A stretch of DNA of 64,000 nt from IMG/VR virus record IMGVR_UViG_3300023202_000383, positions 186,001 to 250,000 of that record; one strand, given 5' to 3'. A program made the position numbers and the translations under genes. How positions within the stretch are numbered: the stretch's first letter is position 1; the number at the start of each line of letters is the position of its first letter. This document shows positions 1 to 64,000 of the stretch, piece by piece. The notes beneath the pieces are model-generated. The model was given only the letters and a program-made list of their open reading frames with translations, did not search any database and had not been told where the DNA came from. Origin of the DNA: a virus.

Positions 1-1
1 C

Positions 2-649
2 AAGAGATTAGACGCACCTTGGAGCGAAGGCACGAATGATGGTGGTTTGGCTAGTTCGCTATCTGTTCAACCAAATAGAACTTATCATGTTTTCTTGATT
101 GCCAAGCCTGATGGGACAGTGGATGGTGGATTTGATGAGGATGTGTCGGCCTCCGCATTATTAGCGGATGGTTCACCATCTGGGTACACAACTTATCGTA
201 GGGTTGGGTCTATAGAGACCGATGGCAATAGCAGAATCAGAGATTTTGTCTCGAATGAGACTCCTGGTGGCGGCTTAGAAATCCTATGGTCCCAAGACAG
301 GACCAAACCGTTGTCAACAGTTGGTTCGGGGGGATTTTTTGAACTCAATGTACCGTTTGGCGTAAGTTATGAGGCTATAATAAATGCCAGACTTAGCGGG
401 CAAGGCGGCAACGGAGGAGAATTGCGGATAACAACTCCATCTGGTCCTATTCATAATTCCGATGTCCCAGCTATAGAAATTGGTGGTTCTTTTATAAGAG
501 ATAGTGACCAAACAGATAATTTTATTTTGTCATCTCAATTGAGGGTAAGAACCAACGCAGCCAAACAAGTTGTAGTGTCTATCAGTGGCGATGACGATGA
601 ATCAGAAGTGACAACAATCGGATTTATAGACTCCAGAAGACAAATTTAA
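2..649 (+). CDS. Tail fibre / receptor-binding protein, C-terminal part (truncated by window edge)
   Basis: The reading frame is open from the first bases, so the true start lies upstream of the window. The visible part begins LDAPWSEGTNDGGL, followed by NRTYHVFLIAKPDG and GYTTYRRVGSI. This arrangement is typical of the distal domain of many phage and prophage tail fibres (a YHVFLI strand, then a YxxxRRIGSI strand). The remainder is beta-rich and low in charge, as expected of a trimeric fibre. It is the first of a run of tail genes on the + strand. The role (host receptor contact at the tail tip) is inferred from the family. Confidence 0.75.
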   Translation, partial: KRLDAPWSEGTNDGGLASSLSVQPNRTYHVFLIAKPDGTVDGGFDEDVSASALLADGSPSGYTTYRRVGSIETDGNSRIRDFVSNETPGGGLEILWSQDRTKPLSTVGSGGFFELNVPFGVSYEAIINARLSGQGGNGGELRITTPSGPIHNSDVPAIEIGGSFIRDSDQTDNFILSSQLRVRTNAAKQVVVSISGDDDESEVTTIGFIDSRRQI

Positions 650-654
650 AATAG

Positions 655-663
655 GTAAATATA
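655..663 (+). promoter_or_regulatory. Candidate late promoter, GTAAATATA
   Basis: The nonamer GTAAATATA lies 17 bases before the ATG of the next tail gene. The same nonamer lies just upstream of the two other first-in-block tail genes, at 22871 and 27212. It resembles the T4-type late promoter box TATAAATA. The match is seen in the sequence; the promoter function is inferred. Confidence 0.4.
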
Positions 664-679
664 ATAGGGAAATTTAGGT

Positions 680-2359
680 ATGCCTAATTTTAATTCAGGA
701 TTAGTTCCAACAATAACGCCAGGGACCATTTTTGATAGGTTCTTGTCGGATGAGACGATCAATATACGGTGGTTGACTGCTTTAGATCCAGCTTACTTTG
801 AGGCTATCAACCGTCCGATGGCTGACATAACGCTGCGTCAGTTAATTATAGCCAAAGCTCTTGATACACAAAATGCTAAGCTTGGTGCCGCCTCTATATT
901 CCCGTTCTTGATTACTCCACAGGTCACTAACGGTTCGTCAAGTGTAGAACTCCCCGTACGGTTGTTTTGGGACATGCATGTGTCGATACCAGGCAGGTGG
1001 AGGAATTTGAGGTTAGCTAGAGTTGACAGGATATCTGGGGCAAACAATCCAGATATCACTGGAACCGCCAGATTTATTTGGGCTGCTGAAGATTCGAGCG
1101 ATGGCGATACTGAAAAAGCTTTGTTTTATGCTGACTATGAAATAGATAGCGATGTCACGTATCAAATAGCTCCAATAACATTGGTTGATTCCGGAATTGC
1201 AAATCCTCTAACTGCCGCACCAGATGGTCAAGCCAATTTTATTGGTGGACTGGTGGTATTTAGGACGGGCGATCTGGATGACTCGACATTCAGTTCATTT
1301 TTCGAGTTTGTTGGTCCAGGCACTAATTTCAAATATGAAGTTGTCGATACTGATGGATCTGAAGTTGAGACATTTAGTGAATTTGGCCTAAGCCACGGTC
1401 GTGGGTTAATGGTTGCTAGTGCCTTCAATGTAATTCCTGGCACTGGTGGTGCTGGGACAGATGGTGGCACCGAAGGTGGTAGTGGTCTTGGATTCGATAT
1501 CGAGCCAGCAGGTAGCTCGGTTACAGTCACGTTTGATGACTCGACCAATACGTTTACGATCGGAATCGATCCGACAGAGATCGCACACCAATCATTGAAC
1601 GGTGTTGGGTCATTTACCCACGCCGACATTGATGACCATATTGTAGACAAAACGAACCCACATGCTGTTACTGCTGCCCAGGTTGGTAGGGATACTGCTC
1701 AATGGAATGCTAGCAAGATCCAGGGTACTCCTGTGGACGGTGCAGCACCAGCGGCCACTAATGACATTTTAGCGTACAACCTTGGCACGAACAGATATGA
1801 GCCGAAAGCATTAAGTTCTGATATTCTTACTGTAGATCTTCCGAGCGGTGACACAGTTAGCTTGACCGATTACGTTAGCTTGATCCCATCGGTAATAATT
1901 ATAACAGAAGTTAGCGACACTGCATTGTCAGTAGTTAAGGATGACTGGCAACCAAGAAGACTTAATACAATAGCTGCCAATAGTGCTGGATCAACCGTTT
2001 CTCTTCAAAATGTTACTTTTGGCAGTGACACATATAGTGCTGCTGTCCGGATACCTAAAGGTAATTATATAATTAGAGCGATAGCATCTACGACTCATGG
2101 CGGTGATGATGGCACAGTCACATTGAGAATTAGTGCTTCGGATGGCCAAATTATAAATGGTACTCAAACGAGGCAGGACGGAGACAGCGGTGCCGGTACG
2201 GTTAATTCTATGGTAGCATATATGGAATTTGCCGGGACAGTTGATGTGCAGTTACAGCAATATAGCACGGCGTCTGTCAATAGGATAGGCACTAACAATC
2301 CCAATACCGCTGTCGGAGACGTAGTACATACAACGCTAGAATTTACGAGGATTGGATAA
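680..2359 (+). CDS. Tail fibre-like structural protein
   Basis: 559 residues. The N-terminal 250 residues are unique. Residues about 250-275 are a Gly-rich linker. Residues about 300-350 carry the fibre motif HADIDDHIVDKTNPHAVTAA followed by QVGRDTAQWNASKIQG. The same block, with SNPHGVTATQVGKDTAQWNA, recurs in the protein at 27257, so the two are paralogous in that segment. The C-terminal 150 residues look like a beta-sandwich or C1q-like tip. It lies between two other tail genes and its stop overlaps the next ATG by one base. Probably a tail or side fibre; the exact position is unknown. Confidence 0.7.
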   Translation: MPNFNSGLVPTITPGTIFDRFLSDETINIRWLTALDPAYFEAINRPMADITLRQLIIAKALDTQNAKLGAASIFPFLITPQVTNGSSSVELPVRLFWDMHVSIPGRWRNLRLARVDRISGANNPDITGTARFIWAAEDSSDGDTEKALFYADYEIDSDVTYQIAPITLVDSGIANPLTAAPDGQANFIGGLVVFRTGDLDDSTFSSFFEFVGPGTNFKYEVVDTDGSEVETFSEFGLSHGRGLMVASAFNVIPGTGGAGTDGGTEGGSGLGFDIEPAGSSVTVTFDDSTNTFTIGIDPTEIAHQSLNGVGSFTHADIDDHIVDKTNPHAVTAAQVGRDTAQWNASKIQGTPVDGAAPAATNDILAYNLGTNRYEPKALSSDILTVDLPSGDTVSLTDYVSLIPSVIIITEVSDTALSVVKDDWQPRRLNTIAANSAGSTVSLQNVTFGSDTYSAAVRIPKGNYIIRAIASTTHGGDDGTVTLRISASDGQIINGTQTRQDGDSGAGTVNSMVAYMEFAGTVDVQLQQYSTASVNRIGTNNPNTAVGDVVHTTLEFTRIG

Positions 2360-2838
2360 TGGGTTACAAGGACACACTAAGTACGCTCCTTGAGAACAAA
2401 AGCATATTTGTTAAAATGTCCAGTATTTTGGGAGAGCTGGAGGACGCTGAATCTGGTTTGTCTCAGTTGAAGAGCTCTTTGAGAGACGCTGTGAATGAAG
2501 CCACGGAAGCATTGAAGATTAAGGTATTGAAATTGAACCCTGATCTTGATGCTGAGGTAGATAAAAAAGGAAAGTTGACGATAAAAGAGAAGGATCCTAA
2601 ACCCGGCAGGCGTCTAGAATTAGTATATGATACTGGGAAAAAGAAGTTTACGGTTGTCGGGAAAACGGAATTTCAGAAAATATTTAGAACCGGGTATCAT
2701 CACAGGAAAGCGTTGACTCCCAAAGGAAACTCTGACTATATTCAAGATGTGGCGCATGAAGTATCAAAATATTTCAAAACCACTAAGAATAAAAAGATGA
2801 AAAGATCTAGGTGGGAGAGCAAAGGGCTAAAGGCGTGA
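2359..2838 (+). CDS. Hypothetical phage protein, charged
   Basis: 159 residues, Lys/Glu-rich, with a heptad-like N-terminal segment (about residues 15-60) that could form a coiled coil, then a Lys-rich C-terminus. No family recognised. It starts on the last base of the tail fibre stop codon (TAATG) and ends in a GTGA overlap with the next gene, so it is translated in the tail operon. It may be a virion component or chaperone; this rests on position only. Confidence 0.6.
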   Translation: MGYKDTLSTLLENKSIFVKMSSILGELEDAESGLSQLKSSLRDAVNEATEALKIKVLKLNPDLDAEVDKKGKLTIKEKDPKPGRRLELVYDTGKKKFTVVGKTEFQKIFRTGYHHRKALTPKGNSDYIQDVAHEVSKYFKTTKNKKMKRSRWESKGLKA

Positions 2839-3281
2839 AAATAAGGGAAGACCAAAATAAGTATCCTACTGGTAAACATAGACGCGATCAATCTATGTAC
2901 CCTAGCTCTTTCTCTAAGTCGAAATCATTCGGTGGTGTAGCAAATGGTGGTAGCAAAAAGAAGTCAAAAAAGAAAAAATCAAAATCCCTAGCAGAAAGAT
3001 TGGATGCTGCATTCAGCAACTTGTCCGAGGACACCGAGGATAATGCTATATCTGAGGCTGCAGATCTGATAATAAGTGCTGATGGAGCTAAGTTAGACGC
3101 GCAGGGCGGCATATTATATGTTGACGGAGAGCCAGTAGAAGGTTTAGATAATCATGCTGACATATTGATGAATTTAGTAGCGTGGTTTGCTAATTCTTCA
3201 AATTCTAGCGAACGTATCTCATTGGATCTCGCGATCAGTGGGCTAGCAGACATGGCCAGAAGCGGAGTTGGGTTCGAATGA
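2835..3281 (+). CDS. Hypothetical phage protein with Lys-rich N-terminus
   Basis: 148 residues if started at the GTG at 2835, which overlaps the upstream TGA (GTGA) and is preceded by AAAGG. An in-frame GTG at 2811 would add eight residues. Residues about 40-60 are a run of Lys and Ser. The C-terminal half is acidic and regular, with ADLIISADGAKLDAQGG. No family recognised. Followed by an ATGA overlap with a 50-residue gene. Confidence 0.55.
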   Translation: MKIREDQNKYPTGKHRRDQSMYPSSFSKSKSFGGVANGGSKKKSKKKKSKSLAERLDAAFSNLSEDTEDNAISEAADLIISADGAKLDAQGGILYVDGEPVEGLDNHADILMNLVAWFANSSNSSERISLDLAISGLADMARSGVGFE

Positions 3282-3430
3282 TAAACATGAATGAAAAATA
3301 CCAAAATATGAGAGGTGAGCTCGAAATTATAGTTCGAGACAAAAAGGGCAGGATTGTAGATTTAAAGCGAGAGAACGAGCCCAAAAACAAGAAATCGCCC
3401 GATGGAACAGGAAATAGAAATGCTAAGTGA
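3278..3430 (+). CDS. 50-residue protein resembling the N-terminus of the next gene
   Basis: ATG 3278 overlaps the upstream stop (ATGA) and the frame runs 50 codons to TGA 3428-3430. The sequence includes MRGELEIIVRDKKGRIVDLK. The N-terminus of the following protein has YLKGIVEIITKDRHGNIINV, so this looks like a partial duplicate of that domain. It overlaps the next gene by 29 bases in a different frame. It could be a separate small structural protein or a remnant of a duplicated gene. Confidence 0.5.
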   Translation: MINMNEKYQNMRGELEIIVRDKKGRIVDLKRENEPKNKKSPDGTGNRNAK

Positions 3431-4460
3431 TAAATTTGAATATCTAAAGGGTATAGTCGAAATAATTACCAAGGACCGTCATGGTAATATTATTAACGTA
3501 GACACATATCCTAACATAATCAAAATATTCGCCAAAGATATGCTCGCCCACAGAATCATATATTCTAAGCTGTGGGACACTGGCACCGATGGTGGTAGCT
3601 GGGTAGACCACAATATAGACCCAGATGAAGAATTTGCTATTAAGTATATCCTTCTTGGGGCATCCTTCGACGACGATGGAAACCCGCTAGGCCAAGCTGA
3701 CACAAGATATTATCTGTCTGACCCAGTTACTGGCGGATTTATCGCCAAGGTCCCAGAGATCGGCGCAGATAACATGGGCGATCTCATAAACCCAATTCCG
3801 ATATCTGCGCCAGACAGGCCGCTCAAGAAGGTAGAAAATGTGCTGTTTGAACCTTCATATCAACCAGCCGATTCCCCGCTGCTTGATGAGAATGTTCGTG
3901 CTATAAACAATACTGTGGTGCTAGAAACAACGATACGTACCGATGAGTACAACGGATTTGGTAGCACATCGTCAGATTTCTTTACAATAACTGAGATAGC
4001 GTTGGCTGGCGGCAAAACGCTAGAAGATCCTCTAACTGGCTGTGAATGTGTGCCAAGAATTTTATTCTTAGAGGGCGCTGGTGGCGACAGAGACGTGTCA
4101 ATAGATGCAACAGCCAACAGCTCGGCTACGATAACTATTGATGCTGGTGTACCGGCATCCGATGTCAATAGGATCAACGAAGGCGACCAGATCTTGATAG
4201 TTGGTCGAGCGACAACCGAAGAAACATATGATACTATTGACCAGGTAAATCCATATTACTTGGTGGTTCAAAAATGCCCTGGTGGTAGAGAATTTGTTCT
4301 AGATAGAACCCCCACCGATTCTACTGGCACTGCTTTGAGCGGCGAGATTGGGGTATATAGAAGCACCTTGAGATTGTTCAGCCAGCGCATATTGTCAACG
4401 CCATTTAAGAAAACAGATAGCTTTGAAGTCACAATTCGATGGCGCATTATAATGTCTTAA
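3402..4460 (+). CDS. Phage structural protein, probably tail or baseplate
   Basis: 352 residues; an in-frame ATG at 3420 is an alternative start. The N-terminus (EIITKDRHGNIINVDTYPNI, then a helix ending RIIYSKLWD) and the C-terminus (FKKTDSFEVTIRWRIIMS) are of a kind seen in baseplate- or fibre-associated phage proteins, where a beta-sandwich ends in a strand such as SFKLTVRW. It closes the tail block at the left end. A homing-type gene follows directly, 41 bases downstream, a common insertion position. No specific name can be given. Confidence 0.6.
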   Translation: MEQEIEMLSDKFEYLKGIVEIITKDRHGNIINVDTYPNIIKIFAKDMLAHRIIYSKLWDTGTDGGSWVDHNIDPDEEFAIKYILLGASFDDDGNPLGQADTRYYLSDPVTGGFIAKVPEIGADNMGDLINPIPISAPDRPLKKVENVLFEPSYQPADSPLLDENVRAINNTVVLETTIRTDEYNGFGSTSSDFFTITEIALAGGKTLEDPLTGCECVPRILFLEGAGGDRDVSIDATANSSATITIDAGVPASDVNRINEGDQILIVGRATTEETYDTIDQVNPYYLVVQKCPGGREFVLDRTPTDSTGTALSGEIGVYRSTLRLFSQRILSTPFKKTDSFEVTIRWRIIMS

Positions 4461-4501
4461 TCGGCTATAAGAAAAAACATTCCACAAATCAAACATATTA
4501 T

Positions 4502-5992
4502 ATGGCTAGAATAGATTGGTCAAAGTATGATCAGGCTATAGTCGACTATATGCCTAATTATTGTGCAAAAGAGTTTAGAAATCTATATGCCCCAGATATA
4601 TCCTATAGTGCTATTTGCAATAGGGCGAAGTTTCTTGGTGTTAAACCAAAGAAATATAGAATTACTGAGAAGCACAAAAAAGCAACATCAAACGGTGCGA
4701 GAAAGAAGTTAAGTTCAGATCAATATGATTATATTTCAAAGAATCTTAATAAAATCCCAAGAACTGATATAGCAAAACACTTGGGGATATCATTGCATTT
4801 AGTTACTAGAGCGTCTAAAGATCTAGGAATCCAAATAGATACAAGGAAATGGAGAAAATTTAGTGCAGATAGGTCTAAAAAACATATTCATAAAGCCACG
4901 CAAGCTTCTGTCAATAAAATAATGAATATGTCAGAATCAGAAAAGGCCGAATATTCAAAGAAGAAATCCAATGATACAAAGAAATTATGGGAAGACCCAG
5001 AATACAGGCTAAAAGTCCGTAATGGAATAAAAGCTGCCTACAATAATACAGATTTGAGAGATAGACTAAGCACAATAGGCAAAGACAGATTTAAAAATGA
5101 TAAGAGCGTCAGAGATGCACTAATAAACAAAAGTTTTGAAACTAAGAATAGCAAATTAAACGATACAATATCTATAAAATTGGATAATTTAAATATAAAA
5201 CATGATAGAGAATTTGAAATAGGTAATTATTCGTTTGATTTTAGAGTTGGCAATATTCTATTAGAGGTTAATGGAAATTATTGGCATAATTTACCCGAAA
5301 ATATTAGAAATGATCGAGCGAAATCAACCTATATAGAAAAATATACAAATTACAAATTAAAGGTCTTGTGGGAAAATGAAGCAAAATCTGTAAGATGCAA
5401 TGATAGATTATTAGAACTGCTTGAAATAAAAAAGCCGGATCAAAAACAGATAAAATTAAATGAACTAACTATAGATTACGATGTTGATAAGCTTGAATCC
5501 AGAAAATTTCTTACTAGTTTTCATTATCTTGGCGACACAAGCAGGAAAAAATATGTCTTTGGGTTAAGACTGCATGGCGAGCTCGTTTCGGTAGTTGTAT
5601 TTGGTAATTTGATAAGGCAGAACATAGATAATAATTGTTTGGAATTGTCTAGAATGTGCAGGCATCCATACTTCTACAATAAAAATATGATGAGCTGGTT
5701 TCTGTCTAAATGCACAAAATATTTAAAATCGAATTACAATTACAGTGGCATTATAAGTTATGCTGACAAAAGGTACCATGATGGTGCTGTCTATAAAGCT
5801 AGTAATTGGGGCGACTGCGGGGACACCCAGCCAGACTATTGTTACATGACTGAGGATAATATTCCAATGCACAAGAAAACTCTATATAATAGAGCGGTGA
5901 AAAAGGGTATGAAAGAAAGAGAATATGCCGAACTTATGAACATGAAAAAGACAAAAATCGGTTCTAAACGCAAATTTAAGATTACATTTTGA
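4502..5992 (+). CDS. Homing-type nuclease fused to Mom-like domain (copy 1)
   Basis: 496 residues from the ATG at 4502, where an MARIDWSKYD start matches a winged-helix-like N-terminus. An in-frame ATG at 4439 would overlap the upstream gene. Domains: two helix-turn-helix-like segments (to about residue 110); NUMOD3-like repeats such as LWEDPEYRLKVRNGIKAAY; a Vsr/EDxHD-type nuclease core with FEIGNYSFDFRVGN, LLEVNGNYWH and KVLWENE (about 237-300); and from about residue 336 a Mom-family domain with FHYLG, ELSRM, SYADKRYHDGAVY and a PDYCY strand. Codon use is AT-rich. Probably a selfish gene that spreads by DNA cleavage. The role of the Mom-like part is unknown. Confidence 0.75.
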   Translation: MARIDWSKYDQAIVDYMPNYCAKEFRNLYAPDISYSAICNRAKFLGVKPKKYRITEKHKKATSNGARKKLSSDQYDYISKNLNKIPRTDIAKHLGISLHLVTRASKDLGIQIDTRKWRKFSADRSKKHIHKATQASVNKIMNMSESEKAEYSKKKSNDTKKLWEDPEYRLKVRNGIKAAYNNTDLRDRLSTIGKDRFKNDKSVRDALINKSFETKNSKLNDTISIKLDNLNIKHDREFEIGNYSFDFRVGNILLEVNGNYWHNLPENIRNDRAKSTYIEKYTNYKLKVLWENEAKSVRCNDRLLELLEIKKPDQKQIKLNELTIDYDVDKLESRKFLTSFHYLGDTSRKKYVFGLRLHGELVSVVVFGNLIRQNIDNNCLELSRMCRHPYFYNKNMMSWFLSKCTKYLKSNYNYSGIISYADKRYHDGAVYKASNWGDCGDTQPDYCYMTEDNIPMHKKTLYNRAVKKGMKEREYAELMNMKKTKIGSKRKFKITF

Positions 5993-6007
5993 TTTCCACG
6001 GTGGAAA
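5993..6007. promoter_or_regulatory. Palindrome TTTCCACGGTGGAAA, copy 1
   Basis: Perfect inverted repeat with 7-base arms and a single central G, directly before the sulfotransferase ATG and overlapping its probable ribosome-binding site. A longer copy with 9-base arms lies upstream of gmd at 32402-32420. It could be an operator or an RNA hairpin that controls translation. Confidence 0.45.
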
Positions 6008-6012
6008 CCAAT

Positions 6013-6669
6013 ATGCAAATAAAATGCCTCAATGTCATTGGTGTCGAGCGCAGTGGCACCAATTGGCTTGAGGTATTATTACGCGATAATGTATGTACCG
6101 AAGTTTGGCCGCATAAGAAGCACGAGCCCAGGCCGCAACTGTTTACCGGTTGGAATAGAGAATACGGCAACAAAATGAAAGATGCTGGATTCTCGAATGA
6201 TAATGTTGGTTATGTTGCAATAATCAAAAACCCCTGGGCATGGGCGGTTAGTTTTACTAAAAAAGTCAATTGGAAAGTAAAACCGAGATTTAATATAACT
6301 GGCAAAGAATTGCCTAATGATCTTAAATTATGCATTGAGCATTATTGGAATGGTAACAATCTTTCATATATAAATATGGCCGAGAAATATCCAGATAGAT
6401 TTATGGTGGTCACATATGACGATATGATTTTGAATGATTGGCGCAAGACTATCAGAAAAATAGCTTCACATTTTGATATTGAATTAAATAGGCCACTTAG
6501 GAATACGCCAAAAACTATAGGCGCAAATAGAAAGGTACATAATAAGAAATTCAACTACGATTACTATAACACAAAACAATATTTACAAAAGTTGACCAAG
6601 AGCGAGATAAGATGGATAAATAATAACGCAAATGCTCGTGTAATGACTTACTGCGGCTTCGCTCTATAG
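6013..6669 (+). CDS. Sulfotransferase-like protein
   Basis: 218 residues. The N-terminal motif GVERSGTNWLEVLL matches the PAPS 5'-phosphosulfate loop of sulfotransferases. IIKNPWAWAVSF at about residue 75 matches the 3'-phosphate motif (RxPxxxxxS type, here with KNP). Family members move sulfate from PAPS to a sugar or other hydroxyl group. The ATG at 6013 is preferred over the TTG at 5989 because GGTGGA is suitably spaced. Nearby genes act on sugars, so a glycan substrate is likely. Its 3' end overlaps a convergent gene by 119 bases, which is long for this genome. Confidence 0.7.
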   Translation: MQIKCLNVIGVERSGTNWLEVLLRDNVCTEVWPHKKHEPRPQLFTGWNREYGNKMKDAGFSNDNVGYVAIIKNPWAWAVSFTKKVNWKVKPRFNITGKELPNDLKLCIEHYWNGNNLSYINMAEKYPDRFMVVTYDDMILNDWRKTIRKIASHFDIELNRPLRNTPKTIGANRKVHNKKFNYDYYNTKQYLQKLTKSEIRWINNNANARVMTYCGFAL

Positions 6670-6934
6670 CTAAGCATGTTCTGCGTATGTTGAATTTCGC
6701 ATTGGCCCACGAAAGCATCATTTGAGCTAGAGCTTTCGATGTATAATAGTGACAAGCAGAGTCTCCATTTACTAAATATTCTTCGTCTTCTTCACTCCAC
6801 TCTATCTTCTCAACTATTTCTGGAGTCATTAATATATGGGAATCATGGAATCCGTTCCAGAAATATAGTTTCATTCCTAATTTAATGATTACACCGTCTG
6901 CTGTTTTCGGTCTATCGTCGACTTCTGATTTCAT
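6551..6934 (-). CDS. Hypothetical small phage protein
   Basis: 127 residues. It begins with KTADGVIIKLGMKLYFWNG, a segment common in short phage proteins, and has a YYTSKALAQMML helix. In such proteins the chain normally ends about there. The last 45 residues run antisense into the sulfotransferase gene, so the true C-terminus may be shortened or frameshifted. It overlaps the lipoprotein gene upstream by 23 bases. Function unknown. Confidence 0.5.
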   Translation of the reverse strand: MKSEVDDRPKTADGVIIKLGMKLYFWNGFHDSHILMTPEIVEKIEWSEEDEEYLVNGDSACHYYTSKALAQMMLSWANAKFNIRRTCLAIERSRSKSLHEHLRYYLSILSRSWSTFVNIVLCYSNRS

Positions 6935-7637
6935 CTATTTCCATAAGCCTTTTAAATGACACTTGATAAATCGATGATTCTTTGTCCGCGTGGTCTAATG
7001 TTGTTTTGTACCAATGATCCGCCTGATAGTAATCGCCTAAATGTTTATATTTTACATGTGCAAGCCTATATGCAATAAATGCCATGTTCTCTTTGTCTCT
7101 ATTAGCTTCTGCGATAGCCCATGACTTAAACATATACTTTTCCCAGACATCCCAGTATTCACCAAGATCTGGATGCTTGGTAAGATACGGCAACATAGTG
7201 TCTGCTGCTATGTACTGAGCAGAAATGCTGCGATTGTTATCGCTAGACAATTCATATAAGATGTTGATACCATCTTGCCATGCGCCCTCTCCGATTTCTA
7301 ATTTGCCCCTCTTCCAGTCGGCCCATTGAGAGAACATAAGGATTGCCGTCGATTCGTATGCATATATATCGGTCTTGTCGATCTCTATGATCCTAAGTCC
7401 TATTTTTATTGGGATCTTATAGCTTCCAGGCGGATCATCCCACCCATTGTGGTGTTGAAAGTACGACATAGCATTGTATAATTTATCCTTGTCGAATTCT
7501 TTGTCCAGATTATTATAGACAGCCATATGCTTATTGTGGTCCGGATGCAGATTACTTTTGCGTTCGTGTTGAACGGTTTGGGGCGATGCACATCCGCCGA
7601 CATAAATTGCGATTATTAATGGCAGAATATATTTCAT
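6912..7637 (-). CDS. Putative lipoprotein with helical repeats
   Basis: 241 residues with a short signal peptide and the lipobox VGGC, giving a lipid-modified Cys16 (MKYILPLIIAIYVGGC). The rest is helical and resembles TPR-type repeats (for example AFIAYRLAHVKYKHLGDYYQ, DHWYKTTLDHA). It would be anchored in the membrane of a Gram-negative or other bacterial host, possibly acting in superinfection exclusion or lysis control. That role is a guess. It lies 9 bases after the DHFR gene in the same operon. Confidence 0.65.
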   Translation of the reverse strand: MKYILPLIIAIYVGGCASPQTVQHERKSNLHPDHNKHMAVYNNLDKEFDKDKLYNAMSYFQHHNGWDDPPGSYKIPIKIGLRIIEIDKTDIYAYESTAILMFSQWADWKRGKLEIGEGAWQDGINILYELSSDNNRSISAQYIAADTMLPYLTKHPDLGEYWDVWEKYMFKSWAIAEANRDKENMAFIAYRLAHVKYKHLGDYYQADHWYKTTLDHADKESSIYQVSFKRLMEIDEIRSRR

Positions 7638-7646
7638 TGGTATCCT

Positions 7647-8204
7647 CTAATGTCTTTCTCTTGCTTGTTTTGTGACAATCTTTGCCCGCATCTCTGCTCT
7701 TGTCTTTTCATAATCTATGAATACATATCCATGCTTATTGTTTTTGTCTGGACTATGCACCTCATAATTTATTATTTCCCATCCTATAGGTTTGAATTCT
7801 GGAAAGTAAGAGTCACCTTCAAACTTATCTCTTACTATTGTCAAGTACATCTTGTCGGCTATCTGCAGCCCCCTTTTAAAAATTGATGATCCGCCAATTA
7901 GAAATGTATCATTTCCATATAATTTACATATTTTCATCGCATTGCACATACCTCTAGATATTACCAATCTATTGTCTTTTATATATTCATGCACTCCAGA
8001 AAATACACTGGTTTTAGTCAACACTATGTTTTTTCTATCTACTAACGGTTTCCCGATTGATTCATATGTTTTTCTGCCCATTATGACATTGTTTCCAATA
8101 GTCAGTGATTTAAATCTTTTAAGGTCGGCAGGCAGGTACCACGGCAACTTATTACCGGCCCCAATAACCCGGTTCTCTGACATCGCGGCGATAACTGCTA
8201 TCAT
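7647..8204 (-). CDS. folA: Dihydrofolate reductase
   Basis: 185 residues. DHFR features in order: MIAVIAAMSENRVIGAGNKLPW (split here as IAAMSENRVIG and NKLPWYLPADLKRFK), NVIMGRKTYESIG, and FLIGGSSIF with the cofactor glycines. It reduces dihydrofolate to tetrahydrofolate with NADPH, which supports dTMP synthesis during phage DNA replication. With the dCMP deaminase at 44205 it forms a nucleotide-supply set. The C-terminal 20 residues are longer and more basic than usual. First gene of the minus-strand block; a divergent gene begins 72 bases away. Confidence 0.93.
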   Translation of the reverse strand: MIAVIAAMSENRVIGAGNKLPWYLPADLKRFKSLTIGNNVIMGRKTYESIGKPLVDRKNIVLTKTSVFSGVHEYIKDNRLVISRGMCNAMKICKLYGNDTFLIGGSSIFKRGLQIADKMYLTIVRDKFEGDSYFPEFKPIGWEIINYEVHSPDKNNKHGYVFIDYEKTRAEMRAKIVTKQARERH

Positions 8205-8276
8205 TATATTGTGGTGTTGTTCCGTTATGCCTGTGAAAATTCGCCCAAAGTATCTTTAAATGTATTCAAACAGAAT

Positions 8277-8963
8277 ATGAATATTGCCATTGCTATGATA
8301 GCTTGCCAGAGGCAATGTATTGGTACTCGGACTGCTATTAAAAATCTAAGATTCGGCGGGTTTTACGGGCAGGTAGATGTATTTGCTGAACCTGGTTGTG
8401 AAATTAAAAATTCAGAATTGGTAACGGTTCATAGAAATAGTGAGAACTTGGGCGGCCAGGCCAACTGGAGGCAAGCTTTATGTTGGCTTTTAGAGAATAC
8501 TAATAGCAACCACCTGATGGTAGTTGAGGATGATGTGGATTATTGCATTAGTGCCAAGAGAGCTCTCTTGAAAGCAATAAATAAGCCATATGGGTACATT
8601 AGCTTGCACACCCCAGAGAAGGACCGAGAAGCGTTAAAAACCGAATCTGGATGGGTGGATTATAATACCGGCTATGTCTGGGGGACGCAGGCAATTTGCT
8701 TCAGCAGGCACACTCTAGAGAAGTTCATTAGACACGATAAGTTATGGGAAGGTCAGGAAGAACCATATGATTTTATAATGTGTCAATTTTATAAGAACGA
8801 AATAAGTGAGCCAACATACTACCATGTCCCGTCCTTGGCCGATCACGTCGGGTGGGAGGAAACAACACTGGCAAACAAAGATATTAATCTATCGCCGAAG
8901 CATTTCAACAAGAAATGGAGACGCGGGTTGATGTTCAACAAAGAGTGGACCGATGGTTATTGA
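8277..8963 (+). CDS. Glycosyltransferase, GT-A type
   Basis: 228 residues from the ATG at 8277 (MNIAIAMIACQRQ). A nucleotide-sugar fold is suggested by the first strand, then LGGQANWRQALCWLL and the acidic metal motif MVVEDDVDY. Late sequence WGTQAICFSRHTLEKFI and EPYDFIMCQFY is similar to small GT-A enzymes of phages and LPS loci. It presumably transfers a sugar to a surface or phage glycan. It overlaps the pyruvyl transferase gene by 11 bases, so the two are co-translated. Confidence 0.65.
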   Translation: MNIAIAMIACQRQCIGTRTAIKNLRFGGFYGQVDVFAEPGCEIKNSELVTVHRNSENLGGQANWRQALCWLLENTNSNHLMVVEDDVDYCISAKRALLKAINKPYGYISLHTPEKDREALKTESGWVDYNTGYVWGTQAICFSRHTLEKFIRHDKLWEGQEEPYDFIMCQFYKNEISEPTYYHVPSLADHVGWEETTLANKDINLSPKHFNKKWRRGLMFNKEWTDGY

Positions 8964-9678
8964 TATTAGTTTGTTCGATGTCGTTTTTGAACCGCTGCAC
9001 GATAAAAGAGTTGGGTATGTCATTGGAGACGGAAATGTTGGTGATGATCTAATTAATGCAGCCACATTCCAGTTGATGGATAAATATGATATTGATTATG
9101 ATATATGGTTGCCAGGAGACAATGCTAAATATGATGTGCTTACATATAGCGGCGGCGGCAATATGGGGTCATACTACCCGAAAACTTTAGCAGTAAGGAG
9201 AGAAGCATTAAAGACTGGAATTCCAGTTATTATATTGCCGCAGTCATTTATGTGGCCGGAAGATCTTGGGTATTATAAAGTATACGCTAGGGAGTTAGCT
9301 AGCTTGGAATTATGTGATGGGATTTTGGCTCCTGATTTGGCTCTTGGCTATGAAGCAGATTTTGATATTGGCGAGCCTATTTATGATGAAGGCTTGTTCC
9401 TGCGAGGTGACAGGGAGGGCTTATTTGGGGATATAGGGAGCATTGGTGATCCTATATATATGGTAAAAGACTACATTGAATATGTTGAATTGGCTAGTAG
9501 ATATAATCATGTAATAACAGACAGACTACATTTTGCAATATCGGGTCTTTTGTGCAATCGCAAAGTTACGATTCTTCCAAATTCGTATCACAAAAACATG
9601 AGCATGTATGAGACTTGGTTAAAAGACTTGGGGTGTAACTATTCAGACTCCCCAATCCTTCCCAGCGTTGGCGACTAA
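8953..9678 (+). CDS. Polysaccharide pyruvyl transferase family protein
   Basis: 241 residues. GYVIGDGNVGDDLINAATF matches the N-terminal GDxNxGD motif of PF04230. Further motifs are YSGGGNMG, IILPQSF and the C-terminal VITDRLHFAISGLLCNR. These enzymes add pyruvate ketals to sugar hydroxyls, for example on capsule or exopolysaccharide. It lies downstream of and overlaps a glycosyltransferase gene, consistent with a joint glycan modification. The 3' end overlaps a convergent glycosyltransferase gene by 36 bases. Confidence 0.82.
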   Translation: MVIDISLFDVVFEPLHDKRVGYVIGDGNVGDDLINAATFQLMDKYDIDYDIWLPGDNAKYDVLTYSGGGNMGSYYPKTLAVRREALKTGIPVIILPQSFMWPEDLGYYKVYARELASLELCDGILAPDLALGYEADFDIGEPIYDEGLFLRGDREGLFGDIGSIGDPIYMVKDYIEYVELASRYNHVITDRLHFAISGLLCNRKVTILPNSYHKNMSMYETWLKDLGCNYSDSPILPSVGD

Positions 9679-10329
9679 TTGGCCTGCTTCGATGTTATTC
9701 AGGCTTATATTCATGTTTCTATCCATCATTGACCTGTCTTGATTCTCGATGTTGCCATATCTGTCTTCGTCTCCGTGATCTATCCATTTTAATATATCTG
9801 TCGGTTGCCAATAAAACTTTATTCCTATTGCTCTGGCACGCATGATTAAATCGTCATCTTCGTACCCATACCCCTCAAACTCTTCATTATATCCACCCAT
9901 ATGGTAAAACCACCACCTTTTTATTGCTATCCTTCCGAATGCTCCATTCCAATGTTTGGGTTCACTTTTTGAGGCCATAAAATTATAGCCGCCATTGAAT
10001 ACCTCTCTCAGTTTTTGCATGTATTCCTTGGTTACTATGTTATCCGCGTCGAGATTTACTAATATTGCCCCATTGCCCATCTTATGTGCTATGTTTTTAG
10101 CATGTGGCGGCCTAAAATACTTTGGTTTATCGGTTCTTTTGAATTTTAACTTGCCCGTGTTGATATGGCTTTGCATATCATTGTATATCCATTCTTCTAA
10201 TCCATCGGTTGAGCCATAATCTAGAACGACGAATTCCACATCATCTTGGCTATTATTTATGCTTTCTTGGAGTGTTTGTTTTAGATGGTGCAATCGATTC
10301 ATGCAAGAAGTGCAAAAACTAATATACAT
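9643..10329 (-). CDS. Glycosyltransferase family 2
   Basis: 228 residues from the ATG at 10329, which has AAGGA seven bases upstream; an in-frame ATG at 10335 is too close to that site. GT2 features: MYISFCTSCMNRLHHLKQTL, VVLDYGSTDGLEEW, the metal motif NLDADN, and GGYNEEFEGYGYEDDDLIMR, the ED acceptor-side motif. It transfers a sugar from a nucleotide donor. It belongs to the dispersed glycan set of this phage. Confidence 0.85.
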   Translation of the reverse strand: MYISFCTSCMNRLHHLKQTLQESINNSQDDVEFVVLDYGSTDGLEEWIYNDMQSHINTGKLKFKRTDKPKYFRPPHAKNIAHKMGNGAILVNLDADNIVTKEYMQKLREVFNGGYNFMASKSEPKHWNGAFGRIAIKRWWFYHMGGYNEEFEGYGYEDDDLIMRARAIGIKFYWQPTDILKWIDHGDEDRYGNIENQDRSMMDRNMNISLNNIEAGQLVANAGKDWGV

Positions 10330-10366
10330 ATCCATATCCTTGGAGGTTGGACCATTTAAATACTAA

Positions 10367-10450
10367 TGCACGGAGAGGGACTTGAACCCCCAAGCCCTTT
10401 CGGGATCCGAGTTACAGTCGGAGATGCTACCAATTACGCTCTATCCGTGC
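10367..10450 (-). tRNA. tRNA-Tyr (GTA), class II
   Basis: Seven-pair acceptor stem (GCACGGA/TCCGTGC), discriminator A, anticodon arm TCCGA-CTGTAAC-TCGGA giving GTA, a long variable arm (TCCCGAAAGGG) and a standard T loop TTCAAGT. Bacterial tRNA-Tyr is class II, so the fold agrees with the anticodon. CCA is not encoded. Confidence 0.9.
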
Positions 10451-10469
10451 AGGCGTGAAAAGATAAATT

Positions 10470-11099
10470 ATGGAATTAAGACATCCTTTAAAGAATGATA
10501 TATGGGCTCTGGAACTATTCGACTTTATGGAGGGCGGCTTCTTTGTAGAAGCTGGTTGTACCAATGGAAAAAGCGGTTCTGCTACGTGGAATCTCGAAAA
10601 AGAATATGGATGGAATGGCCTGTGTGTGGAGCCAAACCACGTGATGTATGGGAAAATGATCAATGCTGGATGGAGATCATGTCATACAGCCAATGTTTGT
10701 TTATATGATAAGGAAGGTGAAATAACTTTTGCCGAATACCATGATGGCTCTGATGTATTCAGGAGCCATATTATAAATAACTGCAATGACAAAAATTTGC
10801 CAAAACCAGACAAGATATCAGTGAGACGATGCGTTTCGTTAACATCTCTATTGGATGAAATATCGGCACCAAAGATTATTCACTACTGCTGCTTAGATGT
10901 TGAAGGAGCCGAGTATAAGGTACTCAAAGGCATAGATTTCAATAAGTATAAGATATTGTCTATGTCTGTAGAAGTTAGTAAGAATTTCACTACTAAATGT
11001 GCTAAATTAATGCTTAAAAATGGGTATATTAGATCAACTAATAAATATACTGACAAACCATTTGAACAGTATTGGATTCACAATAGCATAACGCCCTAG
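10470..11099 (+). CDS. FkbM family methyltransferase
   Basis: 209 residues. FFVEAGCTNGKSGSATWNLE and WNGLCVEPNHVMY form the SAM-binding region. LDVEGAEYKVLKGIDF is the diagnostic FkbM motif. The family uses SAM to O-methylate sugars or other small groups. The gene sits between tRNA genes of opposite strand and its TAG stop lies inside the tRNA-Asp gene. A glycan substrate is inferred from the neighbours. Confidence 0.88.
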   Translation: MELRHPLKNDIWALELFDFMEGGFFVEAGCTNGKSGSATWNLEKEYGWNGLCVEPNHVMYGKMINAGWRSCHTANVCLYDKEGEITFAEYHDGSDVFRSHIINNCNDKNLPKPDKISVRRCVSLTSLLDEISAPKIIHYCCLDVEGAEYKVLKGIDFNKYKILSMSVEVSKNFTTKCAKLMLKNGYIRSTNKYTDKPFEQYWIHNSITP

Positions 11100-11164
11100 A
11101 CGGGGATCGAACCCGCAGCCTTTCGCGTGACAAGCGAATGATCTTCCACTTGATCTTCTAGGGC
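11092..11164 (-). tRNA. tRNA-Asp (GTC)
   Basis: Acceptor GCCCTAG/CTAGGGC with discriminator G, anticodon loop CTTGTCA giving GTC, T loop TTCGATC. G73 and GTC are normal for Asp. The stop codons of two protein genes, one on each strand, fall within it. Confidence 0.92.
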
Positions 11165-11542
11165 TTGTTCTCTATCTCTAAAATCGCATCAATCATGTCA
11201 TCAACCATCTCGAATGGGTCGAATGATGGATCGTGTGCTTCGTCCAACCTGAATTGTATTTCGTATTCAGCCTTTACGTCTACTGGCGATTTCCGTATTG
11301 CCGATAAGTCATAAAATGGGAATTCTGGTAGATCTTTTTCATATCTCTCTTATCGAATTGATCTTAGAACACCCAGCAATCCAGTCATTGCCAGATATCA
11401 AAAAGCATCCGTACAGACTAACTGACTCATGTACAACATTTAATTGCAGGTCTAAATATATCTTGTCACGCAACAGCTTGTGTATTGCGTCGACTAACGA
11501 GTTTTCTTTAGTATATGGCATAATATTCTCGCTATATTCCAA
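11158..11542 (-). pseudogene. DPxFDP-family small protein, frameshifted
   Basis: Two open segments join by a +1 shift near 11341, in a GAGAGA run. The first (MEYSENIMPYTKENSLVDAI onward) stops at 11339. The second continues RYEKDLPEFPFYDL and ends with DEAHDPSFDPFEMVDDMIDA. The joined product, about 125 residues, has the N-terminal helix and the C-terminal DPSFDP box of a family with about ten members in this window. Its stop lies in tRNA-Asp. It could be a true pseudogene, an assembly error, or programmed frameshifting. Confidence 0.55.
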
Positions 11543-12054
11543 GCGTCGCTGTCACCCCTATGGTGTGTTCCTTCCATTGGGATTTTGCAGATCTCGCATG
11601 CTTCTTTAAGGCCAACTTCTCTTCTCAGTCCCGCAGCTATCGCAAACAATGTTTTTGCATTCAAATGCCGAGACCCGAAAGGATACCATATCTTGTGGGC
11701 TCTACATACCTTGTTGAATTGATTGCGGTCGTAATCGCCCCAGCTCGCCCAGAGTCGAGCGGTTGTGTCGTACTCTTCTTTGAGTATGGCACATGCTTCG
11801 GCCAGTGATATTCCGTGTTCATCTATTTGCTCTTGAGTGATGGTTGTCAATTGGGTACAGAAATCACTAATGTTAGATCTGGTTGGGGTGACCAATATGC
11901 TTCTTTTTTCTTCAGGTCGAAGCGTTTTGACATTTATCGGGCATATCCCGATCTCTATGATGTCGCTTTCTTCCCCTCTCGGAGGCGATGTGTCCCAGCA
12001 AGTGGACTCGATGTCGACCACGATTATTTTATCTTGCTTCTTATGTCTACTCAT
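11494..12054 (-). CDS. DEDDh 3'-5' exonuclease
   Basis: 186 residues. IIVVDIESTCWD carries the first acidic pair, DIIEIGICPI and TTITQEQID follow, then SWGDYDRNQFNK with the second acid, and HHRGDSDAWNIARIL with the HxxxxD motif. It resembles the ERI1/KapD branch of RNase H-fold exonucleases, acting on RNA or DNA 3' ends. The start has a strong AAGGAGAT site. It overlaps the next, frameshifted gene by 49 bases. Confidence 0.88.
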   Translation of the reverse strand: MSRHKKQDKIIVVDIESTCWDTSPPRGEESDIIEIGICPINVKTLRPEEKRSILVTPTRSNISDFCTQLTTITQEQIDEHGISLAEACAILKEEYDTTARLWASWGDYDRNQFNKVCRAHKIWYPFGSRHLNAKTLFAIAAGLRREVGLKEACEICKIPMEGTHHRGDSDAWNIARILCHILKKTR

Positions 12055-12075
12055 AATATCTCCTTATTGATTGAA

Positions 12076-12146
12076 TCCGCCCGGATGGAGTTGAACCAAC
12101 GTCGGACCGTTATCAGCGGTCTGCTCTACCGTTGAGCTACGGGCGG
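12076..12146 (-). tRNA. tRNA-Ile (GAT)
   Basis: Acceptor CCGCCCG/CGGGCGG, discriminator A, anticodon loop CTGATAA giving GAT, T loop TTCAACT. It is 71 bases, slightly short in the D arm. First of four adjacent tRNAs. Confidence 0.9.
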
Positions 12147-12221
12147 TTAAACTTGATCTATTAACTTCTGAATTCTTTTATAGGAATTGTAACAACTCTG
12201 AAGCTAGATAGAAATAATAAA

Positions 12222-12304
12222 CACGCCGGGTAGGATTCGAACCTACAGGCCCTTTGCGGGCACGGTTTTGGAGACCGCTTGGCTCACCAATGCACTGCCG
12301 ACGT
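12222..12304 (-). tRNA. Class II tRNA with CCA anticodon (Trp codon; serine-like body)
   Basis: 83 bases. Acceptor ACGTCGG/CCGGCGT, discriminator G. Anticodon stem GCGGT/ACCGT with loop CTCCAAA, so positions 34-36 are CCA. A 15-base variable region GCCCGCAAAGGGCCT forms a four-pair stem. T arm GTAGG-TTCGAAT-CCTAC. Standard tRNA-Trp has a short variable loop. A long arm with G73 is the tRNA-Ser layout, and seryl-tRNA synthetase reads the arm rather than the anticodon. Its charging is therefore uncertain. Confidence 0.8.
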
Positions 12305-12318
12305 ATAAGAATGGGGAA

Positions 12319-12391
12319 TGGACCTGGAGGGATTCCAACCCTCGACCTCTTCCTTGCAAGGGAAGCGTTCTCGCTACTGAACTACAGGCCC
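12319..12391 (-). tRNA. tRNA-Ala (TGC)
   Basis: Acceptor GGGCCTG/CAGGTCC has the G3-U70 pair that identifies Ala. Anticodon stem CTTCC/GGAAG, loop CTTGCAA giving TGC, T loop TTGGAAT. Discriminator A. Confidence 0.93.
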
Positions 12392-12424
12392 AAAATCGCA
12401 AACCGCAATTGAAATTAAATCCAA

Positions 12425-12496
12425 TGGAGCCATTGGGATTCGAACCCAAGATTCTACCATGCCATGGTAGCGTGATCCCTGTTTCACCATAGCCCC
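12425..12496 (-). tRNA. tRNA-Ala (GGC)
   Basis: Acceptor GGGGCTA/TGGCTCC with the G3-U70 Ala identity pair, anticodon stem CTACC/GGTAG, loop ATGGCAT giving GGC, T loop TTCGAAT. A second alanine isoacceptor next to the TGC one is unusual in a phage. Confidence 0.88.
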
Positions 12497-12548
12497 ATGT
12501 GATAGGGCTTTTTATTACGCGACGCCCCGAATTCCACAAATACCGCAT

Positions 12549-13238
12549 TCAGTTTTTGTTTGCGTTGGCTTGTTCGCTAACATCCTCCCATTTTTCCCAT
12601 TCTGCTTCTAGTTTGTCTCTCGGCAAATCTGGTAGGTGGTGCATGTGTATTACTTTTGGTCTAGCAACTAATTTAAAGTTTGACGACCTAACATTCCATT
12701 CTGGCGAAAGTTTTTGTACGTTTATGTCTCTGTTGAATATTAGGTGGTTTAGAACAGATTGGTCCGATGTCCACCCTTCTTGTTCACCTATCTCATTATA
12801 TCTATCTATTGCTTCGTCTAAAACATTTATCACTCTGTCATTCATCCTATAAAATATTACACCAGTATTTAAGTGGCCTGGGTTATATCCCAAAAACAGT
12901 TTCTTGTCGTAATCAACACTCATATCTTTAGCTGCTGCGATATCAAAATTAAACCACATCACATCTTCTGGCCGACTTAGTATCTCGGTATCTGAATCGA
13001 AGAAAACTGTTTGGTCATATGGTGATGCTCGTAATGCTCGGAGTTTTGTCAAACCCCAATTATCATCCTGCTCTATTGGTCTCTGAGTTATTTTCATAGA
13101 TCCTGCCAGGGGCAGAATCGCGTCTGTGAATATGGTTATTGGTATATCACTCAGTTTCCTTAGGCTTGCTATGCTATGCAAAGCCCATCTATTGTACATT
13201 TCTCCAGTAGCAATATAAACAGCCCCATATGTCGCCAT
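12549..13238 (-). CDS. Glycosyltransferase, GT8-like
   Basis: 229 residues. VFFDSDTEI is the DxD metal motif, with HLNTGVIFYR, TSDQSVLNHLIF and VIHMHH in the order seen in GT8-type retaining galactosyl/glucosyltransferases. AGGAG lies upstream of the ATG. It probably acts on a cell or virion glycan together with the other transferases here. Confidence 0.75.
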   Translation of the reverse strand: MATYGAVYIATGEMYNRWALHSIASLRKLSDIPITIFTDAILPLAGSMKITQRPIEQDDNWGLTKLRALRASPYDQTVFFDSDTEILSRPEDVMWFNFDIAAAKDMSVDYDKKLFLGYNPGHLNTGVIFYRMNDRVINVLDEAIDRYNEIGEQEGWTSDQSVLNHLIFNRDINVQKLSPEWNVRSSNFKLVARPKVIHMHHLPDLPRDKLEAEWEKWEDVSEQANANKN

Positions 13239-13247
13239 TATTTAAGT

Positions 13248-13424
13248 TCATTCTCCTCTGATTGCTTTATTTATTGACTTAGCCATATCTTTTACTAACT
13301 TCTCTTGTAAGTCAGTACCATGCAGCTTTTTAAGATTTTGTGTGGTTTCAAATGTCCATACTCCCATCAACTTACGTTCTTTTACAAATCGTTTGTAAAT
13401 TTGATGTAGTAGACTTCCCCACAT
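13248..13424 (-). CDS. Small basic protein
   Basis: 58 residues, ATG 13424 to TGA 13248, starting MWGSLLHQIYKRFVKERKLM. It is helical and basic. It ends within the ribosome-binding region of the GT8-like gene, so the two appear co-translated. No family recognised. Confidence 0.5.
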   Translation of the reverse strand: MWGSLLHQIYKRFVKERKLMGVWTFETTQNLKKLHGTDLQEKLVKDMAKSINKAIRGE

Positions 13425-13429
13425 ATCAA

Positions 13430-13780
13430 TTAAATACCGTCGCGGCTGCGGCGGGTATCCGACTCCGCGAGTGAATCGGCGATTTCGGTATTCTTGTGTG
13501 GGTATTCGCTGTCGAACTCAACAAGTAGTGCCAGTTGACTCCGCTCGTAACGCAAATGAGTATTGTCTAGATGCTCGAGCAAATTCAGCCAGAGTTCGTA
13601 TCCCGCGCCAGTGACGTTGCAGTCTTTCGCTTCGACAACGAGCTTTTTCAGCGGGGATCGGCGCTCATCCAGTTCAATTGCGTATTCGTTTAGAATCTCT
13701 TGCACCTGCGAGGTGTCATCGAGCGTCCCCGAGAGCGTGATCCTCCGAGGTCCTCGAATGAGTTTGAATTTTTCAGCCAT
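13430..13780 (-). CDS. Hypothetical protein, possibly STAS-like, in GC-rich insert
   Basis: 116 residues from the ATG at 13780, which has AAGGAGAAG upstream. RITLSGTLDDTSQVQEIL and LKKLVVEAKDCNVTGAGYEL weakly recall a STAS or SpoIIAA-type fold. The GC content and codon choice (CTC, GAG, CGC) differ sharply from the neighbours, as in the fragment just upstream, which suggests recent transfer of 13430 to about 14285. Function not established. Confidence 0.55.
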   Translation of the reverse strand: MAEKFKLIRGPRRITLSGTLDDTSQVQEILNEYAIELDERRSPLKKLVVEAKDCNVTGAGYELWLNLLEHLDNTHLRYERSQLALLVEFDSEYPHKNTEIADSLAESDTRRSRDGI

Positions 13781-13854
13781 CTGTCTTCTCCTTCTCATTC
13801 TACGATTTTGGTTGAGACTCTTGGGATGCCGCAACCATTGTGATTGTAGCAGTT

Positions 13855-14292
13855 TCAGGTACTCTTAGGCCGAATGGATCGAAGATTCTTGTATTTCTCA
13901 AAATGAGGGCTGTCTTCTGGAATGAACAAATGATCGTGTGGCTGCATGTAGCGGATCGCGAAAGCAAGCACCGGACACGTGAGCACCGACTTCCACCGGG
14001 GATTGTAAACGGCGGGGGATCCACATCCATGGTAGAACTGGCCAAGCATGAGGCCCACATCTATAAAGATCGGCTTGATCTGGTCATATAATCTGTCAAT
14101 CGGCTCGCATGGTTTGCCTTTGGCTAGCGGGTAGCTGTCGAAAAACGTGAGAAAGGTCTTCAGGTTTGTCGGGTCGGCCGGCATGCCATCTCGGTCGACG
14201 TCATGTACGGGTTCTGTACGAAGAAAAAGCTCGATTTGTTCACACAGCTCTGTCTCAATATTGGCGCAGAAATTGTTGGGGCACGTTTCTTG
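13855..14292 (-). pseudogene. 5'-truncated gene, possibly DUF6875-like
   Basis: The frame is open from just after a TAA at 14293 down to 13855. Upstream of the first ATG (14184) it already reads like protein, beginning QETCPNNFCANIETELCEQ. Later segments PIFIDVGLMLGQFYHGCGSP and VLAFAIRYMQPHDHLF resemble a DUF6875-type pattern, a match I hold loosely. No start codon lies at the proper distance, and the sulfotransferase fragment abuts it. I read it as the 3' part of a transferred gene that lost its start. If the ATG at 14184 is used, a 109-residue product is possible. Confidence 0.5.
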
Positions 14293-14557
14293 TTATATCT
14301 TCAGCTGCTTCTTGTTGATAAAAATAACTTGATACTACTAAATCCCACGGGTTTCTTACGAATGCGAATTTGAAATATTCTTCCCAACACCCAATATGTT
14401 CTTTTAATTTAGACGCTGGTACATGGTGAGCATATGGCGAGTTAGGATCATTTTTTGATCGTATATCTGAATAATCATTCAGCGCATATCTAATGCTGCT
14501 ACTGCCGGTCTTAGGTATAGCAATGAATATGAATTTGTACTTGTGTGACAGCCTCAC
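14255..14557 (-). pseudogene. Sulfotransferase, 3'-truncated
   Basis: 100 residues from a GTG in a GTGA overlap with the upstream gene. KFIFIAIPKTGSSSIRYAL is a clear PAPS-binding P-loop and FAFVRNPWDLVVSSYFYQQ is the 3'-phosphate motif, as in carbohydrate sulfotransferase family 2. Family members continue for another 100 or more residues. Here the frame stops 25 residues later, exactly where base composition switches to GC-rich sequence. It is probably inactive and truncated by recombination. Confidence 0.65.
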
Positions 14558-14745
14558 TTGGCCAATTCTTCTAGCGGGGCACCATTTTCGTCTGCTATGA
14601 TAATTCTATGACCTTGTTCTTGGTGCTTCCTGATATAGTCGAAGGCCACCACCGATCTTCGTACAACTTCTCCCGGTGCGATATTTTGGTCTAATGCACG
14701 CTGTTCGACAATTTCTTCAGCTTCACCTGTTAGGTTAACATTCAT
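14554..14745 (-). CDS. Ribbon-helix-helix-like small DNA-binding protein
   Basis: 63 residues from the ATG at 14745, with GGAGG eight bases upstream. The pattern MNVNLTGEAEEIVEQRALDQ then APGEVVRRSVVAFDYI is a short strand plus two helices, as in Arc/MetJ or antitoxin-type RHH proteins, and is followed by RIIIADENG. A perfect 10-base inverted repeat covers its ribosome-binding site, which suggests self-regulation. No toxin gene lies beside it. Confidence 0.6.
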   Translation of the reverse strand: MNVNLTGEAEEIVEQRALDQNIAPGEVVRRSVVAFDYIRKHQEQGHRIIIADENGAPLEELAK

Positions 14746-14752
14746 CTTCTTA

Positions 14753-14777
14753 TCCTCCACAATATATTTGTGGAGGA
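14753..14777. promoter_or_regulatory. Inverted repeat covering the RHH ribosome-binding site
   Basis: Arms TCCTCCACAA and TTGTGGAGGA, perfect over 10 bases with a 5-base AT spacer. In the minus-strand RNA the right arm contains the GGAGGA that sets the start of the RHH gene, so the hairpin would hide it. As DNA it could also be the operator for the RHH protein. Confidence 0.55.
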
Positions 14778-15170
14778 CTATTTGGAACTACATCTCTTTG
14801 CTATTGCTTCATAATAGATTTTGGCTTTTTCATACATATCTCTTTCCAGCCAGTGCAGTCTGCAAAATACACCGAGCAGAAAGATTCTCTTAAAGTTGTT
14901 CTCCATCTCCCCGTCGTAACCATATGCGAATTTTTTCTTTTCTATATCGAACACGACTGACGAAACTGGGTCCAGCTCGGCCTCTACTCGTCCATCGGGA
15001 AGTGCTGTGAGCGTACTGTATGATACACCGCACGCCGGATCATCGACAGAAATATAAAGCTTTTTGGCTTCCGGGTTTTCTATATCATATTTTATTTTAT
15101 CATCATCAATCCAAATCAAGTTCATACCAAATGGGCCAGCGTCAGTGGATATTGTTATGCTAGTGTTCAT
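14778..15170 (-). CDS. DPDA-family small protein
   Basis: 130 residues. LIWIDDDKIKYDIENPEAKK followed by LYISV is the family signature, and VVFDIEKKKFAYGYDG is the second conserved strand pair. C-terminal helices end the chain. It is one of four adjacent related genes at 14778-16482, which overlap or nearly touch each other, so they arose by tandem duplication and divergence. Function unknown. Confidence 0.6.
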   Translation of the reverse strand: MNTSITISTDAGPFGMNLIWIDDDKIKYDIENPEAKKLYISVDDPACGVSYSTLTALPDGRVEAELDPVSSVVFDIEKKKFAYGYDGEMENNFKRIFLLGVFCRLHWLERDMYEKAKIYYEAIAKRCSSK

Positions 15171-15534
15171 TATTGCTCGCTATTAATTCCAGATATTCTT
15201 TGGCACTTTTATTAAATAATTTTATGTTGTGCTTATCAAATATTATCGGAAAGTTTGTGAGGCTAGTATACACTCTGCTGTTTCTGGTCTGCGCCCATAC
15301 TCTGTTTTCAATATCTATTAAATATCCACATTCTACTAAGTAATCGAATGATTTACCAAACGATACATAAATATGGCGTGCCTTCGGATTATCAACATCG
15401 AACCTTACATTTATATTATCTAGCCATGCCAATTTTATGTCATATAAATCGCCACCAACATAGCATTTATATACGCCATTTATGGCAGTAGGTGCGCCGT
15501 CAACGTCAATCAGAAAAATATTACTCATTGCCAT
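15160..15534 (-). CDS. DPDA-family small protein
   Basis: 124 residues; an ATG two codons later (15528) is an alternative start. LAWLDNINVRFDVDNPKARH then IYVSF is the signature, and GYLIDIENRVWAQTR the second strand pair. The N-terminus has its own beta segment. It overlaps both neighbours in the tandem array. Function unknown. Confidence 0.6.
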   Translation of the reverse strand: MAMSNIFLIDVDGAPTAINGVYKCYVGGDLYDIKLAWLDNINVRFDVDNPKARHIYVSFGKSFDYLVECGYLIDIENRVWAQTRNSRVYTSLTNFPIIFDKHNIKLFNKSAKEYLELIASNNEH

Positions 15535-15910
15535 AGTATTTATTCGTGTTCTTTTTGAGAAACGTTTCTGTAGTTTCTAATAGTTGCTCAAAATACTCTC
15601 TTCTGAATCCGTTTTTTGACCATTTGGTGCTTATGTCTTCCCACCCCTTAATTTGTGGTCTTACATCATGTATTGTGTGTTTATGTGTACCACCTGATTT
15701 TCTAAGCTCTCCATCATAATGGACTGCAGAGATCCGTTTGTTAATGATGTCAATTACCCAGCATATAGGCTTATGGATTTGCACACACACTAATTCAGCG
15801 TCCGGATTGTCAACGTCTTTTCTGACATATCCATTGTCATCAATCCATACTAATTCCATTTCGTTGATATATAATACCCTATTGAACAGGCTGTATTTTC
15901 TTGAACTCAT
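15521..15910 (-). CDS. DPDA-family small protein
   Basis: 129 residues from the ATG at 15910, chosen because a longer start overlaps the zinc-ribbon gene by 71 bases; MELVWIDD at 15862 is another possibility. LVWIDDNGYVRKDVDNPDAE then LVCVQI, and WVIDIINKRISAVHYDG, are clear family motifs. C-terminal helical part. Function unknown. Confidence 0.6.
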   Translation of the reverse strand: MSSRKYSLFNRVLYINEMELVWIDDNGYVRKDVDNPDAELVCVQIHKPICWVIDIINKRISAVHYDGELRKSGGTHKHTIHDVRPQIKGWEDISTKWSKNGFRREYFEQLLETTETFLKKNTNKYYGNE

Positions 15911-16184
15911 TGGTATCGCCCTCGTGTCCGCAATCAGGGCAGCTACCAATCATTTCGTTCATTGATGTGTCTGGGTGTATTTCTTTGCATGTGGCTTTTT
16001 CAGAACCACAATTTGGGCATTTGTAATATGTAGGAGTAAACTCCATATGTGTGATTGACCCGTCATCTTCGATATTCAAGCCTAGGGAATTTGCGAATTT
16101 TTTGAACCCAGGTGTAATCGATTCTGGGTCTAGCTTATTTGTTTCCTCTGACAGTACCTTATCAAGTTTATCTTTATAGTCCAT
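15879..16184 (-). CDS. Zinc-ribbon protein
   Basis: 101 residues. CPNCGSEKATC and CPDCGHEGD give two CxxC pairs 25-30 residues apart, as in TFIIS-type zinc ribbons. The N-terminal half is helical. AGGGA lies before the ATG. It sits within the DPDA tandem array and overlaps its neighbours on both sides. A role in transcription or nucleic-acid binding is possible but not shown. Confidence 0.65.
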   Translation of the reverse strand: MDYKDKLDKVLSEETNKLDPESITPGFKKFANSLGLNIEDDGSITHMEFTPTYYKCPNCGSEKATCKEIHPDTSMNEMIGSCPDCGHEGDTNEFKKIQPVQ

Positions 16185-16482
16185 CGTTGTTCCCTAAACG
16201 TTTTAAAGAAAATTCAGCGTCTGCTATATATGGACCTATAGTAGCAGGATCTGACTCCCAGCCGCATATTTGCATGGCGTCTGGCCCATCGGTTATTTTG
16301 GCTGGGCCATTGTAATATTCCATGACTCTAGATGCTCTCTTATTTTCTATATCTACTACAACTATTGATGTCCAATAGTTAATTAGAACACATATAGCTT
16401 CTGAATCCGGATCATCAATGTCATGGCGGATCCGCCCATCGTCATCAACCCATACTAAACAGTTGTCCAATTTATAAAACAT
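16174..16482 (-). CDS. DPDA-family small protein (clearest copy)
   Basis: 102 residues. CLVWVDDDGRIRHDIDDPDS then EAICVLI is the most complete form of the signature, followed by IVVVDIENKRASRVM. It starts 44 bases after the tRNA-Asn gene with no evident ribosome-binding site and overlaps the zinc-ribbon gene by 11 bases. Function unknown. Confidence 0.65.
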   Translation of the reverse strand: MFYKLDNCLVWVDDDGRIRHDIDDPDSEAICVLINYWTSIVVVDIENKRASRVMEYYNGPAKITDGPDAMQICGWESDPATIGPYIADAEFSLKRLGNNDGL

Positions 16483-16525
16483 TATTGATTGGAGGTTCGA
16501 AACTGTGCTTTGCCATATATTTGAA

Positions 16526-16796
16526 CTCCCCTGCCTGGACTTGAACCAGGAACCTAGCGGTTACAGCTACCCGGAAATTTCTATCCGGACTGGACTTTCT
16601 CTTGGCCATGTCTTTCGATTTAGGCCCATCCCGTAAAGTCTCTACACTTGCCCGGCTTTCGCCTGCTAGCTCGGTCGGGATTACCATGCCATTATGGGTT
16701 AGGCTTCCCCGAATTAGGGATGTTTTCACCATGTAGTTTCCTACATGGGCTGCAATTGTTTACAGCCGCTCGCTCTACCAATTGAGCTACAGAGGA
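16526..16796 (-). tRNA. tRNA-Asn (GTT), split by a group I intron
   Basis: Exon 1 is 16762-16796 and exon 2 is 16526-16563. Joined, they give a 73-base tRNA: acceptor TCCTCTG/CAGGGGA, discriminator G, anticodon stem AGCGG/CCGCT with loop CTGTTAA giving GTT, T arm CCTGG-TTCAAGT-CCAGG. The body closely resembles bacterial tRNA-Asn. Read without splicing, the anticodon would falsely appear as GTA. The intron splits the anticodon between bases 35 and 36. Confidence 0.88.
16564..16761 (-). ncRNA. Group I intron, 198 nt, in tRNA-Asn
   Basis: P1 forms between exon end GGCTGT and internal guide GCAGCC with a U-G pair at the 5' splice site. The intron ends in G. Core-like elements follow in order: GGCATGGTAATCCCGACC (P4/J region), a GCGAAAGC tetraloop hairpin, GTGTAGAGACTTTACGGG (P3/P7 5' side) and AAGAGAAAGTCC (P7 3' side). 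It is small and holds no open frame of its own. It should self-splice; the splice sites were chosen to restore the anticodon loop. Confidence 0.82.
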
Positions 16797-16855
16797 ATAT
16801 ATTGATTTAGTTGGTGGCTGCCTTACCAAGTCGGCCATCCGCCAAAATTCATCGA

Positions 16856-16960
16856 TCATTCGCAATACTCATTCGTTGGGCAAAGAACCACACCATATGG
16901 TGCTTTGCAGTCAGGACACGCTACACGAGCGATTCCCTCATTCCGCACCGACCGTTTCAT
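16856..16960 (-). CDS. 34-residue Cys-containing mini-protein
   Basis: ATG 16960 with AAGGA upstream, TGA at 16856. Product starts MKRSVRNEGIARVACPDCKA and ends LCPTNEYCE. The CPDC pair and two later Cys residues suggest a single zinc knuckle. It follows the stop of the upstream gene by eight bases, so it is likely in the same transcript. Function unknown. Confidence 0.5.
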   Translation of the reverse strand: MKRSVRNEGIARVACPDCKAPYGVVLCPTNEYCE

Positions 16961-16968
16961 GGCTTCCT

Positions 16969-17442
16969 TCAATACGGACTTTTGCTATCAAATCTTTTCC
17001 TAATGTTCATTATGTAATCTATGACAGCTATTATTTTGTCGATCACTTTTTGCGGATCATAATTTGGGTCGACATAGTCTCCAAATGGGAAATCGAAGAT
17101 TGCACCGGCATTAATATCTATTATCACATGAAATTTGTTGGGGTCTCCGGTTCCGTCGTTAGTAATGTTTATATTTATTGAGCCCATTTCTGACATTATT
17201 GAAAGTCGATAAGTTTCGGCTTCTTCAAGAGCGAATTGGTCAGAGTTGTCAATTAGTTCAAAAACTGGCATTTTACTTGGTGGATACCATAAGTCCACCC
17301 TCTGGTAAAATCGATTCCTGACTTCCTTTAATATCAGCTTAGCCGTCCGCAACTTTGGTTCTCGTTTTACTCGTTTTACTGGCTTGCAGCTTCTTGACCT
17401 GCAATAACAATCAACTGGGCATTTATATGGACCAGATGGCAT
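16969..17442 (-). CDS. DPxFDP-family protein with Cys-rich N-terminus
   Basis: 157 residues. The N-terminus has CPVDCYCRSRSCKP, followed by a basic stretch. The C-terminus has GDYVDPNYDPQKVIDKIIAV, the family box. The middle is beta-rich (SININITNDG, FHVIIDINAG). Longer than most members. Possibly metal-binding at the N-terminus. Function unknown. Confidence 0.6.
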   Translation of the reverse strand: MPSGPYKCPVDCYCRSRSCKPVKRVKREPKLRTAKLILKEVRNRFYQRVDLWYPPSKMPVFELIDNSDQFALEEAETYRLSIMSEMGSININITNDGTGDPNKFHVIIDINAGAIFDFPFGDYVDPNYDPQKVIDKIIAVIDYIMNIRKRFDSKSPY

Positions 17443-17466
17443 GTGCTATTAGTTCGGGCAGCTCTA

Positions 17467-17928
17467 TTATGATCCCATTTCAAATCCCATTAATTTGACA
17501 TTGCTGTGTGGGGTGTTTGGTTTCTCGTAAATGTTCTCCAAAAACTTATGGTGGAAGTCTTTGGTTGTGTGAATCATCTCGTTGGCTAGCAATGCAACTT
17601 CTAGCCATGTTGGGTCTTCAACTACGTCGCTCGTGTAAGGTTTGCCACCGCCAGATAACCACCCATGTTGTAATTCTTCAAACACCACTCTTCCTTCAAC
17701 GGCGATATCGTCGAGGTTGCTTAATGGGATTTTAAAAATGTTGTTTTTATATGTCTGGTAATACCCGCAATATATAACCTTGGGTTCAAAAAGAGAATTT
17801 TCCATTATGTGTCTGATGACAAAGAATCTGTTGATTTTCCAATATAGCCAATTGTCGATGCTATATAATTTGTGGATGATCCAGTCAATAATGTTCGATA
17901 TTTTGATTTCTTTGAATTCAAAATTCAT
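17467..17928 (-). CDS. Conserved phage protein of unknown function
   Basis: 153 residues. FKIPLSNLDDIAVEGRVVFE, ELQHGWLSGGGKPYTSD and DPTWLEVALLANEMIHTT are of a kind I associate with a family of small proteins in large phages. No catalytic motif recognised. It overlaps the O-fucosyltransferase-like gene by 11 bases. Confidence 0.6.
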   Translation of the reverse strand: MNFEFKEIKISNIIDWIIHKLYSIDNWLYWKINRFFVIRHIMENSLFEPKVIYCGYYQTYKNNIFKIPLSNLDDIAVEGRVVFEELQHGWLSGGGKPYTSDVVEDPTWLEVALLANEMIHTTKDFHHKFLENIYEKPNTPHSNVKLMGFEMGS

Positions 17929-18784
17929 TGATTATTATACCATATATATCGTCGCTGATCATCGTCGGATTTAAACACAATATGTAATTGGCAAGATTAG
18001 AGTTGCCGTGGACAAAATGATTGCACCTTGACAATAGTATAGAGTCCACCAATGCTTCTTTACCCATTTCATACGGGTCGCCAGCCGCATTTGCATGCGG
18101 TTCTCCGTCGTGCAGTCTTATCGCTGGCGTTGTTTGTATTCTTTTGCCGTACCTATCTGACATTCTATTTACCACAACCTGTGCATCTGTTCCGAGCAAT
18201 ATGTTGGCATCTGGATGCTTGTGCAGATACTTGTCTATTTTGCTCATATATAGATGATATGGCGGATTGCCCACATTAAGCAACTTGTTTAGGTATGGGA
18301 CACCACCATGTATCCTGCCTGGGCCTCTAATATGAACTCCAATTGTGTGACCACTTACTAAGTCACTATTAGAATCTGCTGCAGCAATAATTTCATCCCT
18401 AAATGGCAGATATTTGTTTATTATCTTGTTCGGTTTGTATCGATCTTTAGGTGGCAACAAGATTGTTGCCGGACCGTTGTATCTTTCTGGTTCTGGTATA
18501 GTAGGTCCGGTCCGTCGCATTATTCTATGCTGCGGATATGCTTCGAATATATCGATGTCATTTCTGGTATTGTTCGAGTCTAAAACATCGTTAAATGTGT
18601 GGTCTATACGATAAAAATATTGATCCCACGTATCGCCTGGTCCACCGGCGTTGTAATACTTGCTATTCCAATATGGCATTATGATAATATTATTATTGTC
18701 ACCATAAGAAAACGCGGTAACTGCTCTACTTATCACAACTCCTATGCCATTGTTGGCAGTAAGTGTAACGCGTAACTTATTCAT
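17918..18784 (-). CDS. O-fucosyltransferase / NodZ-like glycosyltransferase
   Basis: 288 residues. HTIGVHIRGPGRIHGG is the GDP-binding HxRGxD-like loop and LLGTDAQVVVNRM the next strand. GKEALVDSILLSRCNHFVHG then NSNLANYILCLNP is the typical C-terminal motif of GT11/GT23/O-FucT enzymes. These use GDP-fucose. The phage also has gmd (31376), which makes the GDP-fucose precursor. Its ATG overlaps the upstream TGA by four bases. Confidence 0.75.
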   Translation of the reverse strand: MNKLRVTLTANNGIGVVISRAVTAFSYGDNNNIIIMPYWNSKYYNAGGPGDTWDQYFYRIDHTFNDVLDSNNTRNDIDIFEAYPQHRIMRRTGPTIPEPERYNGPATILLPPKDRYKPNKIINKYLPFRDEIIAAADSNSDLVSGHTIGVHIRGPGRIHGGVPYLNKLLNVGNPPYHLYMSKIDKYLHKHPDANILLGTDAQVVVNRMSDRYGKRIQTTPAIRLHDGEPHANAAGDPYEMGKEALVDSILLSRCNHFVHGNSNLANYILCLNPTMISDDIYGIIINEF

Positions 18785-19101
18785 TGTGTTAAATTAGACA
18801 GGTATCGTGATATCATTTCTGTATCATATCTCGGTTTATAATATTTATCGATCTTTGATAATTTGATAACCCATTCGATCAGTTCCTGGGGGTTGAAATT
18901 GGGGTCTGTTATGTCATAATCTTTGCGCAGCGGGCACGCTGTCGCCCATCTTTGAACAATAGTTTCACTGTTAGATATCCTAGCGAGTTCATGCCCAATA
19001 CCAGTTGCCTTAATTCTAGTATGGTCATTTAATCTCCATACATGTGTGCATGGAAGTTGGTCTGATATAGCACACGCGATTTCTAAGTGGAATTGCTTCA
19101 T
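18781..19101 (-). CDS. DPxFDP-family small protein
   Basis: 106 residues. N-terminal helix MKQFHLEIACAISDQL, basic middle, then DITDPNFNPQELIEWVIKLS, the family box. The start overlaps the stop of an 18-codon leader frame (ATGA), which suggests translational coupling. The stop overlaps the fucosyltransferase ATG. Function unknown. Confidence 0.6.
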   Translation of the reverse strand: MKQFHLEIACAISDQLPCTHVWRLNDHTRIKATGIGHELARISNSETIVQRWATACPLRKDYDITDPNFNPQELIEWVIKLSKIDKYYKPRYDTEMISRYLSNLTQ

Positions 19102-19154
19102 AATGGGGAGATTACGCTCGCCGCTTTTTGGCCATTGCGAAGTTGGCTATCCAT
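19098..19154 (-). CDS. 18-residue leader peptide
   Basis: ATG 19154 with GGGGAGG five bases upstream, 18 codons (MDSQLRNGQKAASVISPL), TGA overlapping the next ATG. It has the best ribosome-binding site in the area and lies between a hairpin (19182-19198) and a DPxFDP gene. Could be a coupling leader; expression is not proven. Confidence 0.4.
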   Translation of the reverse strand: MDSQLRNGQKAASVISPL

Positions 19155-19181
19155 GCCGCCTCCCCGATAACTACTGATACA

Positions 19182-19198
19182 TATGTGCGAAGCACATA
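19182..19198. promoter_or_regulatory. Hairpin before leader peptide
   Basis: TATGTGC-GAA-GCACATA, a perfect 7-base inverted repeat with a 3-base loop, in the 114-base spacer between the class II tRNA (19226) and the leader peptide. It may be a tRNA processing signal or an attenuator; no T-run follows. Confidence 0.35.
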
Positions 19199-19225
19199 AT
19201 AATTTATGTGTCAAACATAACTTAA

Positions 19226-19311
19226 CAGCGGCTGTAGGATTCGAACCTACGTGGGGCTTGTAGCCCTGCAGCTTCAAAGGCTGCCGCGATCGTCCACTCC
19301 GCCAAGCCGCT
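19226..19311 (-). tRNA. Class II tRNA with TTG anticodon (Gln codon; serine-like body)
   Basis: 86 bases. Acceptor AGCGGCT/AGCCGCT, discriminator G, anticodon stem GCAGC/GCTGC with loop CTTTGAA, so bases 34-36 read TTG. Long variable arm AGGGCTACAAGCCCCAC. T arm GTAGG-TTCGAAT-CCTAC. TTG would read Gln CAA, but tRNA-Gln is class I. The body and G73 fit tRNA-Ser, whose UGA anticodon would appear if the loop were shifted by one base. Identity is unresolved. Confidence 0.75.
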
Positions 19312-19321
19312 AGGTGCAAAA

Positions 19322-20012
19322 ATGAGCAAATTAGATAATATTCCAAAAGATAGGTTTATAAAAACATATGAATCGTCTGAATCAATAAGCGATATGCTGC
19401 TAAAAATGCGGATTAATTGCCGCTGGCGGAAACTATAAGACTCTTAAAAATAGACTCAAAATCTATGATCTTGACTACGACGAGCTTAAAAGCCGAGGAC
19501 GTAATTCAGCAAATTCTAAGCTGATTACAAATAAAGGCGTGCCACTAGATGAAATTATGGTGGAAAATTCAACATATAAAAGAAGTAGCTTAAAACATAG
19601 GATCATAAGATCTGGAATAATTCCATATAAATGCGCTATCTGTGACCAGAATTCAACATGGCGCGGCGAGAATCTTACATTAATTCTAGATCATATCAAT
19701 GGTGTTGGTAATGATCATAGAAAAGAGAATTTGAGATTCTTATGTCCAAATTGCAACAGCCAAACTCCAACATTTGCTGGTCGGAACATAGATTGGTCTG
19801 GTACAAAAAATAAGTGTGTCGATTGCAATAATATCATTACTAGAAAAGCGTTAAGATGTCCAAAATGTAATAGTATAAATAGGCGTAAAATCGAGTGGCC
19901 AGACAATTTATCAGATTTGGTTGCTGAGTCGTCTAAATTAGCGGTTGCAAAATCTCTTGGAGTATCTAATGTTGCCGTTGCGAAACGCCTAAAGTATATA
20001 AACCAAGTTTAG
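19322..20012 (+). pseudogene. HNH endonuclease with one-base frameshift
   Basis: ATG 19322 starts MSKLDNIPKDRFIKTYESSE and runs to a run of five A (19402-19406). After a one-base shift the frame continues as CGLIAAGGNYKTLKNRLKIY and then to the HNH domain: CAICDQNSTWRGENLTL, LDHINGVGNDHRKENLRFLC, PNCNSQTPTFAGRN. A second CxxC pair and a C-terminal HTH (VAKSLGVSNVAVAKRLK) follow. The joined product matches the layout of phage HNH nucleases with an N-terminal GGNYxTL element. The extra A makes it a pseudogene unless it is an assembly error. A 157-residue piece from 19539 is intact. Confidence 0.7.
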
Positions 20013-20024
20013 CTGCCTATTACA

Positions 20025-20690
20025 CTACGGGCCAATAGTGTTAAAACTCTTACATCTGTTCAGTCTCTTGCACGGCGTGCACTTCATGCATCGTTTGTAT
20101 CCGGTCATTTCCACAGTGTGGATGAAGTCTGGGCTTTCACAAACCCATAGTTTATTTAATATCGGTTTATTAAGTTTCTTTTCTATCTTCTTCAAATAGC
20201 TTATAATGTGACCTTTGTGCGTGTTGATAAATGGCGTATATAGCGTTGGTGTGTGAGTATCTTCAAAGCTCATTAATTCCCAATGCGCTCTAAGCAGGTC
20301 TATTATGTCATTTATGTAATCTCTCGCTTCGTCGCCTCTATTGTATCCAACACAAATCTGATCGGCCTCGTGTTCCCCTGCAGCAAAAGCAGCTGCTTGT
20401 ATCCACAGTGGTGGTTGAGAAAAACCATCTTTGGGCCGCCCGTAAACACTGATTTCAGTATTTACGAATTTTACTCTTTTATCGCATATTTGAAGATCTA
20501 TATGGTAATTGTCGTCATAGATCGATTCTAGATATTTTACTACCTGCCTTTCGCACCAGGCTTTGCCCGCATTGGCAGGCGACAGATCTACATATAAAGC
20601 GATAATTTTATCGGTAGTTTCCTCTAGAAGCTTGAAGAAGCAAGCTGTTGAGTCTAGGCCACCCGATAAAAGCAGAATAGTAGTCTTCAT
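20025..20690 (-). CDS. queC: QueC-like 7-cyano-7-deazaguanine synthase
   Basis: 221 residues from the ATG at 20690. LLLSGGLDSTACFFKLL is the PP-loop ATPase motif. The C-terminus CMKCTPCKRLNRC carries the zinc-binding Cys cluster of QueC. It makes preQ0 from carboxy-deazaguanine with ATP and ammonia. Phages use preQ0 in 7-deazaguanine DNA or tRNA modification. No queD, queE, folE or transglycosylase gene is in this window. The ribosome-binding GGGAG lies inside the acceptor end of tRNA-Glu. A longer start at 20786 would read through that tRNA and is rejected. Confidence 0.82.
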   Translation of the reverse strand: MKTTILLLSGGLDSTACFFKLLEETTDKIIALYVDLSPANAGKAWCERQVVKYLESIYDDNYHIDLQICDKRVKFVNTEISVYGRPKDGFSQPPLWIQAAAFAAGEHEADQICVGYNRGDEARDYINDIIDLLRAHWELMSFEDTHTPTLYTPFINTHKGHIISYLKKIEKKLNKPILNKLWVCESPDFIHTVEMTGYKRCMKCTPCKRLNRCKSFNTIGP

Positions 20691-20692
20691 AA

Positions 20693-20764
20693 TGCTCCCA
20701 AGGGGAATCGAACCCCTATTTCCTGCGTGAAAAGCAGGTGTCCTAGCCGTTAGACGATGGGAGC
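20693..20764 (-). tRNA. tRNA-Glu (TTC)
   Basis: Acceptor GCTCCCA/TGGGAGC, discriminator A, anticodon stem CCTGC/GCAGG with loop TTTTCAC giving TTC, T arm AGGGG-TTCGATT-CCCCT. Three bases separate its 3' end from the queC ATG. Confidence 0.92.
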
Positions 20765-20768
20765 ATAT

Positions 20769-20793
20769 CGCCCCGTGCATACTCAACGGGGCG
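20769..20793. terminator. GC-rich hairpin upstream of tRNA-Glu
   Basis: CGCCCCGT and ACGGGGCG form a perfect 8-base stem with a 9-base loop. It could end transcription from the tRNA-Phe side or guide tRNA processing. No strong T-run on either side. Confidence 0.4.
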
Positions 20794-20906
20794 TTAGTAA
20801 TAATCCAACCTCGCTAGCTGGCTGACCTGGGCAACAGGTACCTTTACAACCCTGCCGGGAACTCCAGCATCGCAAGGATATGAACTTGTCAAAGATCACT
20901 TCTTAA
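20794..20906. other. Unassigned spacer between tRNA-Glu and tRNA-Phe
   Basis: 113 bases without an open frame. It contains a small hairpin ACCTG-GGCAA-CAGGT near 20826-20840. I tried to fold a tRNA on both strands and found no convincing T loop. It may hold a decayed tRNA. Confidence 0.3.
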
Positions 20907-20978
20907 TGGGTCAGACCGGGATTGAACCAGTGTCTCACGGGCTTCAACCGTGCGCTCTACCAACTGAGCTACTGACCC
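20907..20978 (-). tRNA. tRNA-Phe (GAA)
   Basis: Acceptor GGGTCAG/CTGACCC, discriminator A, anticodon stem CACGG/CCGTG with loop TTGAAGC giving GAA, T arm CTGG-TTCAATC-CCGG. Short variable loop. Confidence 0.9.
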
Positions 20979-20980
20979 AA

Positions 20981-21020
20981 GACGCCCTGTGGCGTCTTAT
21001 GCGATCGCCTTGTTGGCGAT
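20981..21020 (-). terminator. Two tandem hairpins after the 21037 gene
   Basis: On the minus strand ATCGCC-AACAA-GGCGAT (21004-21020) is followed by GACGCC-ACAG-GGCGTC (20981-20996) and then tRNA-Phe. Likely a terminator or processing element between the protein gene and the tRNA. Confidence 0.45.
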
Positions 21021-21036
21021 TTTGCTAATATTCTCC

Positions 21037-21453
21037 TTAAACTCCTTCAAAAGCGTTCCGGCTGCTTAAGGTCCCAGTACGCTCCTTCATCGCTCGCGGA
21101 ACCTCTTCTCCAAGAAACTTCTCAAGCTCTTCGGGTGTATCGAACATGTGAGCGTTATTGGCTAACGTTACGCACATATTCTTTACGCTCTCGTCGTCTG
21201 CGTCTTCCCAAGAGTCGCATCCGCTGCATGATCCGTAGTAGTCAGTAAGGACTACAAGCTTGAAGAAGTCTGGTCCATACCAAACAGCATAAATATAGCC
21301 AACCATTCCCTGATAATCACCAGAGCAGTATTCGGCAATGACCATAGAATCCTTGAATAGGGATTCCATGATTTCAGTATGTCCGCCAGCATAACGCGGC
21401 TGAATCATGATCTTGTCCCAATCCAACATATCTTTCAACATCAAATCGGCCAT
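21037..21453 (-). CDS. Hypothetical acidic phage protein
   Basis: 138 residues from the ATG at 21453 (GGGAGG upstream at good spacing; the adjoining ATG at 21456 is closer). MADLMLKDMLDWDKIMIQPR, then VLTDYYGSCSGCDSWEDADD with a CSGC pair, and a helical C-terminus. I associate such SCSGCD segments with a family of uncharacterised phage proteins. Flanked by hairpins on both sides, so it is probably its own transcription unit. Confidence 0.6.
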   Translation of the reverse strand: MADLMLKDMLDWDKIMIQPRYAGGHTEIMESLFKDSMVIAEYCSGDYQGMVGYIYAVWYGPDFFKLVVLTDYYGSCSGCDSWEDADDESVKNMCVTLANNAHMFDTPEELEKFLGEEVPRAMKERTGTLSSRNAFEGV

Positions 21454-21475
21454 CATGCGCCTCCCAATAAAACAA

Positions 21476-21506
21476 CGACCTTGCCCGGATTTACCGAGCA
21501 AGGTCG
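21476..21506 (-). terminator. Hairpin before the 21037 gene
   Basis: CGACCTTGC and GCAAGGTCG form a perfect 9-base stem around a 13-base loop, followed on the minus strand by TTGTTTTATT and immediately by the GGGAGG of the next gene. It could be a terminator after tRNA-Met or a 5' regulatory hairpin of the following gene. Confidence 0.5.
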
Positions 21507-21641
21507 TCAGTGGAGTAGTGGAATTGCTCGGTGAAGTTACGTCCTATTATCCTGGATATAGGCGTTATCTGCATTCGCTTCTTCAGCGAACCAGATTTGG
21601 CCAAATTGGATAAAGTTACGCATCATTTCGAGATCCTCAAT
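21507..21641. other. Spacer with no recognised feature
   Basis: 135 bases between the hairpin and the tRNA-Met-like gene. No open frame of note and no tRNA that I could fold. A GCGAA...TTCGC inverted repeat near 21578 is the only structure seen. Confidence 0.3.
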
Positions 21642-21714
21642 AGCGGGTACCAGTACCGCCCTGGTCTATCTTGGTCATGAGCCAAGCCTCTGCGCTCTAT
21701 GCCGAGTCACCCGC
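21642..21714 (-). tRNA. tRNA-Met-like (CAT) with aberrant T loop
   Basis: Acceptor GCGGGTG/TACCCGC (last pair G-T), discriminator T, anticodon stem CTTGG/CCAAG with loop CTCATGA giving CAT. The T stem ACCAG/CTGGT is intact but its loop reads GGCGGTA instead of the usual TTCRANY. That loss suggests a decaying gene, an error, or a tRNA-like element. CAT could be Met, initiator or lysidine-Ile. Confidence 0.6.
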
Positions 21715-21850
21715 GTCATAAATTACTTTTGCCTAAAATACGTCGTCTGTTATGGCGCATCTTTGTTTTGCAAGAAATTATATAGGTCAGATGATTTTTA
21801 TCAATCGTTTTGTAATGCATCTGTGCGATATCTAATAACGGAGAAAAATC

Positions 21851-22456
21851 ATGCAACTAGGATGGAAAAAGAGATGTTATAAAGCATATGGTGGTGATTA
21901 TTATAAATTTAGGCGTACTAATAAACAAGATGCATTATATAGAATGACTCAATATTCTGAAATGGTGTTGGCTTCTACATCGGTTGGAAATATTCTCGTG
22001 CCACGATGGATAGCTGTTGCCGATTGTGACGATAATGACTCTTTTGTTGTAGCAAGGAATTGGCTGAAACAACATCTTAATGTTGGATTTGGAACCATAT
22101 GCAGCTCTCCCGGTCGATTCTGGATTATAACTGATTATGTCAGCACATTTAGTAAGACAATTAAATTTATGAGCAACATTCCAGGTAATGACAAAAAATT
22201 CGTAAGAGATGGCTGCGTGAATGCTATTGCTATGAGAATAGGTCCAAAAGTTATAGAAAATAAAATGGGGCCATCCCCCTCTCAATTTGATATAGGGACT
22301 CTGTCAAACCCCAAGGTCATTAAGTGGTTTGAAGAATTTCAAGGACTTTTGCAAGACCCCGATTACAAATTAGCTATTAAAAGGTTGGAATTGGAACTGG
22401 CTCGGCAGAGGGGAGATATTATGTCCCTAGCTGCTGATCCTGATTTTGTAGTTTAG
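21851..22456 (+). CDS. Hypothetical phage protein, possible primase-like fold
   Basis: 201 residues after an ACGGAGAA site. RWIAVADCDDNDSFVVARNW, FGTICSSPGRFWIITDYVS and SNIPGNDKKFVRDG recall small archaeo-eukaryotic primase-type or RNA-processing proteins with an acidic DCDD motif and an SSPGRxW strand. I have seen similar patterns in large phages but cannot name the family. Single plus-strand gene between minus-strand units; the 3' end overlaps the HTH gene by four bases. Confidence 0.55.
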   Translation: MQLGWKKRCYKAYGGDYYKFRRTNKQDALYRMTQYSEMVLASTSVGNILVPRWIAVADCDDNDSFVVARNWLKQHLNVGFGTICSSPGRFWIITDYVSTFSKTIKFMSNIPGNDKKFVRDGCVNAIAMRIGPKVIENKMGPSPSQFDIGTLSNPKVIKWFEEFQGLLQDPDYKLAIKRLELELARQRGDIMSLAADPDFVV

Positions 22457-22776
22457 TCTTCGGACTTATCTTTATCTTTTTTGGATTTCTTCTCTTTTGC
22501 TTTCTTCTTGGGTTTCTCTCCACCCGGATCAATAAATAGTTTGGCAGCAGATGCTGGGCCTATAGATTTGGCATATGCTGACATCGTTTTGAAGTTCGGA
22601 TTCCTTCTAGATGTCTTGCCTTTAGATGCCTTTCCTAAGTGCCTAGATATAGTTGATGGATCGACCCCCAGTTCATTGGCAAGCTCTTCCTGAGACTTAT
22701 CCAATTTATCTAGAACATCTTGGGCGATGTTTGTTCTGTCTTTTAATTCCATCAGATGGAGGTTTTCTAATTTCAT
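22453..22776 (-). CDS. HTH transcriptional regulator with Lys-rich tail
   Basis: 107 residues from the ATG at 22776. SQEELANELGVDPSTISRHL is a clear XRE-type helix-turn-helix. The last 25 residues are almost all Lys, Glu, Asp and Ser. It lies alone, divergent from the large tail gene at 22893, and could control that late block or its own promoter. Confidence 0.75.
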   Translation of the reverse strand: MKLENLHLMELKDRTNIAQDVLDKLDKSQEELANELGVDPSTISRHLGKASKGKTSRRNPNFKTMSAYAKSIGPASAAKLFIDPGGEKPKKKAKEKKSKKDKDKSED

Positions 22777-22870
22777 AATAAAATGATCCAATCCAAATTT
22801 ATTTTATATTTGCTGTAATTATGTTTGATGGTTACCCAAAGGACCAAAGAACTGGCAATCTGCGTCTAAA

Positions 22871-22879
22871 GTAAATATA
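22871..22879 (+). promoter_or_regulatory. Candidate late promoter, GTAAATATA
   Basis: Same nonamer as at 655 and 27212, here 14 bases before the GTG start of the large tail gene. Confidence 0.4.
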
Positions 22880-22892
22880 CAAAGAGGACATT

Positions 22893-25800
22893 GTGGCAGA
22901 ACTTAAGGACTTCCATAACCCATCTTTTGTGGCGTGGCCACTATTTACTGACAGAACTGCCTATAAACCATTTGGGCAGCCTGTAATTCTTGTAGTGCCC
23001 CACGTCAGGGATGAAGAAGGCCGCAAATTTGCTAACAGCCTTCCCAGGCGAGTAAGCGTATGTATAGAAGAAGGCCCCGATCGGTGCCCAGTCGTCCAAA
23101 ACCCAGGCGTTTTTTCTCCAGATTTAGATATATTCACCGTAGACCTCAATGAGAGGCAATTACTAGATCGCAAGATAGATCTAAATACTGTACAATATAT
23201 AAATAGTGACGGAGATCTGCTCCCATCAGGGACGCAATGCGACCAAGCAGACATAGACAATAATGAGTGTCGATTTAGGTACACCACCAGAACTGGTTTA
23301 GTTGATGATATATTATTCCTGAGCCATGCCGATTATTTTGATCTATCGGACATATTGTTGCCGACTGATTCTCTGCCTCCCGGCTTATATAATTTAGTTT
23401 ATAAGGTTGATTTTAATGTAAGAAAAGTCAATGAAGACACTGACACATTTGTTTGTGTTGATCCAGATAATTTCAGAATCATCAGATCAACTTTCTTGTT
23501 CAATCATCCAGGAGACGTCCTCCTGCAGATGGTTAATGGAACGCCAGCTCTTTACTTTACTGGTGAGTCTCGGTCTGATGATGAATTAATAGAATTCTAT
23601 CGTCCGTTTTCGGATATACTGCAAGATATACACGATGAACAGAGATTTATCGAAGGCATAAATCATGTTTTTGATGTTCAATTCAATCTGATACCACACC
23701 TTGGCGCTTTGCTTGGGTGGGATATACCATATTTCCCGCGTTCGGCAGATAGTTTAAGGCGCGCTTTCCTTAGAAACACTGTCAGGTTCCAGAAGCTAAA
23801 GGGCACCAATCGTGTTGTCAGAGAATTGTTCGACCTGTTCGGATTCACTATAGATATCACCAACTTGTTCTGGTCCGCTGATGGATCGTCTTATGTTGGT
23901 CCTGGCGATTCTACAAAACCTGAATTCATAATAGAGAAAAAGCAGGTTATAACAACAGAGCCAGTCTTGACAGAATACGATCAAGACGGATTCGGCAATC
24001 TAAATGTGCCGTTGCTGCGCAGGCCCGCTGAGGACTCCATAACTGTCAGGTCTTTTTTGGTTGAAGAAGGATCAGCAGCTGATGAAGAGCTCAAGAAAAT
24101 AACTGGTGCATTGTCCGATGACATAGATAAATTCAATGACGAACTTAGGTCAGATGGGTGCGGCAATAGCCCAGCACAATCCATTCCGACAACGTTTATA
24201 CCGGTCACAATACCAGACGACGTAAGCACGGCAGTAGACAGTTTAGATGATGTGGCCGATCTTGATGGAGTTGCTGGCGATTCTACGATTTTTATCGGAG
24301 AAGATGGTAAAGCATCATCAATTAGGACGTCTAATCTTTCAACCGCACCGGTGTCGCTGACTAATATCAGGTTCGATTCAAACACCAACACTTTGTGTCT
24401 TGGGTTCGCTAGATATCTAGACTTCTCTGCTACTGGCACTGTCCTATATATTCTGGTGACCTATGGTTTTAATGACATAAGACCGCCAGAACAAATGGAG
24501 AACCTACAGTCTAATAGGTTCGACATAGATATAGTCTTCAAGAACGGCCAGCTTCCAGATTCTGAGCTTCTTGAATTCTTGATCGACATGTTGTTTAAGG
24601 TCAAGGCATTCCACTCGCTTTTGCGGGTTATCGGAATATCGTTTGATGATGAAACGATCGAAACGTACAATGTAAATGATTTGTGCGTCGGTGGTGACTT
24701 CTTGCAGAGATGTGACACTGACGCGGGCCAGTTGCAGGTTCCGCAAGAAGCCATAATACCGGAAGAATGCATACTGTCCTCCGACGATCCGTGTTTCACT
24801 ATTCTTGAAGAGACATATGGATTCAGGGAACAAGATTTTACCTATAGAGATAGAGTTTTAAGAGGTCTTGAACAAGAATTCAATGCCTATAAAGCCCTAG
24901 ACCCTAGAAATTGCAGGTTTACGCCTACCGGACAAGACAGGACCAAGGAGGACATAACTCAAGAAGTAGAGATCGAAGACGGCAAGAACACTTACTTTAC
25001 CCCACAAAGAGAGTCTCTGTGTGATCTCGACGGTGATGACTTCTGTTATAGCGGAAGGGTTGCAGATCAGCTAATATTTCAGCCAACTATTCCATTCGTG
25101 GAAGTGTCCAGATTCAAGAAGTGCAGATTGAATCTGGGCGTTGGAGTATATTACACTTATCCAGCTCCAGATTGTGGGGTAAAGGTTCCGGGATTGCACT
25201 CTAGAGGAAGAAGTCTTCTGGGAAATACCCAGATAACCACACATGGTGCTACTAGAATATTCGGCAAATTCGATTCTACAGACCCTCCGAGATCTCTTTT
25301 GTATTCGGAACGTGGTGATCCAAGATTTGACAATTTGTTGGGTAACCTCACTAGATCATATGATGGGCTAATACCACAGGAATCCCGCAGCCTCCATTTC
25401 TCGGATGCATTATATTTAGAGAATTCGGTGTTCGCCAATCGACATCTGGCCATTCAGAGATTCCCTCTTGATGTTGAGAAAGACAATTTAGCATTCGCCC
25501 AACACAGATTGCCGACACTCGGCAATCTCGAAAGCGATTTCACTCATTCAAGCTACAAGCTGAAACCACATGACGATGAATTAGAATGTGCATGCGAAAT
25601 AAGATTTCCTAATAGCCTAGATGCAGAAATAACGATTGGGACCGATGGCGACGAATATCTATCGTATGATGACGAGTCATTCGCCATAGAGGCCAATGGT
25701 CTTCCAGCTGATATCTCGTCGTTAGGAACGCACGACACATCGACTTTCATAAATGCCGATGATGTCACACACAAAGTTTATTTGCAGCACGACAATGCTG

Positions 25801-27206
25801 GACTGTTAGACTCTGGCTTTAATCCATTTTTCGATCAGAATCTAGGCCATCCGTCCATAGAATTAGAATCAGCCATCGATTCTGTGTGCGTAATTGAGAC
25901 AACCGATCGTCCGATATTTAATTCAGCTGGCGTGTGCTCTTCTGGCGATATTAGCGATTACTCTGATGGCTATCCGGCAGTAAGTGGCTACCTGATGACT
26001 GATTTGGATGATCAGGAATATTTCCCTGGCCTTAGTGACAAAGCCGCAGCTTGTTTAGAGAAGCTACTAGAAATTCCGGAAGAAATGGGCACTGGCTCTG
26101 ATATACTGTTCTTACTGTCATCGCACATATTTGTAAATGATGGCGACGCTAGGTTTGGATTTTATAGACCATTCAGATTAGATTGTGGGTGCTTAACAAT
26201 TGCGCCCGAATGTGATGAAGGCACTGGTGACTGCTTTGGTATTACCGTTCCTGATGACTGTCTTGGCGGAGCAGACTTTGACCAGGTAGAATTTGTAAAC
26301 GATAGAATGGCCCTTGAGGAGAATTTTGGTGCTAGGGATATATGCTTAGACGATCCAAATAGTAGCCTGTTCGAATTAAGACAATTACTAGACGGTACTG
26401 TGTCTCCTCGTGGAACACGAGGCGATGAGCCATTTCCACCGAACGGATCTTTTTCATTTAAAGACACATGGGGTACAATATTCGACGTCGAGTGGTCTAC
26501 TACCGGAAACATATTTGAAATATCAATAACCACTAAGGAGCCTAGAATATGGGGCGAATCTTCACTAGATGGTGAAGTTGACAGTGGGACTGTGTTTAGA
26601 AGGGGAATAAGAACAACTGTTGTTCAGAGATACAGAATCGTGGGGGACGAGTACGTGCTAATAGCGCATTCTTCGACTGCGCCGCCGCCTGTTCGAGGCG
26701 TGCCTGTAAGCTCAGATGTCGATCAAGACGTGATACAGTCTATAGATCTATTTGCACATTCCGGCAGAAATATATCATTCATTAATCCGTTCTTATTTAA
26801 CTTAGACTTTAGGATGCAAGATTGCTTCGGTGGACTCTCTATTCCTCTACATGAAGTTGATGAAGGACCGGCTTGGTCTGATGCAGACGACGACACAGAT
26901 GGATTTATATGGGCCGAACCGTGTGGGCTTGGTGGAACTGAACCTGGCGCACCTATAGGTGATTCTGATGTTACTGGGTTTGGATCTCTCGGCCCCATGT
27001 GCTGGTTGGATATATGGACCGAAGACGAAGAATGCGAATGTGCAATTATACCATCAAGTTCTAGCAGTGCAAGCAGCTCTAGCAGCTCTACTTCTAGTGC
27101 TAGCAGTTCGTCTAGTTCTGGTAGCAGCTCATCAGAATTTGATGTATGCGTGGAAATATTTGGGTCGTCAAGCTCTAGTGGGTCGTCGTCCAGTAGCTCG
27201 GCATAG
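22893..27206 (+). CDS. Large tail / baseplate protein with gpI-like domain and Ser-rich tail
   Basis: 1437 residues from a GTG with AGAGGA upstream. Residues about 225-320 hold FYRPFSDILQDIHDEQRF, HLGALLGWDIPYF, RRAFLRNTVRFQKLKGTNRV and FGFTIDI, the pattern of phage tail protein I (gpI of P2), which links baseplate and fibre. The rest is a long acidic, beta-rich and Cys-containing chain with domain-like blocks. The last 70 residues are nearly pure Ser with Ala and Gly, interrupted by EFDVCVEIFG. Probably a baseplate-to-fibre connector. First gene of a + strand late block. Confidence 0.75.
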   Translation: MAELKDFHNPSFVAWPLFTDRTAYKPFGQPVILVVPHVRDEEGRKFANSLPRRVSVCIEEGPDRCPVVQNPGVFSPDLDIFTVDLNERQLLDRKIDLNTVQYINSDGDLLPSGTQCDQADIDNNECRFRYTTRTGLVDDILFLSHADYFDLSDILLPTDSLPPGLYNLVYKVDFNVRKVNEDTDTFVCVDPDNFRIIRSTFLFNHPGDVLLQMVNGTPALYFTGESRSDDELIEFYRPFSDILQDIHDEQRFIEGINHVFDVQFNLIPHLGALLGWDIPYFPRSADSLRRAFLRNTVRFQKLKGTNRVVRELFDLFGFTIDITNLFWSADGSSYVGPGDSTKPEFIIEKKQVITTEPVLTEYDQDGFGNLNVPLLRRPAEDSITVRSFLVEEGSAADEELKKITGALSDDIDKFNDELRSDGCGNSPAQSIPTTFIPVTIPDDVSTAVDSLDDVADLDGVAGDSTIFIGEDGKASSIRTSNLSTAPVSLTNIRFDSNTNTLCLGFARYLDFSATGTVLYILVTYGFNDIRPPEQMENLQSNRFDIDIVFKNGQLPDSELLEFLIDMLFKVKAFHSLLRVIGISFDDETIETYNVNDLCVGGDFLQRCDTDAGQLQVPQEAIIPEECILSSDDPCFTILEETYGFREQDFTYRDRVLRGLEQEFNAYKALDPRNCRFTPTGQDRTKEDITQEVEIEDGKNTYFTPQRESLCDLDGDDFCYSGRVADQLIFQPTIPFVEVSRFKKCRLNLGVGVYYTYPAPDCGVKVPGLHSRGRSLLGNTQITTHGATRIFGKFDSTDPPRSLLYSERGDPRFDNLLGNLTRSYDGLIPQESRSLHFSDALYLENSVFANRHLAIQRFPLDVEKDNLAFAQHRLPTLGNLESDFTHSSYKLKPHDDELECACEIRFPNSLDAEITIGTDGDEYLSYDDESFAIEANGLPADISSLGTHDTSTFINADDVTHKVYLQHDNAGLLDSGFNPFFDQNLGHPSIELESAIDSVCVIETTDRPIFNSAGVCSSGDISDYSDGYPAVSGYLMTDLDDQEYFPGLSDKAAACLEKLLEIPEEMGTGSDILFLLSSHIFVNDGDARFGFYRPFRLDCGCLTIAPECDEGTGDCFGITVPDDCLGGADFDQVEFVNDRMALEENFGARDICLDDPNSSLFELRQLLDGTVSPRGTRGDEPFPPNGSFSFKDTWGTIFDVEWSTTGNIFEISITTKEPRIWGESSLDGEVDSGTVFRRGIRTTVVQRYRIVGDEYVLIAHSSTAPPPVRGVPVSSDVDQDVIQSIDLFAHSGRNISFINPFLFNLDFRMQDCFGGLSIPLHEVDEGPAWSDADDDTDGFIWAEPCGLGGTEPGAPIGDSDVTGFGSLGPMCWLDIWTEDEECECAIIPSSSSSASSSSSSTSSASSSSSSGSSSSEFDVCVEIFGSSSSSGSSSSSSA
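27026..27206 (+). repeat. Serine-codon low-complexity tract
   Basis: Irregular AGC/TCT/AGT/TCG repeats encode two Ser-rich runs at the C-terminus of the large tail protein. The codons are mixed rather than slipped copies, which suggests selection on the protein sequence. Confidence 0.6.
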
Positions 27207-27211
27207 TTACG

Positions 27212-27220
27212 GTAAATATA
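27212..27220 (+). promoter_or_regulatory. Candidate late promoter, GTAAATATA
   Basis: Third copy of the nonamer, 36 bases before the tail-fibre ATG, which also has an excellent AGGAGGT site. Confidence 0.4.
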
Positions 27221-27256
27221 CTTAAGATAAGTATTGTATACTAACAGGAGGTCTGA

Positions 27257-28537
27257 ATGACGCTTCCAGACAATAGAATTAGATACCCGGCTGGACTGGT
27301 TGATTTTGCTGGGGAAGTTGGTCTTACTGGGCAAGACCATGATAGTTATCCTCTGCAAAATACACAAGCTCGATTTGACTGGATGCGGCTAACCCTAATA
27401 GGTTTGTTGAGCAATCAGTCTTCTGTGGGTGATGAGCCAACACAATTCAGGCAAGGCACTACGTGGTTTGATCTTGATGGTGGGCCAGATGGTGCTATGA
27501 AAGTCCGGATAAGGGAAGGGTCGGACGGTACCTGGACAACTCTTGCAGATGTAATACTTCTTGAAACAGTTGACGGCACTGTATTCACTTTAAGCGAATT
27601 CTTTCAGCAAGTTGCATTAGAGAATGGTATTGGTGATGCTACCTTAGTCGAAGCCGACCCAAACTCTCCGCAGCTATCGGTGACATTTAATTCCGGTACT
27701 GGTCAATTTATTATCTCTTTCGACCAAACGGAAGTAGATCATAAATTTATTAAAAATTCCGGAACGAAAACGCATGCCCAGATAGATTCCCATATTGATA
27801 GCACTAGCAACCCGCACGGGGTCACAGCGACCCAAGTTGGCAAGGATACTGCACAATGGAATGCTAACAGGATTCTTGGTAATACGGTAGCTGGCACGCC
27901 GTTAGATGATGAGGTGTTAAGATATGATAATTCTTCTAGCCAATGGATCCCTGGTAAGATAAATAATGATAATATAGAATCTGGTAGCATAACTGGAGAC
28001 AACATAGCGTCTGGTACAATCGAGAACGAAAATCTCGCACCTGGTACAGCAAGACTAAAATTCCAGTTATTAGATGCTATAGAAGGAGCTTTCACCTCTG
28101 GCGAATGGATGGCGGGGTCGGAAGGCGATATGTCCAAGACGTTTGAAATCGTCTTATCCGACATAATTAGTGCGGGCGGAGGTAGTGGTTCTGGATTTGC
28201 GTTTTCTGATATTTCGATGTTCTGGGTAGATATCGAGTTTGACATAAGTACTGGAGGCGTATTGCCAGCCAGTTGCCAACTTCGTCAATTCAGCGATTCG
28301 GTTGTTGTTGGCAGCGGTGGTTCCGGGACTGGCGGAGGCCCTGTTCTTGAGAGCTTTGACACTATTTATGAGATAGGATCGACTGCTGGTACTGCACCAG
28401 ATTCTATTACAAAATTCAGAACAACTATATTGGTTCCAAGGATTGAGAACAGCAGATTAAGATTCCAACTGTACTCAGACGACGCGAACTTTTCGGAACT
28501 CAAGTTCGCTGTGGTCGGAATAATGTCATACTTCTAA
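27257..28537 (+). CDS. Tail fibre-like protein
   Basis: 426 residues. Block HAQIDSHIDSTSNPHGVTAT then QVGKDTAQWNANRILGNTV at about 170-215 matches the block in the 680 protein. A short SGSITGDNIASGTIENENLA repeat follows, as in collar or fibre shafts, then a beta-rich tip with a Gly-rich loop. Probably a fibre that docks onto the same partner as the 680 protein. The stop overlaps the next ATG. Confidence 0.7.
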   Translation: MTLPDNRIRYPAGLVDFAGEVGLTGQDHDSYPLQNTQARFDWMRLTLIGLLSNQSSVGDEPTQFRQGTTWFDLDGGPDGAMKVRIREGSDGTWTTLADVILLETVDGTVFTLSEFFQQVALENGIGDATLVEADPNSPQLSVTFNSGTGQFIISFDQTEVDHKFIKNSGTKTHAQIDSHIDSTSNPHGVTATQVGKDTAQWNANRILGNTVAGTPLDDEVLRYDNSSSQWIPGKINNDNIESGSITGDNIASGTIENENLAPGTARLKFQLLDAIEGAFTSGEWMAGSEGDMSKTFEIVLSDIISAGGGSGSGFAFSDISMFWVDIEFDISTGGVLPASCQLRQFSDSVVVGSGGSGTGGGPVLESFDTIYEIGSTAGTAPDSITKFRTTILVPRIENSRLRFQLYSDDANFSELKFAVVGIMSYF

Positions 28538-28923
28538 TGGTTACTGCAGAACAGTTAGCCGAAATTATAGAGGAGATAGATCCATCCGCTAGAGAATGGG
28601 TCTATAACAGATATTGTAGGCATTGCGGTAGATATTTATACTCTGATTCTGAATGCAACAAATGTGGTTCGCCAGCAGTCGATCCAGTGACTAGACCGTT
28701 GCCATTTCAAACATCTGCTACTGCCATTGAAAAATTAGTTGTATGGGCTAAGAAGATGGCTAAAAATGATGTTGATGCTGAGATTATACATAATATAAAA
28801 TCTATCGTATATAAGTGGTACGATGTCGATGATGGTTCGTTTTCTAAGGATCCGAAAAAACATCATCAAGACATAATTGAATCAGTATATGACCACTTGA
28901 ACCAGCATGATAGAACAAGTTAG
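28537..28923 (+). CDS. Zinc-ribbon small protein
   Basis: 128 residues. YCRHCGRYLYSDSECNKCGS gives two CxxC pairs in a short zinc ribbon near residues 27-44; the rest is helical. It starts in a TAATG overlap with the fibre gene and overlaps the glycosyltransferase gene by 17 bases. Function unknown. Confidence 0.6.
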   Translation: MVTAEQLAEIIEEIDPSAREWVYNRYCRHCGRYLYSDSECNKCGSPAVDPVTRPLPFQTSATAIEKLVVWAKKMAKNDVDAEIIHNIKSIVYKWYDVDDGSFSKDPKKHHQDIIESVYDHLNQHDRTS

Positions 28924-30730
28924 AATCTTAAGGGCCGGACCCAACAAGCATACTAAACAGGTATCTGCGAGGCGCGAGTGGGTTCCTGATGTATCAATAA
29001 TAACGTCAGTATATAATGGCGATCAATTTATTAAGCAGTTTCTCGATGATATTATAAGACAAAGCATTTTTAATAAATGCGAACTTATAATGCTGAATTG
29101 CAACTCTCCAGGCTATGAAGACGCAATCATTAGGCATTATGCAAAAGAGCATAAGAATATTATATATAAGAAATTAGACCATGATCCAGGCATATACAAC
29201 GCTTGGATCATGGGTATAAAAATGGCTAGGGGTAGATATATCACAAATGCTAATCTCGACGACAGGAAGCACCCCCAGAATCTTGAAATCCTTAGGGATG
29301 AACTAGATAACAACCCATCATATGATATTGTATGCGGTTTGACAAAGACTACGCCAATACCAAATGAGATGTGGGAGGATGTAAAATCCAACATAGTATG
29401 GTGGAGAGATGCACCTAATAACATAACAGTTGACTCATTGTTCAGAAAAGAAGACGGAGACATCGTTGGCAACAATGTTATACATTGCATGCCGATGTGG
29501 AGGAAGAAATTACATGCCAAATTTGGATATTTCGAAGAGTCGGAATACGGCACATTCTCTGATTGGGCTTTTTGGCTAAAATGTCTTTCTGGTGGTGCGC
29601 GGGCCAGAAAACTTAATCAAGTTATTGGTGTATACTTAGAAGATCCTGCGTCACACGGACATAGGAATTATGATTATAATATAGTCAACAAGATTATAGA
29701 TGAATATTGTATAAAAGGCAGATCGATAGGGTCGAAGATGAAGTCGGTCTATCATATTGAACACCATTATGATAGAAAATTAAATCTTGGGCAAGAAACA
29801 TTAAAACACATATATGGAGAACACCGGTCTGGGTGGTCATATGCCATGAGTAGCCTCGTGTCTCTTCACACTGCAAATGGTGTCGCGCTCGACCCTTTCA
29901 TAGAGAAGAAATTTAACTGGGGAAACAGCCCTGGTGATCTTAGGAACAATCACTCGCCGCACAATTACCCTTGGGTTGGATTTATTCACAACCCACCAAA
30001 TATGCCATGGTGGTTCCAATATGACCAATCGCCGCACGCAATATTTACTATGGAAAGCTGGAAGCAGAGTATGTTGCATTGCAAAGGCTTGTTCTGCTTG
30101 TCTAAATATCACAAAGATTGGCTAGAGACTAAGCTTGATGTGCCGGTGTGCAATCTCTACCATCCAACTGAGTTCCCAGAAGAAAAATTCGATTTAAATA
30201 GATATGCCGCAAATCAAGACAAGAAAATCATTCAAATTGGCTGGTGGCTTAGAAAACTAAATTCTATATATATGCTCCCAACTAAGAAGTTAAAAAGAGC
30301 GGTGTTGATGCCTAACAAACCATATGTGGCTGAACTGTACAGGAAAGAGAGGGCGGTCAATAACCTTAATGTAGATGAGTCCACGGCAGAGAAAATTTCA
30401 TTTGTTCCCAATAAATTATATGACTCACTTTTGGCTAGCAATCTTGTATTCGTTGATCTGTATGACTCAAGTGCTAATAACGCTGTTATTGAATGCATTG
30501 CTAGGAATACTCCAATAGTGGTCAGGCGAGTACCGGCTGTAATCGAATATCTTGGCGAGGGCTATCCACTCTATTTCGATTATTTAGATGACGCAGCTGC
30601 AAAAGCTGAGAATTTCGAATTAGTATCAGAAGCCCATCAATACCTGTGCGACAATCCTATAAAGGAAAAGTTAACTAGAGAGTATTTTCTAGAATCGTTC
30701 GCTGAGTCAGAGATATATAAGTCATTATGA
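28907..30730 (+). CDS. Two-domain glycosyltransferase (GT2 + GT-B type)
   Basis: 607 residues. Residues about 27-230 are GT2: VSIITSVYNGDQFIKQFLDD, LDHDPGIYNAWIMGI and TNANLDDRKHP with the metal-binding acids. From about 340 a GT-B-like domain follows: WVGFIHNPP, LFCLSKYHKDW, and NNAVIECIARNTPIVVRRVP with the donor-binding Glu. Such fusions add two sugars in turn. It follows tail genes, so the target may be the virion or the host surface. Confidence 0.75.
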   Translation: MIEQVRILRAGPNKHTKQVSARREWVPDVSIITSVYNGDQFIKQFLDDIIRQSIFNKCELIMLNCNSPGYEDAIIRHYAKEHKNIIYKKLDHDPGIYNAWIMGIKMARGRYITNANLDDRKHPQNLEILRDELDNNPSYDIVCGLTKTTPIPNEMWEDVKSNIVWWRDAPNNITVDSLFRKEDGDIVGNNVIHCMPMWRKKLHAKFGYFEESEYGTFSDWAFWLKCLSGGARARKLNQVIGVYLEDPASHGHRNYDYNIVNKIIDEYCIKGRSIGSKMKSVYHIEHHYDRKLNLGQETLKHIYGEHRSGWSYAMSSLVSLHTANGVALDPFIEKKFNWGNSPGDLRNNHSPHNYPWVGFIHNPPNMPWWFQYDQSPHAIFTMESWKQSMLHCKGLFCLSKYHKDWLETKLDVPVCNLYHPTEFPEEKFDLNRYAANQDKKIIQIGWWLRKLNSIYMLPTKKLKRAVLMPNKPYVAELYRKERAVNNLNVDESTAEKISFVPNKLYDSLLASNLVFVDLYDSSANNAVIECIARNTPIVVRRVPAVIEYLGEGYPLYFDYLDDAAAKAENFELVSEAHQYLCDNPIKEKLTREYFLESFAESEIYKSL

Positions 30731-31434
30731 AAATAACAGCCATAACTTTGTCAGTTAATTATGGTGATATTTTAAAAATGACTTTGTTGCATATGCTCGA
30801 TCAGTTTGATTCAGTATATGTAGTTACCGACGAGCAGGATCGTTATACTAGGTCTTTAGCGCGTCGTTTAAATGCAAATCTTGTCGAGACCAACATATTT
30901 TATGATGGCGGAGCTAAATTTAATAAATCTAAAGCAATAAATTTAGCATATAGACTGGCAGATGCAAATGAATGGGTCGCACTAATAGATGCAGATATCA
31001 TGCTGCCAGAAAACTTTAGAGATATTGCCAACAATCATATATGCAATATCGACCACTTATACTCAGCACCAAGGGTGGTTTATAATACATATGAAGACCT
31101 GATCAACAATAATTACTCTAAAGACAATCTCGGTAAAAAGACCGGCTGGGGATACTTACAAATATTCCACCCAAAATGCCCAAAAATAAATAAATATCAA
31201 TTATATAATGAGAGATATCACGACGCTAGTAGTGGTGATGTAGAATTTCGATATCAATGGGGCGAAGACGAAATAATAACTTTGCCGATTGTCTTGAAGC
31301 ACTTGGGGCCAGTAAAATCAAACTGGAGTGGTAGGAGGGCACCTGAATTTAGCCCGCCAAAAACATGGAAAGATTCTATTTCAAAGCTTCGGCCTGCATT
31401 GCTTCCACCCTTGCTAGATGCAGATCGTGCTTAG
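30727..31434 (+). CDS. Glycosyltransferase, GT-A type
   Basis: 235 residues. [20 protein letters not shown], an early VYVVTDEQD strand, [14 protein letters not shown] and [15 protein letters not shown] with the DAD metal motif. ATGA overlap with the two-domain transferase implies joint action. The last 20 residues run antisense into gmd. Confidence 0.72.
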
Positions 31435-32386
31435 TCATATCCTCAATCAATTCTTTGAATCCATATTTTGGCTTCCATCCTAGTTTGTCTTTAGCTTTCG
31501 ATGGATTACCTATTAATCTTTCGACCTCTGTTGGTCTTAGATATCTTTCAGCAGTGTCGACGTGGCTTGTTGGATCAATATCTAAGTAATTGAAAGCTAT
31601 ATCTACAACTTCTTTGACTGAATGGTCCTCGCCTGTAGCTATTACATAATCACCTGGTTCGTCTTGTTGAAGCATCAGCCACATTGCTTCAACATAATCC
31701 CTGCTATGGCCCCAATCCCGCCTAGCATCTAAATTTCCTAGATATAGCTTATTCTGCAGCCCATGTTTTATTCTTCCAGCTGCCCTTGTTATCTTGCGTG
31801 TAACAAATGTTTCTCCACGCCGTGCGCTTTCATGGTTGAATAAAATTCCACAATTTATGTGCATCCCGTAACCTTCTCTATAATTTGTAGCTATATTGTG
31901 AGCATATAATTTAGCAGCAGCATATGGGCTTCTGGGATTAAATGGGGTAGATTCATCAGCTGGTTCTGATAGACTACCATACATTTCGCTACTTGACGCT
32001 TGATAAAATCTTATATCTTTCTTTGTCCTTTCTTTGTACGCCCTTATAGCTTCTAGGAGCTTTAGCGTACCTATACCCACGACCTCGCCAGTATACACAG
32101 GCTGCAAGAAAGATACTTTCACGTGGCTTTGAGCGGCCAGGTTGTATACTTCATCGGGTTCGAGATGGTTTATAAGATTCGAGAGAGACCCAGCGTCGGT
32201 CACATCGCCATAATGCAAATGTAGTCGCTCATGGCCAAATATGTGGTCAATTCTATCTGTGTTGAACGTAGATGCTCTTCTAATTATGCCGTGAACTTCG
32301 TAGTCCTTTTCTAGAAGCAATTCTGCTAGGAAAGACCCATCCTGGCCCGATATCCCACTTATAAGCGCAGTTTTCTGAGGCACCAA
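31376..32386 (-). CDS. gmd: GDP-mannose 4,6-dehydratase
   Basis: 336 residues. [20 protein letters not shown] is the NAD(P)-binding GxxGxxG, IIRRAST follows, and [12 protein letters not shown] holds the YxxxK catalytic pair. [17 protein letters not shown] and [18 protein letters not shown] are diagnostic of GMD. It converts GDP-mannose to GDP-4-keto-6-deoxymannose, the precursor of GDP-fucose, rhamnose or perosamine. No fcl/GDP-fucose synthase is in the window. The palindrome at 32402 lies 16 bases before its start. Confidence 0.95.
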
Positions 32387-32401
32387 ATTCTCCTAATTCG
32401 C

Positions 32402-32420
32402 GGTTTCCACGGTGGAAACC
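32402..32420. promoter_or_regulatory. Palindrome GGTTTCCACGGTGGAAACC, copy 2
   Basis: Perfect 9-base arms around a central G, between gmd and a small membrane protein gene. Fifteen bases are identical to the palindrome before the sulfotransferase at 5993. Candidate operator or RNA hairpin linking glycan genes. Confidence 0.5.
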
Positions 32421-32432
32421 AAAATAACAATC

Positions 32433-32537
32433 TTATTTCTTATTACTCTTGGAGCCTGCGATCAAGCATATTACGCCAAACAGAATAATTAGTGATGATA
32501 TCGCAACGCATGCCAAGATGAACGCTTCGTCATTCAC
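32433..32537 (-). CDS. Small single-span membrane protein
   Basis: 34 residues, GTG start in a GTGA overlap with the upstream gene. FILACVAISSLIILFGVICL is a hydrophobic span and the C-terminus is SKSNKK. Too short to assign; holin-like or inhibitor roles are possible but unsupported. Confidence 0.5.
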   Translation of the reverse strand: MNDEAFILACVAISSLIILFGVICLIAGSKSNKK

Positions 32538-32977
32538 AGCTTACGCATCTTACAATGTTTGATCAAATTGATGTTGTCCGGTGTCGTCAGAAAGGTCCCG
32601 TCTTTATTGACAAAACCTATCATATCTTCTCCGAGGACACTCGGGATCTTGAAAGCTTCTTTGGGATTTGCCACGATTGTGCAATGCTCAAATGATGCAT
32701 CAGACCCGACCGTCAAGCAGCAGCATTTATGCTTGTCAGAACCCCTCGGAGGTCTAGAAGCACTGCTCAGCATAATCAGGTCGACGTTATCGATATCGGT
32801 AGAATGGACCCCGTCTCTGCATTCCCACACGAAGGTCTTTTTATAAAGTGATCTAACGCCTTTTGGCGTCTTGCCGGGTGGATATATCGATACGTTTTCG
32901 AACGGGGTACCAGCAATAACCGCTAATTTAGCTTTTGTCTTTTTCATTTCTTTATATTTTCTCTCGGACATAAACAT
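32534..32977 (-). CDS. Hypothetical phage protein
   Basis: 147 residues from the ATG at 32977 (a further ATG is two codons downstream). KKTFVWECRDG, SRPPRGSDKHKCCCLTVG with a CCC cluster, and GEDMIGFVNKDGTFLTTP. No family recognised. Its start region is divergent from the DPxFDP gene at 33011. Confidence 0.5.
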   Translation of the reverse strand: MFMSERKYKEMKKTKAKLAVIAGTPFENVSIYPPGKTPKGVRSLYKKTFVWECRDGVHSTDIDNVDLIMLSSASRPPRGSDKHKCCCLTVGSDASFEHCTIVANPKEAFKIPSVLGEDMIGFVNKDGTFLTTPDNINLIKHCKMRKL

Positions 32978-33010
32978 TTTCTTTTGCGACGTGGCGTGAC
33001 ACAACCGTTC

Positions 33011-33331
33011 ATGGAGCCGATAAGTCACATGCTCGCTAGAGTTTTGGTTCTTGAGTTAGAGCTTATGGCATCAGTATATTCTGTCAATGAGAAAGATGGA
33101 GTCGGAATATATACTTCGCATACGACGAGTGTACCAGCTAAAATATGCCGTGTGAGCGACAGCAAATGCGTTGTTTGGTCTTATCATCATAATATATCAA
33201 CACCAATAGAGCAGATGGTGTTTGAATATTCTATAGAGGACCCGTCGTTTGATCCTCAGAAATTGGCTAATGACGTCTGCAAGTTCGCTTTTGAAGCTGC
33301 GTGCATCGGGAAAGGTGTCCGAGAACAGTGA
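33011..33331 (+). CDS. DPxFDP-family small protein
   Basis: 106 residues from the ATG at 33011 (an ATG at 33029 is an alternative). N-terminal helix MLARVLVLELELMASVY, middle strands, and YSIEDPSFDPQKLANDVCKF, the family box in its consensus form. Function unknown. Confidence 0.6.
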   Translation: MEPISHMLARVLVLELELMASVYSVNEKDGVGIYTSHTTSVPAKICRVSDSKCVVWSYHHNISTPIEQMVFEYSIEDPSFDPQKLANDVCKFAFEAACIGKGVREQ

Positions 33332-33402
33332 GGTTATGATTGCTTTAGTACGTAAAACTTCACGCAGTATAAGGAATCTAACCTATGTTTGAGAGAAATA
33401 AT

Positions 33403-33430
33403 GGTTTTTCTCGCCGCTCGCGGGAGACAC
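33403..33430 (+). promoter_or_regulatory. Recurring leader element (before 33473)
   Basis: A T-run, then TCGCCGCTCGCGGGAGACAC, which folds into a short CCGC-TC-GCGG hairpin. It is one of about nine related elements, each upstream of the first gene of a + strand unit. See the finding on leader elements. Confidence 0.45.
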
Positions 33431-33472
33431 ACTCCGGTGAACAAACGTCTTTCCCACTAACCGGAGACAATC

Positions 33473-34366
33473 ATGACGAATACGCAGAAGAGAAATCAGC
33501 TCGTTGGGCTGATGACCGAAGGTGCCAATAAGTTCAGTACCTTGGGTTTCATCGCGTGGTGGAACGTACGAGGTGTCGAGGTCACTCGTGACGAGTTGAT
33601 CGAGATGCTCAAGAAGGCCGACCTCGATCCGAAGTATGCTCGTAAGCATAACTATCGCAGCTCCTTTATCCGGGCACTCAAGGCCTTGGAAGAGCAGCGG
33701 ATTATCAGACTGGTTGAGGAGAACCCGACCAGAATGATCTATCAGTTCACCAGCGAAGTCAAGATCGAGGACCCCGATTCGCCGCACTTCCTGTACACTC
33801 CCGAAACCAATGTGGTCGTCGACAAGACCGAGTACTTCGAGTCTCAGGACTTCGAGAAGGCTCTGATTAAGTGCGACGAACAATTTAAGCAGCATCTGGT
33901 CGATCTGTTCAACAAGGAGCGAGAGACGTACCGATCCGCTGATGTGACTCGGTACGTCAAGAGCATCTTCTCTGACAGTGCCGATATTATTCCGCTTCGG
34001 CAGCAGGGTAGCGTCTACTTCGTGCCGTACGTCTTTAAGGATGTGGTCGACAAGGTCCATAGCCTGCTGACTCAACTCGGCAGTTCCCTGGAGTTCGCAC
34101 CGCTTCCCGATGTTGGTTCGAGCCGTTCGATGGTCGGCAATGTCGTGGTCGATATGATCTCTGCCGATCTGGACAAGATCAAGGAAGAGGTCCATGAGAC
34201 TCAGACCCAATCGATCAAACGTGCCGATCGGTGGACCGAGTACCGTAACAACCAGCTGAACGAAATCGAGGCGAGACTCGATTTCTACGCCGATGCGGTC
34301 GACGATGATGTCCTGGAGAACCTCAAGCAGCGCGTTTCGGAAGTTCGCGTTGAATTGAACAGGTAA
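33473..34366 (+). CDS. Hypothetical protein, possibly DUF6744-like, GC-rich codon use
   Basis: 297 residues. The N-terminal half resembles a winged helix (FIRALKALEEQRIIRLVEEN). DIIPLRQQGSVYFVPYVF resembles the GGVYFVP motif that I associate with DUF6744 in phages, a loose match. The C-terminal third is a coiled coil. Codons prefer C or G at the third position, unlike neighbouring genes, but like the MoxR, VWA and 35664 genes. Two hairpins follow the stop. Confidence 0.6.
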   Translation: MTNTQKRNQLVGLMTEGANKFSTLGFIAWWNVRGVEVTRDELIEMLKKADLDPKYARKHNYRSSFIRALKALEEQRIIRLVEENPTRMIYQFTSEVKIEDPDSPHFLYTPETNVVVDKTEYFESQDFEKALIKCDEQFKQHLVDLFNKERETYRSADVTRYVKSIFSDSADIIPLRQQGSVYFVPYVFKDVVDKVHSLLTQLGSSLEFAPLPDVGSSRSMVGNVVVDMISADLDKIKEEVHETQTQSIKRADRWTEYRNNQLNEIEARLDFYADAVDDDVLENLKQRVSEVRVELNR

Positions 34367-34384
34367 CCATGACTGACGAGTAGC

Positions 34385-34442
34385 TTGAAGGTGCATGCAC
34401 CACCTTCAAAGGGATTGGCGGGTACCTACCGGAGCACCCGCC
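34385..34442 (+). terminator. Two tandem hairpins after the 33473 gene
   Basis: TTGAAGGTG/CACCTTCAA (34385-34409) and GGCGGGT/ACCCGCC (34417-34442), both perfect. Without a T-run, they may protect the mRNA 3' end or act with the next terminator. Confidence 0.5.
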
Positions 34443-34589
34443 CTAACGACTTTCCGAACGGTGTGTAAGCACTTAGGCGGAATTAGCGAGCCGACGCAAG
34501 TGTTTGAGGTTAGGAGCCTCACGTCTAAATGACGCGGTGAAATTCCGGAGCTAGTGCATGGGCGGTGGTGGGCGAGACGGACGGGGCGG

Positions 34590-34622
34590 ACCGGGGCGAG
34601 GAAACTCGCTCCGGTCTTTTTT
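34590..34622 (+). terminator. Rho-independent terminator
   Basis: ACCGGGGCGAG-GAAA-CTCGCTCCGGT is an 11-base stem (one G-T) with a GAAA loop, followed by CTTTTTT. It is the strongest terminator seen here. It shows that a longer start at 34558 for the next gene is false. Confidence 0.9.
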
Positions 34623-34632
34623 GGAGAGAACT

Positions 34633-35580
34633 ATGAGTAAAGTCACACTGGACGACATAATACCTGAAATTGAATCTGTCTTCGGCAAGGTAGGAGTCAG
34701 ACTCAAGAAAGATGGATTTATCCCTACCAAGTATGAGGAGGGTAAAGAGAAGGTATATGACGTGAAACGAGGAAGGAAAACCAGAAAAGCCAAAACTAAG
34801 AAATTTAGAGCCACATTAAAGCGCGATGGCATGCGCTTAGAAATTTCGTGGTGCATAAATTCTAATCATATAGTCAATGATATTAATGGTTACAACGGTA
34901 CAGCTCAATTCTTTGTCAGGCAGAAGACCGGCGGCTACAAGAGCATGGCCGTTCTAATTGGCAAAAACGGCAAATGCTCATATGGGTGGAAAACCGGTCA
35001 TCCTATAAAGTCTGCATTTATAGAAGCATTGGACACTGAAGTTCATGATATAGATCCATCATGTCGCCGCAGGCGACCAAAGGACGCTGAGCAGAGAAAA
35101 TTCAGGTCGACAAACATCAAGAAGCATCCGGTTTTAGTTAGGATCTTCAAAGGCAAATACAAAACATATTATATTGATAATAATGGCAAAGTAGCCGTCA
35201 GCGAGTTGCCTGTTAAAATAGATAATAATATTGAGTATACGCATTCCTACGCTGATATCAACGCCTCTGTTGTTGGGCTTATCGCCATAAAGGGCAATAA
35301 GGTAACTCAAGATGTGTCTAATCCAAGCAATGACGGTGTGCACTTTATTGTCGAACATCGCTTAGGAACCGAGCGCAATCGTGTAGTGTATGTAAACGAT
35401 AATGCTGACTATTATTATGAAGGCCATTACCATCACTACTATGACAATAAAGCAGAAAAATATGCACATAAATATACATTGCCAAAGAGTAGCAAAAAGG
35501 CACCACTAGATCAAAATGACCAAGGCATTATAAGGTTGGTTGTGCAAGTATTCATTGACGAATTTGCAGAGGACGCATAG
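34633..35580 (+). CDS. DPDA-family protein, long form
   Basis: 315 residues from the ATG at 34633 with GGAGAGA upstream. The N-terminal half is basic (RGRKTRKAKTKKFRATLKRD). The C-terminal half has VVGLIAIKGNKVTQDVSNPS, FIVEHRLG and VVYVNDNADYYYEGHYHHYY, which match the DPDA-family signature and second strand. A His/Tyr-rich loop follows. Function unknown. Confidence 0.55.
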   Translation: MSKVTLDDIIPEIESVFGKVGVRLKKDGFIPTKYEEGKEKVYDVKRGRKTRKAKTKKFRATLKRDGMRLEISWCINSNHIVNDINGYNGTAQFFVRQKTGGYKSMAVLIGKNGKCSYGWKTGHPIKSAFIEALDTEVHDIDPSCRRRRPKDAEQRKFRSTNIKKHPVLVRIFKGKYKTYYIDNNGKVAVSELPVKIDNNIEYTHSYADINASVVGLIAIKGNKVTQDVSNPSNDGVHFIVEHRLGTERNRVVYVNDNADYYYEGHYHHYYDNKAEKYAHKYTLPKSSKKAPLDQNDQGIIRLVVQVFIDEFAEDA

Positions 35581-35610
35581 TGGTTTTTCGCCGCGCGGCT
35601 GTGCGCCACG
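35581..35610 (+). promoter_or_regulatory. Recurring leader element (before 35664)
   Basis: TGGTTTTTCGCCGCGCGGCT closely matches TGGTTTTTCTCGCCGCTCGCGG at 33402. The GCCGCGCGGC core is self-complementary. Confidence 0.45.
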
Positions 35611-35663
35611 ATCGATAGCAGCCAGCGGGTGGCTGTCAAACATAAAAGTGGAGATAGAACAAT

Positions 35664-36014
35664 ATGGGACAGCACTTCTACGTACCGAGCAACATCGTCG
35701 AGAAGGAACTTGAGGTCAGCAAAGAGCTTGACCCCATCAAGAAACCCGATCTGACTCCGAAGCAGGTGATCGAAGAGCAGATTCTGGGGATTACCGGCAG
35801 ACCCAACAATTTCGACAAAGTCGTATTCAAGGAGTTGTGGTCCGACGAAGCCGGTACGCGGTTCCGCGTCAATGTCTTCACTAAGACGTACGAGAAAGAC
35901 AGCGCCATGCCCGACATTTCGATGGTTGACAGCTATTTCGTCCTGTTCAACAGCGAAATGGGATCGGTTGACCAGATCAGCCCATCTCCGAGACTGAAAT
36001 TCCGCAATAATTGA
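35664..36014 (+). CDS. Hypothetical protein with GC-rich codon use
   Basis: 116 residues with AGTGGAGA upstream. The N-terminal 40 residues are charged helix and the C-terminal part is beta (TRFRVNVFTKTYE, DSYFVLFNSEMGSV). Codon use matches the MoxR, VWA and 33473 genes, and it has the same type of leader. No family recognised. Confidence 0.55.
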   Translation: MGQHFYVPSNIVEKELEVSKELDPIKKPDLTPKQVIEEQILGITGRPNNFDKVVFKELWSDEAGTRFRVNVFTKTYEKDSAMPDISMVDSYFVLFNSEMGSVDQISPSPRLKFRNN

Positions 36015-36331
36015 TGAAGAACGTCATGCAAGCCATGGCGGAAGAGCTAGTCCGTAGACTATGCTATTGCGAGCTGGTGCGCAAAAAGTGGCCCTCAAAC
36101 GGATTCCCACACTATAGATGGAATAGTGGTATTGGTGGAGAGCATGGTCTCATTGAGGTAATATATTCTGATTGTATATTGGCTGAATTTTGGCCAGACT
36201 GCTCCACAGTATGGTATCCGAAGTCCAAAGGATGGCATTATATTCTTGAGGACCCAAATTTCGAGCCAGAATTTCTGGTGTACGAAATGTATGCGTACTT
36301 GGTTGCACACTACCTACTAGGGTCTCGATGA
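36014..36331 (+). CDS. DPxFDP-family small protein
   Basis: 105 residues, start in a TGATG overlap. N-terminal helix MQAMAEELVRRLCYCELV and YILEDPNFEPEFLVYEMYAY. The stop overlaps the helicase ATG. Function unknown. Confidence 0.6.
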   Translation: MKNVMQAMAEELVRRLCYCELVRKKWPSNGFPHYRWNSGIGGEHGLIEVIYSDCILAEFWPDCSTVWYPKSKGWHYILEDPNFEPEFLVYEMYAYLVAHYLLGSR

Positions 36332-38415
36332 AGTTACCAGAAAACATAGAAGCTAGAGACTACCAGCTCCAGATCATATCCGAAACCATTGAAGCAATCG
36401 AGCGTGGGCATAAGTCTATTTTGATAGTCTCGCCAACTGGATCGGGCAAGACTATTACGGGGCACTTACTTCTGCATGAGCTTTACAATAGATATGGTTA
36501 CAATGCTGGGTGGACCTCAATGCGTAGGTTCCTTTGGCGTCAAGCACGTAGATCGAATGAAAAATTGACGAAGTTTCCGCATGTCCGATATTTTAGTCTA
36601 TTTGATAAAGACTTTCCAACCGACGTCGATGTGCGAGTGGAAGATGAGTGCCTTCCGGCACCCACTATAATAGAAACGGAAGATGGGCTAAAAACGATTA
36701 GAGAAATCGTTGATTCAAAATATTCTGGAAGAGTGCTTTCATTCAACGGAACAAACAATGAATGGTGTGAGGTTACTAATTGGTATAAAAGAGACAACGA
36801 TAAAACTTGGATTAATCCAACAAGAAACAACCCAAATAAATACACTGACACATTCAAGCAATTGTGGTGTACACCAGATCATACATTATTCTATATTGAT
36901 GATCCATTAAATCCTATCATAAAACAAATTGCAGCCAAAGACATTGCCGGAAAGTATCTTGTTGCAAAACCAACAAATTATAAACGAAACAACATAAATC
37001 CTTACTATAATAGTGATCAGTTATCGGTCATAATTGGATCTGTCTTGGGTGATGGCTCGGTTGGCAAGTCTGGCAGAGTAAGACTGCAGCATTGCAGTAT
37101 GCAATCTGAATATTTAGACTGGAAAGCCAAAATACTTGGTGGCAATAAATCAAGACATGATAAATGGTCTGGATATAGATGGAAGCACGACGGATTTAGA
37201 GACAATTTTGCCGTAACTAGCCAGACATCTAGAATAAGAGATATATGCTACATAAATAATCAAAAGAAAATCACAAACGACATAGTTGAAATGGCGGATA
37301 TAAAGACTGTTGCTATATGGTATATGGATGATGGGAGTATTAGTAGAAAACGTGCAGTGTTCCATACTGAAGGATTCGACAAAGAATCGGTAATAAACTG
37401 CCAGAAAATATTGGCAAAGTTCGACATAAATAGCAAAATAGCTAAGTCGAAAACAAAATACCATATTATACAATTAAATGTAGAAAATACTAAGAAAATG
37501 ATGGGATTAATATCAAAATACAGATGCTCATCTATGAATTATAAATTTACAGAACATCATGACTTATATAAATGGGACAGCAAAAAATTAGACTTCGGAA
37601 CAATCAAAATAAATCATATTAATAATAAACAAGGTAGGGCGATAAAAGGTAGGAAATTGAAGTATGACATAGAAGTCAAAAAGAATCATAACTTTTATGC
37701 CAATGGATATTTAGTACACAATTGCCACCATAGCGCATGCAATACGTCTATTTGGCAGCGCGAGACCATCGACCCGGCAATTGACATTGGTTTGACGGCT
37801 ACTAACTATCGTACTGACAAGCTGAAGTTGGCTTATAGTAAGGTTGTCAACGGCCCAGATATAGATTTTCTTGTGAATAACGGCTTCTTGAGTCCTTATC
37901 ACTTCTATGCGCTCAGGCAGAGATGGAATGCAGACAACATAGCACGCTTGTATTTGTCGGACGCTGCCAGGTGGGGCAAAAGTGTGATCTTCTTATCCAA
38001 GGTGGACAACTGCTATAAAGCAATGAATATTTTGTCCGATGCTGGAATAAAATGTGATGTTGTGCATGCTAATAGCGACCAAGAGAACCAGATCGAAGCG
38101 TTTATCAACAATGACTTGCAAGTTTTGCTGAACGTCTTTGTTCTTACAGAAGGTTTCGACGTACCAGACTTGAAGACCGTATTTGTTAGATCTGCATCAG
38201 AGGGGCCGACAATACAGATGTGTGGACGAGTGCTTCGTACTCATGGCAGCAAAAAATATGCGCAAATAGTCCAGCCGTATTCTGCCAAGCATCCTTTCAC
38301 CAATATAGCTGAGGCATCAAAGAAATTGGTGCAGAAGAGAGGCAATTGGGATGAAGTTTCTACGAATTCCTTAGTAGAGATAGCGTCTAAAGCTATATTT
38401 AGGAGAAGATGGTGA
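36328..38415 (+). CDS. Superfamily 2 helicase interrupted by an intein
   Basis: 695 residues; the extein alone is 337. Motif I is IVSPTGSGKT. Motif II (VEDE/CHH, DEAH-box type) is cut by the intein between Glu107 and Cys466. After the intein come GLTAT (motif III type), SVIFLSKVDNCYKAM, LTEGFDVPDLKTVF and QMCGRVLRTHGSKK (motif VI). It resembles phage UvsW/SSL2-type DNA or RNA helicases used in recombination and replication. Overlaps with both neighbours place it in an operon. Confidence 0.88.
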   Translation: MKLPENIEARDYQLQIISETIEAIERGHKSILIVSPTGSGKTITGHLLLHELYNRYGYNAGWTSMRRFLWRQARRSNEKLTKFPHVRYFSLFDKDFPTDVDVRVEDECLPAPTIIETEDGLKTIREIVDSKYSGRVLSFNGTNNEWCEVTNWYKRDNDKTWINPTRNNPNKYTDTFKQLWCTPDHTLFYIDDPLNPIIKQIAAKDIAGKYLVAKPTNYKRNNINPYYNSDQLSVIIGSVLGDGSVGKSGRVRLQHCSMQSEYLDWKAKILGGNKSRHDKWSGYRWKHDGFRDNFAVTSQTSRIRDICYINNQKKITNDIVEMADIKTVAIWYMDDGSISRKRAVFHTEGFDKESVINCQKILAKFDINSKIAKSKTKYHIIQLNVENTKKMMGLISKYRCSSMNYKFTEHHDLYKWDSKKLDFGTIKINHINNKQGRAIKGRKLKYDIEVKKNHNFYANGYLVHNCHHSACNTSIWQRETIDPAIDIGLTATNYRTDKLKLAYSKVVNGPDIDFLVNNGFLSPYHFYALRQRWNADNIARLYLSDAARWGKSVIFLSKVDNCYKAMNILSDAGIKCDVVHANSDQENQIEAFINNDLQVLLNVFVLTEGFDVPDLKTVFVRSASEGPTIQMCGRVLRTHGSKKYAQIVQPYSAKHPFTNIAEASKKLVQKRGNWDEVSTNSLVEIASKAIFRRRW
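36649..37722 (+). mobile_element. Intein with LAGLIDADG endonuclease in helicase motif II
   Basis: 358 residues (108-465 of the protein). First residue Cys (CLPAPTIIETEDG), block B CTPDHTLFY with the TxxH motif, two LAGLIDADG-type helices (SVIIGSVLGDGSV and VAIWYMDDGSIS), C-terminal block YDIEVKKNHNFYANGYLVHN, last residue Asn, then +1 Cys. All splicing residues are present, so the intein should be active. Codon use is AT-rich compared with the extein ends. Confidence 0.9.
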
Positions 38416-38720
38416 TAAAGTTTAAGAACCCTAGGATCGTAAGACTTGACAATGATGGTTGGCCTACTGAAGAGCATTTAAGTGTGCCAAGCGAAGTTTA
38501 TATTTTGATGAATGGTGAAGTCATCTGGCTTGGTTGTCAGATATGCCTCCTAATTGACATAGAAAAGGCAGTATGTAAGAGATATTTAAATATGCTCAAG
38601 TGTCTAGTAAACGTAGAAGAGCATATGGGAGAGTGGGATTCGGTCAGTAGAATGCCATTAACTCAGCAAGCTTTTGAAGATGCAAAGAAGTGGCTAACTA
38701 CGCACGATTTTGCCAAGTAG
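38409..38720 (+). CDS. DPDA-like small protein
   Basis: 103 residues; ATG 38409 overlaps the helicase stop. PRIVRLDNDGWPTEEHLSVP then SEVYILMNGEV and CLLIDIEKAVCKRYL are a diverged form of the DPDA signature and second strand. The 3' end overlaps a convergent gene by 23 bases. Function unknown. Confidence 0.5.
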   Translation: MVIKFKNPRIVRLDNDGWPTEEHLSVPSEVYILMNGEVIWLGCQICLLIDIEKAVCKRYLNMLKCLVNVEEHMGEWDSVSRMPLTQQAFEDAKKWLTTHDFAK

Positions 38721-39408
38721 GGATATCTGTGACTTCTTTGCTCATGCCGTACTCGCGGTTCTGCTTGGCCCATATTTTGACTAATTTTGAAGCCTCATAT
38801 ATTCTTATCAGTTCGTCTCTAGTTAGGCCCATTTCGAGAATTTCTCCAATCTCAGACCCCATTATGGCTGCTACTACTTTAAATGAAGCACTGGTCCTTA
38901 ATGCGCATCTATTTATTGAATTATATACCCAGCCCTTTTGATTCAACTTTTTAACCTCAGAAGCCGCGCGTACAGCCAGCCAGTCGTTGTTTTGTTTGCA
39001 GTTTCTAGCTCTTCTTTTGGCTCTTTTTACTTTTTCTGTCCGCTTTTTCGCTTCATCATGTGATATGTTATACGCGCTGTACTTAAGCACAACAGGGTAC
39101 TTCCCGAGGCTCATAGATGATTTCTTTATCGTCCCATCGGGTGCTTCGCAACTAAACACGGCTGGCCTGTAGAATAATGAGTTACCCCAGTATATTGTCA
39201 GAGGCGATTTTACCAATGTGTGTTTCAGAGTGCACCTTTTTGCAGTTACGGAATCGACAGCCCATGGTATTTCACCCGACACTACGCTCGATGATAAAAG
39301 TCCTGGATTGGCGTCTTGCCCATCGAATTCGACTAAAATCTTCTGCTCAGGATGAAGCATTTTTGCTTCATCTATATCTAAATCCGGCCCGATAGCTGAA
39401 TATATCAT
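38698..39408 (-). CDS. Hypothetical phage protein
   Basis: 236 residues. The N-terminal half is beta-rich (KILVEFDGQDANPGLLSSS, LTIYWGNSLFYRPAVF). The middle is strongly basic and helical (KRTEKVKRAKRRARNCKQNN) and the C-terminus is helical. It may bind nucleic acid. No family recognised. It is a single minus-strand gene between + units. Confidence 0.55.
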   Translation of the reverse strand: MIYSAIGPDLDIDEAKMLHPEQKILVEFDGQDANPGLLSSSVVSGEIPWAVDSVTAKRCTLKHTLVKSPLTIYWGNSLFYRPAVFSCEAPDGTIKKSSMSLGKYPVVLKYSAYNISHDEAKKRTEKVKRAKRRARNCKQNNDWLAVRAASEVKKLNQKGWVYNSINRCALRTSASFKVVAAIMGSEIGEILEMGLTRDELIRIYEASKLVKIWAKQNREYGMSKEVTDIPTWQNRA

Positions 39409-39442
39409 CCTGTGCTCCTCTTTCTATTGTATATTTTGTCAT

Positions 39443-39475
39443 GACTTTCAGCGCGCGGCGGCTGCGCCACGACAA
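39443..39475 (+). promoter_or_regulatory. Recurring leader element (before 39488)
   Basis: CTTTCAGCGCGCGGCGGCTG then CGCCACGAC, related to the element at 35581 (GCGCGGC...GCGCCACGA is shared). It ends 12 bases before the start codon. Confidence 0.45.
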
Positions 39476-39487
39476 GCGGAGGAAAGT

Positions 39488-40489
39488 ATGCACAATCTAC
39501 CAACAATAGAACATGAAGTTGCTCAGTTGTCCAAGATCCATGTTGATGACAACGACAGACTCACGCTGCCTGATGGCAGAGTGGTAGAATCAAGCGATAA
39601 ATTCTGGTCTTCATGGTCTTCGATGTTTAAAATCGACACCAACATATTCAAGACCTTTTCGCACAAAGAGGTGTTTGGGAGGGTCGATGGTCGCGTAAGA
39701 GTAATTATGGTTGATAATTTGGCAGTTGGATGTGCTGACCCATCTAAAACCATAGTTGAACCTGGCCACATAGATAGCCTCATGGATCTGGGCCCCATAT
39801 ATTCTATATATGGCGGTGGCATATATAATATGGTATTCCCGGTAAGATTCGACACAAAATTATACGTTGGCTCTGACGCCCTTAAGCCGCGATTTAGTGT
39901 TGACATCTATATCGATAGCGGGAGACTGCCTACAATACATCTCGCTGCCGCAAAGTTCGACGACACTATAATTGTTGCTAGAAACAGAGATTTTAAGGCT
40001 AACATCAATCTCGGTAAGAGCCAAGATAAGGCACTTGATATTCTTAAACGCAATATAGTTTCTTTCAACGATGAAAGCGGCTACAAGGAATTGGCCGAGA
40101 AATTGACCACAGGGTTTGCTTCATGGGCATCTTATTATGAATCGTCGTCTCTGTATAAGATTCTTGGGTCTGCACTAGCGGATCTAAGCCACAGCGATAG
40201 ATCAAAATATTTGAATATGCTCACGGAACTGTGCGGAGACCCACTTGAATGGTACGGTATTTCTACTGGCTCTGATATTTCTGACAAGAAGTCGAAGAAG
40301 ATACCAGTAAAATCCAATGTTTATGACCTGATAAATTTCGCTGGATATGTCTCTACGAAGATCATCGCTAGTAGGTCGGGCAAAATGGAGATTGAAAATT
40401 GGATAGGTAAAGTCTTGATGGACGAGTTCGACCTCGAAAATAGCGTGAAGGCTTTTCCTAGATATGAAGACTTTTTCGATGAAAAATAA
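39488..40489 (+). CDS. DUF932-like phage protein
   Basis: 333 residues. Layout of the phage/plasmid DUF932 (TIGR03299-like) family: FWSSWSSMFKIDTNIFKTF, VDNLAVGCADPSKTIV, later YYESSSLYKILGSALADL and a C-terminal helical part. The match is by overall order, not a catalytic motif. Function of the family unknown. GC-rich leader and GGAGGAAA site upstream. Confidence 0.45.
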   Translation: MHNLPTIEHEVAQLSKIHVDDNDRLTLPDGRVVESSDKFWSSWSSMFKIDTNIFKTFSHKEVFGRVDGRVRVIMVDNLAVGCADPSKTIVEPGHIDSLMDLGPIYSIYGGGIYNMVFPVRFDTKLYVGSDALKPRFSVDIYIDSGRLPTIHLAAAKFDDTIIVARNRDFKANINLGKSQDKALDILKRNIVSFNDESGYKELAEKLTTGFASWASYYESSSLYKILGSALADLSHSDRSKYLNMLTELCGDPLEWYGISTGSDISDKKSKKIPVKSNVYDLINFAGYVSTKIIASRSGKMEIENWIGKVLMDEFDLENSVKAFPRYEDFFDEK

Positions 40490-40871
40490 CCCACACTGCA
40501 ATTTTGTTAAGCCAAATACAAAAGATGAAATCGAGCAATTAATCTCGTATGAAATTACATATTGTGAAATAGATCGTTTGGTTTCTATACGCAGGTGTGG
40601 TCAAGCAATCGAGATATCTGACAATATATGCGACCCAAACTCATATATATGGGTATTGATATATGTAGAATTTGACAAGATCGAGACTGCTAGTGGCCAT
40701 ATAATTTATGACGGCTATAAAGCATATACATTAATGACTAATCAGCTGCAACACGAACTGCCTTTGTCAGGCAAGAATAAGGAAACACTAGACGACATCA
40801 TGAAGCATGTCCATGAGGCACCAGCGGTTCCATTCGGTGTTTATGATCTTTACAGTTTTATGGCTTTTTGA
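40479..40871 (+). CDS. DPDA-family small protein
   Basis: 130 residues from the ATG at 40479, overlapping the previous stop. IEISDNICDPNSYIWVLIYV and ASGHIIYDGYKAYTLMTN match the family pattern. C-terminal helix and FGVYDLYSF. Function unknown. Confidence 0.5.
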   Translation: MKNNPHCNFVKPNTKDEIEQLISYEITYCEIDRLVSIRRCGQAIEISDNICDPNSYIWVLIYVEFDKIETASGHIIYDGYKAYTLMTNQLQHELPLSGKNKETLDDIMKHVHEAPAVPFGVYDLYSFMAF

Positions 40872-40877
40872 GATAAT

Positions 40878-41357
40878 ATGACAATACAATATGAACCATA
40901 TGTGTTTAAGGGTGATTGGAAGCTTTGGCGTATATGCACCATGGACGTCTGCCATGTAGATAGCAATGGCTGCGTAAGTTTAGATGACATATCAGATCCA
41001 TCTAAAGACGAGTTGTGGTTTCTGATAGGCATTTTAGCCAAGCATCCTAGGCATAGGAGCAACAAGTCCTCAGTTATGACTATTGTAACTGACGGCGAAG
41101 TGTGGTATGATTGTACTATTACAAAATCTTCATTTATTGGGAAAATGACCAAAGTCGATGACAAAGGTGGGGATTTTATAATTAGTTTAGATCAATCACT
41201 ACAGCACGCTGACCTTCATGCTGATCCTATGGATCATGACAGTCCAGAAGCTTACATTATAGCTAGTAGTGTCCCTAGATTTGGATGCGGCTACGCGGAC
41301 TTGTCGCCGGAATCCAAAGAGGTAATCCAGAATGCCATCAAAGAACGATTCGGTTAA
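40878..41357 (+). CDS. DPDA-family small protein
   Basis: 159 residues. VCHVDSNGCVSLDDISDPSK then DELWFLIGI and VMTIVTDGEVWYDCTIT. The C-terminal part YADLSPESKEVIQNAIKERF is like the end of the 47546 protein. Overlaps the next gene by 26 bases. Confidence 0.55.
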   Translation: MTIQYEPYVFKGDWKLWRICTMDVCHVDSNGCVSLDDISDPSKDELWFLIGILAKHPRHRSNKSSVMTIVTDGEVWYDCTITKSSFIGKMTKVDDKGGDFIISLDQSLQHADLHADPMDHDSPEAYIIASSVPRFGCGYADLSPESKEVIQNAIKERFG

Positions 41358-41892
41358 CGTGTCGTACATACCATTATTGGATGTGGACCACTCGACACCA
41401 ATTGACTATGCGCCGCATATTCTTCGCACAATCCAAGAAGGCGTTGGTCTAATAAGATACATATTTACATATGGTGGCGGGAAGATAGTGTTGTGTTTAA
41501 ATAGGGCAAGAGACATCTATGACCATATGGATAAATGGTGTGACGGCGATATAGAAAATACGATGGTGATAAATGCCGAAAATGGCGACAATCGCTTTTC
41601 TCTATGTATATTCCCCGTACAAGTTAATATTGGCGAAGATATAGTTGTCCCACTCCGGTATCAATCTACTAAAGGGCATGAAGCGCCAGAGTTGGGTCAA
41701 AAAGTCAAAGTTGGCATCGCTGATTCTAGTGGGTTGCCGCAGAAATATTTAATGCCTAGTGATATATACTGGCTTGGGAATCTCCGTACTTCTAGCGTGA
41801 AGTTCGACGGCGAATCGGTCCAATCTAAGATCTTATCATTGCTTCGCGACGTTGGCGGCGACACCAGCGAGAGAGGAACGAACGATGGCTAA
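41332..41892 (+). CDS. Hypothetical small phage protein, DPDA-like layout
   Basis: 186 residues. The N-terminus (SVNVSYIPLLDVDHSTPIDY) and GGKIVLCLNRARDIYDHMDK do not match a known family; IENTMVINAENGDNRFSLCI is weakly DPDA-like. The 3' end carries a leader-type GGCGGCGACACC before the next gene. Confidence 0.45.
   Translation: MPSKNDSVNVSYIPLLDVDHSTPIDYAPHILRTIQEGVGLIRYIFTYGGGKIVLCLNRARDIYDHMDKWCDGDIENTMVINAENGDNRFSLCIFPVQVNIGEDIVVPLRYQSTKGHEAPELGQKVKVGIADSSGLPQKYLMPSDIYWLGNLRTSSVKFDGESVQSKILSLLRDVGGDTSERGTNDG
41839..41870 (+). promoter_or_regulatory. Leader-like element inside a gene end (before 41885)
   Basis: TTGCTTCGCGACGTTGGCGG then CGACACCAGCG resembles the GC-rich leaders at 59175 and 54483. 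It overlaps the end of the coding region. Confidence 0.3.
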
Positions 41893-42460
41893 ACGCACAT
41901 GGAAATGGCAACTCGCAGCTATCCAGAAGCTGATTCCAGACGCTCAGGTCGTGAGAGACGACGAGGGCTATCGGGTAGATGCTGCTGCTAAGATAGGCGG
42001 CTATACCGCCGCAGAGCGATTCGATGACCCATTTACTGAGATTGATAGCACCGCAGATAGCCCAGGTGAAGCAGTTATCAAATGGTATGACGCTGTAAGC
42101 TGCTCCGATCCAACACTGTATGTGGCTTACAAAGGCAAGAAGTTCATGCCAGATCCAATTCGAGGCGAATGGCGTGAATTAAGCGACGAAGACGCAGAAT
42201 GCCTTCTCGATACCAGAAAGTCATTCAGGGCGATCCAGCAATCCGAAGCTGTCAAGCCGCAGCACAGAGCGGTCAATATAGATAGTTTCGAAGATTACGA
42301 AGACCCGTCTGAATTGGAGAAGAAGGAAGACAAACCCGAACCTCAAAAAGATAGTGTCCTGGTAGACCATATAAAATTCGGTGCCAAAGCACTCGGACTG
42401 GCATTCTTGATAGGATTTGGCAGAGCCTGGTGGTCGAGCGATACCAGAGAACGCAGATAA
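41885..42460 (+). CDS. Hypothetical protein with C-terminal membrane segment
   Basis: 191 residues from the ATG at 41885 with GAGAGGAACG upstream. The N-terminus WKWQLAAIQKLIPDAQVVRD is of a kind seen in small phage proteins. Residues about 150-185 contain FGAKALGLAFLIGFGRAWW, a probable membrane helix with a charged tail. Function unknown. Confidence 0.5.
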   Translation: MAKRTWKWQLAAIQKLIPDAQVVRDDEGYRVDAAAKIGGYTAAERFDDPFTEIDSTADSPGEAVIKWYDAVSCSDPTLYVAYKGKKFMPDPIRGEWRELSDEDAECLLDTRKSFRAIQQSEAVKPQHRAVNIDSFEDYEDPSELEKKEDKPEPQKDSVLVDHIKFGAKALGLAFLIGFGRAWWSSDTRERR

Positions 42461-42528
42461 TTCTTGGCTCCATCAAACTACGTTACTGTGTCCCGTGCAC
42501 TAGCGTATGCTAGAGGAGAACACTTAGA

Positions 42529-42603
42529 TTGGCGAGAGACAACTTAAAATTGAAAACATCTATCAGTCTCCGCAAAGCCAACCTACGTGTAAGTGACCAC
42601 TAA
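42529..42603 (+). CDS. Possible 24-residue basic peptide
   Basis: TTG start with TAGAGGAG upstream; product LARDNLKLKTSISLRKANLR plus VSDH. The ribosome-binding site is strong but no downstream coupling is seen. The rest of 42461-42633 holds nothing recognised. Confidence 0.25.
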   Translation: MARDNLKLKTSISLRKANLRVSDH

Positions 42604-42633
42604 TTTATAGTTCTACCAGTCACACTCCTAAGC

Positions 42634-43062
42634 ATGCGTGAAAACCCACAAAGTATCGATGTAGGTGTCAACAAAGGCTCGCCTTTTTGCATGGCCTTTT
42701 TGTTTGCCAAAGATGGCCTCAAGGTATATAGCGGGTCTATCGACAGAATCGAAAGCGCAACATCTACGATGCCAGTTTGCCATGGTATCGTGCACATATA
42801 TTGTAAGATTTCTAACATGCGGAAATATTGGTCTCTGTTTGGCAACAGGCGTGGCCTTGAATTGCTGAAACTCTCGTGGAGGAAGAACGATCGGAGATTC
42901 AGCGGCAGATATGTCAAAAAGAATCACAAATACATTCTATATAGTGGGGAAGTCGACGATTATTACGGCTTCGAACCTAGACCTCTAAAAGAATTTAAGC
43001 TTATTGCGTCGTGGAGGAGGTTACCTAGCGAATTTCTGAATGAACTGGAGCCATATCAATGA
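42634..43062 (+). CDS. Hypothetical small phage protein
   Basis: 142 residues. A beta-rich middle (GIVHIYCKISNMRKYWSLFG, NHKYILYSGEVDDYYGFEPR) and basic segments. No family recognised. ATGA overlap with the next gene. Confidence 0.5.
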   Translation: MRENPQSIDVGVNKGSPFCMAFLFAKDGLKVYSGSIDRIESATSTMPVCHGIVHIYCKISNMRKYWSLFGNRRGLELLKLSWRKNDRRFSGRYVKKNHKYILYSGEVDDYYGFEPRPLKEFKLIASWRRLPSEFLNELEPYQ

Positions 43063-43421
43063 GAAAGAAAATCAGATGGTTCGAGTTCTTCGATAGTTCA
43101 AAGTATGTTGTGTCGAGAGTATTGGCTGTAGAAGCAGTAATGCTGGATAAGAAGCACCGCATTGTCAAAGCTGTTGATCGGCCTGGTGATGCATATTTCT
43201 CTATCACGCTAATCATCATCCCTCGCGACGATCCACAGTCTACAAGGCATACCTCGATTATCTATGATTCACATAACAACAGATGGGTATGGGCCAATCA
43301 CAAGAAGGTGGTCAGTTGGCCATCTAGATACAATCTCACGAAAGAGGACAAGTCGGTTATCGATAAGGCTGTCCATGAGTACGTAGCAACTGTCATAGAC
43401 CCGGAGGTTTCTAATGCATAA
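43059..43421 (+). CDS. DPDA-family small protein
   Basis: 120 residues. VEAVMLDKKHRIVKAVDRPG then DAYFSITLIII, and TSIIYDSHNNRWVWANHKKV, are family motifs. Overlaps the WGR gene by eight bases. Function unknown. Confidence 0.55.
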   Translation: MRKKIRWFEFFDSSKYVVSRVLAVEAVMLDKKHRIVKAVDRPGDAYFSITLIIIPRDDPQSTRHTSIIYDSHNNRWVWANHKKVVSWPSRYNLTKEDKSVIDKAVHEYVATVIDPEVSNA

Positions 43422-44025
43422 AGAAAAGCGATACTTCGTGCACACTGGTGGTAACGGAGAAAAGTCACACAACAAGTTTTGGGTTGTGTGGCAAGAGGCA
43501 GAGAATTCCGTTTCTACTATGAATGGAAGGCTCGGCACAAAAGGCCAAACCCGAACGAAGGAGAGTGATAAAGGTCTCTCGTGGAGTTCGTACGAAGCGT
43601 CTAGATATTATCAGACCAAAATTGACGAAAAGATGTACCGTAAGGGTTACCGCGAAGTAGATCAAGAGAAGTTCGAACTAATGAGCAAGTATGCCGAAGC
43701 TGTCGGATCCGCCAATAAGTTGATGGCTACCGAGTGGGTTGGATTCGACAACAGTGAACTGTCAGTTCGCCCAATACCAAAGAATGATATCATGGACCCT
43801 GATGCAGATATCGCGTTGCTGGCAACCGTTGAGACACGCAAGGTGATTGATGATTACAATGTGTTCGACATTGCCTATACAAATCACGGTGTCTATGCAA
43901 GACCTAAGAGGTATGTGGTCACCGGAATTGAGTCGGGTAGGTTCTCTGCAGTTGCAGAAGATAGCGACCTCGGTAAGATCGCCTATAAAGCGGTCGGTAT
44001 CGTTGAATTGAAGGTGGGAACATGA
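43414..44025 (+). CDS. WGR-domain protein
   Basis: 203 residues. NKFWVVWQEAENSVSTMNGR then LGTKGQTRTKE and SRYYQTKIDEKMYRKGYREV match a WGR domain (residues about 20-80), with WxxW and GRxGTxGQ in order. WGR domains bind nucleic acids in PARPs and in bacterial MolR-type proteins. The C-terminal half is unique. Overlaps both neighbours. Confidence 0.8.
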   Translation: MHKEKRYFVHTGGNGEKSHNKFWVVWQEAENSVSTMNGRLGTKGQTRTKESDKGLSWSSYEASRYYQTKIDEKMYRKGYREVDQEKFELMSKYAEAVGSANKLMATEWVGFDNSELSVRPIPKNDIMDPDADIALLATVETRKVIDDYNVFDIAYTNHGVYARPKRYVVTGIESGRFSAVAEDSDLGKIAYKAVGIVELKVGT

Positions 44026-44210
44026 AAATTATAATGGCTGGGACTGAATTGGACTTTGGTGCAAGCCCAACAAAGGGCGCAAAGGTCATAATCAACGACA
44101 TCGATATGAAAGATCTTATCATTGAAGTTGAAGCTGATAATGCCGAAGTTGTTATAGTTGATGGAATAATCACTATTAGAAAGAAACAAAGCGAGAATAT
44201 TAAGCTATAG
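44022..44210 (+). CDS. Small beta-rich protein
   Basis: 62 residues, ATGA overlap with the WGR gene. Alternating hydrophobic strands (AKVIINDIDMKDLIIEVEAD, VVIVDGIITIRKK). No family. Overlaps the end of the dCMP deaminase gene by six bases. Confidence 0.5.
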   Translation: MKIIMAGTELDFGASPTKGAKVIINDIDMKDLIIEVEADNAEVVIVDGIITIRKKQSENIKL

Positions 44211-44687
44211 ATTCTTAATTCTGTCGGCTGTATATTCCAATAGTGATAAGATGCCTGGTGATTTATAAGATTCTATACTTACACCAGCCATTTTAAGCAT
44301 ATTGAGCGTCGCTTGGAAGTCATTGTCATGCACACACACGCACTCTTGGGCGCTATATACTATTCTAGATATTCCCTTTTGAGCAAGCATTTTGGCGCAC
44401 GTTGAGCATGGCGGTCCGGTAACATAAGCAGTACCGCCAGTCAATAGGCCGTTGCTGAACATAATGGCATTCTGCTCAGCATGCACTAACCACATATACT
44501 TCTCTGGTCTAGTGCCAGGGATTTTAGAATCATCTATTCCTTGAATTGATCCGTTGTACCCGACGCCCAATATTCTGTGCTGGTCGTCAGTTATGACACA
44601 GCCATTCTTGTGTTCATGAGGATCAGAAGATCTGGCAGATACAAGAAACGCCATTGCTATAAAGTAATCATCCCATTCTGGCTTCAT
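44205..44687 (-). CDS. Deoxycytidylate (dCMP) deaminase
   Basis: 160 residues from the ATG at 44687 (MKPEWDDYFIAMAFLVSARS). Zinc motifs VHAEQNAI (HAE) and GPPCSTCAKML (PCxxC). NGCVITDDQHRILGVGYNG is the substrate-side region. It converts dCMP to dUMP for dTMP synthesis and pairs functionally with the DHFR at 7647. The longer TTG start at 44804 runs through the leader element and is rejected. Confidence 0.92.
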   Translation of the reverse strand: MKPEWDDYFIAMAFLVSARSSDPHEHKNGCVITDDQHRILGVGYNGSIQGIDDSKIPGTRPEKYMWLVHAEQNAIMFSNGLLTGGTAYVTGPPCSTCAKMLAQKGISRIVYSAQECVCVHDNDFQATLNMLKMAGVSIESYKSPGILSLLEYTADRIKNL

Positions 44688-44704
44688 ATTGTACAAATAC
44701 CTCA

Positions 44705-44742
44705 CGTTTTGATTGCCAGCAGCGGCGCGGCGAGACACGCGG
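44705..44742 (+). promoter_or_regulatory. Recurring leader element (before 44761)
   Basis: TTTTGATTGCCAGCAGCGGC then GCGGCGAGACACGCGG. GCGAGACAC is shared with other leaders. It lies between the divergent dCMP deaminase and ligase genes. Confidence 0.45.
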
Positions 44743-44760
44743 TAGCGGAGGAACGCACGT

Positions 44761-45408
44761 ATGAACGTCGATAAGTTTATGTATTTTTGGCCACCGAGAG
44801 CCAAGACTTCAGTAAAATTCGGATCTGACCATCAGAAAAAGCTCGCTGATTCGAATTTGTGGGTCGCACAATTCAAGCTCAATGGGCAACGCAACCTGAC
44901 ATATATTGACCCAGATGGAAATTTTCAATTCTGGAATAGGCACAAAGAGGAACATAGAAGTTACAGTCCGCCCGATTTCCTCAGGGACGAACTTAGAGAC
45001 GTTCTTGGAGTCGAACGAGGCAAATGGTCGGTGTTTGATGGTGAACTTCTCCACTTGAAGGATAAAACCATCAAGAACACTATCTATCTGTTTGACGTTC
45101 TAGTCTTTAATGGCAAATTCTTGTTGAATTCCACTTATTTCGATAGACATCAATTGCTTCGGGAAACAACAGGCACCACCGATGCTAGCAGAGACGACAT
45201 TGCAATCAAGCCAACTAAGCACGTTTGGGTTGCAGACACATTGCGGCCTAACGAGTGGGACGATGCATGGAAGCATACCGACATTAGCTATATTGAAGGA
45301 TTTGTATTCAAGAAGGTCGATGCTAGATTGAAACCGTGCATCGTGGAGAAGAATAACACTGAGTGGCAAATTCGCTGCCGCAAACCAACCAAGAACTATC
45401 AGTTTTAA
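44761..45408 (+). CDS. Minimal ATP-dependent polynucleotide ligase / nucleotidyltransferase
   Basis: 215 residues. Motif I FKLNGQR (Lys39), motif III FDGELLH, IIIa YLFDVLVFNG, IV IEGFVFKK and V WQIRCRKPTK are all present. This is a catalytic nucleotidyltransferase domain without an OB-fold, so it is shorter than ATP-dependent DNA ligases. It seals nicks in DNA or RNA; which one is not decided. Good GGAGGAAC site. Confidence 0.8.
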   Translation: MNVDKFMYFWPPRAKTSVKFGSDHQKKLADSNLWVAQFKLNGQRNLTYIDPDGNFQFWNRHKEEHRSYSPPDFLRDELRDVLGVERGKWSVFDGELLHLKDKTIKNTIYLFDVLVFNGKFLLNSTYFDRHQLLRETTGTTDASRDDIAIKPTKHVWVADTLRPNEWDDAWKHTDISYIEGFVFKKVDARLKPCIVEKNNTEWQIRCRKPTKNYQF

Positions 45409-45417
45409 AGGCATCAA

Positions 45418-45801
45418 ATGTACACAATAGGTAATATTATATACGGCATTCCGCTTACGGAAGAACTTGAAAGAGCATTAGACAAATGCGGCATCGAAGA
45501 AGTCGAGTGTGTCGATTTCAATACGTATTATAGTGGTCACAGCGATTATACACCGGGCTACTTAGGCGTTGAATTGAAGAGATTTGATGAATGCAGCGGG
45601 AACATTCTCCTTAGCGAATTAGATGTTGATCTGTCAGGATCGCAACGGAAAGAAGTGGAGAAATTGGTAAATGCGCTTCCGGAGAGGATCGAAGAATATG
45701 TTGATGACGACCCTGAAGTTGGCGATGATGTGATGCAGCAAGTAAAACACATATTAAATGGGTTGAAGATCGACAAATACATCATTTGGAGCACCAGTTA
45801 A
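45418..45801 (+). CDS. Hypothetical acidic phage protein
   Basis: 127 residues. MYTIGNIIYGIPLTEELERA and YTPGYLGVELKRFDECSGN, then an acidic helical C-terminus. The YTxGYxGV pattern occurs in other small phage proteins, function unknown. Confidence 0.55.
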   Translation: MYTIGNIIYGIPLTEELERALDKCGIEEVECVDFNTYYSGHSDYTPGYLGVELKRFDECSGNILLSELDVDLSGSQRKEVEKLVNALPERIEEYVDDDPEVGDDVMQQVKHILNGLKIDKYIIWSTS

Positions 45802-45811
45802 GGAACAGCAA

Positions 45812-46144
45812 ATGCACAGAGCATGGGATGTCTATCGCACCGCACTAAACGAGCATACGGGACGTCTTTACCGTAAACATCTCGATACCGTTTTCTACAA
45901 CGATGGCTGCGATGAGCAGTACGTCCATTCCTCGCTTATCAACCACGACGGTTTCCCTTCAGATATCGAAATTGAGGGAGATGGGCTTGCTATTTGTTCC
46001 GCTTGTGAGGAGACTATTCCCGTAAGTGCTGTGAATTGCCCCCATTGCAAAGCCTATCTCGAAGATGAGTACAAATATCCCCACGTTTTTCCAATCAGTC
46101 GTGAAGTTTTGGAATATGCAGGAGAACTAGATGAAGACAGTTAA
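45812..46144 (+). CDS. Small protein with zinc ribbon
   Basis: 110 residues. LAICSACEETIPVSAVNCPH then CKAYL gives CxxC...CxxC in the second half. A helical N-terminus. Overlaps the next gene by 14 bases. Confidence 0.55.
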   Translation: MHRAWDVYRTALNEHTGRLYRKHLDTVFYNDGCDEQYVHSSLINHDGFPSDIEIEGDGLAICSACEETIPVSAVNCPHCKAYLEDEYKYPHVFPISREVLEYAGELDEDS

Positions 46145-46586
46145 TGGGAAGCTAGAGGACAATGGAGACGGAACGTGGGCATTTACTTACATGAGCGAAT
46201 CAGTCACTCTGACTGATGAAGAGGTGAAGGAGTTCACGTCTCCGCCCCAAGAGTTGTCAGAGGAAGAATTACGCGAGATTGCAGAGGGAATCTACCACGG
46301 TAGGATTTTTTGTGACCGCCAGGTACATACTCCGCAAGAAATTCCAATGGTCTTCATGCCATTAGCACTTATGGATGACAAAGGCCGGGCTTCCATGATC
46401 TTGCAAGACGCCAATTTTGTCTATGAGTATGTCGAGAAGGCCGGTCCTAGATCGATTAATGGCATGCCGTGCTTTTTCTCGATGCGATTTCTCACAACTG
46501 ATCAAGCAAAAAAGGTTCTTGATTGTCATCACGAAATGGTAGAAGCACGTAAGGACGCCAATGAGACAGACGACGCTAGTAAATGA
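46131..46586 (+). CDS. Conserved phage protein of unknown function
   Basis: 151 residues. LREIAEGIYHGRIFCDRQVH, PMVFMPLALMDD and VEKAGPRSINGMPCFFSMRF are of a type I recognise from many large phages, always uncharacterised. The SINGxPxF strand is the best marker. Overlaps the next gene by 26 bases. Confidence 0.6.
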   Translation: MKTVNGKLEDNGDGTWAFTYMSESVTLTDEEVKEFTSPPQELSEEELREIAEGIYHGRIFCDRQVHTPQEIPMVFMPLALMDDKGRASMILQDANFVYEYVEKAGPRSINGMPCFFSMRFLTTDQAKKVLDCHHEMVEARKDANETDDASK

Positions 46587-47568
46587 CAAAATATGCGACC
46601 AAGTAAGAGCCGCATTGTCCAATAGCATTCATGATGTCCATGCTACTGCTAATTACTATCCATCCAACATGGTTTATGAGATCGTAGTACGGCATATGAC
46701 GAATGTCATATTTAAAGAAACGATTCCAGCATGCGATGGCTCGGTTTTATATGATTATATTGGTAAAATCAAGGATATCATCGATGATTATCTCGTAAGC
46801 TATAACAAATTGATGATTAAATGCGATCATTCAATAGAAGAAGTTAAGGTGCCACAGTCGTCATTCAAAATAGTTGATCATGGATTTGGTGCATGTTCAT
46901 ATCAGAGCGTTGGTTATACTAGATATTGTTGGGTTTGGTTCGATATTGTTGGTACACACCGACAATGGCTCAGATTCTATTGGAACAGGGACGATATCAA
47001 GCTGGACAAAATAAAGGATACACTGGAAAGAGATCGTAAGAATCGAGTTTATGAAGATAGCATAGGCGATAACAATCCTCCAAATTGTTTCTTGGTCGAT
47101 GATTCATTAGAAACGATGGTTATGTCATTTATTGATGGCAACGAGAAGCTTCTCAATATGGCCAAGAATCTGCCATTAAATAGATTAGGAACGAGAGAAG
47201 ACACCGAATGGAGTATCGTAATAAAACTCCGGCAGGGCGATGATTTAGTTCCATGCACAAATGGGACATCTGGCAATCCAGACGCTGATCTATGGATTGT
47301 TATCATAGATAACAACAATCAATATACGAACAAAATCGTGAAGGGTTTTGGAATGTCTCTGAGAGACAGCGGCGCAAAGGCTTTTAATCTTGAGAAGGCA
47401 GACAGACAATCGCCATTTATCGATGTAGACGAAGTGTCCATAATAAAGAGCAATAGATTTCACGCACAGTATCAGTACAAGATAACCGATCCGGTAAGAG
47501 AAGACGATGAATACTTGCCAATGATATTAAAGGAGAATATGCCAAGTGACGTATCAGGAAGCCGTTAA
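46561..47568 (+). CDS. DPDA-like protein, long form
   Basis: 335 residues. The N-terminal half is helical. GNPDADLWIVIIDNNNQYTN at about residue 240 matches the DPDA box. A second beta region ends HAQYQYKITDPVREDDEYLP. Overlaps the next gene by 23 bases. Function unknown. Confidence 0.5.
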   Translation: MRQTTLVNDKICDQVRAALSNSIHDVHATANYYPSNMVYEIVVRHMTNVIFKETIPACDGSVLYDYIGKIKDIIDDYLVSYNKLMIKCDHSIEEVKVPQSSFKIVDHGFGACSYQSVGYTRYCWVWFDIVGTHRQWLRFYWNRDDIKLDKIKDTLERDRKNRVYEDSIGDNNPPNCFLVDDSLETMVMSFIDGNEKLLNMAKNLPLNRLGTREDTEWSIVIKLRQGDDLVPCTNGTSGNPDADLWIVIIDNNNQYTNKIVKGFGMSLRDSGAKAFNLEKADRQSPFIDVDEVSIIKSNRFHAQYQYKITDPVREDDEYLPMILKENMPSDVSGSR

Positions 47569-48337
47569 CTTGGAGAGCGGGGATACTAGTGCCTTGCTGT
47601 TCAAGCTCGTAGAGTACTTTGAATCACATGGGTACTCCGTAAATACCAAGAAATTCTGGGTCGACGAATATGCTGGCCACGATGGGCGACATAAGAGAAT
47701 ATATATGGAGAAAGGAGAGAAACCTCCCACTAAGCCATCCGGTCTAGCAAAAGCATCATATATATCTGTGGTGGCCAAGAAAGAGACTACATCAGTTAGA
47801 TTCAACGATTTTGATAAATCTATTGATCTATATTACTCGACAAAACCACAATCAGAAGGCGGATCATATAGAAAGGTAGCTGGGGCATCGATAGATACCA
47901 ATAAATTCTTCTACGAGAGAAATCTCAGATCGCTCCTTGATAAGATTGACACTATCAACAGAACCGGGTCTTTAAAATCGGCCATATTCTCAACCGTCGA
48001 TTTTGATGGCGATAGATTCATACATGGCATTGGTGTTACGACCATAAACAACACAATTTCTTCGGCCAGCGTTAAAGGGATCATCACAATAGATGACAAT
48101 GGTAATATTAGAGAAGTCAAAGATGATCCAGATGCAGATGCATGGTTCCTGATAGAAGTTCAGTACAGATATGTGAATAGGCAGCCTGCAGATATCATAA
48201 CCGATGGTTCTAGTTGGGCACCAATACAAAAGAATCAGATAGTGTCTTTAGATCAGAGCATACCAAGGCTTACGCTCATAGATAGGGATTTAATTGAGGA
48301 AGCACTGGCCAGATATGTCAGCAAGCAGAATGGCTAG
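47546..48337 (+). CDS. DPDA-family protein, long form
   Basis: 263 residues. The C-terminal half holds VKGIITIDDNGNIREVKDDP, DADAWFLIEVQYRYV and DIITDGSSWAPIQKNQIVSL, a near-consensus signature; the end LTLIDRDLIEEALARYVSKQ is helical. Likely homologous to 40878 in its C-terminus (FIISLDQSLQ against QIVSLDQSIP). Function unknown. Confidence 0.6.
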   Translation: MTYQEAVNLESGDTSALLFKLVEYFESHGYSVNTKKFWVDEYAGHDGRHKRIYMEKGEKPPTKPSGLAKASYISVVAKKETTSVRFNDFDKSIDLYYSTKPQSEGGSYRKVAGASIDTNKFFYERNLRSLLDKIDTINRTGSLKSAIFSTVDFDGDRFIHGIGVTTINNTISSASVKGIITIDDNGNIREVKDDPDADAWFLIEVQYRYVNRQPADIITDGSSWAPIQKNQIVSLDQSIPRLTLIDRDLIEEALARYVSKQNG

Positions 48338-49995
48338 ATCACTATTTGCCACTTCTTTTTGCCAATATCGTGCACTTTTTTGTAACCGTTAGATATAAGT
48401 TCAGATTCGCTCTGGTCTCTTCTTCTATGGTATCTGATGCCATTTCGCATCCAACAATACGTTGGTGGCACATCTTTGATTTTTTGCATTCTCATATGTT
48501 CGTAAACCTTTCCATCGAACAGCCTATTATCGCTAAATGTTATAAGAGAGCCATTTATCAATTTATTTGATTTTATCCATTTCATTAGGTATGACCAGAT
48601 CCCATGAATTTTTATGGCCGGGTTTCTAGCCATCCTAGATATCTCCCAATCGTCTTTACAATTTATCCCACTAGGCTTTCTTATGGACAAGCATGCTGAC
48701 AGATTTCCATAAGCAAATACCCCAATATTATAAGATGCCGGGACACCACCCATGTAATGATACATATCATAAAATAACTTAGCTTCCTGGTTATCTATTA
48801 ATTTTATTTCGCATTTTTGTGGCCTTACTGATCTTGTTGGTTTTGCGCCAATTCCTTTTATAATATCTCGTTTTCTAGATATTTCATCGCCAAACAACTT
48901 CAATTTGCCGACGTTATATAAATCTGATTGTGCGTCTCTTATTTTATCAACTGCGTCTAAAAATATATTATCGTCCCATTTCCATTTAGCCAGATTTATG
49001 CATCTAGCAGTTATTCTAATATTGTCCGATTTATATCCTCTGCGTGAATTAATTCTGTCTATAGATGGAGCAAGCGGGCCTGATATTCTGTTATCTAGCG
49101 GCACACCAGACAATCCGCATCTGAGGATTCCATCCGAACTATGATCCAATATCGTTTGTCTGATATCAGATTCTATTAAGTTGAATTTATATTTTCTAAG
49201 TGATCCGGGGTTTGTGTAGATTCCGTTTATTGCAGATTTTGTTCTTTGTTTTATAGTTTCGTGTTCTGCCCATCCCCAATCTTGGTTATTTTCTGTGTTC
49301 AAGCCGTATATCGCAGCGCAGGCATCAATATCGTCCCATTTATTTCTACATAGACTATAAGTTAGTGCGACTATTCTAATATTATTTGGTTCATATCCCC
49401 TGGCATTGTCTATTCTATCAATAGACGGAGACAGGGGATCACTCATGGTGTCTAAAAGTTCGACTCCCGTTACAGAACATTTCATGTTGCATTCTTCTAG
49501 AATCCTTCTAACATCTTTTATCCCGATAGAAAATGATTTATGTCCAATTGCAGTTCTGATCTTACCATCTTTGACTTTTTTCCTTTTAGATTCAATAAGT
49601 TTGTGTTCAATTTTCAGACTTGATGGTCTAGTATAATCTGACTTGGAATATTTTTTGTAAGTTAGTTTTTTGCACTCTTTGCATTTACTGTCATAGTGCC
49701 ATGCAGATGTTGGTTCCTTGCAACAAGGAAAGAATGCATCAAAAGGTAATTCTTTTAAACAATTAGAGCATACTTTATGGTCTGGCTGGAGATTATTCTT
49801 TTCTTTTCGCCGCGACACATTCTTTTGTGCAGCAGCTTTTCTAGCATGATATCGCTCTCTTGCTGATTTATTTAGGCAATCTATGCATCTAGCAGTCAAC
49901 CCATGTTTTTGCCCCGGCCTTCGTTTCTTTTTTCTAAATTTATCGACAGGAAGGCTATTCAAACATTTAGTACATTTTTTGGTATCTTCTGGCAT
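48334..49995 (-). CDS. Double-HNH nuclease fused to Mom-like domain (copy 2)
   Basis: About 553 residues from the ATG at 49995 (MPEDTKKCTKCLNSLPVDKF). Residues 1-110 hold two CxxC zinc modules. Two tandem HNH-type domains follow: CSVTGVELLD with SPSIDRIDNARGYEPNNIRI (about 174-225), and CGLSGVPLDN with APSIDRINSRRGYKSDNIRI (about 294-345). A Mom-like domain lies at about 405-540: YHYMGGVPASYNIGVFAYGN, EISRM, TFSDNRLFDGKVYEHM. It differs in nuclease type from the other three but shares the C-terminal domain. A longer start at 50112 is in the leader of the MoxR gene. Confidence 0.75.
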   Translation of the reverse strand: MPEDTKKCTKCLNSLPVDKFRKKKRRPGQKHGLTARCIDCLNKSARERYHARKAAAQKNVSRRKEKNNLQPDHKVCSNCLKELPFDAFFPCCKEPTSAWHYDSKCKECKKLTYKKYSKSDYTRPSSLKIEHKLIESKRKKVKDGKIRTAIGHKSFSIGIKDVRRILEECNMKCSVTGVELLDTMSDPLSPSIDRIDNARGYEPNNIRIVALTYSLCRNKWDDIDACAAIYGLNTENNQDWGWAEHETIKQRTKSAINGIYTNPGSLRKYKFNLIESDIRQTILDHSSDGILRCGLSGVPLDNRISGPLAPSIDRINSRRGYKSDNIRITARCINLAKWKWDDNIFLDAVDKIRDAQSDLYNVGKLKLFGDEISRKRDIIKGIGAKPTRSVRPQKCEIKLIDNQEAKLFYDMYHYMGGVPASYNIGVFAYGNLSACLSIRKPSGINCKDDWEISRMARNPAIKIHGIWSYLMKWIKSNKLINGSLITFSDNRLFDGKVYEHMRMQKIKDVPPTYCWMRNGIRYHRRRDQSESELISNGYKKVHDIGKKKWQIVI

Positions 49996-50062
49996 TTTAA
50001 ATCCTCTATGTGTATTATACATTATATTTGAACGAGGGGACATCGAGGCAGAAGCATCACAA

Positions 50063-50098
50063 TTTTTGCTGAAACGTCGCAGCGCGACAAGACGCTGC
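50063..50098 (+). promoter_or_regulatory. Recurring leader element (before 50139)
   Basis: TTTTTGCTGAAACGTCGCAG then CGCGACAAGACGCTGC. GCAGCG and CGCTGC can pair over six bases. Leads to the MoxR ATPase gene. Confidence 0.45.
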
Positions 50099-50138
50099 AA
50101 GAAGTCTCTCACCGCGTCTCAAAGATAAGGAGAAGCAA

Positions 50139-51371
50139 ATGCGGGTGAAGCAACTTAAAGAAGCGACCATGTTGTGTCGCGAAGCTGGCGTCACAGCTTT
50201 CGTATGGGGCCACCGTGGCGTTGGTAAGTCCTCGATCATTCGGCAGGTCTGCGATGAACACCAGATGGGATGCATCGACCTTCGATGCAGCCAGCTGGAA
50301 GCGTCCGACCTCCGTGGTCTCCCCGACCGGATCGACGGTCGTACGGTGTTCTGTCCTCCGGAAGACATGCCGCGTGGCGGTCTGTCGTTCGAGGAATACG
50401 CCAAGCGACTGGAAGACGATCCGGATAACGCCTACAAGCTGGCAGTCGAACTGCAGCCGCAGATCAACAACGGCATCCTGTTCCTGGACGAGTTGAATCG
50501 TGCACAAGATGACGTGATTCAGGCTGTGTTCCAGCTGGTTCTGGACCGCCGCCTGGGTCAGTACGCCCTGCCTCCGGGCTGGTCGGTGGTCGTCGCGGGC
50601 AACTACATGGAAGGTTACATGACCAACGGGTTCACCGATGCAGCCTTCATCGATCGATTCTGCCACATGCAGCTGTCGGTCGGTGAGTCGACCCTCGAAG
50701 AGTGGGTCAACTACATGTCCAAGGTCCACGAGCAGGGTGCGACGCAGGTGATCGAATTCGCCTCGCAGAATGTCAAGCATCTCGACGGCGAAGTCAAGGG
50801 TGAGATGGGCTTCTCGGTCCAACCCTCCCGACGTTCGTGGGAAGCGGTTGTCCGTGTCGAAGCCGCCTTCAAGGAATCCAAGCACTCCTACTCCGAAGAT
50901 ACCCGCCACGCTGTTTTGGCTGGTTTGCTCGGATGGGAACTGGCGACGTCCTATTCGCGATACAACTGCCCGGTCCGTCCAGACATGGTCATCAAGCAGG
51001 GTGTCAAGTCCCTCGAAGGCAAGCTGGCCAAGCTCAACCGCAACCAGCTGACCGGTCTGATGTGGGGCTTGGCTTCCAAGCTCAAGAACAAGGTGGACGA
51101 AGAGAAGGAAGGCAAGATCGCACTGGACTTCGTCCGGTGGATGTGCAAGCACGCGAACGACAAGGATATCGCAGTGGCGTTCTGTAACGTCATGGTCGGC
51201 GGTGACGAGTTCGTCCGCGAGCGGCACGCGATGATCTCCAACCCGAACATCGCCAACCTGTTCAAGAAGTACCGCAACAAGGATGCCAAGAAGACGTTCA
51301 TCGACCGTCTGACGGACGATCCGGAACTGCAGGAGCTGGTGTCCCGAACCGCCTGGGGCAAGGAGAAGTAA
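50139..51371 (+). CDS. MoxR-type AAA+ ATPase
   Basis: 410 residues. FVWGHRGVGKSSIIRQV is Walker A, ILFLDELNRAQDDVIQAVFQ is Walker B with the arginine-region sensor, and GWSVVVAGNYMEGYMTNGF is sensor 1. The C-terminal helical lid is long. MoxR ATPases work with VWA proteins as chaperones for complex or cofactor assembly; a metallopeptidase-like/VWA protein is encoded at 59240. Codons are GC-rich, unlike most neighbours. A large hairpin follows the stop. Confidence 0.88.
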   Translation: MRVKQLKEATMLCREAGVTAFVWGHRGVGKSSIIRQVCDEHQMGCIDLRCSQLEASDLRGLPDRIDGRTVFCPPEDMPRGGLSFEEYAKRLEDDPDNAYKLAVELQPQINNGILFLDELNRAQDDVIQAVFQLVLDRRLGQYALPPGWSVVVAGNYMEGYMTNGFTDAAFIDRFCHMQLSVGESTLEEWVNYMSKVHEQGATQVIEFASQNVKHLDGEVKGEMGFSVQPSRRSWEAVVRVEAAFKESKHSYSEDTRHAVLAGLLGWELATSYSRYNCPVRPDMVIKQGVKSLEGKLAKLNRNQLTGLMWGLASKLKNKVDEEKEGKIALDFVRWMCKHANDKDIAVAFCNVMVGGDEFVRERHAMISNPNIANLFKKYRNKDAKKTFIDRLTDDPELQELVSRTAWGKEK

Positions 51372-51377
51372 CCCGCA

Positions 51378-51425
51378 GCATACGGGGGCTACCGGTGATC
51401 AATTGCCGGTAGCCCTTCCGTATGC
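51378..51425 (+). terminator. Long hairpin after MoxR gene
   Basis: GCATACGGGGGCTACCGG pairs with CCGGTAGCCC-TT-CCGTATGC over 18 base pairs with a two-base bulge and a 10-base loop. No T-run follows, so it may be an mRNA 3' barrier more than a classical terminator. Confidence 0.7.
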
Positions 51426-51467
51426 ATATGTTGTGTGAGGTATGTTCTCTATCCCTAGGAGGTCTGC

Positions 51468-51755
51468 ATGGACCGTCATGTTATAATCGACGAGGACCAA
51501 GATGTCCCTCAAACTACCGTAATAGAAGTAACAGACAGCGATTTCGAATCGATCGTTGATGCTATCAGTGGATGCATGGTTGGTGATGATGTGTTCACTA
51601 TCGATGATGCGATCAAAGCCAGAACGACCAGGATGCTTCTGAATCTGCAGTATTCAGAGCATACTGCTTTCATCTTCGACAAGTGGATGATAGAGACGTC
51701 GCTACTCACTGTCCTACAACAAGGATATAAGTATTCAGAACACCGAGATGCCTAG
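51468..51755 (+). CDS. Hypothetical acidic protein, with in-frame extension after its TAG
   Basis: 95 residues, excellent AGGAGGT site. Mostly helical and acidic (QDVPQTTVIEVTDSDFESIV). After the TAG the same frame stays open for 67 codons to 51956, with DVEIVRFVKDDNGPSLNNDK and NPEIIIQMVEDFINEQQ, which looks like the end of a DPxFDP-type protein. There is no ATG, GTG or TTG in its first half. Readthrough, a nonsense mutation or a lost start are all possible. Confidence 0.5.
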   Translation: MDRHVIIDEDQDVPQTTVIEVTDSDFESIVDAISGCMVGDDVFTIDDAIKARTTRMLLNLQYSEHTAFIFDKWMIETSLLTVLQQGYKYSEHRDA

Positions 51756-51921
51756 TGCGCCCAAACCGACATAAACGGCCCGATAGTCGAAGTCAAGCGT
51801 ATCGTAGATGTCGAAATCGTTAGATTTGTCAAGGATGATAATGGCCCGTCGCTCAACAATGACAAGCATTGGCTGGTCAAGAATCCCGAAATCATCATAC
51901 AAATGGTAGAGGACTTCATCA

Positions 51922-52209
51922 ATGAGCAACAGCCCGATCATCGCGGAAGCTATTCTTAACGATATTATTGTAAAATGTATGTCGATCAAGGACTTGTCTA
52001 TAGACAAGAACAACGAATATGTAAGATTATCTTCTAGTCAAGGAAGCGACGCTAAAATCAACGATAACAGAATAGATATTTGCATCAAGAAGAGATTAAG
52101 ATTCGATTCTGCTGATCCATCATTTAATCCCAATAAAATATCAGATTTGATATCATCTATTGTTAGGTTAGCCGAACCATCACTGGAGACAGGAAGTGCC
52201 CAAACCTGA
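51922..52209 (+). CDS. DPxFDP-family small protein
   Basis: 95 residues. N-terminal helix SPIIAEAILNDIIVKCMSIK, middle strands, then RFDSADPSFNPNKISDLISS. Ends 14 bases into the next gene. Function unknown. Confidence 0.6.
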   Translation: MSNSPIIAEAILNDIIVKCMSIKDLSIDKNNEYVRLSSSQGSDAKINDNRIDICIKKRLRFDSADPSFNPNKISDLISSIVRLAEPSLETGSAQT

Positions 52210-52705
52210 TGTCAAAATAGCAATCTCCGCTATGAGCGGAATGATCGCTAAGATACGCGACAATGACAACAGGTTCAAATCGCAAGAACAGTTCGTGTTG
52301 GAATTCGGTAGGCATTGGGAGCCGATGCCACTTCCTGATGAATTTGAAGCCATGGAGCCAAAACAATGTTTTGGTAATGCATTCAATTTGGTTTTGGCGA
52401 ACCGAGACCTGACATATGTTGAGGGATATGGGATCTCTAACTCAGTTCCGATCCCTATTCAGCATGCCTGGGCTGTTGATAAATCCGGGAATGTTGTTGA
52501 TCCTACTTGGGCAAATCCAGAAGAAAGATCATACTTCGGCATCCCGTTTAAATTCGATTTCGTCAGAGACACAGTGATAGAAAAAGAAACGTACGGCGTT
52601 ATCGATGATTGGGCGCGTGGATGGCCTCTATTGACTGAATTGTGGAAAGAACCTGAGAAATGGTTGGAATTACAGGAGATTGAAAATGTATCAGAAAGCA
52701 CTTGA
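52196..52705 (+). CDS. Conserved phage protein of unknown function
   Basis: 169 residues from a GTG. CFGNAFNLVLANRDLTYVEG, IQHAWAVDKSGNVVDPTWAN and RSYFGIPFKFD are a recurring set in many phages; Cys, His and Asp could form a papain-like triad, an idea I cannot check here. The end overlaps a small downstream frame. Confidence 0.6.
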   Translation: MPKPDVKIAISAMSGMIAKIRDNDNRFKSQEQFVLEFGRHWEPMPLPDEFEAMEPKQCFGNAFNLVLANRDLTYVEGYGISNSVPIPIQHAWAVDKSGNVVDPTWANPEERSYFGIPFKFDFVRDTVIEKETYGVIDDWARGWPLLTELWKEPEKWLELQEIENVSEST

Positions 52706-52766
52706 CGTTGCAATAGCACACGCAGGACAAATGGACTCCGAATCGGTCGCTGTTCGACTAGTTTAA
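52686..52766 (+). CDS. 26-residue mini-protein
   Basis: ATG 52686 with AGGAGATT upstream; MYQKALDVAIAHAGQMDSES then VAVRLV. The site is strong and lies inside the end of the previous gene. Existence of a product is uncertain. Confidence 0.35.
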   Translation: MYQKALDVAIAHAGQMDSESVAVRLV

Positions 52767-52826
52767 CCTGTTCTAAATTCCCTTGTAACAGATATAAAAA
52801 GCCAAGCGATACTTGGAGAGGGGACA

Positions 52827-53090
52827 ATGGTAGTTTTTATTATCAACAATTCAAGAGAAGTCGAGACGAATTGGTGGGTAATAGATATGTCGCTGTGGCG
52901 ACCTGCTTCACTGGAAGAACAAGAAGTCTATAATGCTATTACCAACGCCATTAATGCCCCCGTAGGAAACAGGTGGTACTCGGAAATGGGATATAGAACT
53001 TCGGGCGTTCTGGGTCAATATGCGAAAAATGCATTACTTGTGCCGCCATGTAAAATAGACATTGTTGTGGAATGCTTTTCGGAAGTCTAG
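52827..53090 (+). CDS. Hypothetical small phage protein
   Basis: 87 residues with AGAGGGGAC before the ATG. VFIINNSREVETNWWVIDMS and GNRWYSEMGYRTSGVLGQYA. No family. The spacer before it (52767-52810) has TTGTAA...TATAAA, which could be a promoter. Confidence 0.5.
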   Translation: MVVFIINNSREVETNWWVIDMSLWRPASLEEQEVYNAITNAINAPVGNRWYSEMGYRTSGVLGQYAKNALLVPPCKIDIVVECFSEV

Positions 53091-53105
53091 TCAGGAGGTT
53101 GTGTA

Positions 53106-53582
53106 ATGGGATGCGACATACATATCTGGGCAGAAACTAAGATCGATGGCAAGTGGCTGCTTTCTACAAAAGCCGCTGGCTTCAATAATCGGAGGCATGA
53201 ATTTAATCATTGTGCTCAAGACGAGGAAGAGAAGTGGAGAAACATGATTGTGGATGCTTCCCCATATGCTGGTCGTAATTATTATTTGTTTGCTATGTTG
53301 GCTAATGTTCGTAATTATCATAACGAAGTTGTGCCAATTTCGGAACCGCGAGGCGTTCCAGATGATGCATCAGATATATATTTAAAGATTGTTAAATTTT
53401 GGGATGGCGATGGGCATAGTCACAGCTATTTAACCTTAAAAGAATTACATGATGCGGTAAATGAAAGAGAAGCCGAATTTGCATCACAAACATATTTCAT
53501 CAAGACGTACGAATACTTGCTAAAACTTGCATCAGATCCTAATGTAGAAGACGTTAGGCTAGTATTTTTCTTTGATAATTAA
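53106..53582 (+). CDS. Conserved phage protein of unknown function (MGCDIH type)
   Basis: 158 residues. MGCDIHIWAETKIDGKW at the start, RNYYLFAMLANVRN and EPRGVPDDASD in the middle, and HSHSYLTLKELHDAV later. This layout is common in large phages with no function assigned. AGGAGG upstream. The stop overlaps the next start. Confidence 0.7.
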   Translation: MGCDIHIWAETKIDGKWLLSTKAAGFNNRRHEFNHCAQDEEEKWRNMIVDASPYAGRNYYLFAMLANVRNYHNEVVPISEPRGVPDDASDIYLKIVKFWDGDGHSHSYLTLKELHDAVNEREAEFASQTYFIKTYEYLLKLASDPNVEDVRLVFFFDN

Positions 53583-53943
53583 TGCCTAGTATGCTAGCAC
53601 AATTCGTGTTTGATCATCTTATATCGGCGGAAACGCTCGACGGAGTTTATTGGAGCAATTCCAGAATAATGCAATAAATGTTTGGGGAAACGCCTTAGTA
53701 GAAATTAAATTTATGGATGGTTTAGTCAGACTGTCCGACGATGAATACGGAATATGGTACGATATTAAGTTTGATCTATGCAATCCGAGATTTGATATGA
53801 AACAATTAGTCGATTTAATAATCGATTGGGTTGAGCGAATCGACTATCAAGTATATGCATATATGCAAGAAAGAAGAAGAATTATGATTAACACGCTCCA
53901 TAAATATGCAATCGATGAAGTCAAAAGACTGGAAGAAGTTTGA
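53582..53943 (+). pseudogene. DPxFDP-family small protein, frameshifted
   Basis: A first frame from ATG 53582 encodes MPSMLAQFVFDHLISAETLD then GVYWSNSRIMQ and stops at 53677. The second, shifted by -1 near 53665-53675, continues INVWGNALVEIKFMDG and ends CNPRFDMKQLVDLIIDWV, the family box in diverged form. Together they fit the length and layout of the family. Either frameshift, error or two separate genes. Confidence 0.5.
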
Positions 53944-54016
53944 TCCGATCAACAAAGATGAAGTAATTGAAGGCATGCAAGAATTGGTAAAAAGGTCAGT
54001 GGAAGCTAATGTTTAA
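53915..54016 (+). CDS. 33-residue helical mini-protein
   Basis: ATG 53915 to TAA 54014-54016; MKSKDWKKFDPINKDEVIEG then MQELVKRSVEANV. KFDPINKDEVIEGMQELV resembles the C-terminal box of the DPxFDP family standing alone. Overlaps the next gene by eight bases. Confidence 0.45.
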   Translation: MKSKDWKKFDPINKDEVIEGMQELVKRSVEANV

Positions 54017-54482
54017 AACAATAAACATCAAAGACAAGACACACGCCATCCTATTTTGGAATGCAAAATGGTCAATATATAGAAGGAATCCAACTGATCA
54101 CTATACATCACATCCCATCACATATACGTCGATGGTATGGTTACCGCCAAACTCGATAACGTTGCCTAGATCGTTCGATCAGCTATCTGTTCCAGGCACG
54201 GAACCAATGATGGTAATCAATATTAAGACTACGCCAGCGTCTACTAGACGCATGAATCGCACACCGAACCCGTTGGAGAGTTACATTTTGTCGAGACTTG
54301 ATGGGAAAGCGTACTTAATAGAGATGGGCGAATATTGGAGTATGGTTAATGATAGAAAAGACGTAGTTCTACATGTAAGTGATTATACTAAATATTATTC
54401 ACCAGAAATACTTGGTCAAGAAGAATTTGATGATATAGTGAAAAAATTCAAGACCAAATTCAGAAAGAAACTTGGTCTATGA
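54009..54482 (+). CDS. Hypothetical small protein, DPDA-like layout
   Basis: 157 residues. LSVPGTEPMMVINIKTTPAS and KAYLIEMGEYWSMVNDRKDV are a diverged form of the family strands; the C-terminus is a basic helix. Function unknown. Confidence 0.5.
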   Translation: MFKTINIKDKTHAILFWNAKWSIYRRNPTDHYTSHPITYTSMVWLPPNSITLPRSFDQLSVPGTEPMMVINIKTTPASTRRMNRTPNPLESYILSRLDGKAYLIEMGEYWSMVNDRKDVVLHVSDYTKYYSPEILGQEEFDDIVKKFKTKFRKKLGL

Positions 54483-54510
54483 GTTTTTGTTGCCGCCGAG
54501 CAGAGACACC
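54483..54510 (+). promoter_or_regulatory. Recurring leader element (before 54519)
   Basis: GTTTTTGTTGCCGCCGAGCA then GAGACACC. TTGTTGCCGCC is identical to the element at 59176. Confidence 0.45.
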
Positions 54511-54518
54511 TTCGACAG

Positions 54519-54974
54519 ATGGTGCAGAACGACAAAATACAGCTACCTAAGAAACGTCCATTCGTGACGCCCGCGCCGCCAAGAATATTTGACGGCCCAG
54601 ATGGTATGTTCTATTCATTCAAATATGGGGTTGTAACCAATCTAATTGGTATCTATCAATTCAGTGGTTATAGGTTTCTAACCAAAGATTATGCCAATCC
54701 AGGTTACAAACCGCTACTGTTGTTCATAGCACGATACAGAACCACATGGATCCATGGTATGCGGCCTCCAGTTAGGTCACCCAAGCTGTTTGCTGTTGAT
54801 GATGATGGAGACGGTTACTGGTCTATTGGATCTAAATCTAAGACATGGAACATACGCACTCTGCTAGAACAAGATTACTGGATTCAGAAGACTAGCAGAA
54901 CCACATTGTGCACCGATGTTTTAGATGCCGTTTCCCCAATGATCAAGCGATTCGGCAGTAAGATCAATGAATAG
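54519..54974 (+). CDS. Hypothetical small protein, DPDA-like layout
   Basis: 151 residues. RFLTKDYANPGYKPLLLFIA and LFAVDDDGDGYWSIGSKS follow the family order in weak form. C-terminal helix. Function unknown. Confidence 0.5.
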   Translation: MVQNDKIQLPKKRPFVTPAPPRIFDGPDGMFYSFKYGVVTNLIGIYQFSGYRFLTKDYANPGYKPLLLFIARYRTTWIHGMRPPVRSPKLFAVDDDGDGYWSIGSKSKTWNIRTLLEQDYWIQKTSRTTLCTDVLDAVSPMIKRFGSKINE

Positions 54975-55014
54975 CATCAGAATTGGGATTTAACTCTAAA
55001 ACAAAACGAGGAGA

Positions 55015-55461
55015 ATGACACTCAAGCCAAAGAAAAGAAGATTGCCAGAGAGCAAAACAAAGTTGCCTGTAAGCAAATTAATATGGCTAAGGCTTGTGTC
55101 ATTGAACTATATCGGCCACGTTAAAACAAAATATCGAAAGCGACGAAATATATTCCTCGACAAGATAGAGAGTATACCAGTCAACGTAGGATATTACCAC
55201 TACGAGGTATCTGATGTCGCTAGACCCGGTTCGGACGCATATATATTGGTTGGGGTAGAAATGAAATGTAGAAATATCAAGGGTAACCCAGTAGTTGAGG
55301 CATTCGTTATTAGTAACGACTTGAAATATGTGTGGCGAATGAAGAATAAGAACCCGCTTGGGTCTGAAGTCGAAATAACGTACGAGCCATACGAAGTGCC
55401 AACTGTGCGACAAGTTAAAACATGGCTTAGGAAGCATTTTGACGCCTATGGTCCACAATAA
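55015..55461 (+). CDS. DPDA-family small protein, basic
   Basis: 148 residues. HYEVSDVARPGSDAYILVGV and VVEAFVISNDLKYVWRMKNK are family motifs; the N-terminus is strongly basic. Preceded by GAGGAG. Overlaps the next gene. Function unknown. Confidence 0.55.
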   Translation: MTLKPKKRRLPESKTKLPVSKLIWLRLVSLNYIGHVKTKYRKRRNIFLDKIESIPVNVGYYHYEVSDVARPGSDAYILVGVEMKCRNIKGNPVVEAFVISNDLKYVWRMKNKNPLGSEVEITYEPYEVPTVRQVKTWLRKHFDAYGPQ

Positions 55462-55876
55462 CATAAAAGCTAAACCTAGAAGAGAGAAAAAACTCTCTGA
55501 ATCGCCGCATATTGGTACGGTTGATCTTAAGAATTCTAGATTTATATCTTTAGCATATATTGAATCTAAAGGAAGCGTACATTATTTTAGAATTCTTCCG
55601 CCAGATGACCCAAATAAGAAGATATATCTGTGCGCACATTTAATATGTTATACTCATCGCAGTCATCGTTGTATGCCCAGATTTTTAAACCTTCTGATAG
55701 ATTTCGATAAAAAACACGTGTGGCATATCCACAAGCCCCACCAAGATCGCAATAAGGGGGAAGGCGTTGTTATGGTAACGATGGTTCAAAATGATCGAGA
55801 CATTCCACAGCAAGGTGCTATAGATAATTGGGTTGAAGAGACTATAAAGAGAACGAATGTCTACGTGGATAAATAA
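55448..55876 (+). CDS. DPDA-family small protein, basic
   Basis: 142 residues from the ATG at 55448. YFRILPPDDPNKKIYLCAHL and FLNLLIDFDKKHVWHIHKPH are family motifs. C-terminal helix. Overlaps the next gene by 20 bases. Function unknown. Confidence 0.55.
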   Translation: MVHNNIKAKPRREKKLSESPHIGTVDLKNSRFISLAYIESKGSVHYFRILPPDDPNKKIYLCAHLICYTHRSHRCMPRFLNLLIDFDKKHVWHIHKPHQDRNKGEGVVMVTMVQNDRDIPQQGAIDNWVEETIKRTNVYVDK

Positions 55877-56237
55877 ACCGTATCTCCAACATACATTTCC
55901 AGTTAGTGACACAGAACTTGCTGGAAAGATGCATAAGCGGGATAATATTGACGATTTTGATATACGATTAGTCCGTGTTGTATCGTTTAGAAAATACCAA
56001 AAAAGTGCATGGATAGTTAATCTATCAAATGAAATTATCAGCCCCAACATTAACGAAGAAGAATTGTGTTGGTGTTTGATTGGTTCGTGTGTAATTCTTA
56101 CAGATGGTATCAAATATTCTCGTATATTATTGTACAATCCTAGTAGACTATATTATATGACTTCTAGCATACGTAGATCTTTCTTTAATTTCTTTAAATG
56201 GGAAGTGCACGAAAAGATTAATGAATTAATGGAATGA
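55857..56237 (+). CDS. DPDA-like small protein
   Basis: 126 residues; the ATG at 55860 may be used. WIVNLSNEIISPNINEEELC then WCLIGSCVILTDGIKYSRIL and LYNPSRLYYMTS fit the family order. C-terminal helix. Confidence 0.5.
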   Translation: MSTWINKPYLQHTFPVSDTELAGKMHKRDNIDDFDIRLVRVVSFRKYQKSAWIVNLSNEIISPNINEEELCWCLIGSCVILTDGIKYSRILLYNPSRLYYMTSSIRRSFFNFFKWEVHEKINELME

Positions 56238-56254
56238 ATTAATGGACGCTACTA

Positions 56255-56572
56255 ATGAATATTAAAATCGTATTAGCAAAAATGTTGGCTGAAAAATTGA
56301 CCACGTATTTCGATTGCAATATTATAATAGATGATCAAAACCGGGCGGTAGTATCATTATGGGCACAAATAGATAATAGTGGAGATCAATTATTGCTTGC
56401 TCATGTTGGAGAAGAATATATAGACTTCCCAAGATTATTCTACAAATATGATATAAACAACCCAGAATTCGATCCTGAAAGATTTTCTGAGGTTATTGCT
56501 TCTGATATCATAAAATTAGATCTTAAATTGAGCTTCCCTATGTTGTTTTCCAGAAGAAGGACCAATCAATGA
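56255..56572 (+). CDS. DPxFDP-family small protein
   Basis: 105 residues. N-terminal helix NIKIVLAKMLAEKLTTYFD, IIIDDQNRAVVSLWAQIDN, and YDINNPEFDPERFSEVIASD. ATGA overlap with the next gene. Function unknown. Confidence 0.6.
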   Translation: MNIKIVLAKMLAEKLTTYFDCNIIIDDQNRAVVSLWAQIDNSGDQLLLAHVGEEYIDFPRLFYKYDINNPEFDPERFSEVIASDIIKLDLKLSFPMLFSRRRTNQ

Positions 56573-57222
56573 GCGACGAACAGAACAAAAATGCCGAGAC
56601 GCCAGATGTGGAGGCCAAGAAATGGGTCGAGTGGGCAAATTATTATTTTCGCTGCCAAAGCGTCCCGTTGCTCACATCCGAGCAACGTAACGTGGTTATG
56701 ACCGCCCTCGTCAACGCGATTAAGACGGAGCGGGAGAGGGCGATCGAGGGGTTGTCAGCAGACGAGATCAACAACCTGCCAGATTCCGTGCGTCGGTACA
56801 TCGCGGCGATAGAAACAAAGTGCGACCCTGCTGGCGACATACGTTTGATTGCGGACCTCAAGGAACAACGAGATGCCCTAATCAAGCGGCTCGAACAGGC
56901 CGAGCGGGAGCGGGACGAGGCATTGCGTTGGAAAGAATCGGCGATGTCTGTAACTCCACCTATACAGGACATTGGCCGCGAACTTGACCTTAATCTTGGC
57001 GAGTCGATTCACGACAAGATTTTGCCCGGCATCAAAGAACAGAAAGTCACCATTGCCCGCCTCACCGACCTGCTGCGGGAAGCGAGACCGTACATCGGGC
57101 ACGCCCCGTATTGCGACTATCTACACAGCGGAAGGACGAAGCCGTGCGATTGCAAGCAACTAGACGTGTGCTTACGCATCAACTCCGCCTTGGCCGAAAG
57201 CGAGGACACCGATGCCGACTGA
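56569..57222 (+). CDS. Coiled-coil protein with Cys-rich C-terminus, GC-rich codon use
   Basis: 217 residues. The centre (LIADLKEQRDALIKRLEQAE, RERDEALRWKESAM) is a coiled coil, and the end HAPYCDYLHSGRTKPCDCKQ is Cys-rich. The layout resembles Ead/Ea22-type accessory phage proteins. Base composition differs from the AT-rich genes before it, suggesting a separate origin. Function unknown. Confidence 0.55.
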   Translation: MSDEQNKNAETPDVEAKKWVEWANYYFRCQSVPLLTSEQRNVVMTALVNAIKTERERAIEGLSADEINNLPDSVRRYIAAIETKCDPAGDIRLIADLKEQRDALIKRLEQAERERDEALRWKESAMSVTPPIQDIGRELDLNLGESIHDKILPGIKEQKVTIARLTDLLREARPYIGHAPYCDYLHSGRTKPCDCKQLDVCLRINSALAESEDTDAD

Positions 57223-57478
57223 CCACAGACAGACGGAGGACGATCATGTGCGCCTGCTGGTAGAGCGGCTGTGTCCGCCAGACCTTGCGTTCAGTGTGAC
57301 ACGGTATGACGTTGGCCGGTGGCACATCGTAATCGCGAGTGCGCCCGAGCCGCCTCATTACGTCATCGAGCGAGTAGTAAATGTTCGCGGGGCTGTTTTT
57401 CCAGAAGGAATCATCACGCGTAACGTTGACGAAATGGTGACGCACATCCTCGAAAGGATTGCCCAACATGCCGAATGA
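57212..57478 (+). CDS. Hypothetical small protein, GC-rich codon use
   Basis: 88 residues, overlapping the previous gene by 11 bases. LVERLCPPDLAFSVTRYDVG, HYVIERVVNVRGAVFPEG, then a helix. Same GC-rich character as 56569. No family. Confidence 0.5.
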   Translation: MPTDHRQTEDDHVRLLVERLCPPDLAFSVTRYDVGRWHIVIASAPEPPHYVIERVVNVRGAVFPEGIITRNVDEMVTHILERIAQHAE

Positions 57479-57705
57479 CCCCAGACACCTTGCAACAACC
57501 AGAGATTGAGCCACAGCAGCTTACCGCTCGTAGACAAATCTTAACTTCTTGCTACCCCATACCTTCACATAGCCATTTGTTTCAGCGTATTCACGCTCTT
57601 TCATTTTCATCTTCACAGCACGCTGATAGAGCGTTTTCTTATGCATTGTCCACCCATTCTCATCAGTATACCAATAACTTGGTGGTACATCTCCGTCGGG
57701 CTTGA
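57475..57705 (+). pseudogene. Possible gene start cut by the 57521 homing gene
   Basis: ATG 57475 overlaps the upstream TGA (ATGA) in the normal manner. About 16-20 codons (MTPDTLQQPEIEPQQLTARR) are GC-rich, but from about 57525 the frame runs antisense through the homing gene and its product looks artificial. It may be the stump of a gene split by insertion. Confidence 0.3.
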
Positions 57706-59023
57706 AATTCAACGACTTATACACAGCACCATCATGATTAAAAGTGGTATCACAATACGATATTATTAACTTGTACTTATCTGGCAGTTTTTTTAGACAC
57801 CTGCTAACAAACCACGACGCGAAATTCTTCTTCTGATAGCGAGGGTGAATACATAACCTAGATAATTCGCGGCATTCTTTCTTCTTATATCTGCCAGTCC
57901 TAATATTGTGACGTACCAACGGTGAAAAAACGCAAACAGCAATCAACTCTTCTTCAAGATAGGCACCATAACAAATTCCGCCTCGACCAGCATCGGATAG
58001 GTAATGATATTTCGAAAGAAGAAGCCTGTATTCGCTAGCTGGACAGTCATTAATTTCTACATTATTGAAATCGTATTCGACAGTATTCAGTTTAGTAATT
58101 CCGAGCCAATATTTGAGCAATTCGACCACTTTATTATAATTGTGAAATTCATGCTCCCAAATGCATTTCAATTCGTACTGATTTGGGAAGTTATTTGCGA
58201 CGTATGATGCCTTCCGTTTATCATTAGCATGCCCTCGATCTGTAGAATGCCAGTATTCGCCTTGGCATTCTATAAGGAGATCTGGTGCGTTCTGCCTAGG
58301 GATGACGCAATCAAAGCTATATGGCCCGATTTTGGTCTGTAAATCGTCTTGTTTGCTATTGTGCTCTCTGTAATAAGAAATATTTAAGTCGTCTAGGATA
58401 GAATAGAGTGTTTCTTGTATAGATGAGACCTTTGGCATATTATCTCTAGCTAGAGACAAGGACTCGCAGATTTTGGCTCTATATTCGGGATTCTCCCATG
58501 ACTTTTTAGTTGCTTCTGATATCTTACGCCTATATTCTTGATTCCCCCACGCCTCTTTGGATACCTGCCCCAAAATTTCTGTCATTTTGTCTCTGTATTT
58601 CCCATCCAACCACCTCTTTTTGCCGAGTTCTGACATCTTTTGTTTAAATTCTGGGGTAACTTTCTTGCGGTTAATCTCTGTCATTCTTTCAGCGAAATCG
58701 TCACTCTGCCTAAAAGCACTCATCCTGTCTCGTAATTCAGGATCATTCCAAATTTCTTTGCTATTGGTTACAATTTTGTTTCTATACCTATCATCCTTCC
58801 ATGCTTCTTTTGCTCCTTTCCTAGATGCTTTTCTTTTCTCTGGATCGTTTGCTACACACTTGGCGCATTCCCATGGTATTTGATTTCTTATAACCTCGGA
58901 TTTCTTGCGAATGGATTTTGTGCCCTCGCTGCCGCAATTATCACATTCAACGACTACCTTTGGCCTATGTCCAGATAGATCTATTCTATTAAATTTTTCT
59001 AGCGTCTTATTCCAATTTATCAT
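57521..59023 (-). CDS. Homing-type nuclease fused to Mom-like domain (copy 3)
   Basis: 500 residues. Residues 27-56 hold two Cys pairs (CDNCGSEGTK, WECAKCV). Then five or more NUMOD3-like repeats (KEAWKDDRYRNKI, KSWENPEYRAKI), then a Vsr/EDxHD-like core IGPYSFDCVIPRQNAPDLLI with ECQGEYWHS and CIWEHEF (about 232-294). The Mom-like domain at 335-460 has KYHYLSDAGRGGI, ELSRLCIHP, SYCDTTFNHDGAVYKSLNF. Nearly the same domain order as copy 4 at 60911. Confidence 0.78.
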   Translation of the reverse strand: MINWNKTLEKFNRIDLSGHRPKVVVECDNCGSEGTKSIRKKSEVIRNQIPWECAKCVANDPEKRKASRKGAKEAWKDDRYRNKIVTNSKEIWNDPELRDRMSAFRQSDDFAERMTEINRKKVTPEFKQKMSELGKKRWLDGKYRDKMTEILGQVSKEAWGNQEYRRKISEATKKSWENPEYRAKICESLSLARDNMPKVSSIQETLYSILDDLNISYYREHNSKQDDLQTKIGPYSFDCVIPRQNAPDLLIECQGEYWHSTDRGHANDKRKASYVANNFPNQYELKCIWEHEFHNYNKVVELLKYWLGITKLNTVEYDFNNVEINDCPASEYRLLLSKYHYLSDAGRGGICYGAYLEEELIAVCVFSPLVRHNIRTGRYKKKECRELSRLCIHPRYQKKNFASWFVSRCLKKLPDKYKLIISYCDTTFNHDGAVYKSLNFKPDGDVPPSYWYTDENGWTMHKKTLYQRAVKMKMKEREYAETNGYVKVWGSKKLRFVYER

Positions 59024-59080
59024 AATTTATTTTTGAGCCGTGATATGGCAATATGGTTATTGTCTTTTAAATACAATATC

Positions 59081-59116
59081 AGTTGTTGCGCGACAACAAA
59101 CGCTTCACAGCAAGCT
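59081..59116 (+). promoter_or_regulatory. Hairpin, leader-like, upstream of the 59240 gene
   Basis: TTGTTG-CGCGA-CAACAA, perfect six-base stem, followed by GCTTCACAGCAAGC. It shares TTGTTGCGCGACA with the leader family and lies 58 bases after the divergent start of the homing gene. Confidence 0.35.
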
Positions 59117-59174
59117 AGAAATGCGTCAACACATCAAAAATAACTCATTGGATTCGCGAAGCCGTTTTGTGCCA

Positions 59175-59210
59175 ATTGTTGCCGCCATGCTGCAGCGACA
59201 CAGCAGCGTG
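59175..59210 (+). promoter_or_regulatory. Recurring leader element (before 59240)
   Basis: TTGTTGCCGCCATGCTGCAG then CGACACAGCAGCG. GCTGC and GCAGC can pair. Upstream of the VWA gene, as the element at 50063 is upstream of MoxR. Confidence 0.45.
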
Positions 59211-59239
59211 TGAGGGAACGTCTTTCTGGAGAACATGCT

Positions 59240-60868
59240 ATGATGACACCTGAGGAAAAGTTGGTAGCTGCACGATGTCGTTTGATGACACGTGAGCCAT
59301 GGTACGGGCATATGGCCATGATGATCACGTGGAAGAAGTCCGACATGAATTGGGTCGATGATGAAGCGGCCCGATCGATCGGCATTAAGATCGCCAGCAC
59401 CGGCGAGATTACTGCTTACTGGTATCAGGATTGGGTTGAGCGGATGTCGCTCAAGCAGATCTACGGTACTATCGAACACATGATCAATCACCTGGTTCGC
59501 CTGCACCCGGTTCGGGCTGGTGAGCATGAGAAGGCTCCGTGGAACATCGCGACCGACATGGCCGTAAATGGTTCTGCCAACAGCCCCCACATCGGATATA
59601 AGGACGAGAACGGCAAGACCGTCCTCCCTTGCTCATATGATGTGTCCAAGGGAAGCGACACCTGGACAATCCCCAACTACGACGACGCTTTGGTGTTCGC
59701 AGACAAGAAGGGGATCGGCGTCGACAATGTTAAGCCGCACGGCGACAGTCTCGTGTTCGTGCCCAATGACTGGCCTAGTGACGAATCAGCCGAATTCTAC
59801 TACGAGAAGTTGATCGAGCAATTCGGTGACGATGGCCAGCAGGGCCAGCAGGGCCAGCAGTGCGATGGTGAAGGCCAGGACCAATGCCAAACGTGCGGTG
59901 GCAGCGGGCAAGCTCCCGACGACGAAGATGGCGACGAAGACCAGCAGGGCCAAGGCCAAGGTCAGGGTCAGGATGATGACCAGCAGGGCCAGGGCCAAGG
60001 CCAAGGTCAGGGTCAGGATGATGACCAGCAGGGCCAGGGTGGTGGCGGTGGCCAACCCCAGGGCGAATGCAGCGACAGCAGCGGTGAAAGTGATGGTCAG
60101 GGAAGCGGCAGCCCGTGCCCCGATTGTCAGGGAACCGGCAAGGAAGGCGGTCAAAGCGGCGGCAACGGCCAGGCCAAGCACAACTACGGCCCATTCCAGA
60201 ATAACGCTGTCGACGACCACAGCACGTGGACACAGTCCGATATCAGCCACGACGAGGCACGGCAGCTGGTCCATGATATGGTCAAGGAAGCGACCGACAA
60301 GAGCCAGGGTCACACACCCGGTCACTTGGCACAGGCGATCGACGAACTCAAGAAACCGATCGTCCGGTGGCGTGAAATCCTGCGTCAGATCATCGGCACG
60401 CACGTTGGCAACCGTCGCAAGACGTATGCCCGACGCAACCGCCGATATGATATCTGGGGTATCAAGGGCATCAGCCATCACGCAGCCGCAACCGTGTCGG
60501 TGATCATCGACACGTCCGGATCAATCGGAACCAAGGAACTGGAACAGTTCTTCGGTGAAATCGAGGCGATCAGTTACCGTGCCAAGGTCAACGTTCTGCA
60601 GTGGGACCACGCATTCCAGGGCTTCGACCAGTACCGCCGAGGTGACTGGAAGAAGATCACTGCTAATGGACGTGGGGGCACGGATATGGCAGCCCCGGTC
60701 AAGTGGTTAGAAGAGAATGGCCAGGTCGCTGATCTGCAGATTATGCTGACCGATGGCTATTGCAATTGGCCCGCGCCACGTGAGTATCCGATGGTGTTCT
60801 GCATCACGACCGACAATACTTCGGAACCTGAGTGGGGTGTGTCGATCCGCATGAAGATCACTGAGTGA
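59240..60868 (+). CDS. Metallopeptidase-like / VWA-domain protein (DUF2201-like)
   Basis: 542 residues from the ATG at 59240 with TGGAG upstream. The N-terminal 150 residues resemble the peptidase-like part of DUF2201 (MINHLVRLHPVRAGEHEKAP with WNIATDMAVN). Residues about 200-295 are acidic Gln-Gly repeats flanked by CxxCGGSG and CPDCQGTGK, DnaJ-like zinc motifs. The C-terminal VWA-like domain has SVIIDTSGSIGTKEL (MIDAS DxSxS), GGTDMAAPV and MLTDGYCN. Partner of MoxR ATPases. GC-rich codons as for MoxR. Confidence 0.82.
   Translation: MMTPEEKLVAARCRLMTREPWYGHMAMMITWKKSDMNWVDDEAARSIGIKIASTGEITAYWYQDWVERMSLKQIYGTIEHMINHLVRLHPVRAGEHEKAPWNIATDMAVNGSANSPHIGYKDENGKTVLPCSYDVSKGSDTWTIPNYDDALVFADKKGIGVDNVKPHGDSLVFVPNDWPSDESAEFYYEKLIEQFGDDGQQGQQGQQCDGEGQDQCQTCGGSGQAPDDEDGDEDQQGQGQGQGQDDDQQGQGQGQGQGQDDDQQGQGGGGGQPQGECSDSSGESDGQGSGSPCPDCQGTGKEGGQSGGNGQAKHNYGPFQNNAVDDHSTWTQSDISHDEARQLVHDMVKEATDKSQGHTPGHLAQAIDELKKPIVRWREILRQIIGTHVGNRRKTYARRNRRYDIWGIKGISHHAAATVSVIIDTSGSIGTKELEQFFGEIEAISYRAKVNVLQWDHAFQGFDQYRRGDWKKITANGRGGTDMAAPVKWLEENGQVADLQIMLTDGYCNWPAPREYPMVFCITTDNTSEPEWGVSIRMKITE
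59835..60060 (+). repeat. Gln-Gly minisatellite in the VWA gene
   Basis: Tandem units of GGCCAGCAG and GGTCAGGGTCAGGATGATGA encode QGQGQGQDDDQQ twice in near-identical form. The copies are similar at DNA level, so they may expand or contract. Confidence 0.7.
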
Positions 60869-60910
60869 TATCCATGTGATGACCGCAGCCATGTCGGTCA
60901 AATATATTTC

Positions 60911-62428
60911 ATGATCGATTGGGAAGCAAGCAAAGCTGAGTTCGGAACCACCATGGGTCTAAAAGGCAATAGACCCATGGTGGTTGTTTTATGTGACAAG
61001 TGCAAGTCTAAAGGATCTATTCGGATTCGCAACAAATCTCTGATCAAAAAGACTGGCGACCGCACATGGCTGTGTAGATCATGCGTGAATAACCAACCTA
61101 ACAAGATAGCAAAACTTAAGAATGCTTCTAAAAAATTATGGGAAAATGATAAGTATAGATCAAAAAATTTAAGCTCAGTCAGAAGTGCAGAAAATCGCAA
61201 AAAGCTTAGCGACAATTGGTATAAAAATATGAAATCAATTGTCGCCAGTGACGAATATAAATCAAAGCAAAGAAAATCATCAATCAAATCATGGCGTGAT
61301 AGTAAGTATGCAAGCAAGATTATCAAGTCATCAACAGAGATGTGGAATAATGCTTCTTTACGTGACAAGATGTTGTCATCTAGAAGAACTGATAAATATA
61401 GAGAGAATCAGCGTATAAAGGCAATAGAACGGTGGCAAGACCCTAATTATATAAAGAAGCAGGACTCTGCAAAAGCTAGAGCGGTTAGATCACCAGAGAA
61501 CTTGGCGAAATTGCGAGCCAACCAGAAAAAAGTGTCATCAATACAAAATATGTTGTATTCAATCCTCGATGATTTAGAAGTTAAATATTATAGAGAATAC
61601 AATGATAAAATAGATGATCACGAGGTCAAGATTGGTCCATATAACTTCGACTGTTTGGTGCCACGTGACAACAAGCCAGACTTGCTAATAGAATGTCAGG
61701 GCGAATACTGGCATTCTATTAGAGAAGGCAGCGATAAAGCTAAAGCATCATATATATCAAACAACCACAGCGATAAGTATGAGCTTAAATATATATGGGA
61801 GCATGAATTTCATAATAAGAATAGAGTTGTTGAGCTTGTTAAATATTGGTTAGGCATTGCCGCGATTGACTCAATAGAATTCGATTTTGATTCAGTTGAG
61901 ATAAGAAAATGTCCACCAAAAGATTATAAACTTTTGCTTGGCAAATATCATTATCTTCCAACAGCAGGTCGCGGTGGCATCGCTTTTGGTGCATATTTGG
62001 AGTCCGGGTTAATAGCTGTATGTATTTTTTCTCCGATGCCTCGGCAAAACATGCCATATAATAATAAATCGCATAGAGAATTGTCTAGGTTATGTATTCA
62101 CCCTCGCTACCAGAAGAAGAATTTTGCGTCGTGGTTTGTGTCGCGGTGTATCAAATTGCTACCGACAAAATACAAAACAATAATATCATATTGTGATACT
62201 ACATTCAACCATGATGGGGCGGTCTATAAAGCATGCAATTTCAAATTGGATGGTGAAGTTAAGCCAGATTATTGGTATGCTAGCAAAAGCGGCTGGATTA
62301 TGCATAAAAGAACAATGTATGGGCATGCAACAAAGATGAAGAAAAATGAATCCGATTATGCCAAAGAGATGGGCTACAAGAAAATATGGGGCAGCAAGAA
62401 ATTAAGATTTGTTTTTGACAGATCATGA
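60911..62428 (+). CDS. Homing-type nuclease fused to Mom-like domain (copy 4)
   Basis: 505 residues. CDKCKSKGSIRIRNKS and WLCRSCV give a zinc module (28-58). NUMOD3-like repeats follow to about 195. Core IGPYNFDCLVPRDNKPDLLI with ECQGEYWHS and YIWEHEF lies at about 242-300. The Mom-like domain (about 344-460) has KYHYLPTAGRGGIAFGAYL, ELSRLCIHPRYQKKNFASWF, SYCDTTFNHDGAVYKACNF. Close paralog of copy 3, on the other strand of the same locus, flanking the VWA gene. Confidence 0.78.
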   Translation: MIDWEASKAEFGTTMGLKGNRPMVVVLCDKCKSKGSIRIRNKSLIKKTGDRTWLCRSCVNNQPNKIAKLKNASKKLWENDKYRSKNLSSVRSAENRKKLSDNWYKNMKSIVASDEYKSKQRKSSIKSWRDSKYASKIIKSSTEMWNNASLRDKMLSSRRTDKYRENQRIKAIERWQDPNYIKKQDSAKARAVRSPENLAKLRANQKKVSSIQNMLYSILDDLEVKYYREYNDKIDDHEVKIGPYNFDCLVPRDNKPDLLIECQGEYWHSIREGSDKAKASYISNNHSDKYELKYIWEHEFHNKNRVVELVKYWLGIAAIDSIEFDFDSVEIRKCPPKDYKLLLGKYHYLPTAGRGGIAFGAYLESGLIAVCIFSPMPRQNMPYNNKSHRELSRLCIHPRYQKKNFASWFVSRCIKLLPTKYKTIISYCDTTFNHDGAVYKACNFKLDGEVKPDYWYASKSGWIMHKRTMYGHATKMKKNESDYAKEMGYKKIWGSKKLRFVFDRS

Positions 62429-62429
62429 T

Positions 62430-62460
62430 TTCTTGCTGCAACACGCTGTGTCACAGCAAA
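62430..62460 (+). promoter_or_regulatory. Recurring leader element (before 62509)
   Basis: TTGCTGCAACACGCTGTGTC then ACAGCAA: nested stem with TTGCTG/CAGCAA and ACAC/GTGT. Just after the homing gene stop and upstream of the next gene. Confidence 0.45.
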
Positions 62461-62508
62461 GTAAGGCCAGAGGAAAAGAGTGATGATTGATTACCCCGAA
62501 GGAGAGAA

Positions 62509-62895
62509 ATGAAACTTAATAAACTAATTACCGAAAGTCGCCTACCAAAAGTAGGCATTTTCTGGATAATTGGCGGTGATGTGATCAGCTTCCTAGAAGA
62601 AGCCAGAGATGTGTCTAGCATTAGTGGATTTAAGGATGCTACACATGATCACCACACAATGTGGGATAAAGTTGTGACCTCTTATCCTAAATTCAGAAAT
62701 ATGGAATATTATGAAGTCCCCAGAGGCAGAGTCCTGTTTGCTGGTCCTCGCGAACGATATGAAATTATAACGAGCAAGAAGATAGCCGAAAACGGCAAGT
62801 ATATTAGAAAAATCATGCGAGAATTCTCTCTGCCGATTTCTAAAACAGCGATTGTGATGGATGAGCACTACGAAATAGAACCTGATTTAGACTAG
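62509..62895 (+). CDS. Conserved phage protein of unknown function
   Basis: 128 residues. VGIFWIIGGDVISFLEEARD, HTMWDKVVTSYP, YYEVPRGRVLFAGPRERYEI and a final VMDEHYEIEPDLD are a set I recognise from uncharacterised phage proteins. GGAGAG upstream. A hairpin follows. Confidence 0.65.
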   Translation: MKLNKLITESRLPKVGIFWIIGGDVISFLEEARDVSSISGFKDATHDHHTMWDKVVTSYPKFRNMEYYEVPRGRVLFAGPRERYEIITSKKIAENGKYIRKIMREFSLPISKTAIVMDEHYEIEPDLD

Positions 62896-62946
62896 CCTTC
62901 AGAGAGCAAGCTGACGCCCGGAGAATGAAGACTCCAGAGAACCATG

Positions 62947-62972
62947 GGGCCGGATCGGCAATGGTCCGGCCC
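62947..62972 (+). terminator. Hairpin after the 62509 gene
   Basis: GGGCCGGA and TCCGGCCC form a perfect 8-base stem with a 10-base loop, followed by TGTGTGTTT. Probable terminator. It argues against an upstream start at 62925 for the next gene. Confidence 0.65.
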
Positions 62973-62987
62973 TGTGTGTTTAACGAA

Positions 62988-63323
62988 ATGACATACTGCA
63001 ATAGAGAATGCTTCCAGTTCCTCATAACCCATCGTGTCTATGAATCGCTTGTATGCAGATATAATTGGTTTATAAAACATTCCACAGTGAATTTTGATGG
63101 TGAGAAATGTGATAGATTCGATGTTTATATGGGCCTAGATGTCGGTGTAGTCAGAATAACGAGAAATAAAGTATCGATAAATGGCATAACAGACCAATAT
63201 GATATAAGCGATCCAAAATTTAACCCAGATAATTTTGCCGCAGCTATCATACATAACGTCGTAGAGCAACGATGCCGCCGGTTGAGACTATCAGATGGCT
63301 TGGCACACAACCTTTACGCGTGA
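62988..63323 (+). CDS. DPxFDP-family small protein
   Basis: 111 residues from the ATG at 62988. VGVVRITRNKVSINGITDQY and ISDPKFNPDNFAAAIIHNV. Start chosen downstream of the hairpin. The end overlaps the HTH gene by 52 bases. Function unknown. Confidence 0.55.
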   Translation: MTYCNRECFQFLITHRVYESLVCRYNWFIKHSTVNFDGEKCDRFDVYMGLDVGVVRITRNKVSINGITDQYDISDPKFNPDNFAAAIIHNVVEQRCRRLRLSDGLAHNLYA

Positions 63324-63577
63324 TTAATAGGCTCCGCGATTGGGAATTGTTGTCGAATTTCAATAGAACCATAGTTATAAATTATGTGATTGATAATGAT
63401 GAACTAATGGATTTGGATGATATGTCCAGATATATGAAAGTGTCAAAGAGAACAATTCACAAATGGATAAAATCTGGTATAATTCCTAACCCAGACATGT
63501 CAGTGAGCAGGACCAAGCGTTGGTTCAAATCAACCATCATAAAAATGATGAAAGGTAACAAATGCAAAGCACAGTAA
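63272..63577 (+). CDS. HTH protein, excisionase/MerR-like
   Basis: 101 residues. DLDDMSRYMKVSKRTIHKWI then KSGIIPNPDMSVSRTKRWFK is a winged helix-turn-helix of the excisionase or MerR type. The long overlap with the upstream gene leaves the start uncertain; M46 at 63407 is another. It may regulate the following ATPase gene. Confidence 0.65.
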   Translation: MPPVETIRWLGTQPLRVINRLRDWELLSNFNRTIVINYVIDNDELMDLDDMSRYMKVSKRTIHKWIKSGIIPNPDMSVSRTKRWFKSTIIKMMKGNKCKAQ

Positions 63578-64000
63578 ATCCTACCGTACAAAAGTTGGGC
63601 ATCAAATCACCATATCGTTTACTCGAAAAGATGTATGAGGATTGTGCGCAAAATCAATTTATACGTGAATTTACAGAAAATGCAATAGAAGCGATCGATG
63701 GCATGCAAAGCGAAATATATTGGGGCTATATTAAAATCGGCAGTGTGAATAAGTTATTTGTGGCAGATAACGGGCCAGGTATGACTGGAGATGAGCTATT
63801 TCAATATATTGGTAATCTGGCGGCCTCTAAGGTTATTCGATCTCAGCATGGTGTGGGTGCCAAAATATCGGCAATAGTAGAAAATAGACTTGGATTGATA
63901 TACGTGTCGTGAAGCAATCCAGAAAACCCATCTGCAATAAAATTTTATGTCAATTCGAGCGGCGAAATACTTACACGTAAAGTAGATGTACCAGATTGGG
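63562..64000 (+). pseudogene. GHKL (HSP90/MutL-type) ATPase with in-frame TGA, runs off window
   Basis: IREFTENAIEAID is the N box (ExxxNxxDA type), VADNGPGM the G1 box, HGVGAKISAI the G2-like box, in GHKL order. Just after GLIYVS a TGA (63910-63912) occurs where related phage ATPases have Trp. The same frame continues SNPENPSAIKFYVNSSGEIL to the window end without another stop. The gene is either nonsense-mutated, misread, or uses TGA readthrough. The family acts as a chaperone, topoisomerase subunit or signal ATPase; the role here is unknown. Confidence 0.75.

Follow-up and report, generated by a model that had tools for sequence, protein, structure and literature searches.

Free-standing nuclease genes with a Mom-family tail in a large virus: probable homing endonucleases with a putatively active methylcarbamoylase domain

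Mom-nuclease fusion genes in the window

The window analyzed here is a stretch of 64,000 nt from IMG/VR record IMGVR_UViG_3300023202_000383 (positions 186,001-250,000; the full virus record has 256.5 kb). All four ORFs that an earlier note on this DNA had singled out are present, each encoding nuclease-type sequence followed by a Mom-family GNAT domain (Table 1). Two extents had to be revised: the ORFs are real, but the proposed starts 4502 and 49995 are ATGs within reading frames that begin further upstream, at 4439 (ATG) and 50112 (GTG). The four copies are likewise genuine, but the number is too low, as the virus holds ten. Pfam Mom gave seven matches in the full record, every one within an ORF of 486-611 aa, and three further nuclease paralogues (L022:3200-4897, L023:1350-3017 and L023:13537-15375) align with most of the shared C-terminal motif. 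A Mom profile of 32 sequences (three from the window, the 48334 protein excluded) recovers eight of the ten copies. The carrier of these many fusion copies is a giant virus of microbes.

Table 1. Fusion genes of the window and the genes adjoining them (positions in the window)
Feature	Position	Strand	Length	Layout and remarks
Nuclease-Mom fusion	4439..5992	+	517 aa	Alternatively 4502-5992, 496 aa; N-terminal part, I-Bth0305I/Vsr-type core ~5126-5464, Mom domain ~5459-5989
HNH-Mom fusion	48334..50112	-	592 aa	Alternatively starting 49995; HNH/endonuclease-VII-like repeats ~48898-49716, Mom domain ~48346-48882
Nuclease-Mom fusion	57521..59023	-	500 aa	Cys-rich N-terminus and helical repeats, nuclease core ~58061-58450, Mom domain ~57524-58066
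Nuclease-Mom fusion	60911..62428	+	505 aa	N-terminal part 60911-61510, nuclease core ~61511-61885, Mom domain ~61886-62425; AlphaFold2 model m5b0c0f9bc262, nuclease model m513c8a6a7d53
Gene adjoining copy 4439-5992	3402..4460	+		Site A
Presumed MoxR-type AAA ATPase, adjoining copy 48334-50112	50139..51371	+		phrog_1297 ATPase, Pfam AAA
vWA/metallopeptidase-like gene, Mom fusions on both sides	59210..60868	+		Pfam DUF2201, DUF2201_N

The name MoxR for 50139..51371 is our presumption, made partly from a pairing in a passage of Iyer et al. A search of the window and its neighbors with Rfam at gathering thresholds found only tRNAs and no intron, and the Mom-fusion genes look free-standing rather than intron-borne. 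NCBIfam gave nothing above its cut-offs. Repeats of the form WxDxxYRxK are discernible by eye in the Mom-fusion proteins of the window.

Domain assignments and conserved residues

The assignment of the shared C-terminal domain to the Mom/GNAT group, as claimed from the sequence earlier, is borne out by several agreeing searches. Pfam Mom (PF25680) matched the 4439, 57521 and 60911 proteins with E-values of 2e-19, 1.3e-17 and 5.2e-19, all passing the curated cut-off, and the 48334 protein with an E-value of 0.0043, below it; the 32-sequence profile matched this last protein at 8e-11. Three of the four proteins also matched PHROG 1384 (Mom-like DNA modification protein) at 4.5e-25 or better. Among 55 aligned family members, three of them from the window, both Pfam Mom (E 0.001) and PHROG 1384 were found in all 55, and 48 matched PHROG 3339 (homing endonuclease); no methyltransferase, as a type IIG-like single-chain restriction-modification enzyme would have, was among the 25 listed of the 28 Pfam families matching these members. 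PHROG 3339 spans nuclease and tail in the 60911 (residues 42-504), 57521 (106-499) and 4439 (160-506) proteins and covers the tail alone (406-565) in 48334. Against PDB sequences, the Mom profile reached Mu Mom (8bv8) at an E-value of 1.9e-9, a single-sequence search with the whole 60911 protein did so only at 0.018, and one with the Mom tail missed it.

The structure search that had been proposed for the C-terminal domain returned Mu Mom as the best PDB match of the 60911-62428 model, on which the fold comparison is based. In Foldseek, 8bv8 came first with an E-value of 3.4e-9, followed by a GNAT protein at 8.4e-6; in VIA-align it was again first, with Z 16.0 over 157 residues against 14.4 for the next structure. 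Chance resemblance to Mom was ruled out by the agreement of Pfam, PHROGs, two profiles and two fold searches, and an ordinary GNAT acetyltransferase by the weaker generic GNAT scores in both sequence and fold.

The Vsr/EDxHD-type core previously suggested for three copies is likewise upheld, as one of I-Bth0305I/Vsr type, by profile and model matches: the A3 nuclease profile matched the catalytic domain of I-Bth0305I (3r3p) at an E-value of 3.2e-9, and the nuclease model gave, with VIA, Z 12.2 to 3r3p over 93 residues at 2.4 A and 10.6 to Vsr. A Foldseek search with the nuclease domain alone gave nothing at E <= 0.001. Residues D247 (the nuclease Asp in the numbering of the 60911 protein), E261, H268 and D275 are conserved and may be those of the EDxHD motif. 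The 48334 protein lacks this core and has HNH-like repeats instead; the two HNH domains proposed for it receive support from phrog_3322, which matches two stretches (E 5.8e-29), but Pfam finds no HNH family in this protein. The 'NUMOD3-like' repeats were not recovered: Pfam NUMOD3 matched none of the four proteins, even at E-values up to 1.

The family set was drawn from 209 IMG/VR stretches, of which 79 loci were kept. At the key positions of Mu Mom (231-aa numbering), known from mutagenesis, the 79 sequences retain H48 (79), Y49 (75), E98 (75, with Asp in the other four), R101 (78), D139 (78) and Y149 (77). The serine mapped to the one replaced in 8bv8, whose PDB title reads 'inactive mutant S124A', is Ser in 72 of 79 and Thr in six; we assume, by our own mapping, that it is position 124 of the 241-aa Mu Mom translation, and the offset to the 231-aa numbering is assumed likewise. 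In the 60911 protein, the Mom residues of interest are His347, Glu390, Arg393, Ser407 (the conserved Ser), Asp429 (the Mom Asp) and Tyr439. Setting aside the HNH copy and allowing Leu or Met in place of Y49, Asp in place of E98 or E261, and Thr in place of S114, all seven Mom positions are intact in 74 of 78 sequences, the nuclease positions in 76 and both sets in 72. L028 and L060, whose ORFs did not span the match, were left out of both counts; near-identical relatives stay among the 79, and L047 and L075 are truncated by contig ends. From its Mom fold and Mom residues, the domain is probably an active adenine methylcarbamoylase.

Site occupancy, mobility and divergence of the family

At the window's own sites, the presence of family genes is patchy in relatives, whose relatedness is at the protein level only. 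Homologues of 3402..4460 in seven related records differ in the occupancy of site A. In G003, the MoxR gene likewise has a homologue of the 48334-50112 gene next to it, in the corresponding position (44.6% identity; the weak match G007 is omitted from this comparison), and the 57521-59023 site is also occupied in G003 (L024, 54.6%). For the latter, the vWA search covered 13 records, the site counts omitting the weak matches (G007, G008, G009) and the records without a match (G004, G006, G013, G014). On the downstream side of the vWA gene, the junction is unoccupied in G003 and in G001. In G005, the corresponding site upstream of the vWA gene holds the same nuclease type without Mom (L131:4361-5416), no Mom remnant being found nearby; thus, Mom is not required for the persistence of the gene. 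In a tree built by a quick method and with long branches, the 4439 gene does not fall beside the G001 copy from the same site, a placement that does not distinguish independent arrival from fast divergence.

Other signs of movement came from further members of the family. In Campylobacter phages, the gene is missing from two of 40 records and the empty site is precise at the DNA level, with no special divergence of the flanks at the junction; the Campylobacter Hefs form a distant branch, and Pfam Mom does not match their tail. Between the two phages of L066 and L068, the gene is 98-100% identical and the flanks mostly 79-92%. This sign of gene conversion, limited to the gene and its edge, was seen in one of five pairs compared, outside the window's own copies. 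The flanks of the other four pairs are mostly more than 95% identical, so these pairs could not show such a signature. All 15 genes compared had a lower GC content than either flank (one right flank has just 126 nt); for 4439..5992 it is 0.32, versus 0.435 and 0.383. The selfish-element reading of the earlier note accords with these results: with ten copies in one virus, patchy sites, an empty site and the conversion between L066 and L068, the family, as far as genome comparison goes, behaves as mobile homing genes.

Over 1485 pairs, mean pairwise identity was 0.469 for the Mom domain, 0.423 for the nuclease and 0.21 for the N-terminus, and the divergence of Mom and nuclease is correlated (r = 0.71). 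By this measure, the conservation of the Mom domain equals that of the nuclease; the domain is also, by its substitution pattern, under purifying selection (dN 0.007 and dS 0.156 for L076/L077). Since the N-terminal parts differ, each copy should recognize another sequence.

A pattern-based scan of cellular genome contigs, which may miss relatives, gave seven matches. Three of them are strong and lie on virus-like contigs filed as Lokiarchaeota, which have virion genes in common with this virus; the other four are weak and fall outside the Mom part (query residues 197-301, 55-269, 234-310 and 83-268). A cellular restriction-modification system was ruled out on these grounds. Protein scans of viral contigs with 3402-4460, 46561-47568 and 60911-62428 found no relative, probably because exact peptides were required.

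Known systems and a possible mechanism

Domains, folds, conserved residues and purifying selection were computed, and the mobility of the family was established by comparison. The nuclease core resembles I-Bth0305I, which is encoded by an intron of a Bacillus phage and is not known to carry Mom, whereas the window genes are seemingly free-standing. The C-terminal domain resembles phage Mu Mom in fold and key residues; Mu Mom, however, stands alone with its partner gene Com, while in the window proteins Mom forms the tail of a nuclease. Another related group is the Hef-type free-standing homing endonucleases of T-even phage U5 (compared by description only), LIMEstone and Campylobacter phages. 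PHROG 3339 and 559 cover the greater part of Campylobacter Hef34 and of the Hef of the T-even phage Lv5cm (between nrdA and nrdB), and they match the 60911 protein in the same way; the 4439 protein shows this pattern in part, 57521 has PHROG 3339 only and 48334 in its tail only. A match to the Mom-like PHROG 1384 was obtained for Hef34 (E 2.3e-9) but not, at E 0.001, for the Lv5cm Hef. The similarity of Campylobacter Hefs to the window proteins is low (~26%), and all four Hefs examined have Leu for Y49, those of Lv5cm and AM101 also Asn for D139; in part of the family, the activity of the Mom domain may thus be lost.

The earlier note knew of no description of such fusions, which does not hold: relevant passages of Iyer et al. 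2021 (PMC7824862) report Mom as typically fused to REase-fold nucleases in jumbo phages, the same architecture by description, with several per genome, and PHROG 3339 already matches three of the proteins over nuclease and tail. These passages count five momylating enzymes in PA5oct, which may be of the same type, and do not contain the HNH-Mom fusion. The main text of that paper does not use the term 'homing endonuclease'; among the open-access papers searched, we recognized none that joins Mom with homing endonucleases. Mom-nuclease fusions themselves are therefore already known, and the present analysis adds evidence for mobile homing-gene behavior.

The same passages of PMC7824862 read the fusions as a restriction-modification pair, a prediction that would make them single-chain weapons in which Mom modifies the phage genome and the nuclease destroys unmodified DNA of hosts or competitors, mobility being secondary. 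The joint conservation of both active sites and the co-divergence of the two domains are consistent with it, but the presence of as many as ten divergent copies in a single virus, patchy occupation of the same sites and the L066/L068 signature are not readily explained in this way. Differing N-terminal parts, by which each copy would see another sequence, also argue against it, as does U5 Hef, described in PMC2988022 as a homing endonuclease that cleaves nrdB. We consider this reading unlikely. Somewhat less doubtful, although still not favored, is an active Mom domain carried as general anti-restriction cargo, so that the selfish gene would benefit the phage instead of guarding its target site; Mu Mom shields phage DNA from restriction according to PMC6483171, and proteins annotated as Mom-like are found in Listeria, Staphylococcus and Enterococcus phages, but for such a role a multitude of copies that differ in their N-terminal parts would presumably be redundant. 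Most improbable to us is a Mom fold that is no longer an enzyme and adds specificity to a homing nuclease by binding DNA or flipping bases. The D139N and Y49L substitutions in the Lv5cm and AM101 Hefs and the Mom-less nuclease of G005 point that way; purifying selection on the domain and retention of all seven Mom positions in 74 of 78 sequences of the window's class, including the serine mapped to the 8bv8 mutant, point the other way.

We regard it as quite probable that these are free-standing homing endonuclease genes with a putatively active methylcarbamoylase domain, acting most likely by 'cut or mark'. At the N-terminus, a fast-diverging DNA-binding part composed of Cys-rich or helix-turn-helix modules and helical repeats would select the target, and the I-Bth0305I/Vsr-type core of three copies, or the HNH-like repeats of the fourth, would cut sister phages at or near an unoccupied site, whereupon repair would copy the gene into the unoccupied allele. 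In the likeliest mode, the same DNA-binding part would also steer Mom modification, so that marking spares resident DNA near the target; the phage may gain restriction resistance as well. Cleavage, modification and the benefit of self-protection are what we infer from these parts. More tentatively, and with doubts outweighing confidence, we propose a single-chain element in which one DNA-binding part guides both a homing nuclease and an adenine methylcarbamoylase to a single target, immunizing carrier DNA and cutting unmarked alleles.

Given the signs of jumping between viruses, a cut-or-protect mechanism is worth testing, and the homing reading offers an alternative to the published restriction-modification one. 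If 'cut or mark' is true, homing would here come with a chemical self-immunity of its own, coupled to nucleases of I-Bth0305I type as well as to HNH-like ones. Should the Mom tail be active, phage homing endonucleases in considerable number would both cut and modify DNA, which bears on how free-standing homing genes avoid self-cutting and on the origin of adenine hypermodification in phage DNA.

Mom domain, nuclease core and distribution

The earlier note had held that four genes of the window share a C-terminal domain of the Mom type. All four proved to be genuine ORFs, and the shared domain belongs to the Mom family in each of them (see the table for Pfam results). Three also matched PHROG 1384 ('Mom-like DNA modification protein'). 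The 48334-50112 product, with no PHROG 1384 match, was picked up at 8e-11 by a Mom profile of 32 sequences (three from the window included, 48334 left out), and the same profile retrieved Mu Mom from the PDB sequences at 1.9e-9. In the whole record, seven Pfam Mom matches (two below the cut-off) were found, all of them inside ORFs of 486 to 611 aa and hence fused; none of the seven is a stand-alone Mom. Alignment revealed three more nuclease paralogues with most of the same C-terminal motif, giving ten copies in the record, eight of which were recovered by the Mom profile.

Features discussed in the text (window = 186001-250000 of the 256.5-kb virus record)
Feature	Position	Strand	PF25680 E value
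Mom fusion	4439-5992	+	2e-19
HNH-Mom fusion	48334-50112	-	0.0043 (below cut-off)
Mom fusion	57521-59023	-	1.3e-17
Mom fusion	60911-62428	+	5.2e-19
Gene beside site A	3402-4460		
Gene directly behind the 4439 copy	5989-6669		
tRNA genes (n=9)	10366-20979	-	
DNA helicase gene	36328-38415		
MoxR-type ATPase gene	50139-51371		
vWA gene	59210-60868		
Gene in two pieces	L023:3061-5903 (G000:C1 ~65060-67902)		
Its unbroken counterpart, G001	L020:5410-6195		
Homologue of the split gene	L104:496-4898		
Nuclease without Mom, G005	L131:4361-5416		
Lone Mom fragment, G005	248328-248627		
TnsA-like nuclease, G010	L122:2525-3457		

An AlphaFold2 model of the 60911-62428 product, built from 55 sequences, reached a mean pLDDT of 87.4, with uncertain domain placement because the pTM was 0.53. 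Its top PDB match was 8bv8 (E 3.4e-9; next GNAT protein, 8.4e-6), titled 'phage Mu protein Mom inactive mutant S124A', which aligned over 157 residues with a Z of 16.0 (runner-up, 14.4). The nuclease core was modelled separately (pLDDT 89.9) and had no Foldseek match at E <= 0.001. When the Foldseek candidates were re-aligned, I-Bth0305I (3r3p, titled in the PDB as a homing endonuclease catalytic domain) ranked first (Z 12.2, 93 residues, 2.4 A), ahead of Vsr (1cw0, Z 10.6); 3r3p was also reached by the nuclease sequence profile at 3.2e-9. In place of this I-Bth0305I/Vsr-type core, the 48334-50112 product has HNH-like repeats in two stretches (phrog_3322), and it did not match the nuclease profile.

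An alignment-based scan of IMG/VR resulted in 209 stretches, from which 79 loci were retained. Twelve further records, picked for holding one of the family's loci, contain 1 to 8 Pfam matches apiece. The scan of 84,980 cellular genomes produced 7 hits, and the three strong ones lie on contigs with virion genes common to this virus. Three contigs filed as Candidatus Lokiarchaeota (L103, L104 and L105) have virus genes in common with this record (e.g., 52% identity over 958 aa and 87% over 119 aa); they are virus contigs in Lokiarchaeota MAGs, through mis-binning or a host link.

Conservation of the Mom residues

Alignment of 79 proteins with Mu Mom (Mu 231-aa numbering, offset by ten from the 241-aa translation) demonstrated retention of H48 (79/79), Y49 (75/79), R101 and D139 (78/79 each), and G146 and Y149 (77/79 each). 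E98 is Glu in 75 proteins and Asp in the other four; where we place the serine named S124 in the title of 8bv8, 72 of the 79 have Ser and 6 have Thr. With the HNH copy left out and Tyr/Leu/Met allowed at position 49, Asp at E98 and E261, and Thr at S114, all seven Mom positions are retained in 74 of 78 proteins, the four nuclease positions in 76, and both sets in 72. Mean pairwise identity (1485 pairs) is 0.469 for the Mom part, 0.423 for the nuclease and 0.21 for the N-terminal part; the Mom part is conserved no less than the nuclease, which is not true of the N-terminal part. Mom and nuclease identities correlate at 0.71, and in the close pair L076/L077 the Mom dN is 0.007 and dS 0.156. Judged from these sequences, the Mom domain is likely to be catalytically active.

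Site occupancy and signs of mobility

Of 13 records searched, six contain a strong homologue of the vWA gene. The site upstream of it is occupied by a Mom fusion in G003 and by a nuclease without Mom in G005, and has neither a Mom- nor a nuclease-profile gene in G001, G010, G011 and G012; the downstream site is empty of such genes in all six. The HNH-Mom gene adjoins the MoxR gene in one of six records (G003). Among seven records with a homologue of the gene beside site A, a Mom fusion lies downstream in G001 and one upstream in G004, G010 has another nuclease there (TnsA-like by Pfam, with a NUMOD3 motif and without Mom), and the stretches examined in G003, G005, G006 and G012 have no such gene. 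Occupancy was scored by two profiles, which nucleases of other types would escape, and the records are related only at the protein level, so that sites are not base-exact. On this sequence comparison, Mom fusions are patchily present, with some sites filled and others not. In the tree, the row nearest the 60911-62428 product is L025 (support 87), which in G003 is located well away from the vWA gene. The flanks of the L070 and L090 sites are 66-75% identical to the relative L093, in which both sites look empty.

At the DNA level, Hef34 of Campylobacter phage CPX, which matches PHROG 1384 at 2.3e-9 and had no Pfam Mom match up to E 0.1, is missing from 2 of 40 matching records, where the flanks (92-98% identical) join between two genes. 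The Mom-fused gene shared by L066 and L068 shows 98-100% identity across eight 200-nt bins (dS ~0.02-0.03), and the first 2 kb on either side are mostly 79-92% identical, except for a 96.5% bin just downstream; of the five gene pairs compared, no other had clearly diverged flanks. GC content is below that of both 1.5-kb flanks in 15 of 15 such genes of G000 and G001 (the right flank of L023:13537-15375 is just 126 nt).

Other genes, some of them candidate mobile elements, were also noted. In the helicase gene, a match to a LAGLIDADG homing endonuclease (phrog_11023) covers residues 230-409, with helicase parts on both sides; this insert looks like an intein. The L023 gene in two pieces, which belongs to the same virus as the window, has a TnsA-like nuclease ORF between its halves and a Hint/intein-like end on the first (Pfam Vint at E 4.9e-5, under that family's cut-off), making it a candidate fractured gene or split intein. 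Its L104 homologue has a Hef-type nuclease on one side and a Mom-fused one on the other, which marks a hot spot of differing homing genes. The 5989-6669 product, presumably sulfotransferase-like from its N-terminal motif, had no PHROG match at E 0.001.

Possible role of the Mom domain in homing

The G005 nuclease at the vWA upstream site is of the same type and stops ahead of the Mom domain, with no Mom remnant in six frames of the adjacent DNA; this argues against Mom being indispensable. The same record contains, at another position, an isolated Mom fragment in a 114-aa frame. In the Hef proteins of T-even phage Lv5cm (between nrdA and nrdB) and of AM101, D139 is replaced by Asn and Y49 by Leu. 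Since U5 Hef is reported to cleave nrdB (PMC2988022), an intact Mom site may be dispensable for homing in the Hef branch, if U5 Hef resembles these two proteins of its branch.

The nuclease-Mom fusion itself is already known: Iyer et al. (2021, PMC7824862) describe jumbo-phage Mom domains that are typically joined to nucleases of the REase fold, and interpret the two as a restriction-modification pair. The LIMEstone paper (PMC3296691) lists Hef-like free-standing homing endonucleases, and its passages on them do not mention Mom; our literature search, covering papers outside subscription, recognised none linking Mom to homing. What is added here is the homing behaviour of Mom-fused genes, their connection with Hef, and the form in which Mom is joined to HNH-like repeats. 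The fusion genes are probably free-standing homing endonucleases whose Mom-type tail is probably active, and we propose, as a plausible mechanism, that the same protein would either cut an unmarked target or modify adenine there.

Follow-up and report, generated by a model that had tools for sequence, protein, structure and literature searches.

Does a self-splicing intron sit within the anticodon of a tRNA gene in a very large phage and, if so, is it peculiar to one genome? The question is raised by a locus on the minus strand of a 64-kb window (positions 186001-250000 of a 256,507-bp virus record), where two exons had been predicted to give tRNA-Asn(GTT) after removal of 198 nt. ARAGORN confirms this at base level. 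It calls the joined exons (Table 1) a 73-nt cloverleaf, tRNA-Asn(gtt), in which the acceptor, D, anticodon and T stems are all paired, and in intron mode it recovers exactly the same gene with a 198-nt intron from the unspliced DNA, the only split-tRNA call across the window. The insert lies between anticodon bases 35 and 36 (U35/U36), as the original prediction had it, a placement borne out both by this call and by bacterial homologues at the same site (see below). Just upstream, 16842-16805 (minus strand) resembles the 5' half of a tRNA with no 3' half in sight and is possibly a remnant.

Standard annotation misses this gene, since default callers are silent at the locus: default ARAGORN calls no tRNA and a default Rfam scan lists nothing there, the best tRNA covariance match to the unspliced DNA reaching 13.6 bits. 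The expected misannotation as tRNA-Tyr(GTA) did not materialize, because the gene is overlooked instead; the tRNA-Tyr reading, reported by no caller, was rejected. As neither the 34 tRNA hits in the whole record nor the 35 tRNAs that ARAGORN calls around these hits include an intact tRNA-Asn, the record shows no tRNA-Asn besides the split gene. The phage encodes tRNAs with G34 for Tyr, Asp and His, plus Asn once spliced, and a QueC-like protein of the 7-deazaguanine pathway is encoded at 20025-20786 of the window (minus strand). A further tRNA, at 132691-132763 of the record (minus strand, opposite to its neighbours), has the anticodon TTA and would read the stop codon TAA.

Table 1. Features of the split tRNA-Asn gene and its intron (window coordinates).
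Feature	Position	Strand	Basis
5' exon of tRNA-Asn(GTT), positions 1-35, last base U35	16762..16796	-	ARAGORN, spliced and unspliced DNA
3' exon of tRNA-Asn, U36 to position 73, CCA not encoded	16526..16563	-	ARAGORN; sequence
198-nt ORF-less group I intron	16564..16761	-	RF00028 match; covariation with 13 homologues; fold z-score
Internal guide sequence GCAGCC, intron nt 9-14	16748..16753	-	Sequence
P2, 7 bp, GAAA loop	16730..16747	-	Both-side changes in 5/7 pairs
P3 5' strand CAUCCC	16717..16722	-	Alignment
P4 5' strand UCGGGG	16707..16712	-	Invariant in 14 sequences
P4 3' strand UCCCGA	16675..16680	-	Invariant in 14 sequences
Extra CCGA, tandem copy at P4/P6 junction	16671..16674	-	Absent from 128/129 comparable introns
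P6a, GAAA-capped	16650..16666	-	Pattern as in bacterial homologues
P7 5' strand with bulged A	16635..16642	-	Invariant in 14 sequences
P3 3' strand GGGAUG	16627..16632	-	Alignment
P8, GAAA-capped, CCUAA/AUGG motif	16604..16626	-	G-C vs C-G and U-A vs G-C changes
P7 3' strand	16592..16598	-	Invariant in 14 sequences
P9.0 5' strand	16589..16591	-	Both-side changes in 2/3 pairs
P9, GAAA-capped	16571..16588	-	Both-side changes in 3/7 pairs
P9.0 3' strand and terminal G at 3' splice site	16564..16567	-	Alignment

The insert has the anatomy of a group I intron. Under permissive settings it matches the Rfam model RF00028 from end to end (16771-16571, minus strand, model positions 1-253 of 253; 45.3 bits, E=1.6e-10), which upholds the proposed identity with a score under the curated cut-off of 50 bits; this is why a default scan leaves it unlisted, and one bacterial homologue likewise falls short at 49.3 bits. 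Its RNA folds better than 200/200 shuffled versions (z = -3.95). The guide sequence forms a 6-bp P1 with the exon sequence GGCUGU, placing G9·U35 at the 5' splice site, and this U·G pair is found in 14/14 sequences when the phage intron is aligned with 13 bacterial homologues. In the same alignment P3 and P7 of the pseudoknot core are both paired, and P7, with its bulged base and the G-C pair of the guanosine site, does not vary; the strand carrying the bulged A is presumably the guanosine-binding site, as in established group I anatomy. The terminal G is positioned by a 3-bp P9.0, P5 could also be assigned, and a weak P10 amounts to about one pair. Every signature named in the original prediction (U·G pair, terminal G, P7 elements, GAAA cap) is therefore present, although its single GAAA-capped hairpin is one of four GAAA loops (L2, L6a, L8 and L9). 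GAAA loops in L2 and L9 are seen together with CCUAA/AUGG motifs in P5 and P8, and by resemblance the intron is probably IC3-like. The Rfam match, the compensatory pairing described below and the tRNA set of the record support the reading that a group I intron interrupts this phage tRNA-Asn between bases 35 and 36. That it might instead be a tRNA intron removed by enzymes, or one of the short 'enigmatic' kind known from Lak phages, is highly improbable; unclassified phage tRNA introns are indeed on record in the available text of Devoto 2019 (PMC6784885), but neither type would account for a full-length group I covariance match and a covarying P3-P7-P8 anatomy.

Group I introns of bacterial tRNAs had been listed beforehand as those of Leu, Ile, Arg and fMet, a list that proved far too short. 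Scanning bacterial genomes with an intron core motif and running ARAGORN on the matches uncovered many intron-split tRNAs of many kinds, among them a tRNA-Asn split at the same base in a Burkholderiaceae MAG, with ordinary chromosomal genes on the same contig. A homologous tRNA-Asn(GTT) intron is carried by 13 of 74 genomes of one Burkholderiales family, in one case on a 3.7-Mb contig. Sampling 399 genomes across the order brought up three full-length matches, every one within that family, and in a class-level sample the starting genome alone matched. These homologues in 13 genomes are what in the main refutes a chance resemblance or an assembly artefact, which is scarcely credible: the record is a metagenomic contig and no second intron copy was found in IMG/VR, but ARAGORN in intron mode made no split-tRNA call in 10 shuffled windows, and the E-value given above points the same way. 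Identity between the phage intron and the 13 bacterial introns is about 70-79%, while the phage exons are 74-80% identical to the bacterial exons and about 81% identical to tRNA-Asn genes of cyanophages. Since the exons are no closer to those of intron-bearing bacteria than to those of cyanophages, they do not point to a joint transfer of tRNA and intron.

The alignment of these 14 sequences supports the fold through compensatory change. Standard pairs fill 95.1% of pair cells, and sliding the strands by 1-3 columns lowers pairing to 30-43%. Changes on both sides occur in 15 pairs, as against 5.0 ± 1.3 in shuffles, a value reached by 0/500 of them, and P6 is undercounted here because the 4-nt insertion discussed below leads MAFFT to misplace it in the phage row. 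Several compensated changes set the phage apart from all the bacteria: C-G vs G-C in P5, G-C vs C-G and U-A vs G-C in P8, A-U vs G-C in P9, and G-C vs A-U and U·G vs G-C in P9.0; the differences in P2 are likewise compensated. The changes in P9.0 provide independent support for the 3' splice site. Evidence from the bacteria bears on splicing itself. A motif search detected an intronless tRNA-Asn in 0/13 of the intron-bearing genomes, which may be incomplete and may hold variants that escape the motif, and in 8/13 intron-free relatives (the five negatives showing that variants can be missed), a difference with a one-sided chance of about 0.001. If the split gene is these bacteria's only tRNA-Asn, it must be spliced, and the bacterial lineage of the intron presumably splices in vivo.

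We therefore favour, with a probability of about 0.8, an active ORF-less group I intron in the sole tRNA-Asn(GUU) of a phage whose genome spans at least 256 kb, self-splicing as follows. After transcription the intron would fold, its guide GCAGCC pairing with GGCUGU of the 5' exon so as to hold U35 in the U·G pair. Attack after U35 by a P7-bound guanosine would come first, and the freed U35 would then attack after the terminal G198, the joined halves forming tRNA-Asn. Catalysis by this particular copy is likely but unproven, and the reason for caution is a stretch of four extra nucleotides between P4 and P6, a perfect tandem repeat of the preceding CCGA. Among 129 comparable introns in the fetched loci, the phage copy alone has an insertion at this junction, which is normally continuous, P4 and P6 both being present. 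The duplication could either impair the ribozyme or be accommodated as a harmless bulge. In the former case the locus might descend from a group I intron that is now inactive, with a disrupted P4-P6 stack and a dead tRNA-Asn gene. The uniqueness and position of the repeat lend themselves to this scenario, which we nevertheless regard as rather unlikely: the remaining helices are intact, with changes compensated since the split from the bacterial homologues, skipping the four nucleotides brings P6 and P6a into exact agreement with the bacterial pattern, and the stems of the tRNA all pair.

No close copy of the intron and no second copy of the locus were found in IMG/VR, and INPHARED holds no near DNA relatives of the phage. 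Searches with the large terminase returned one identical 18-kb contig and others at about 40% identity (in one of the two scans the TerL segment was a poor choice), relatives too few and too distant for an intronless allele in a sister phage to be shown. The terminase gene itself (record 101145-104039) contains an in-frame intein-like insert, the adjacent portal-like gene appears to begin another, and a DNA helicase gene at 36328-38415 of the window (plus strand) has an internal match to LAGLIDADG homing endonucleases, probably an intein.

A group I intron in a phage tRNA-Asn had been expected to be unusual. In a review of the field, phage introns are all said to reside in protein genes despite the many tRNA genes of phages (Hausner 2014, PMC3984707), the word 'intron' is absent from the text of the huge-phage paper, and the authors of tRNAscan-SE 2.0, who list tRNA-Ile2 introns in Acidovorax and Burkholderia, state that finding group I introns in tRNAs was outside the design of their program (PMC8450103). 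Lak phages have tRNA introns, termed 'enigmatic' and to those authors' knowledge unreported before (Devoto 2019, PMC6784885, available text). Our search of an open-access library turned up no earlier account of group I introns in phage tRNAs or in tRNA-Asn. The locus is nonetheless no one-off. Using patterns of the intron core, 224 IMG/VR loci were fetched, and 74 of them passed a strict split-tRNA test (perfect anticodon stem, U33, purine 37, exon ending in U and intron ending in G); because the loci were picked by intron motifs, 74/224 gives a proportion of such introns and does not measure how common they are among phages. The commonest split tRNA is tRNA-Leu(UAA), interrupted at 34/35, others being Met(CAU) at 36/37 and Arg(UCU) and Asn(GUU) at 35/36; splice sites other than those of Leu, Met, Arg and Asn are provisional. 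These sites come from the stem-and-loop test, which superseded an automatic assignment (minimum P1 of 4 pairs) that had returned odd anticodons for several tRNAs. A terminase of one family was found in 10 of 30 survey records tested, 9 of these 10 being in the strict set, and terminase matches in two records (G838, from the L143 record, and G839, from the L152 record) contain several in-frame TAG or TGA codons, which suggests recoded phages. On one viral contig (L223, about 12957-13870), tRNAs for Arg (UCU) and Leu (UAA), each with a group I-like intron, lie within ~1 kb.

Split tRNA-Leu(UAA) genes are also present in two named phages, a 735-kb huge phage and the cultured Agrobacterium phage Atu_ph07. 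In the latter (MF403008, about 112890-113251) ARAGORN finds the gene split by a 278-nt group I-like intron; its core motifs are plain, the intron region has no RF00028 match at E<=0.001, and GenBank annotates only hypothetical proteins and no tRNA at this place. Atu_ph07 offers a cultured phage system in which splicing can be examined. That phage tRNAs often bear such introns, missed by annotation, is of greater interest than the single case: dozens of further phage contigs, one cultured phage included, show the same arrangement in other tRNAs, and tRNA inventories of large phages are corrected accordingly.

A tree was built from 47 of 79 introns, the rest being without the core pattern used for trimming. 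The window intron and the 13 bacterial introns form one group (support 99/97). Outside it fall L195 and L273, a further two phage introns that interrupt tRNA-Asn at this base, so that the 35/36 site was probably entered more than once. The data are compatible with either direction of transfer between phages and bacteria. We infer a near-neutral passenger that phages and Burkholderiales bacteria have at some time exchanged, and the intron would in that capacity serve as a marker of intron traffic between the two. Could phages instead keep such introns for a benefit, the unspliced tRNA serving as a store shielded from host anticodon nucleases until splicing frees it? Anticodon-loop bases 33-35 would be locked in P1 of the precursor, and such protection, if real, would explain anticodon-loop introns in so many unrelated phages. 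We consider it improbable, and passive mobility accounts for the data equally well.

How does this intron compare with known systems? Group I introns in phage protein genes (td, nrd, terL and DNA polymerase) are self-splicing and often accompanied by homing endonucleases. The tRNA-Asn intron would share with them the nature of a self-splicing phage ribozyme, a property predicted in its case, but it differs in lying outside a protein gene and in having no ORF of its own. The Lak megaphage introns also interrupt tRNA genes of very large phages; they were found with a eukaryotic tRNA model, are set apart by their description and are not called group I in the available text (Devoto 2019, PMC6784885). 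The introns of cyanobacterial and plastid tRNA-Leu(UAA) and of proteobacterial tRNA-Ile and tRNA-Arg, assigned to subgroup IC3 (PMC3984707, PMC8450103), resemble it in their small size, anticodon-loop position, core motifs, U·G pair and terminal G, whereas their tRNAs and insertion bases are different and their genes cellular rather than viral. The 13 Burkholderiales introns share with it the tRNA, the insertion base, the P1 design and the clade, yet they are longer (207-238 nt vs 198 nt), show in P1 an A×C mismatch in place of the G-C pair of the phage, and are devoid of the CCGA duplication.
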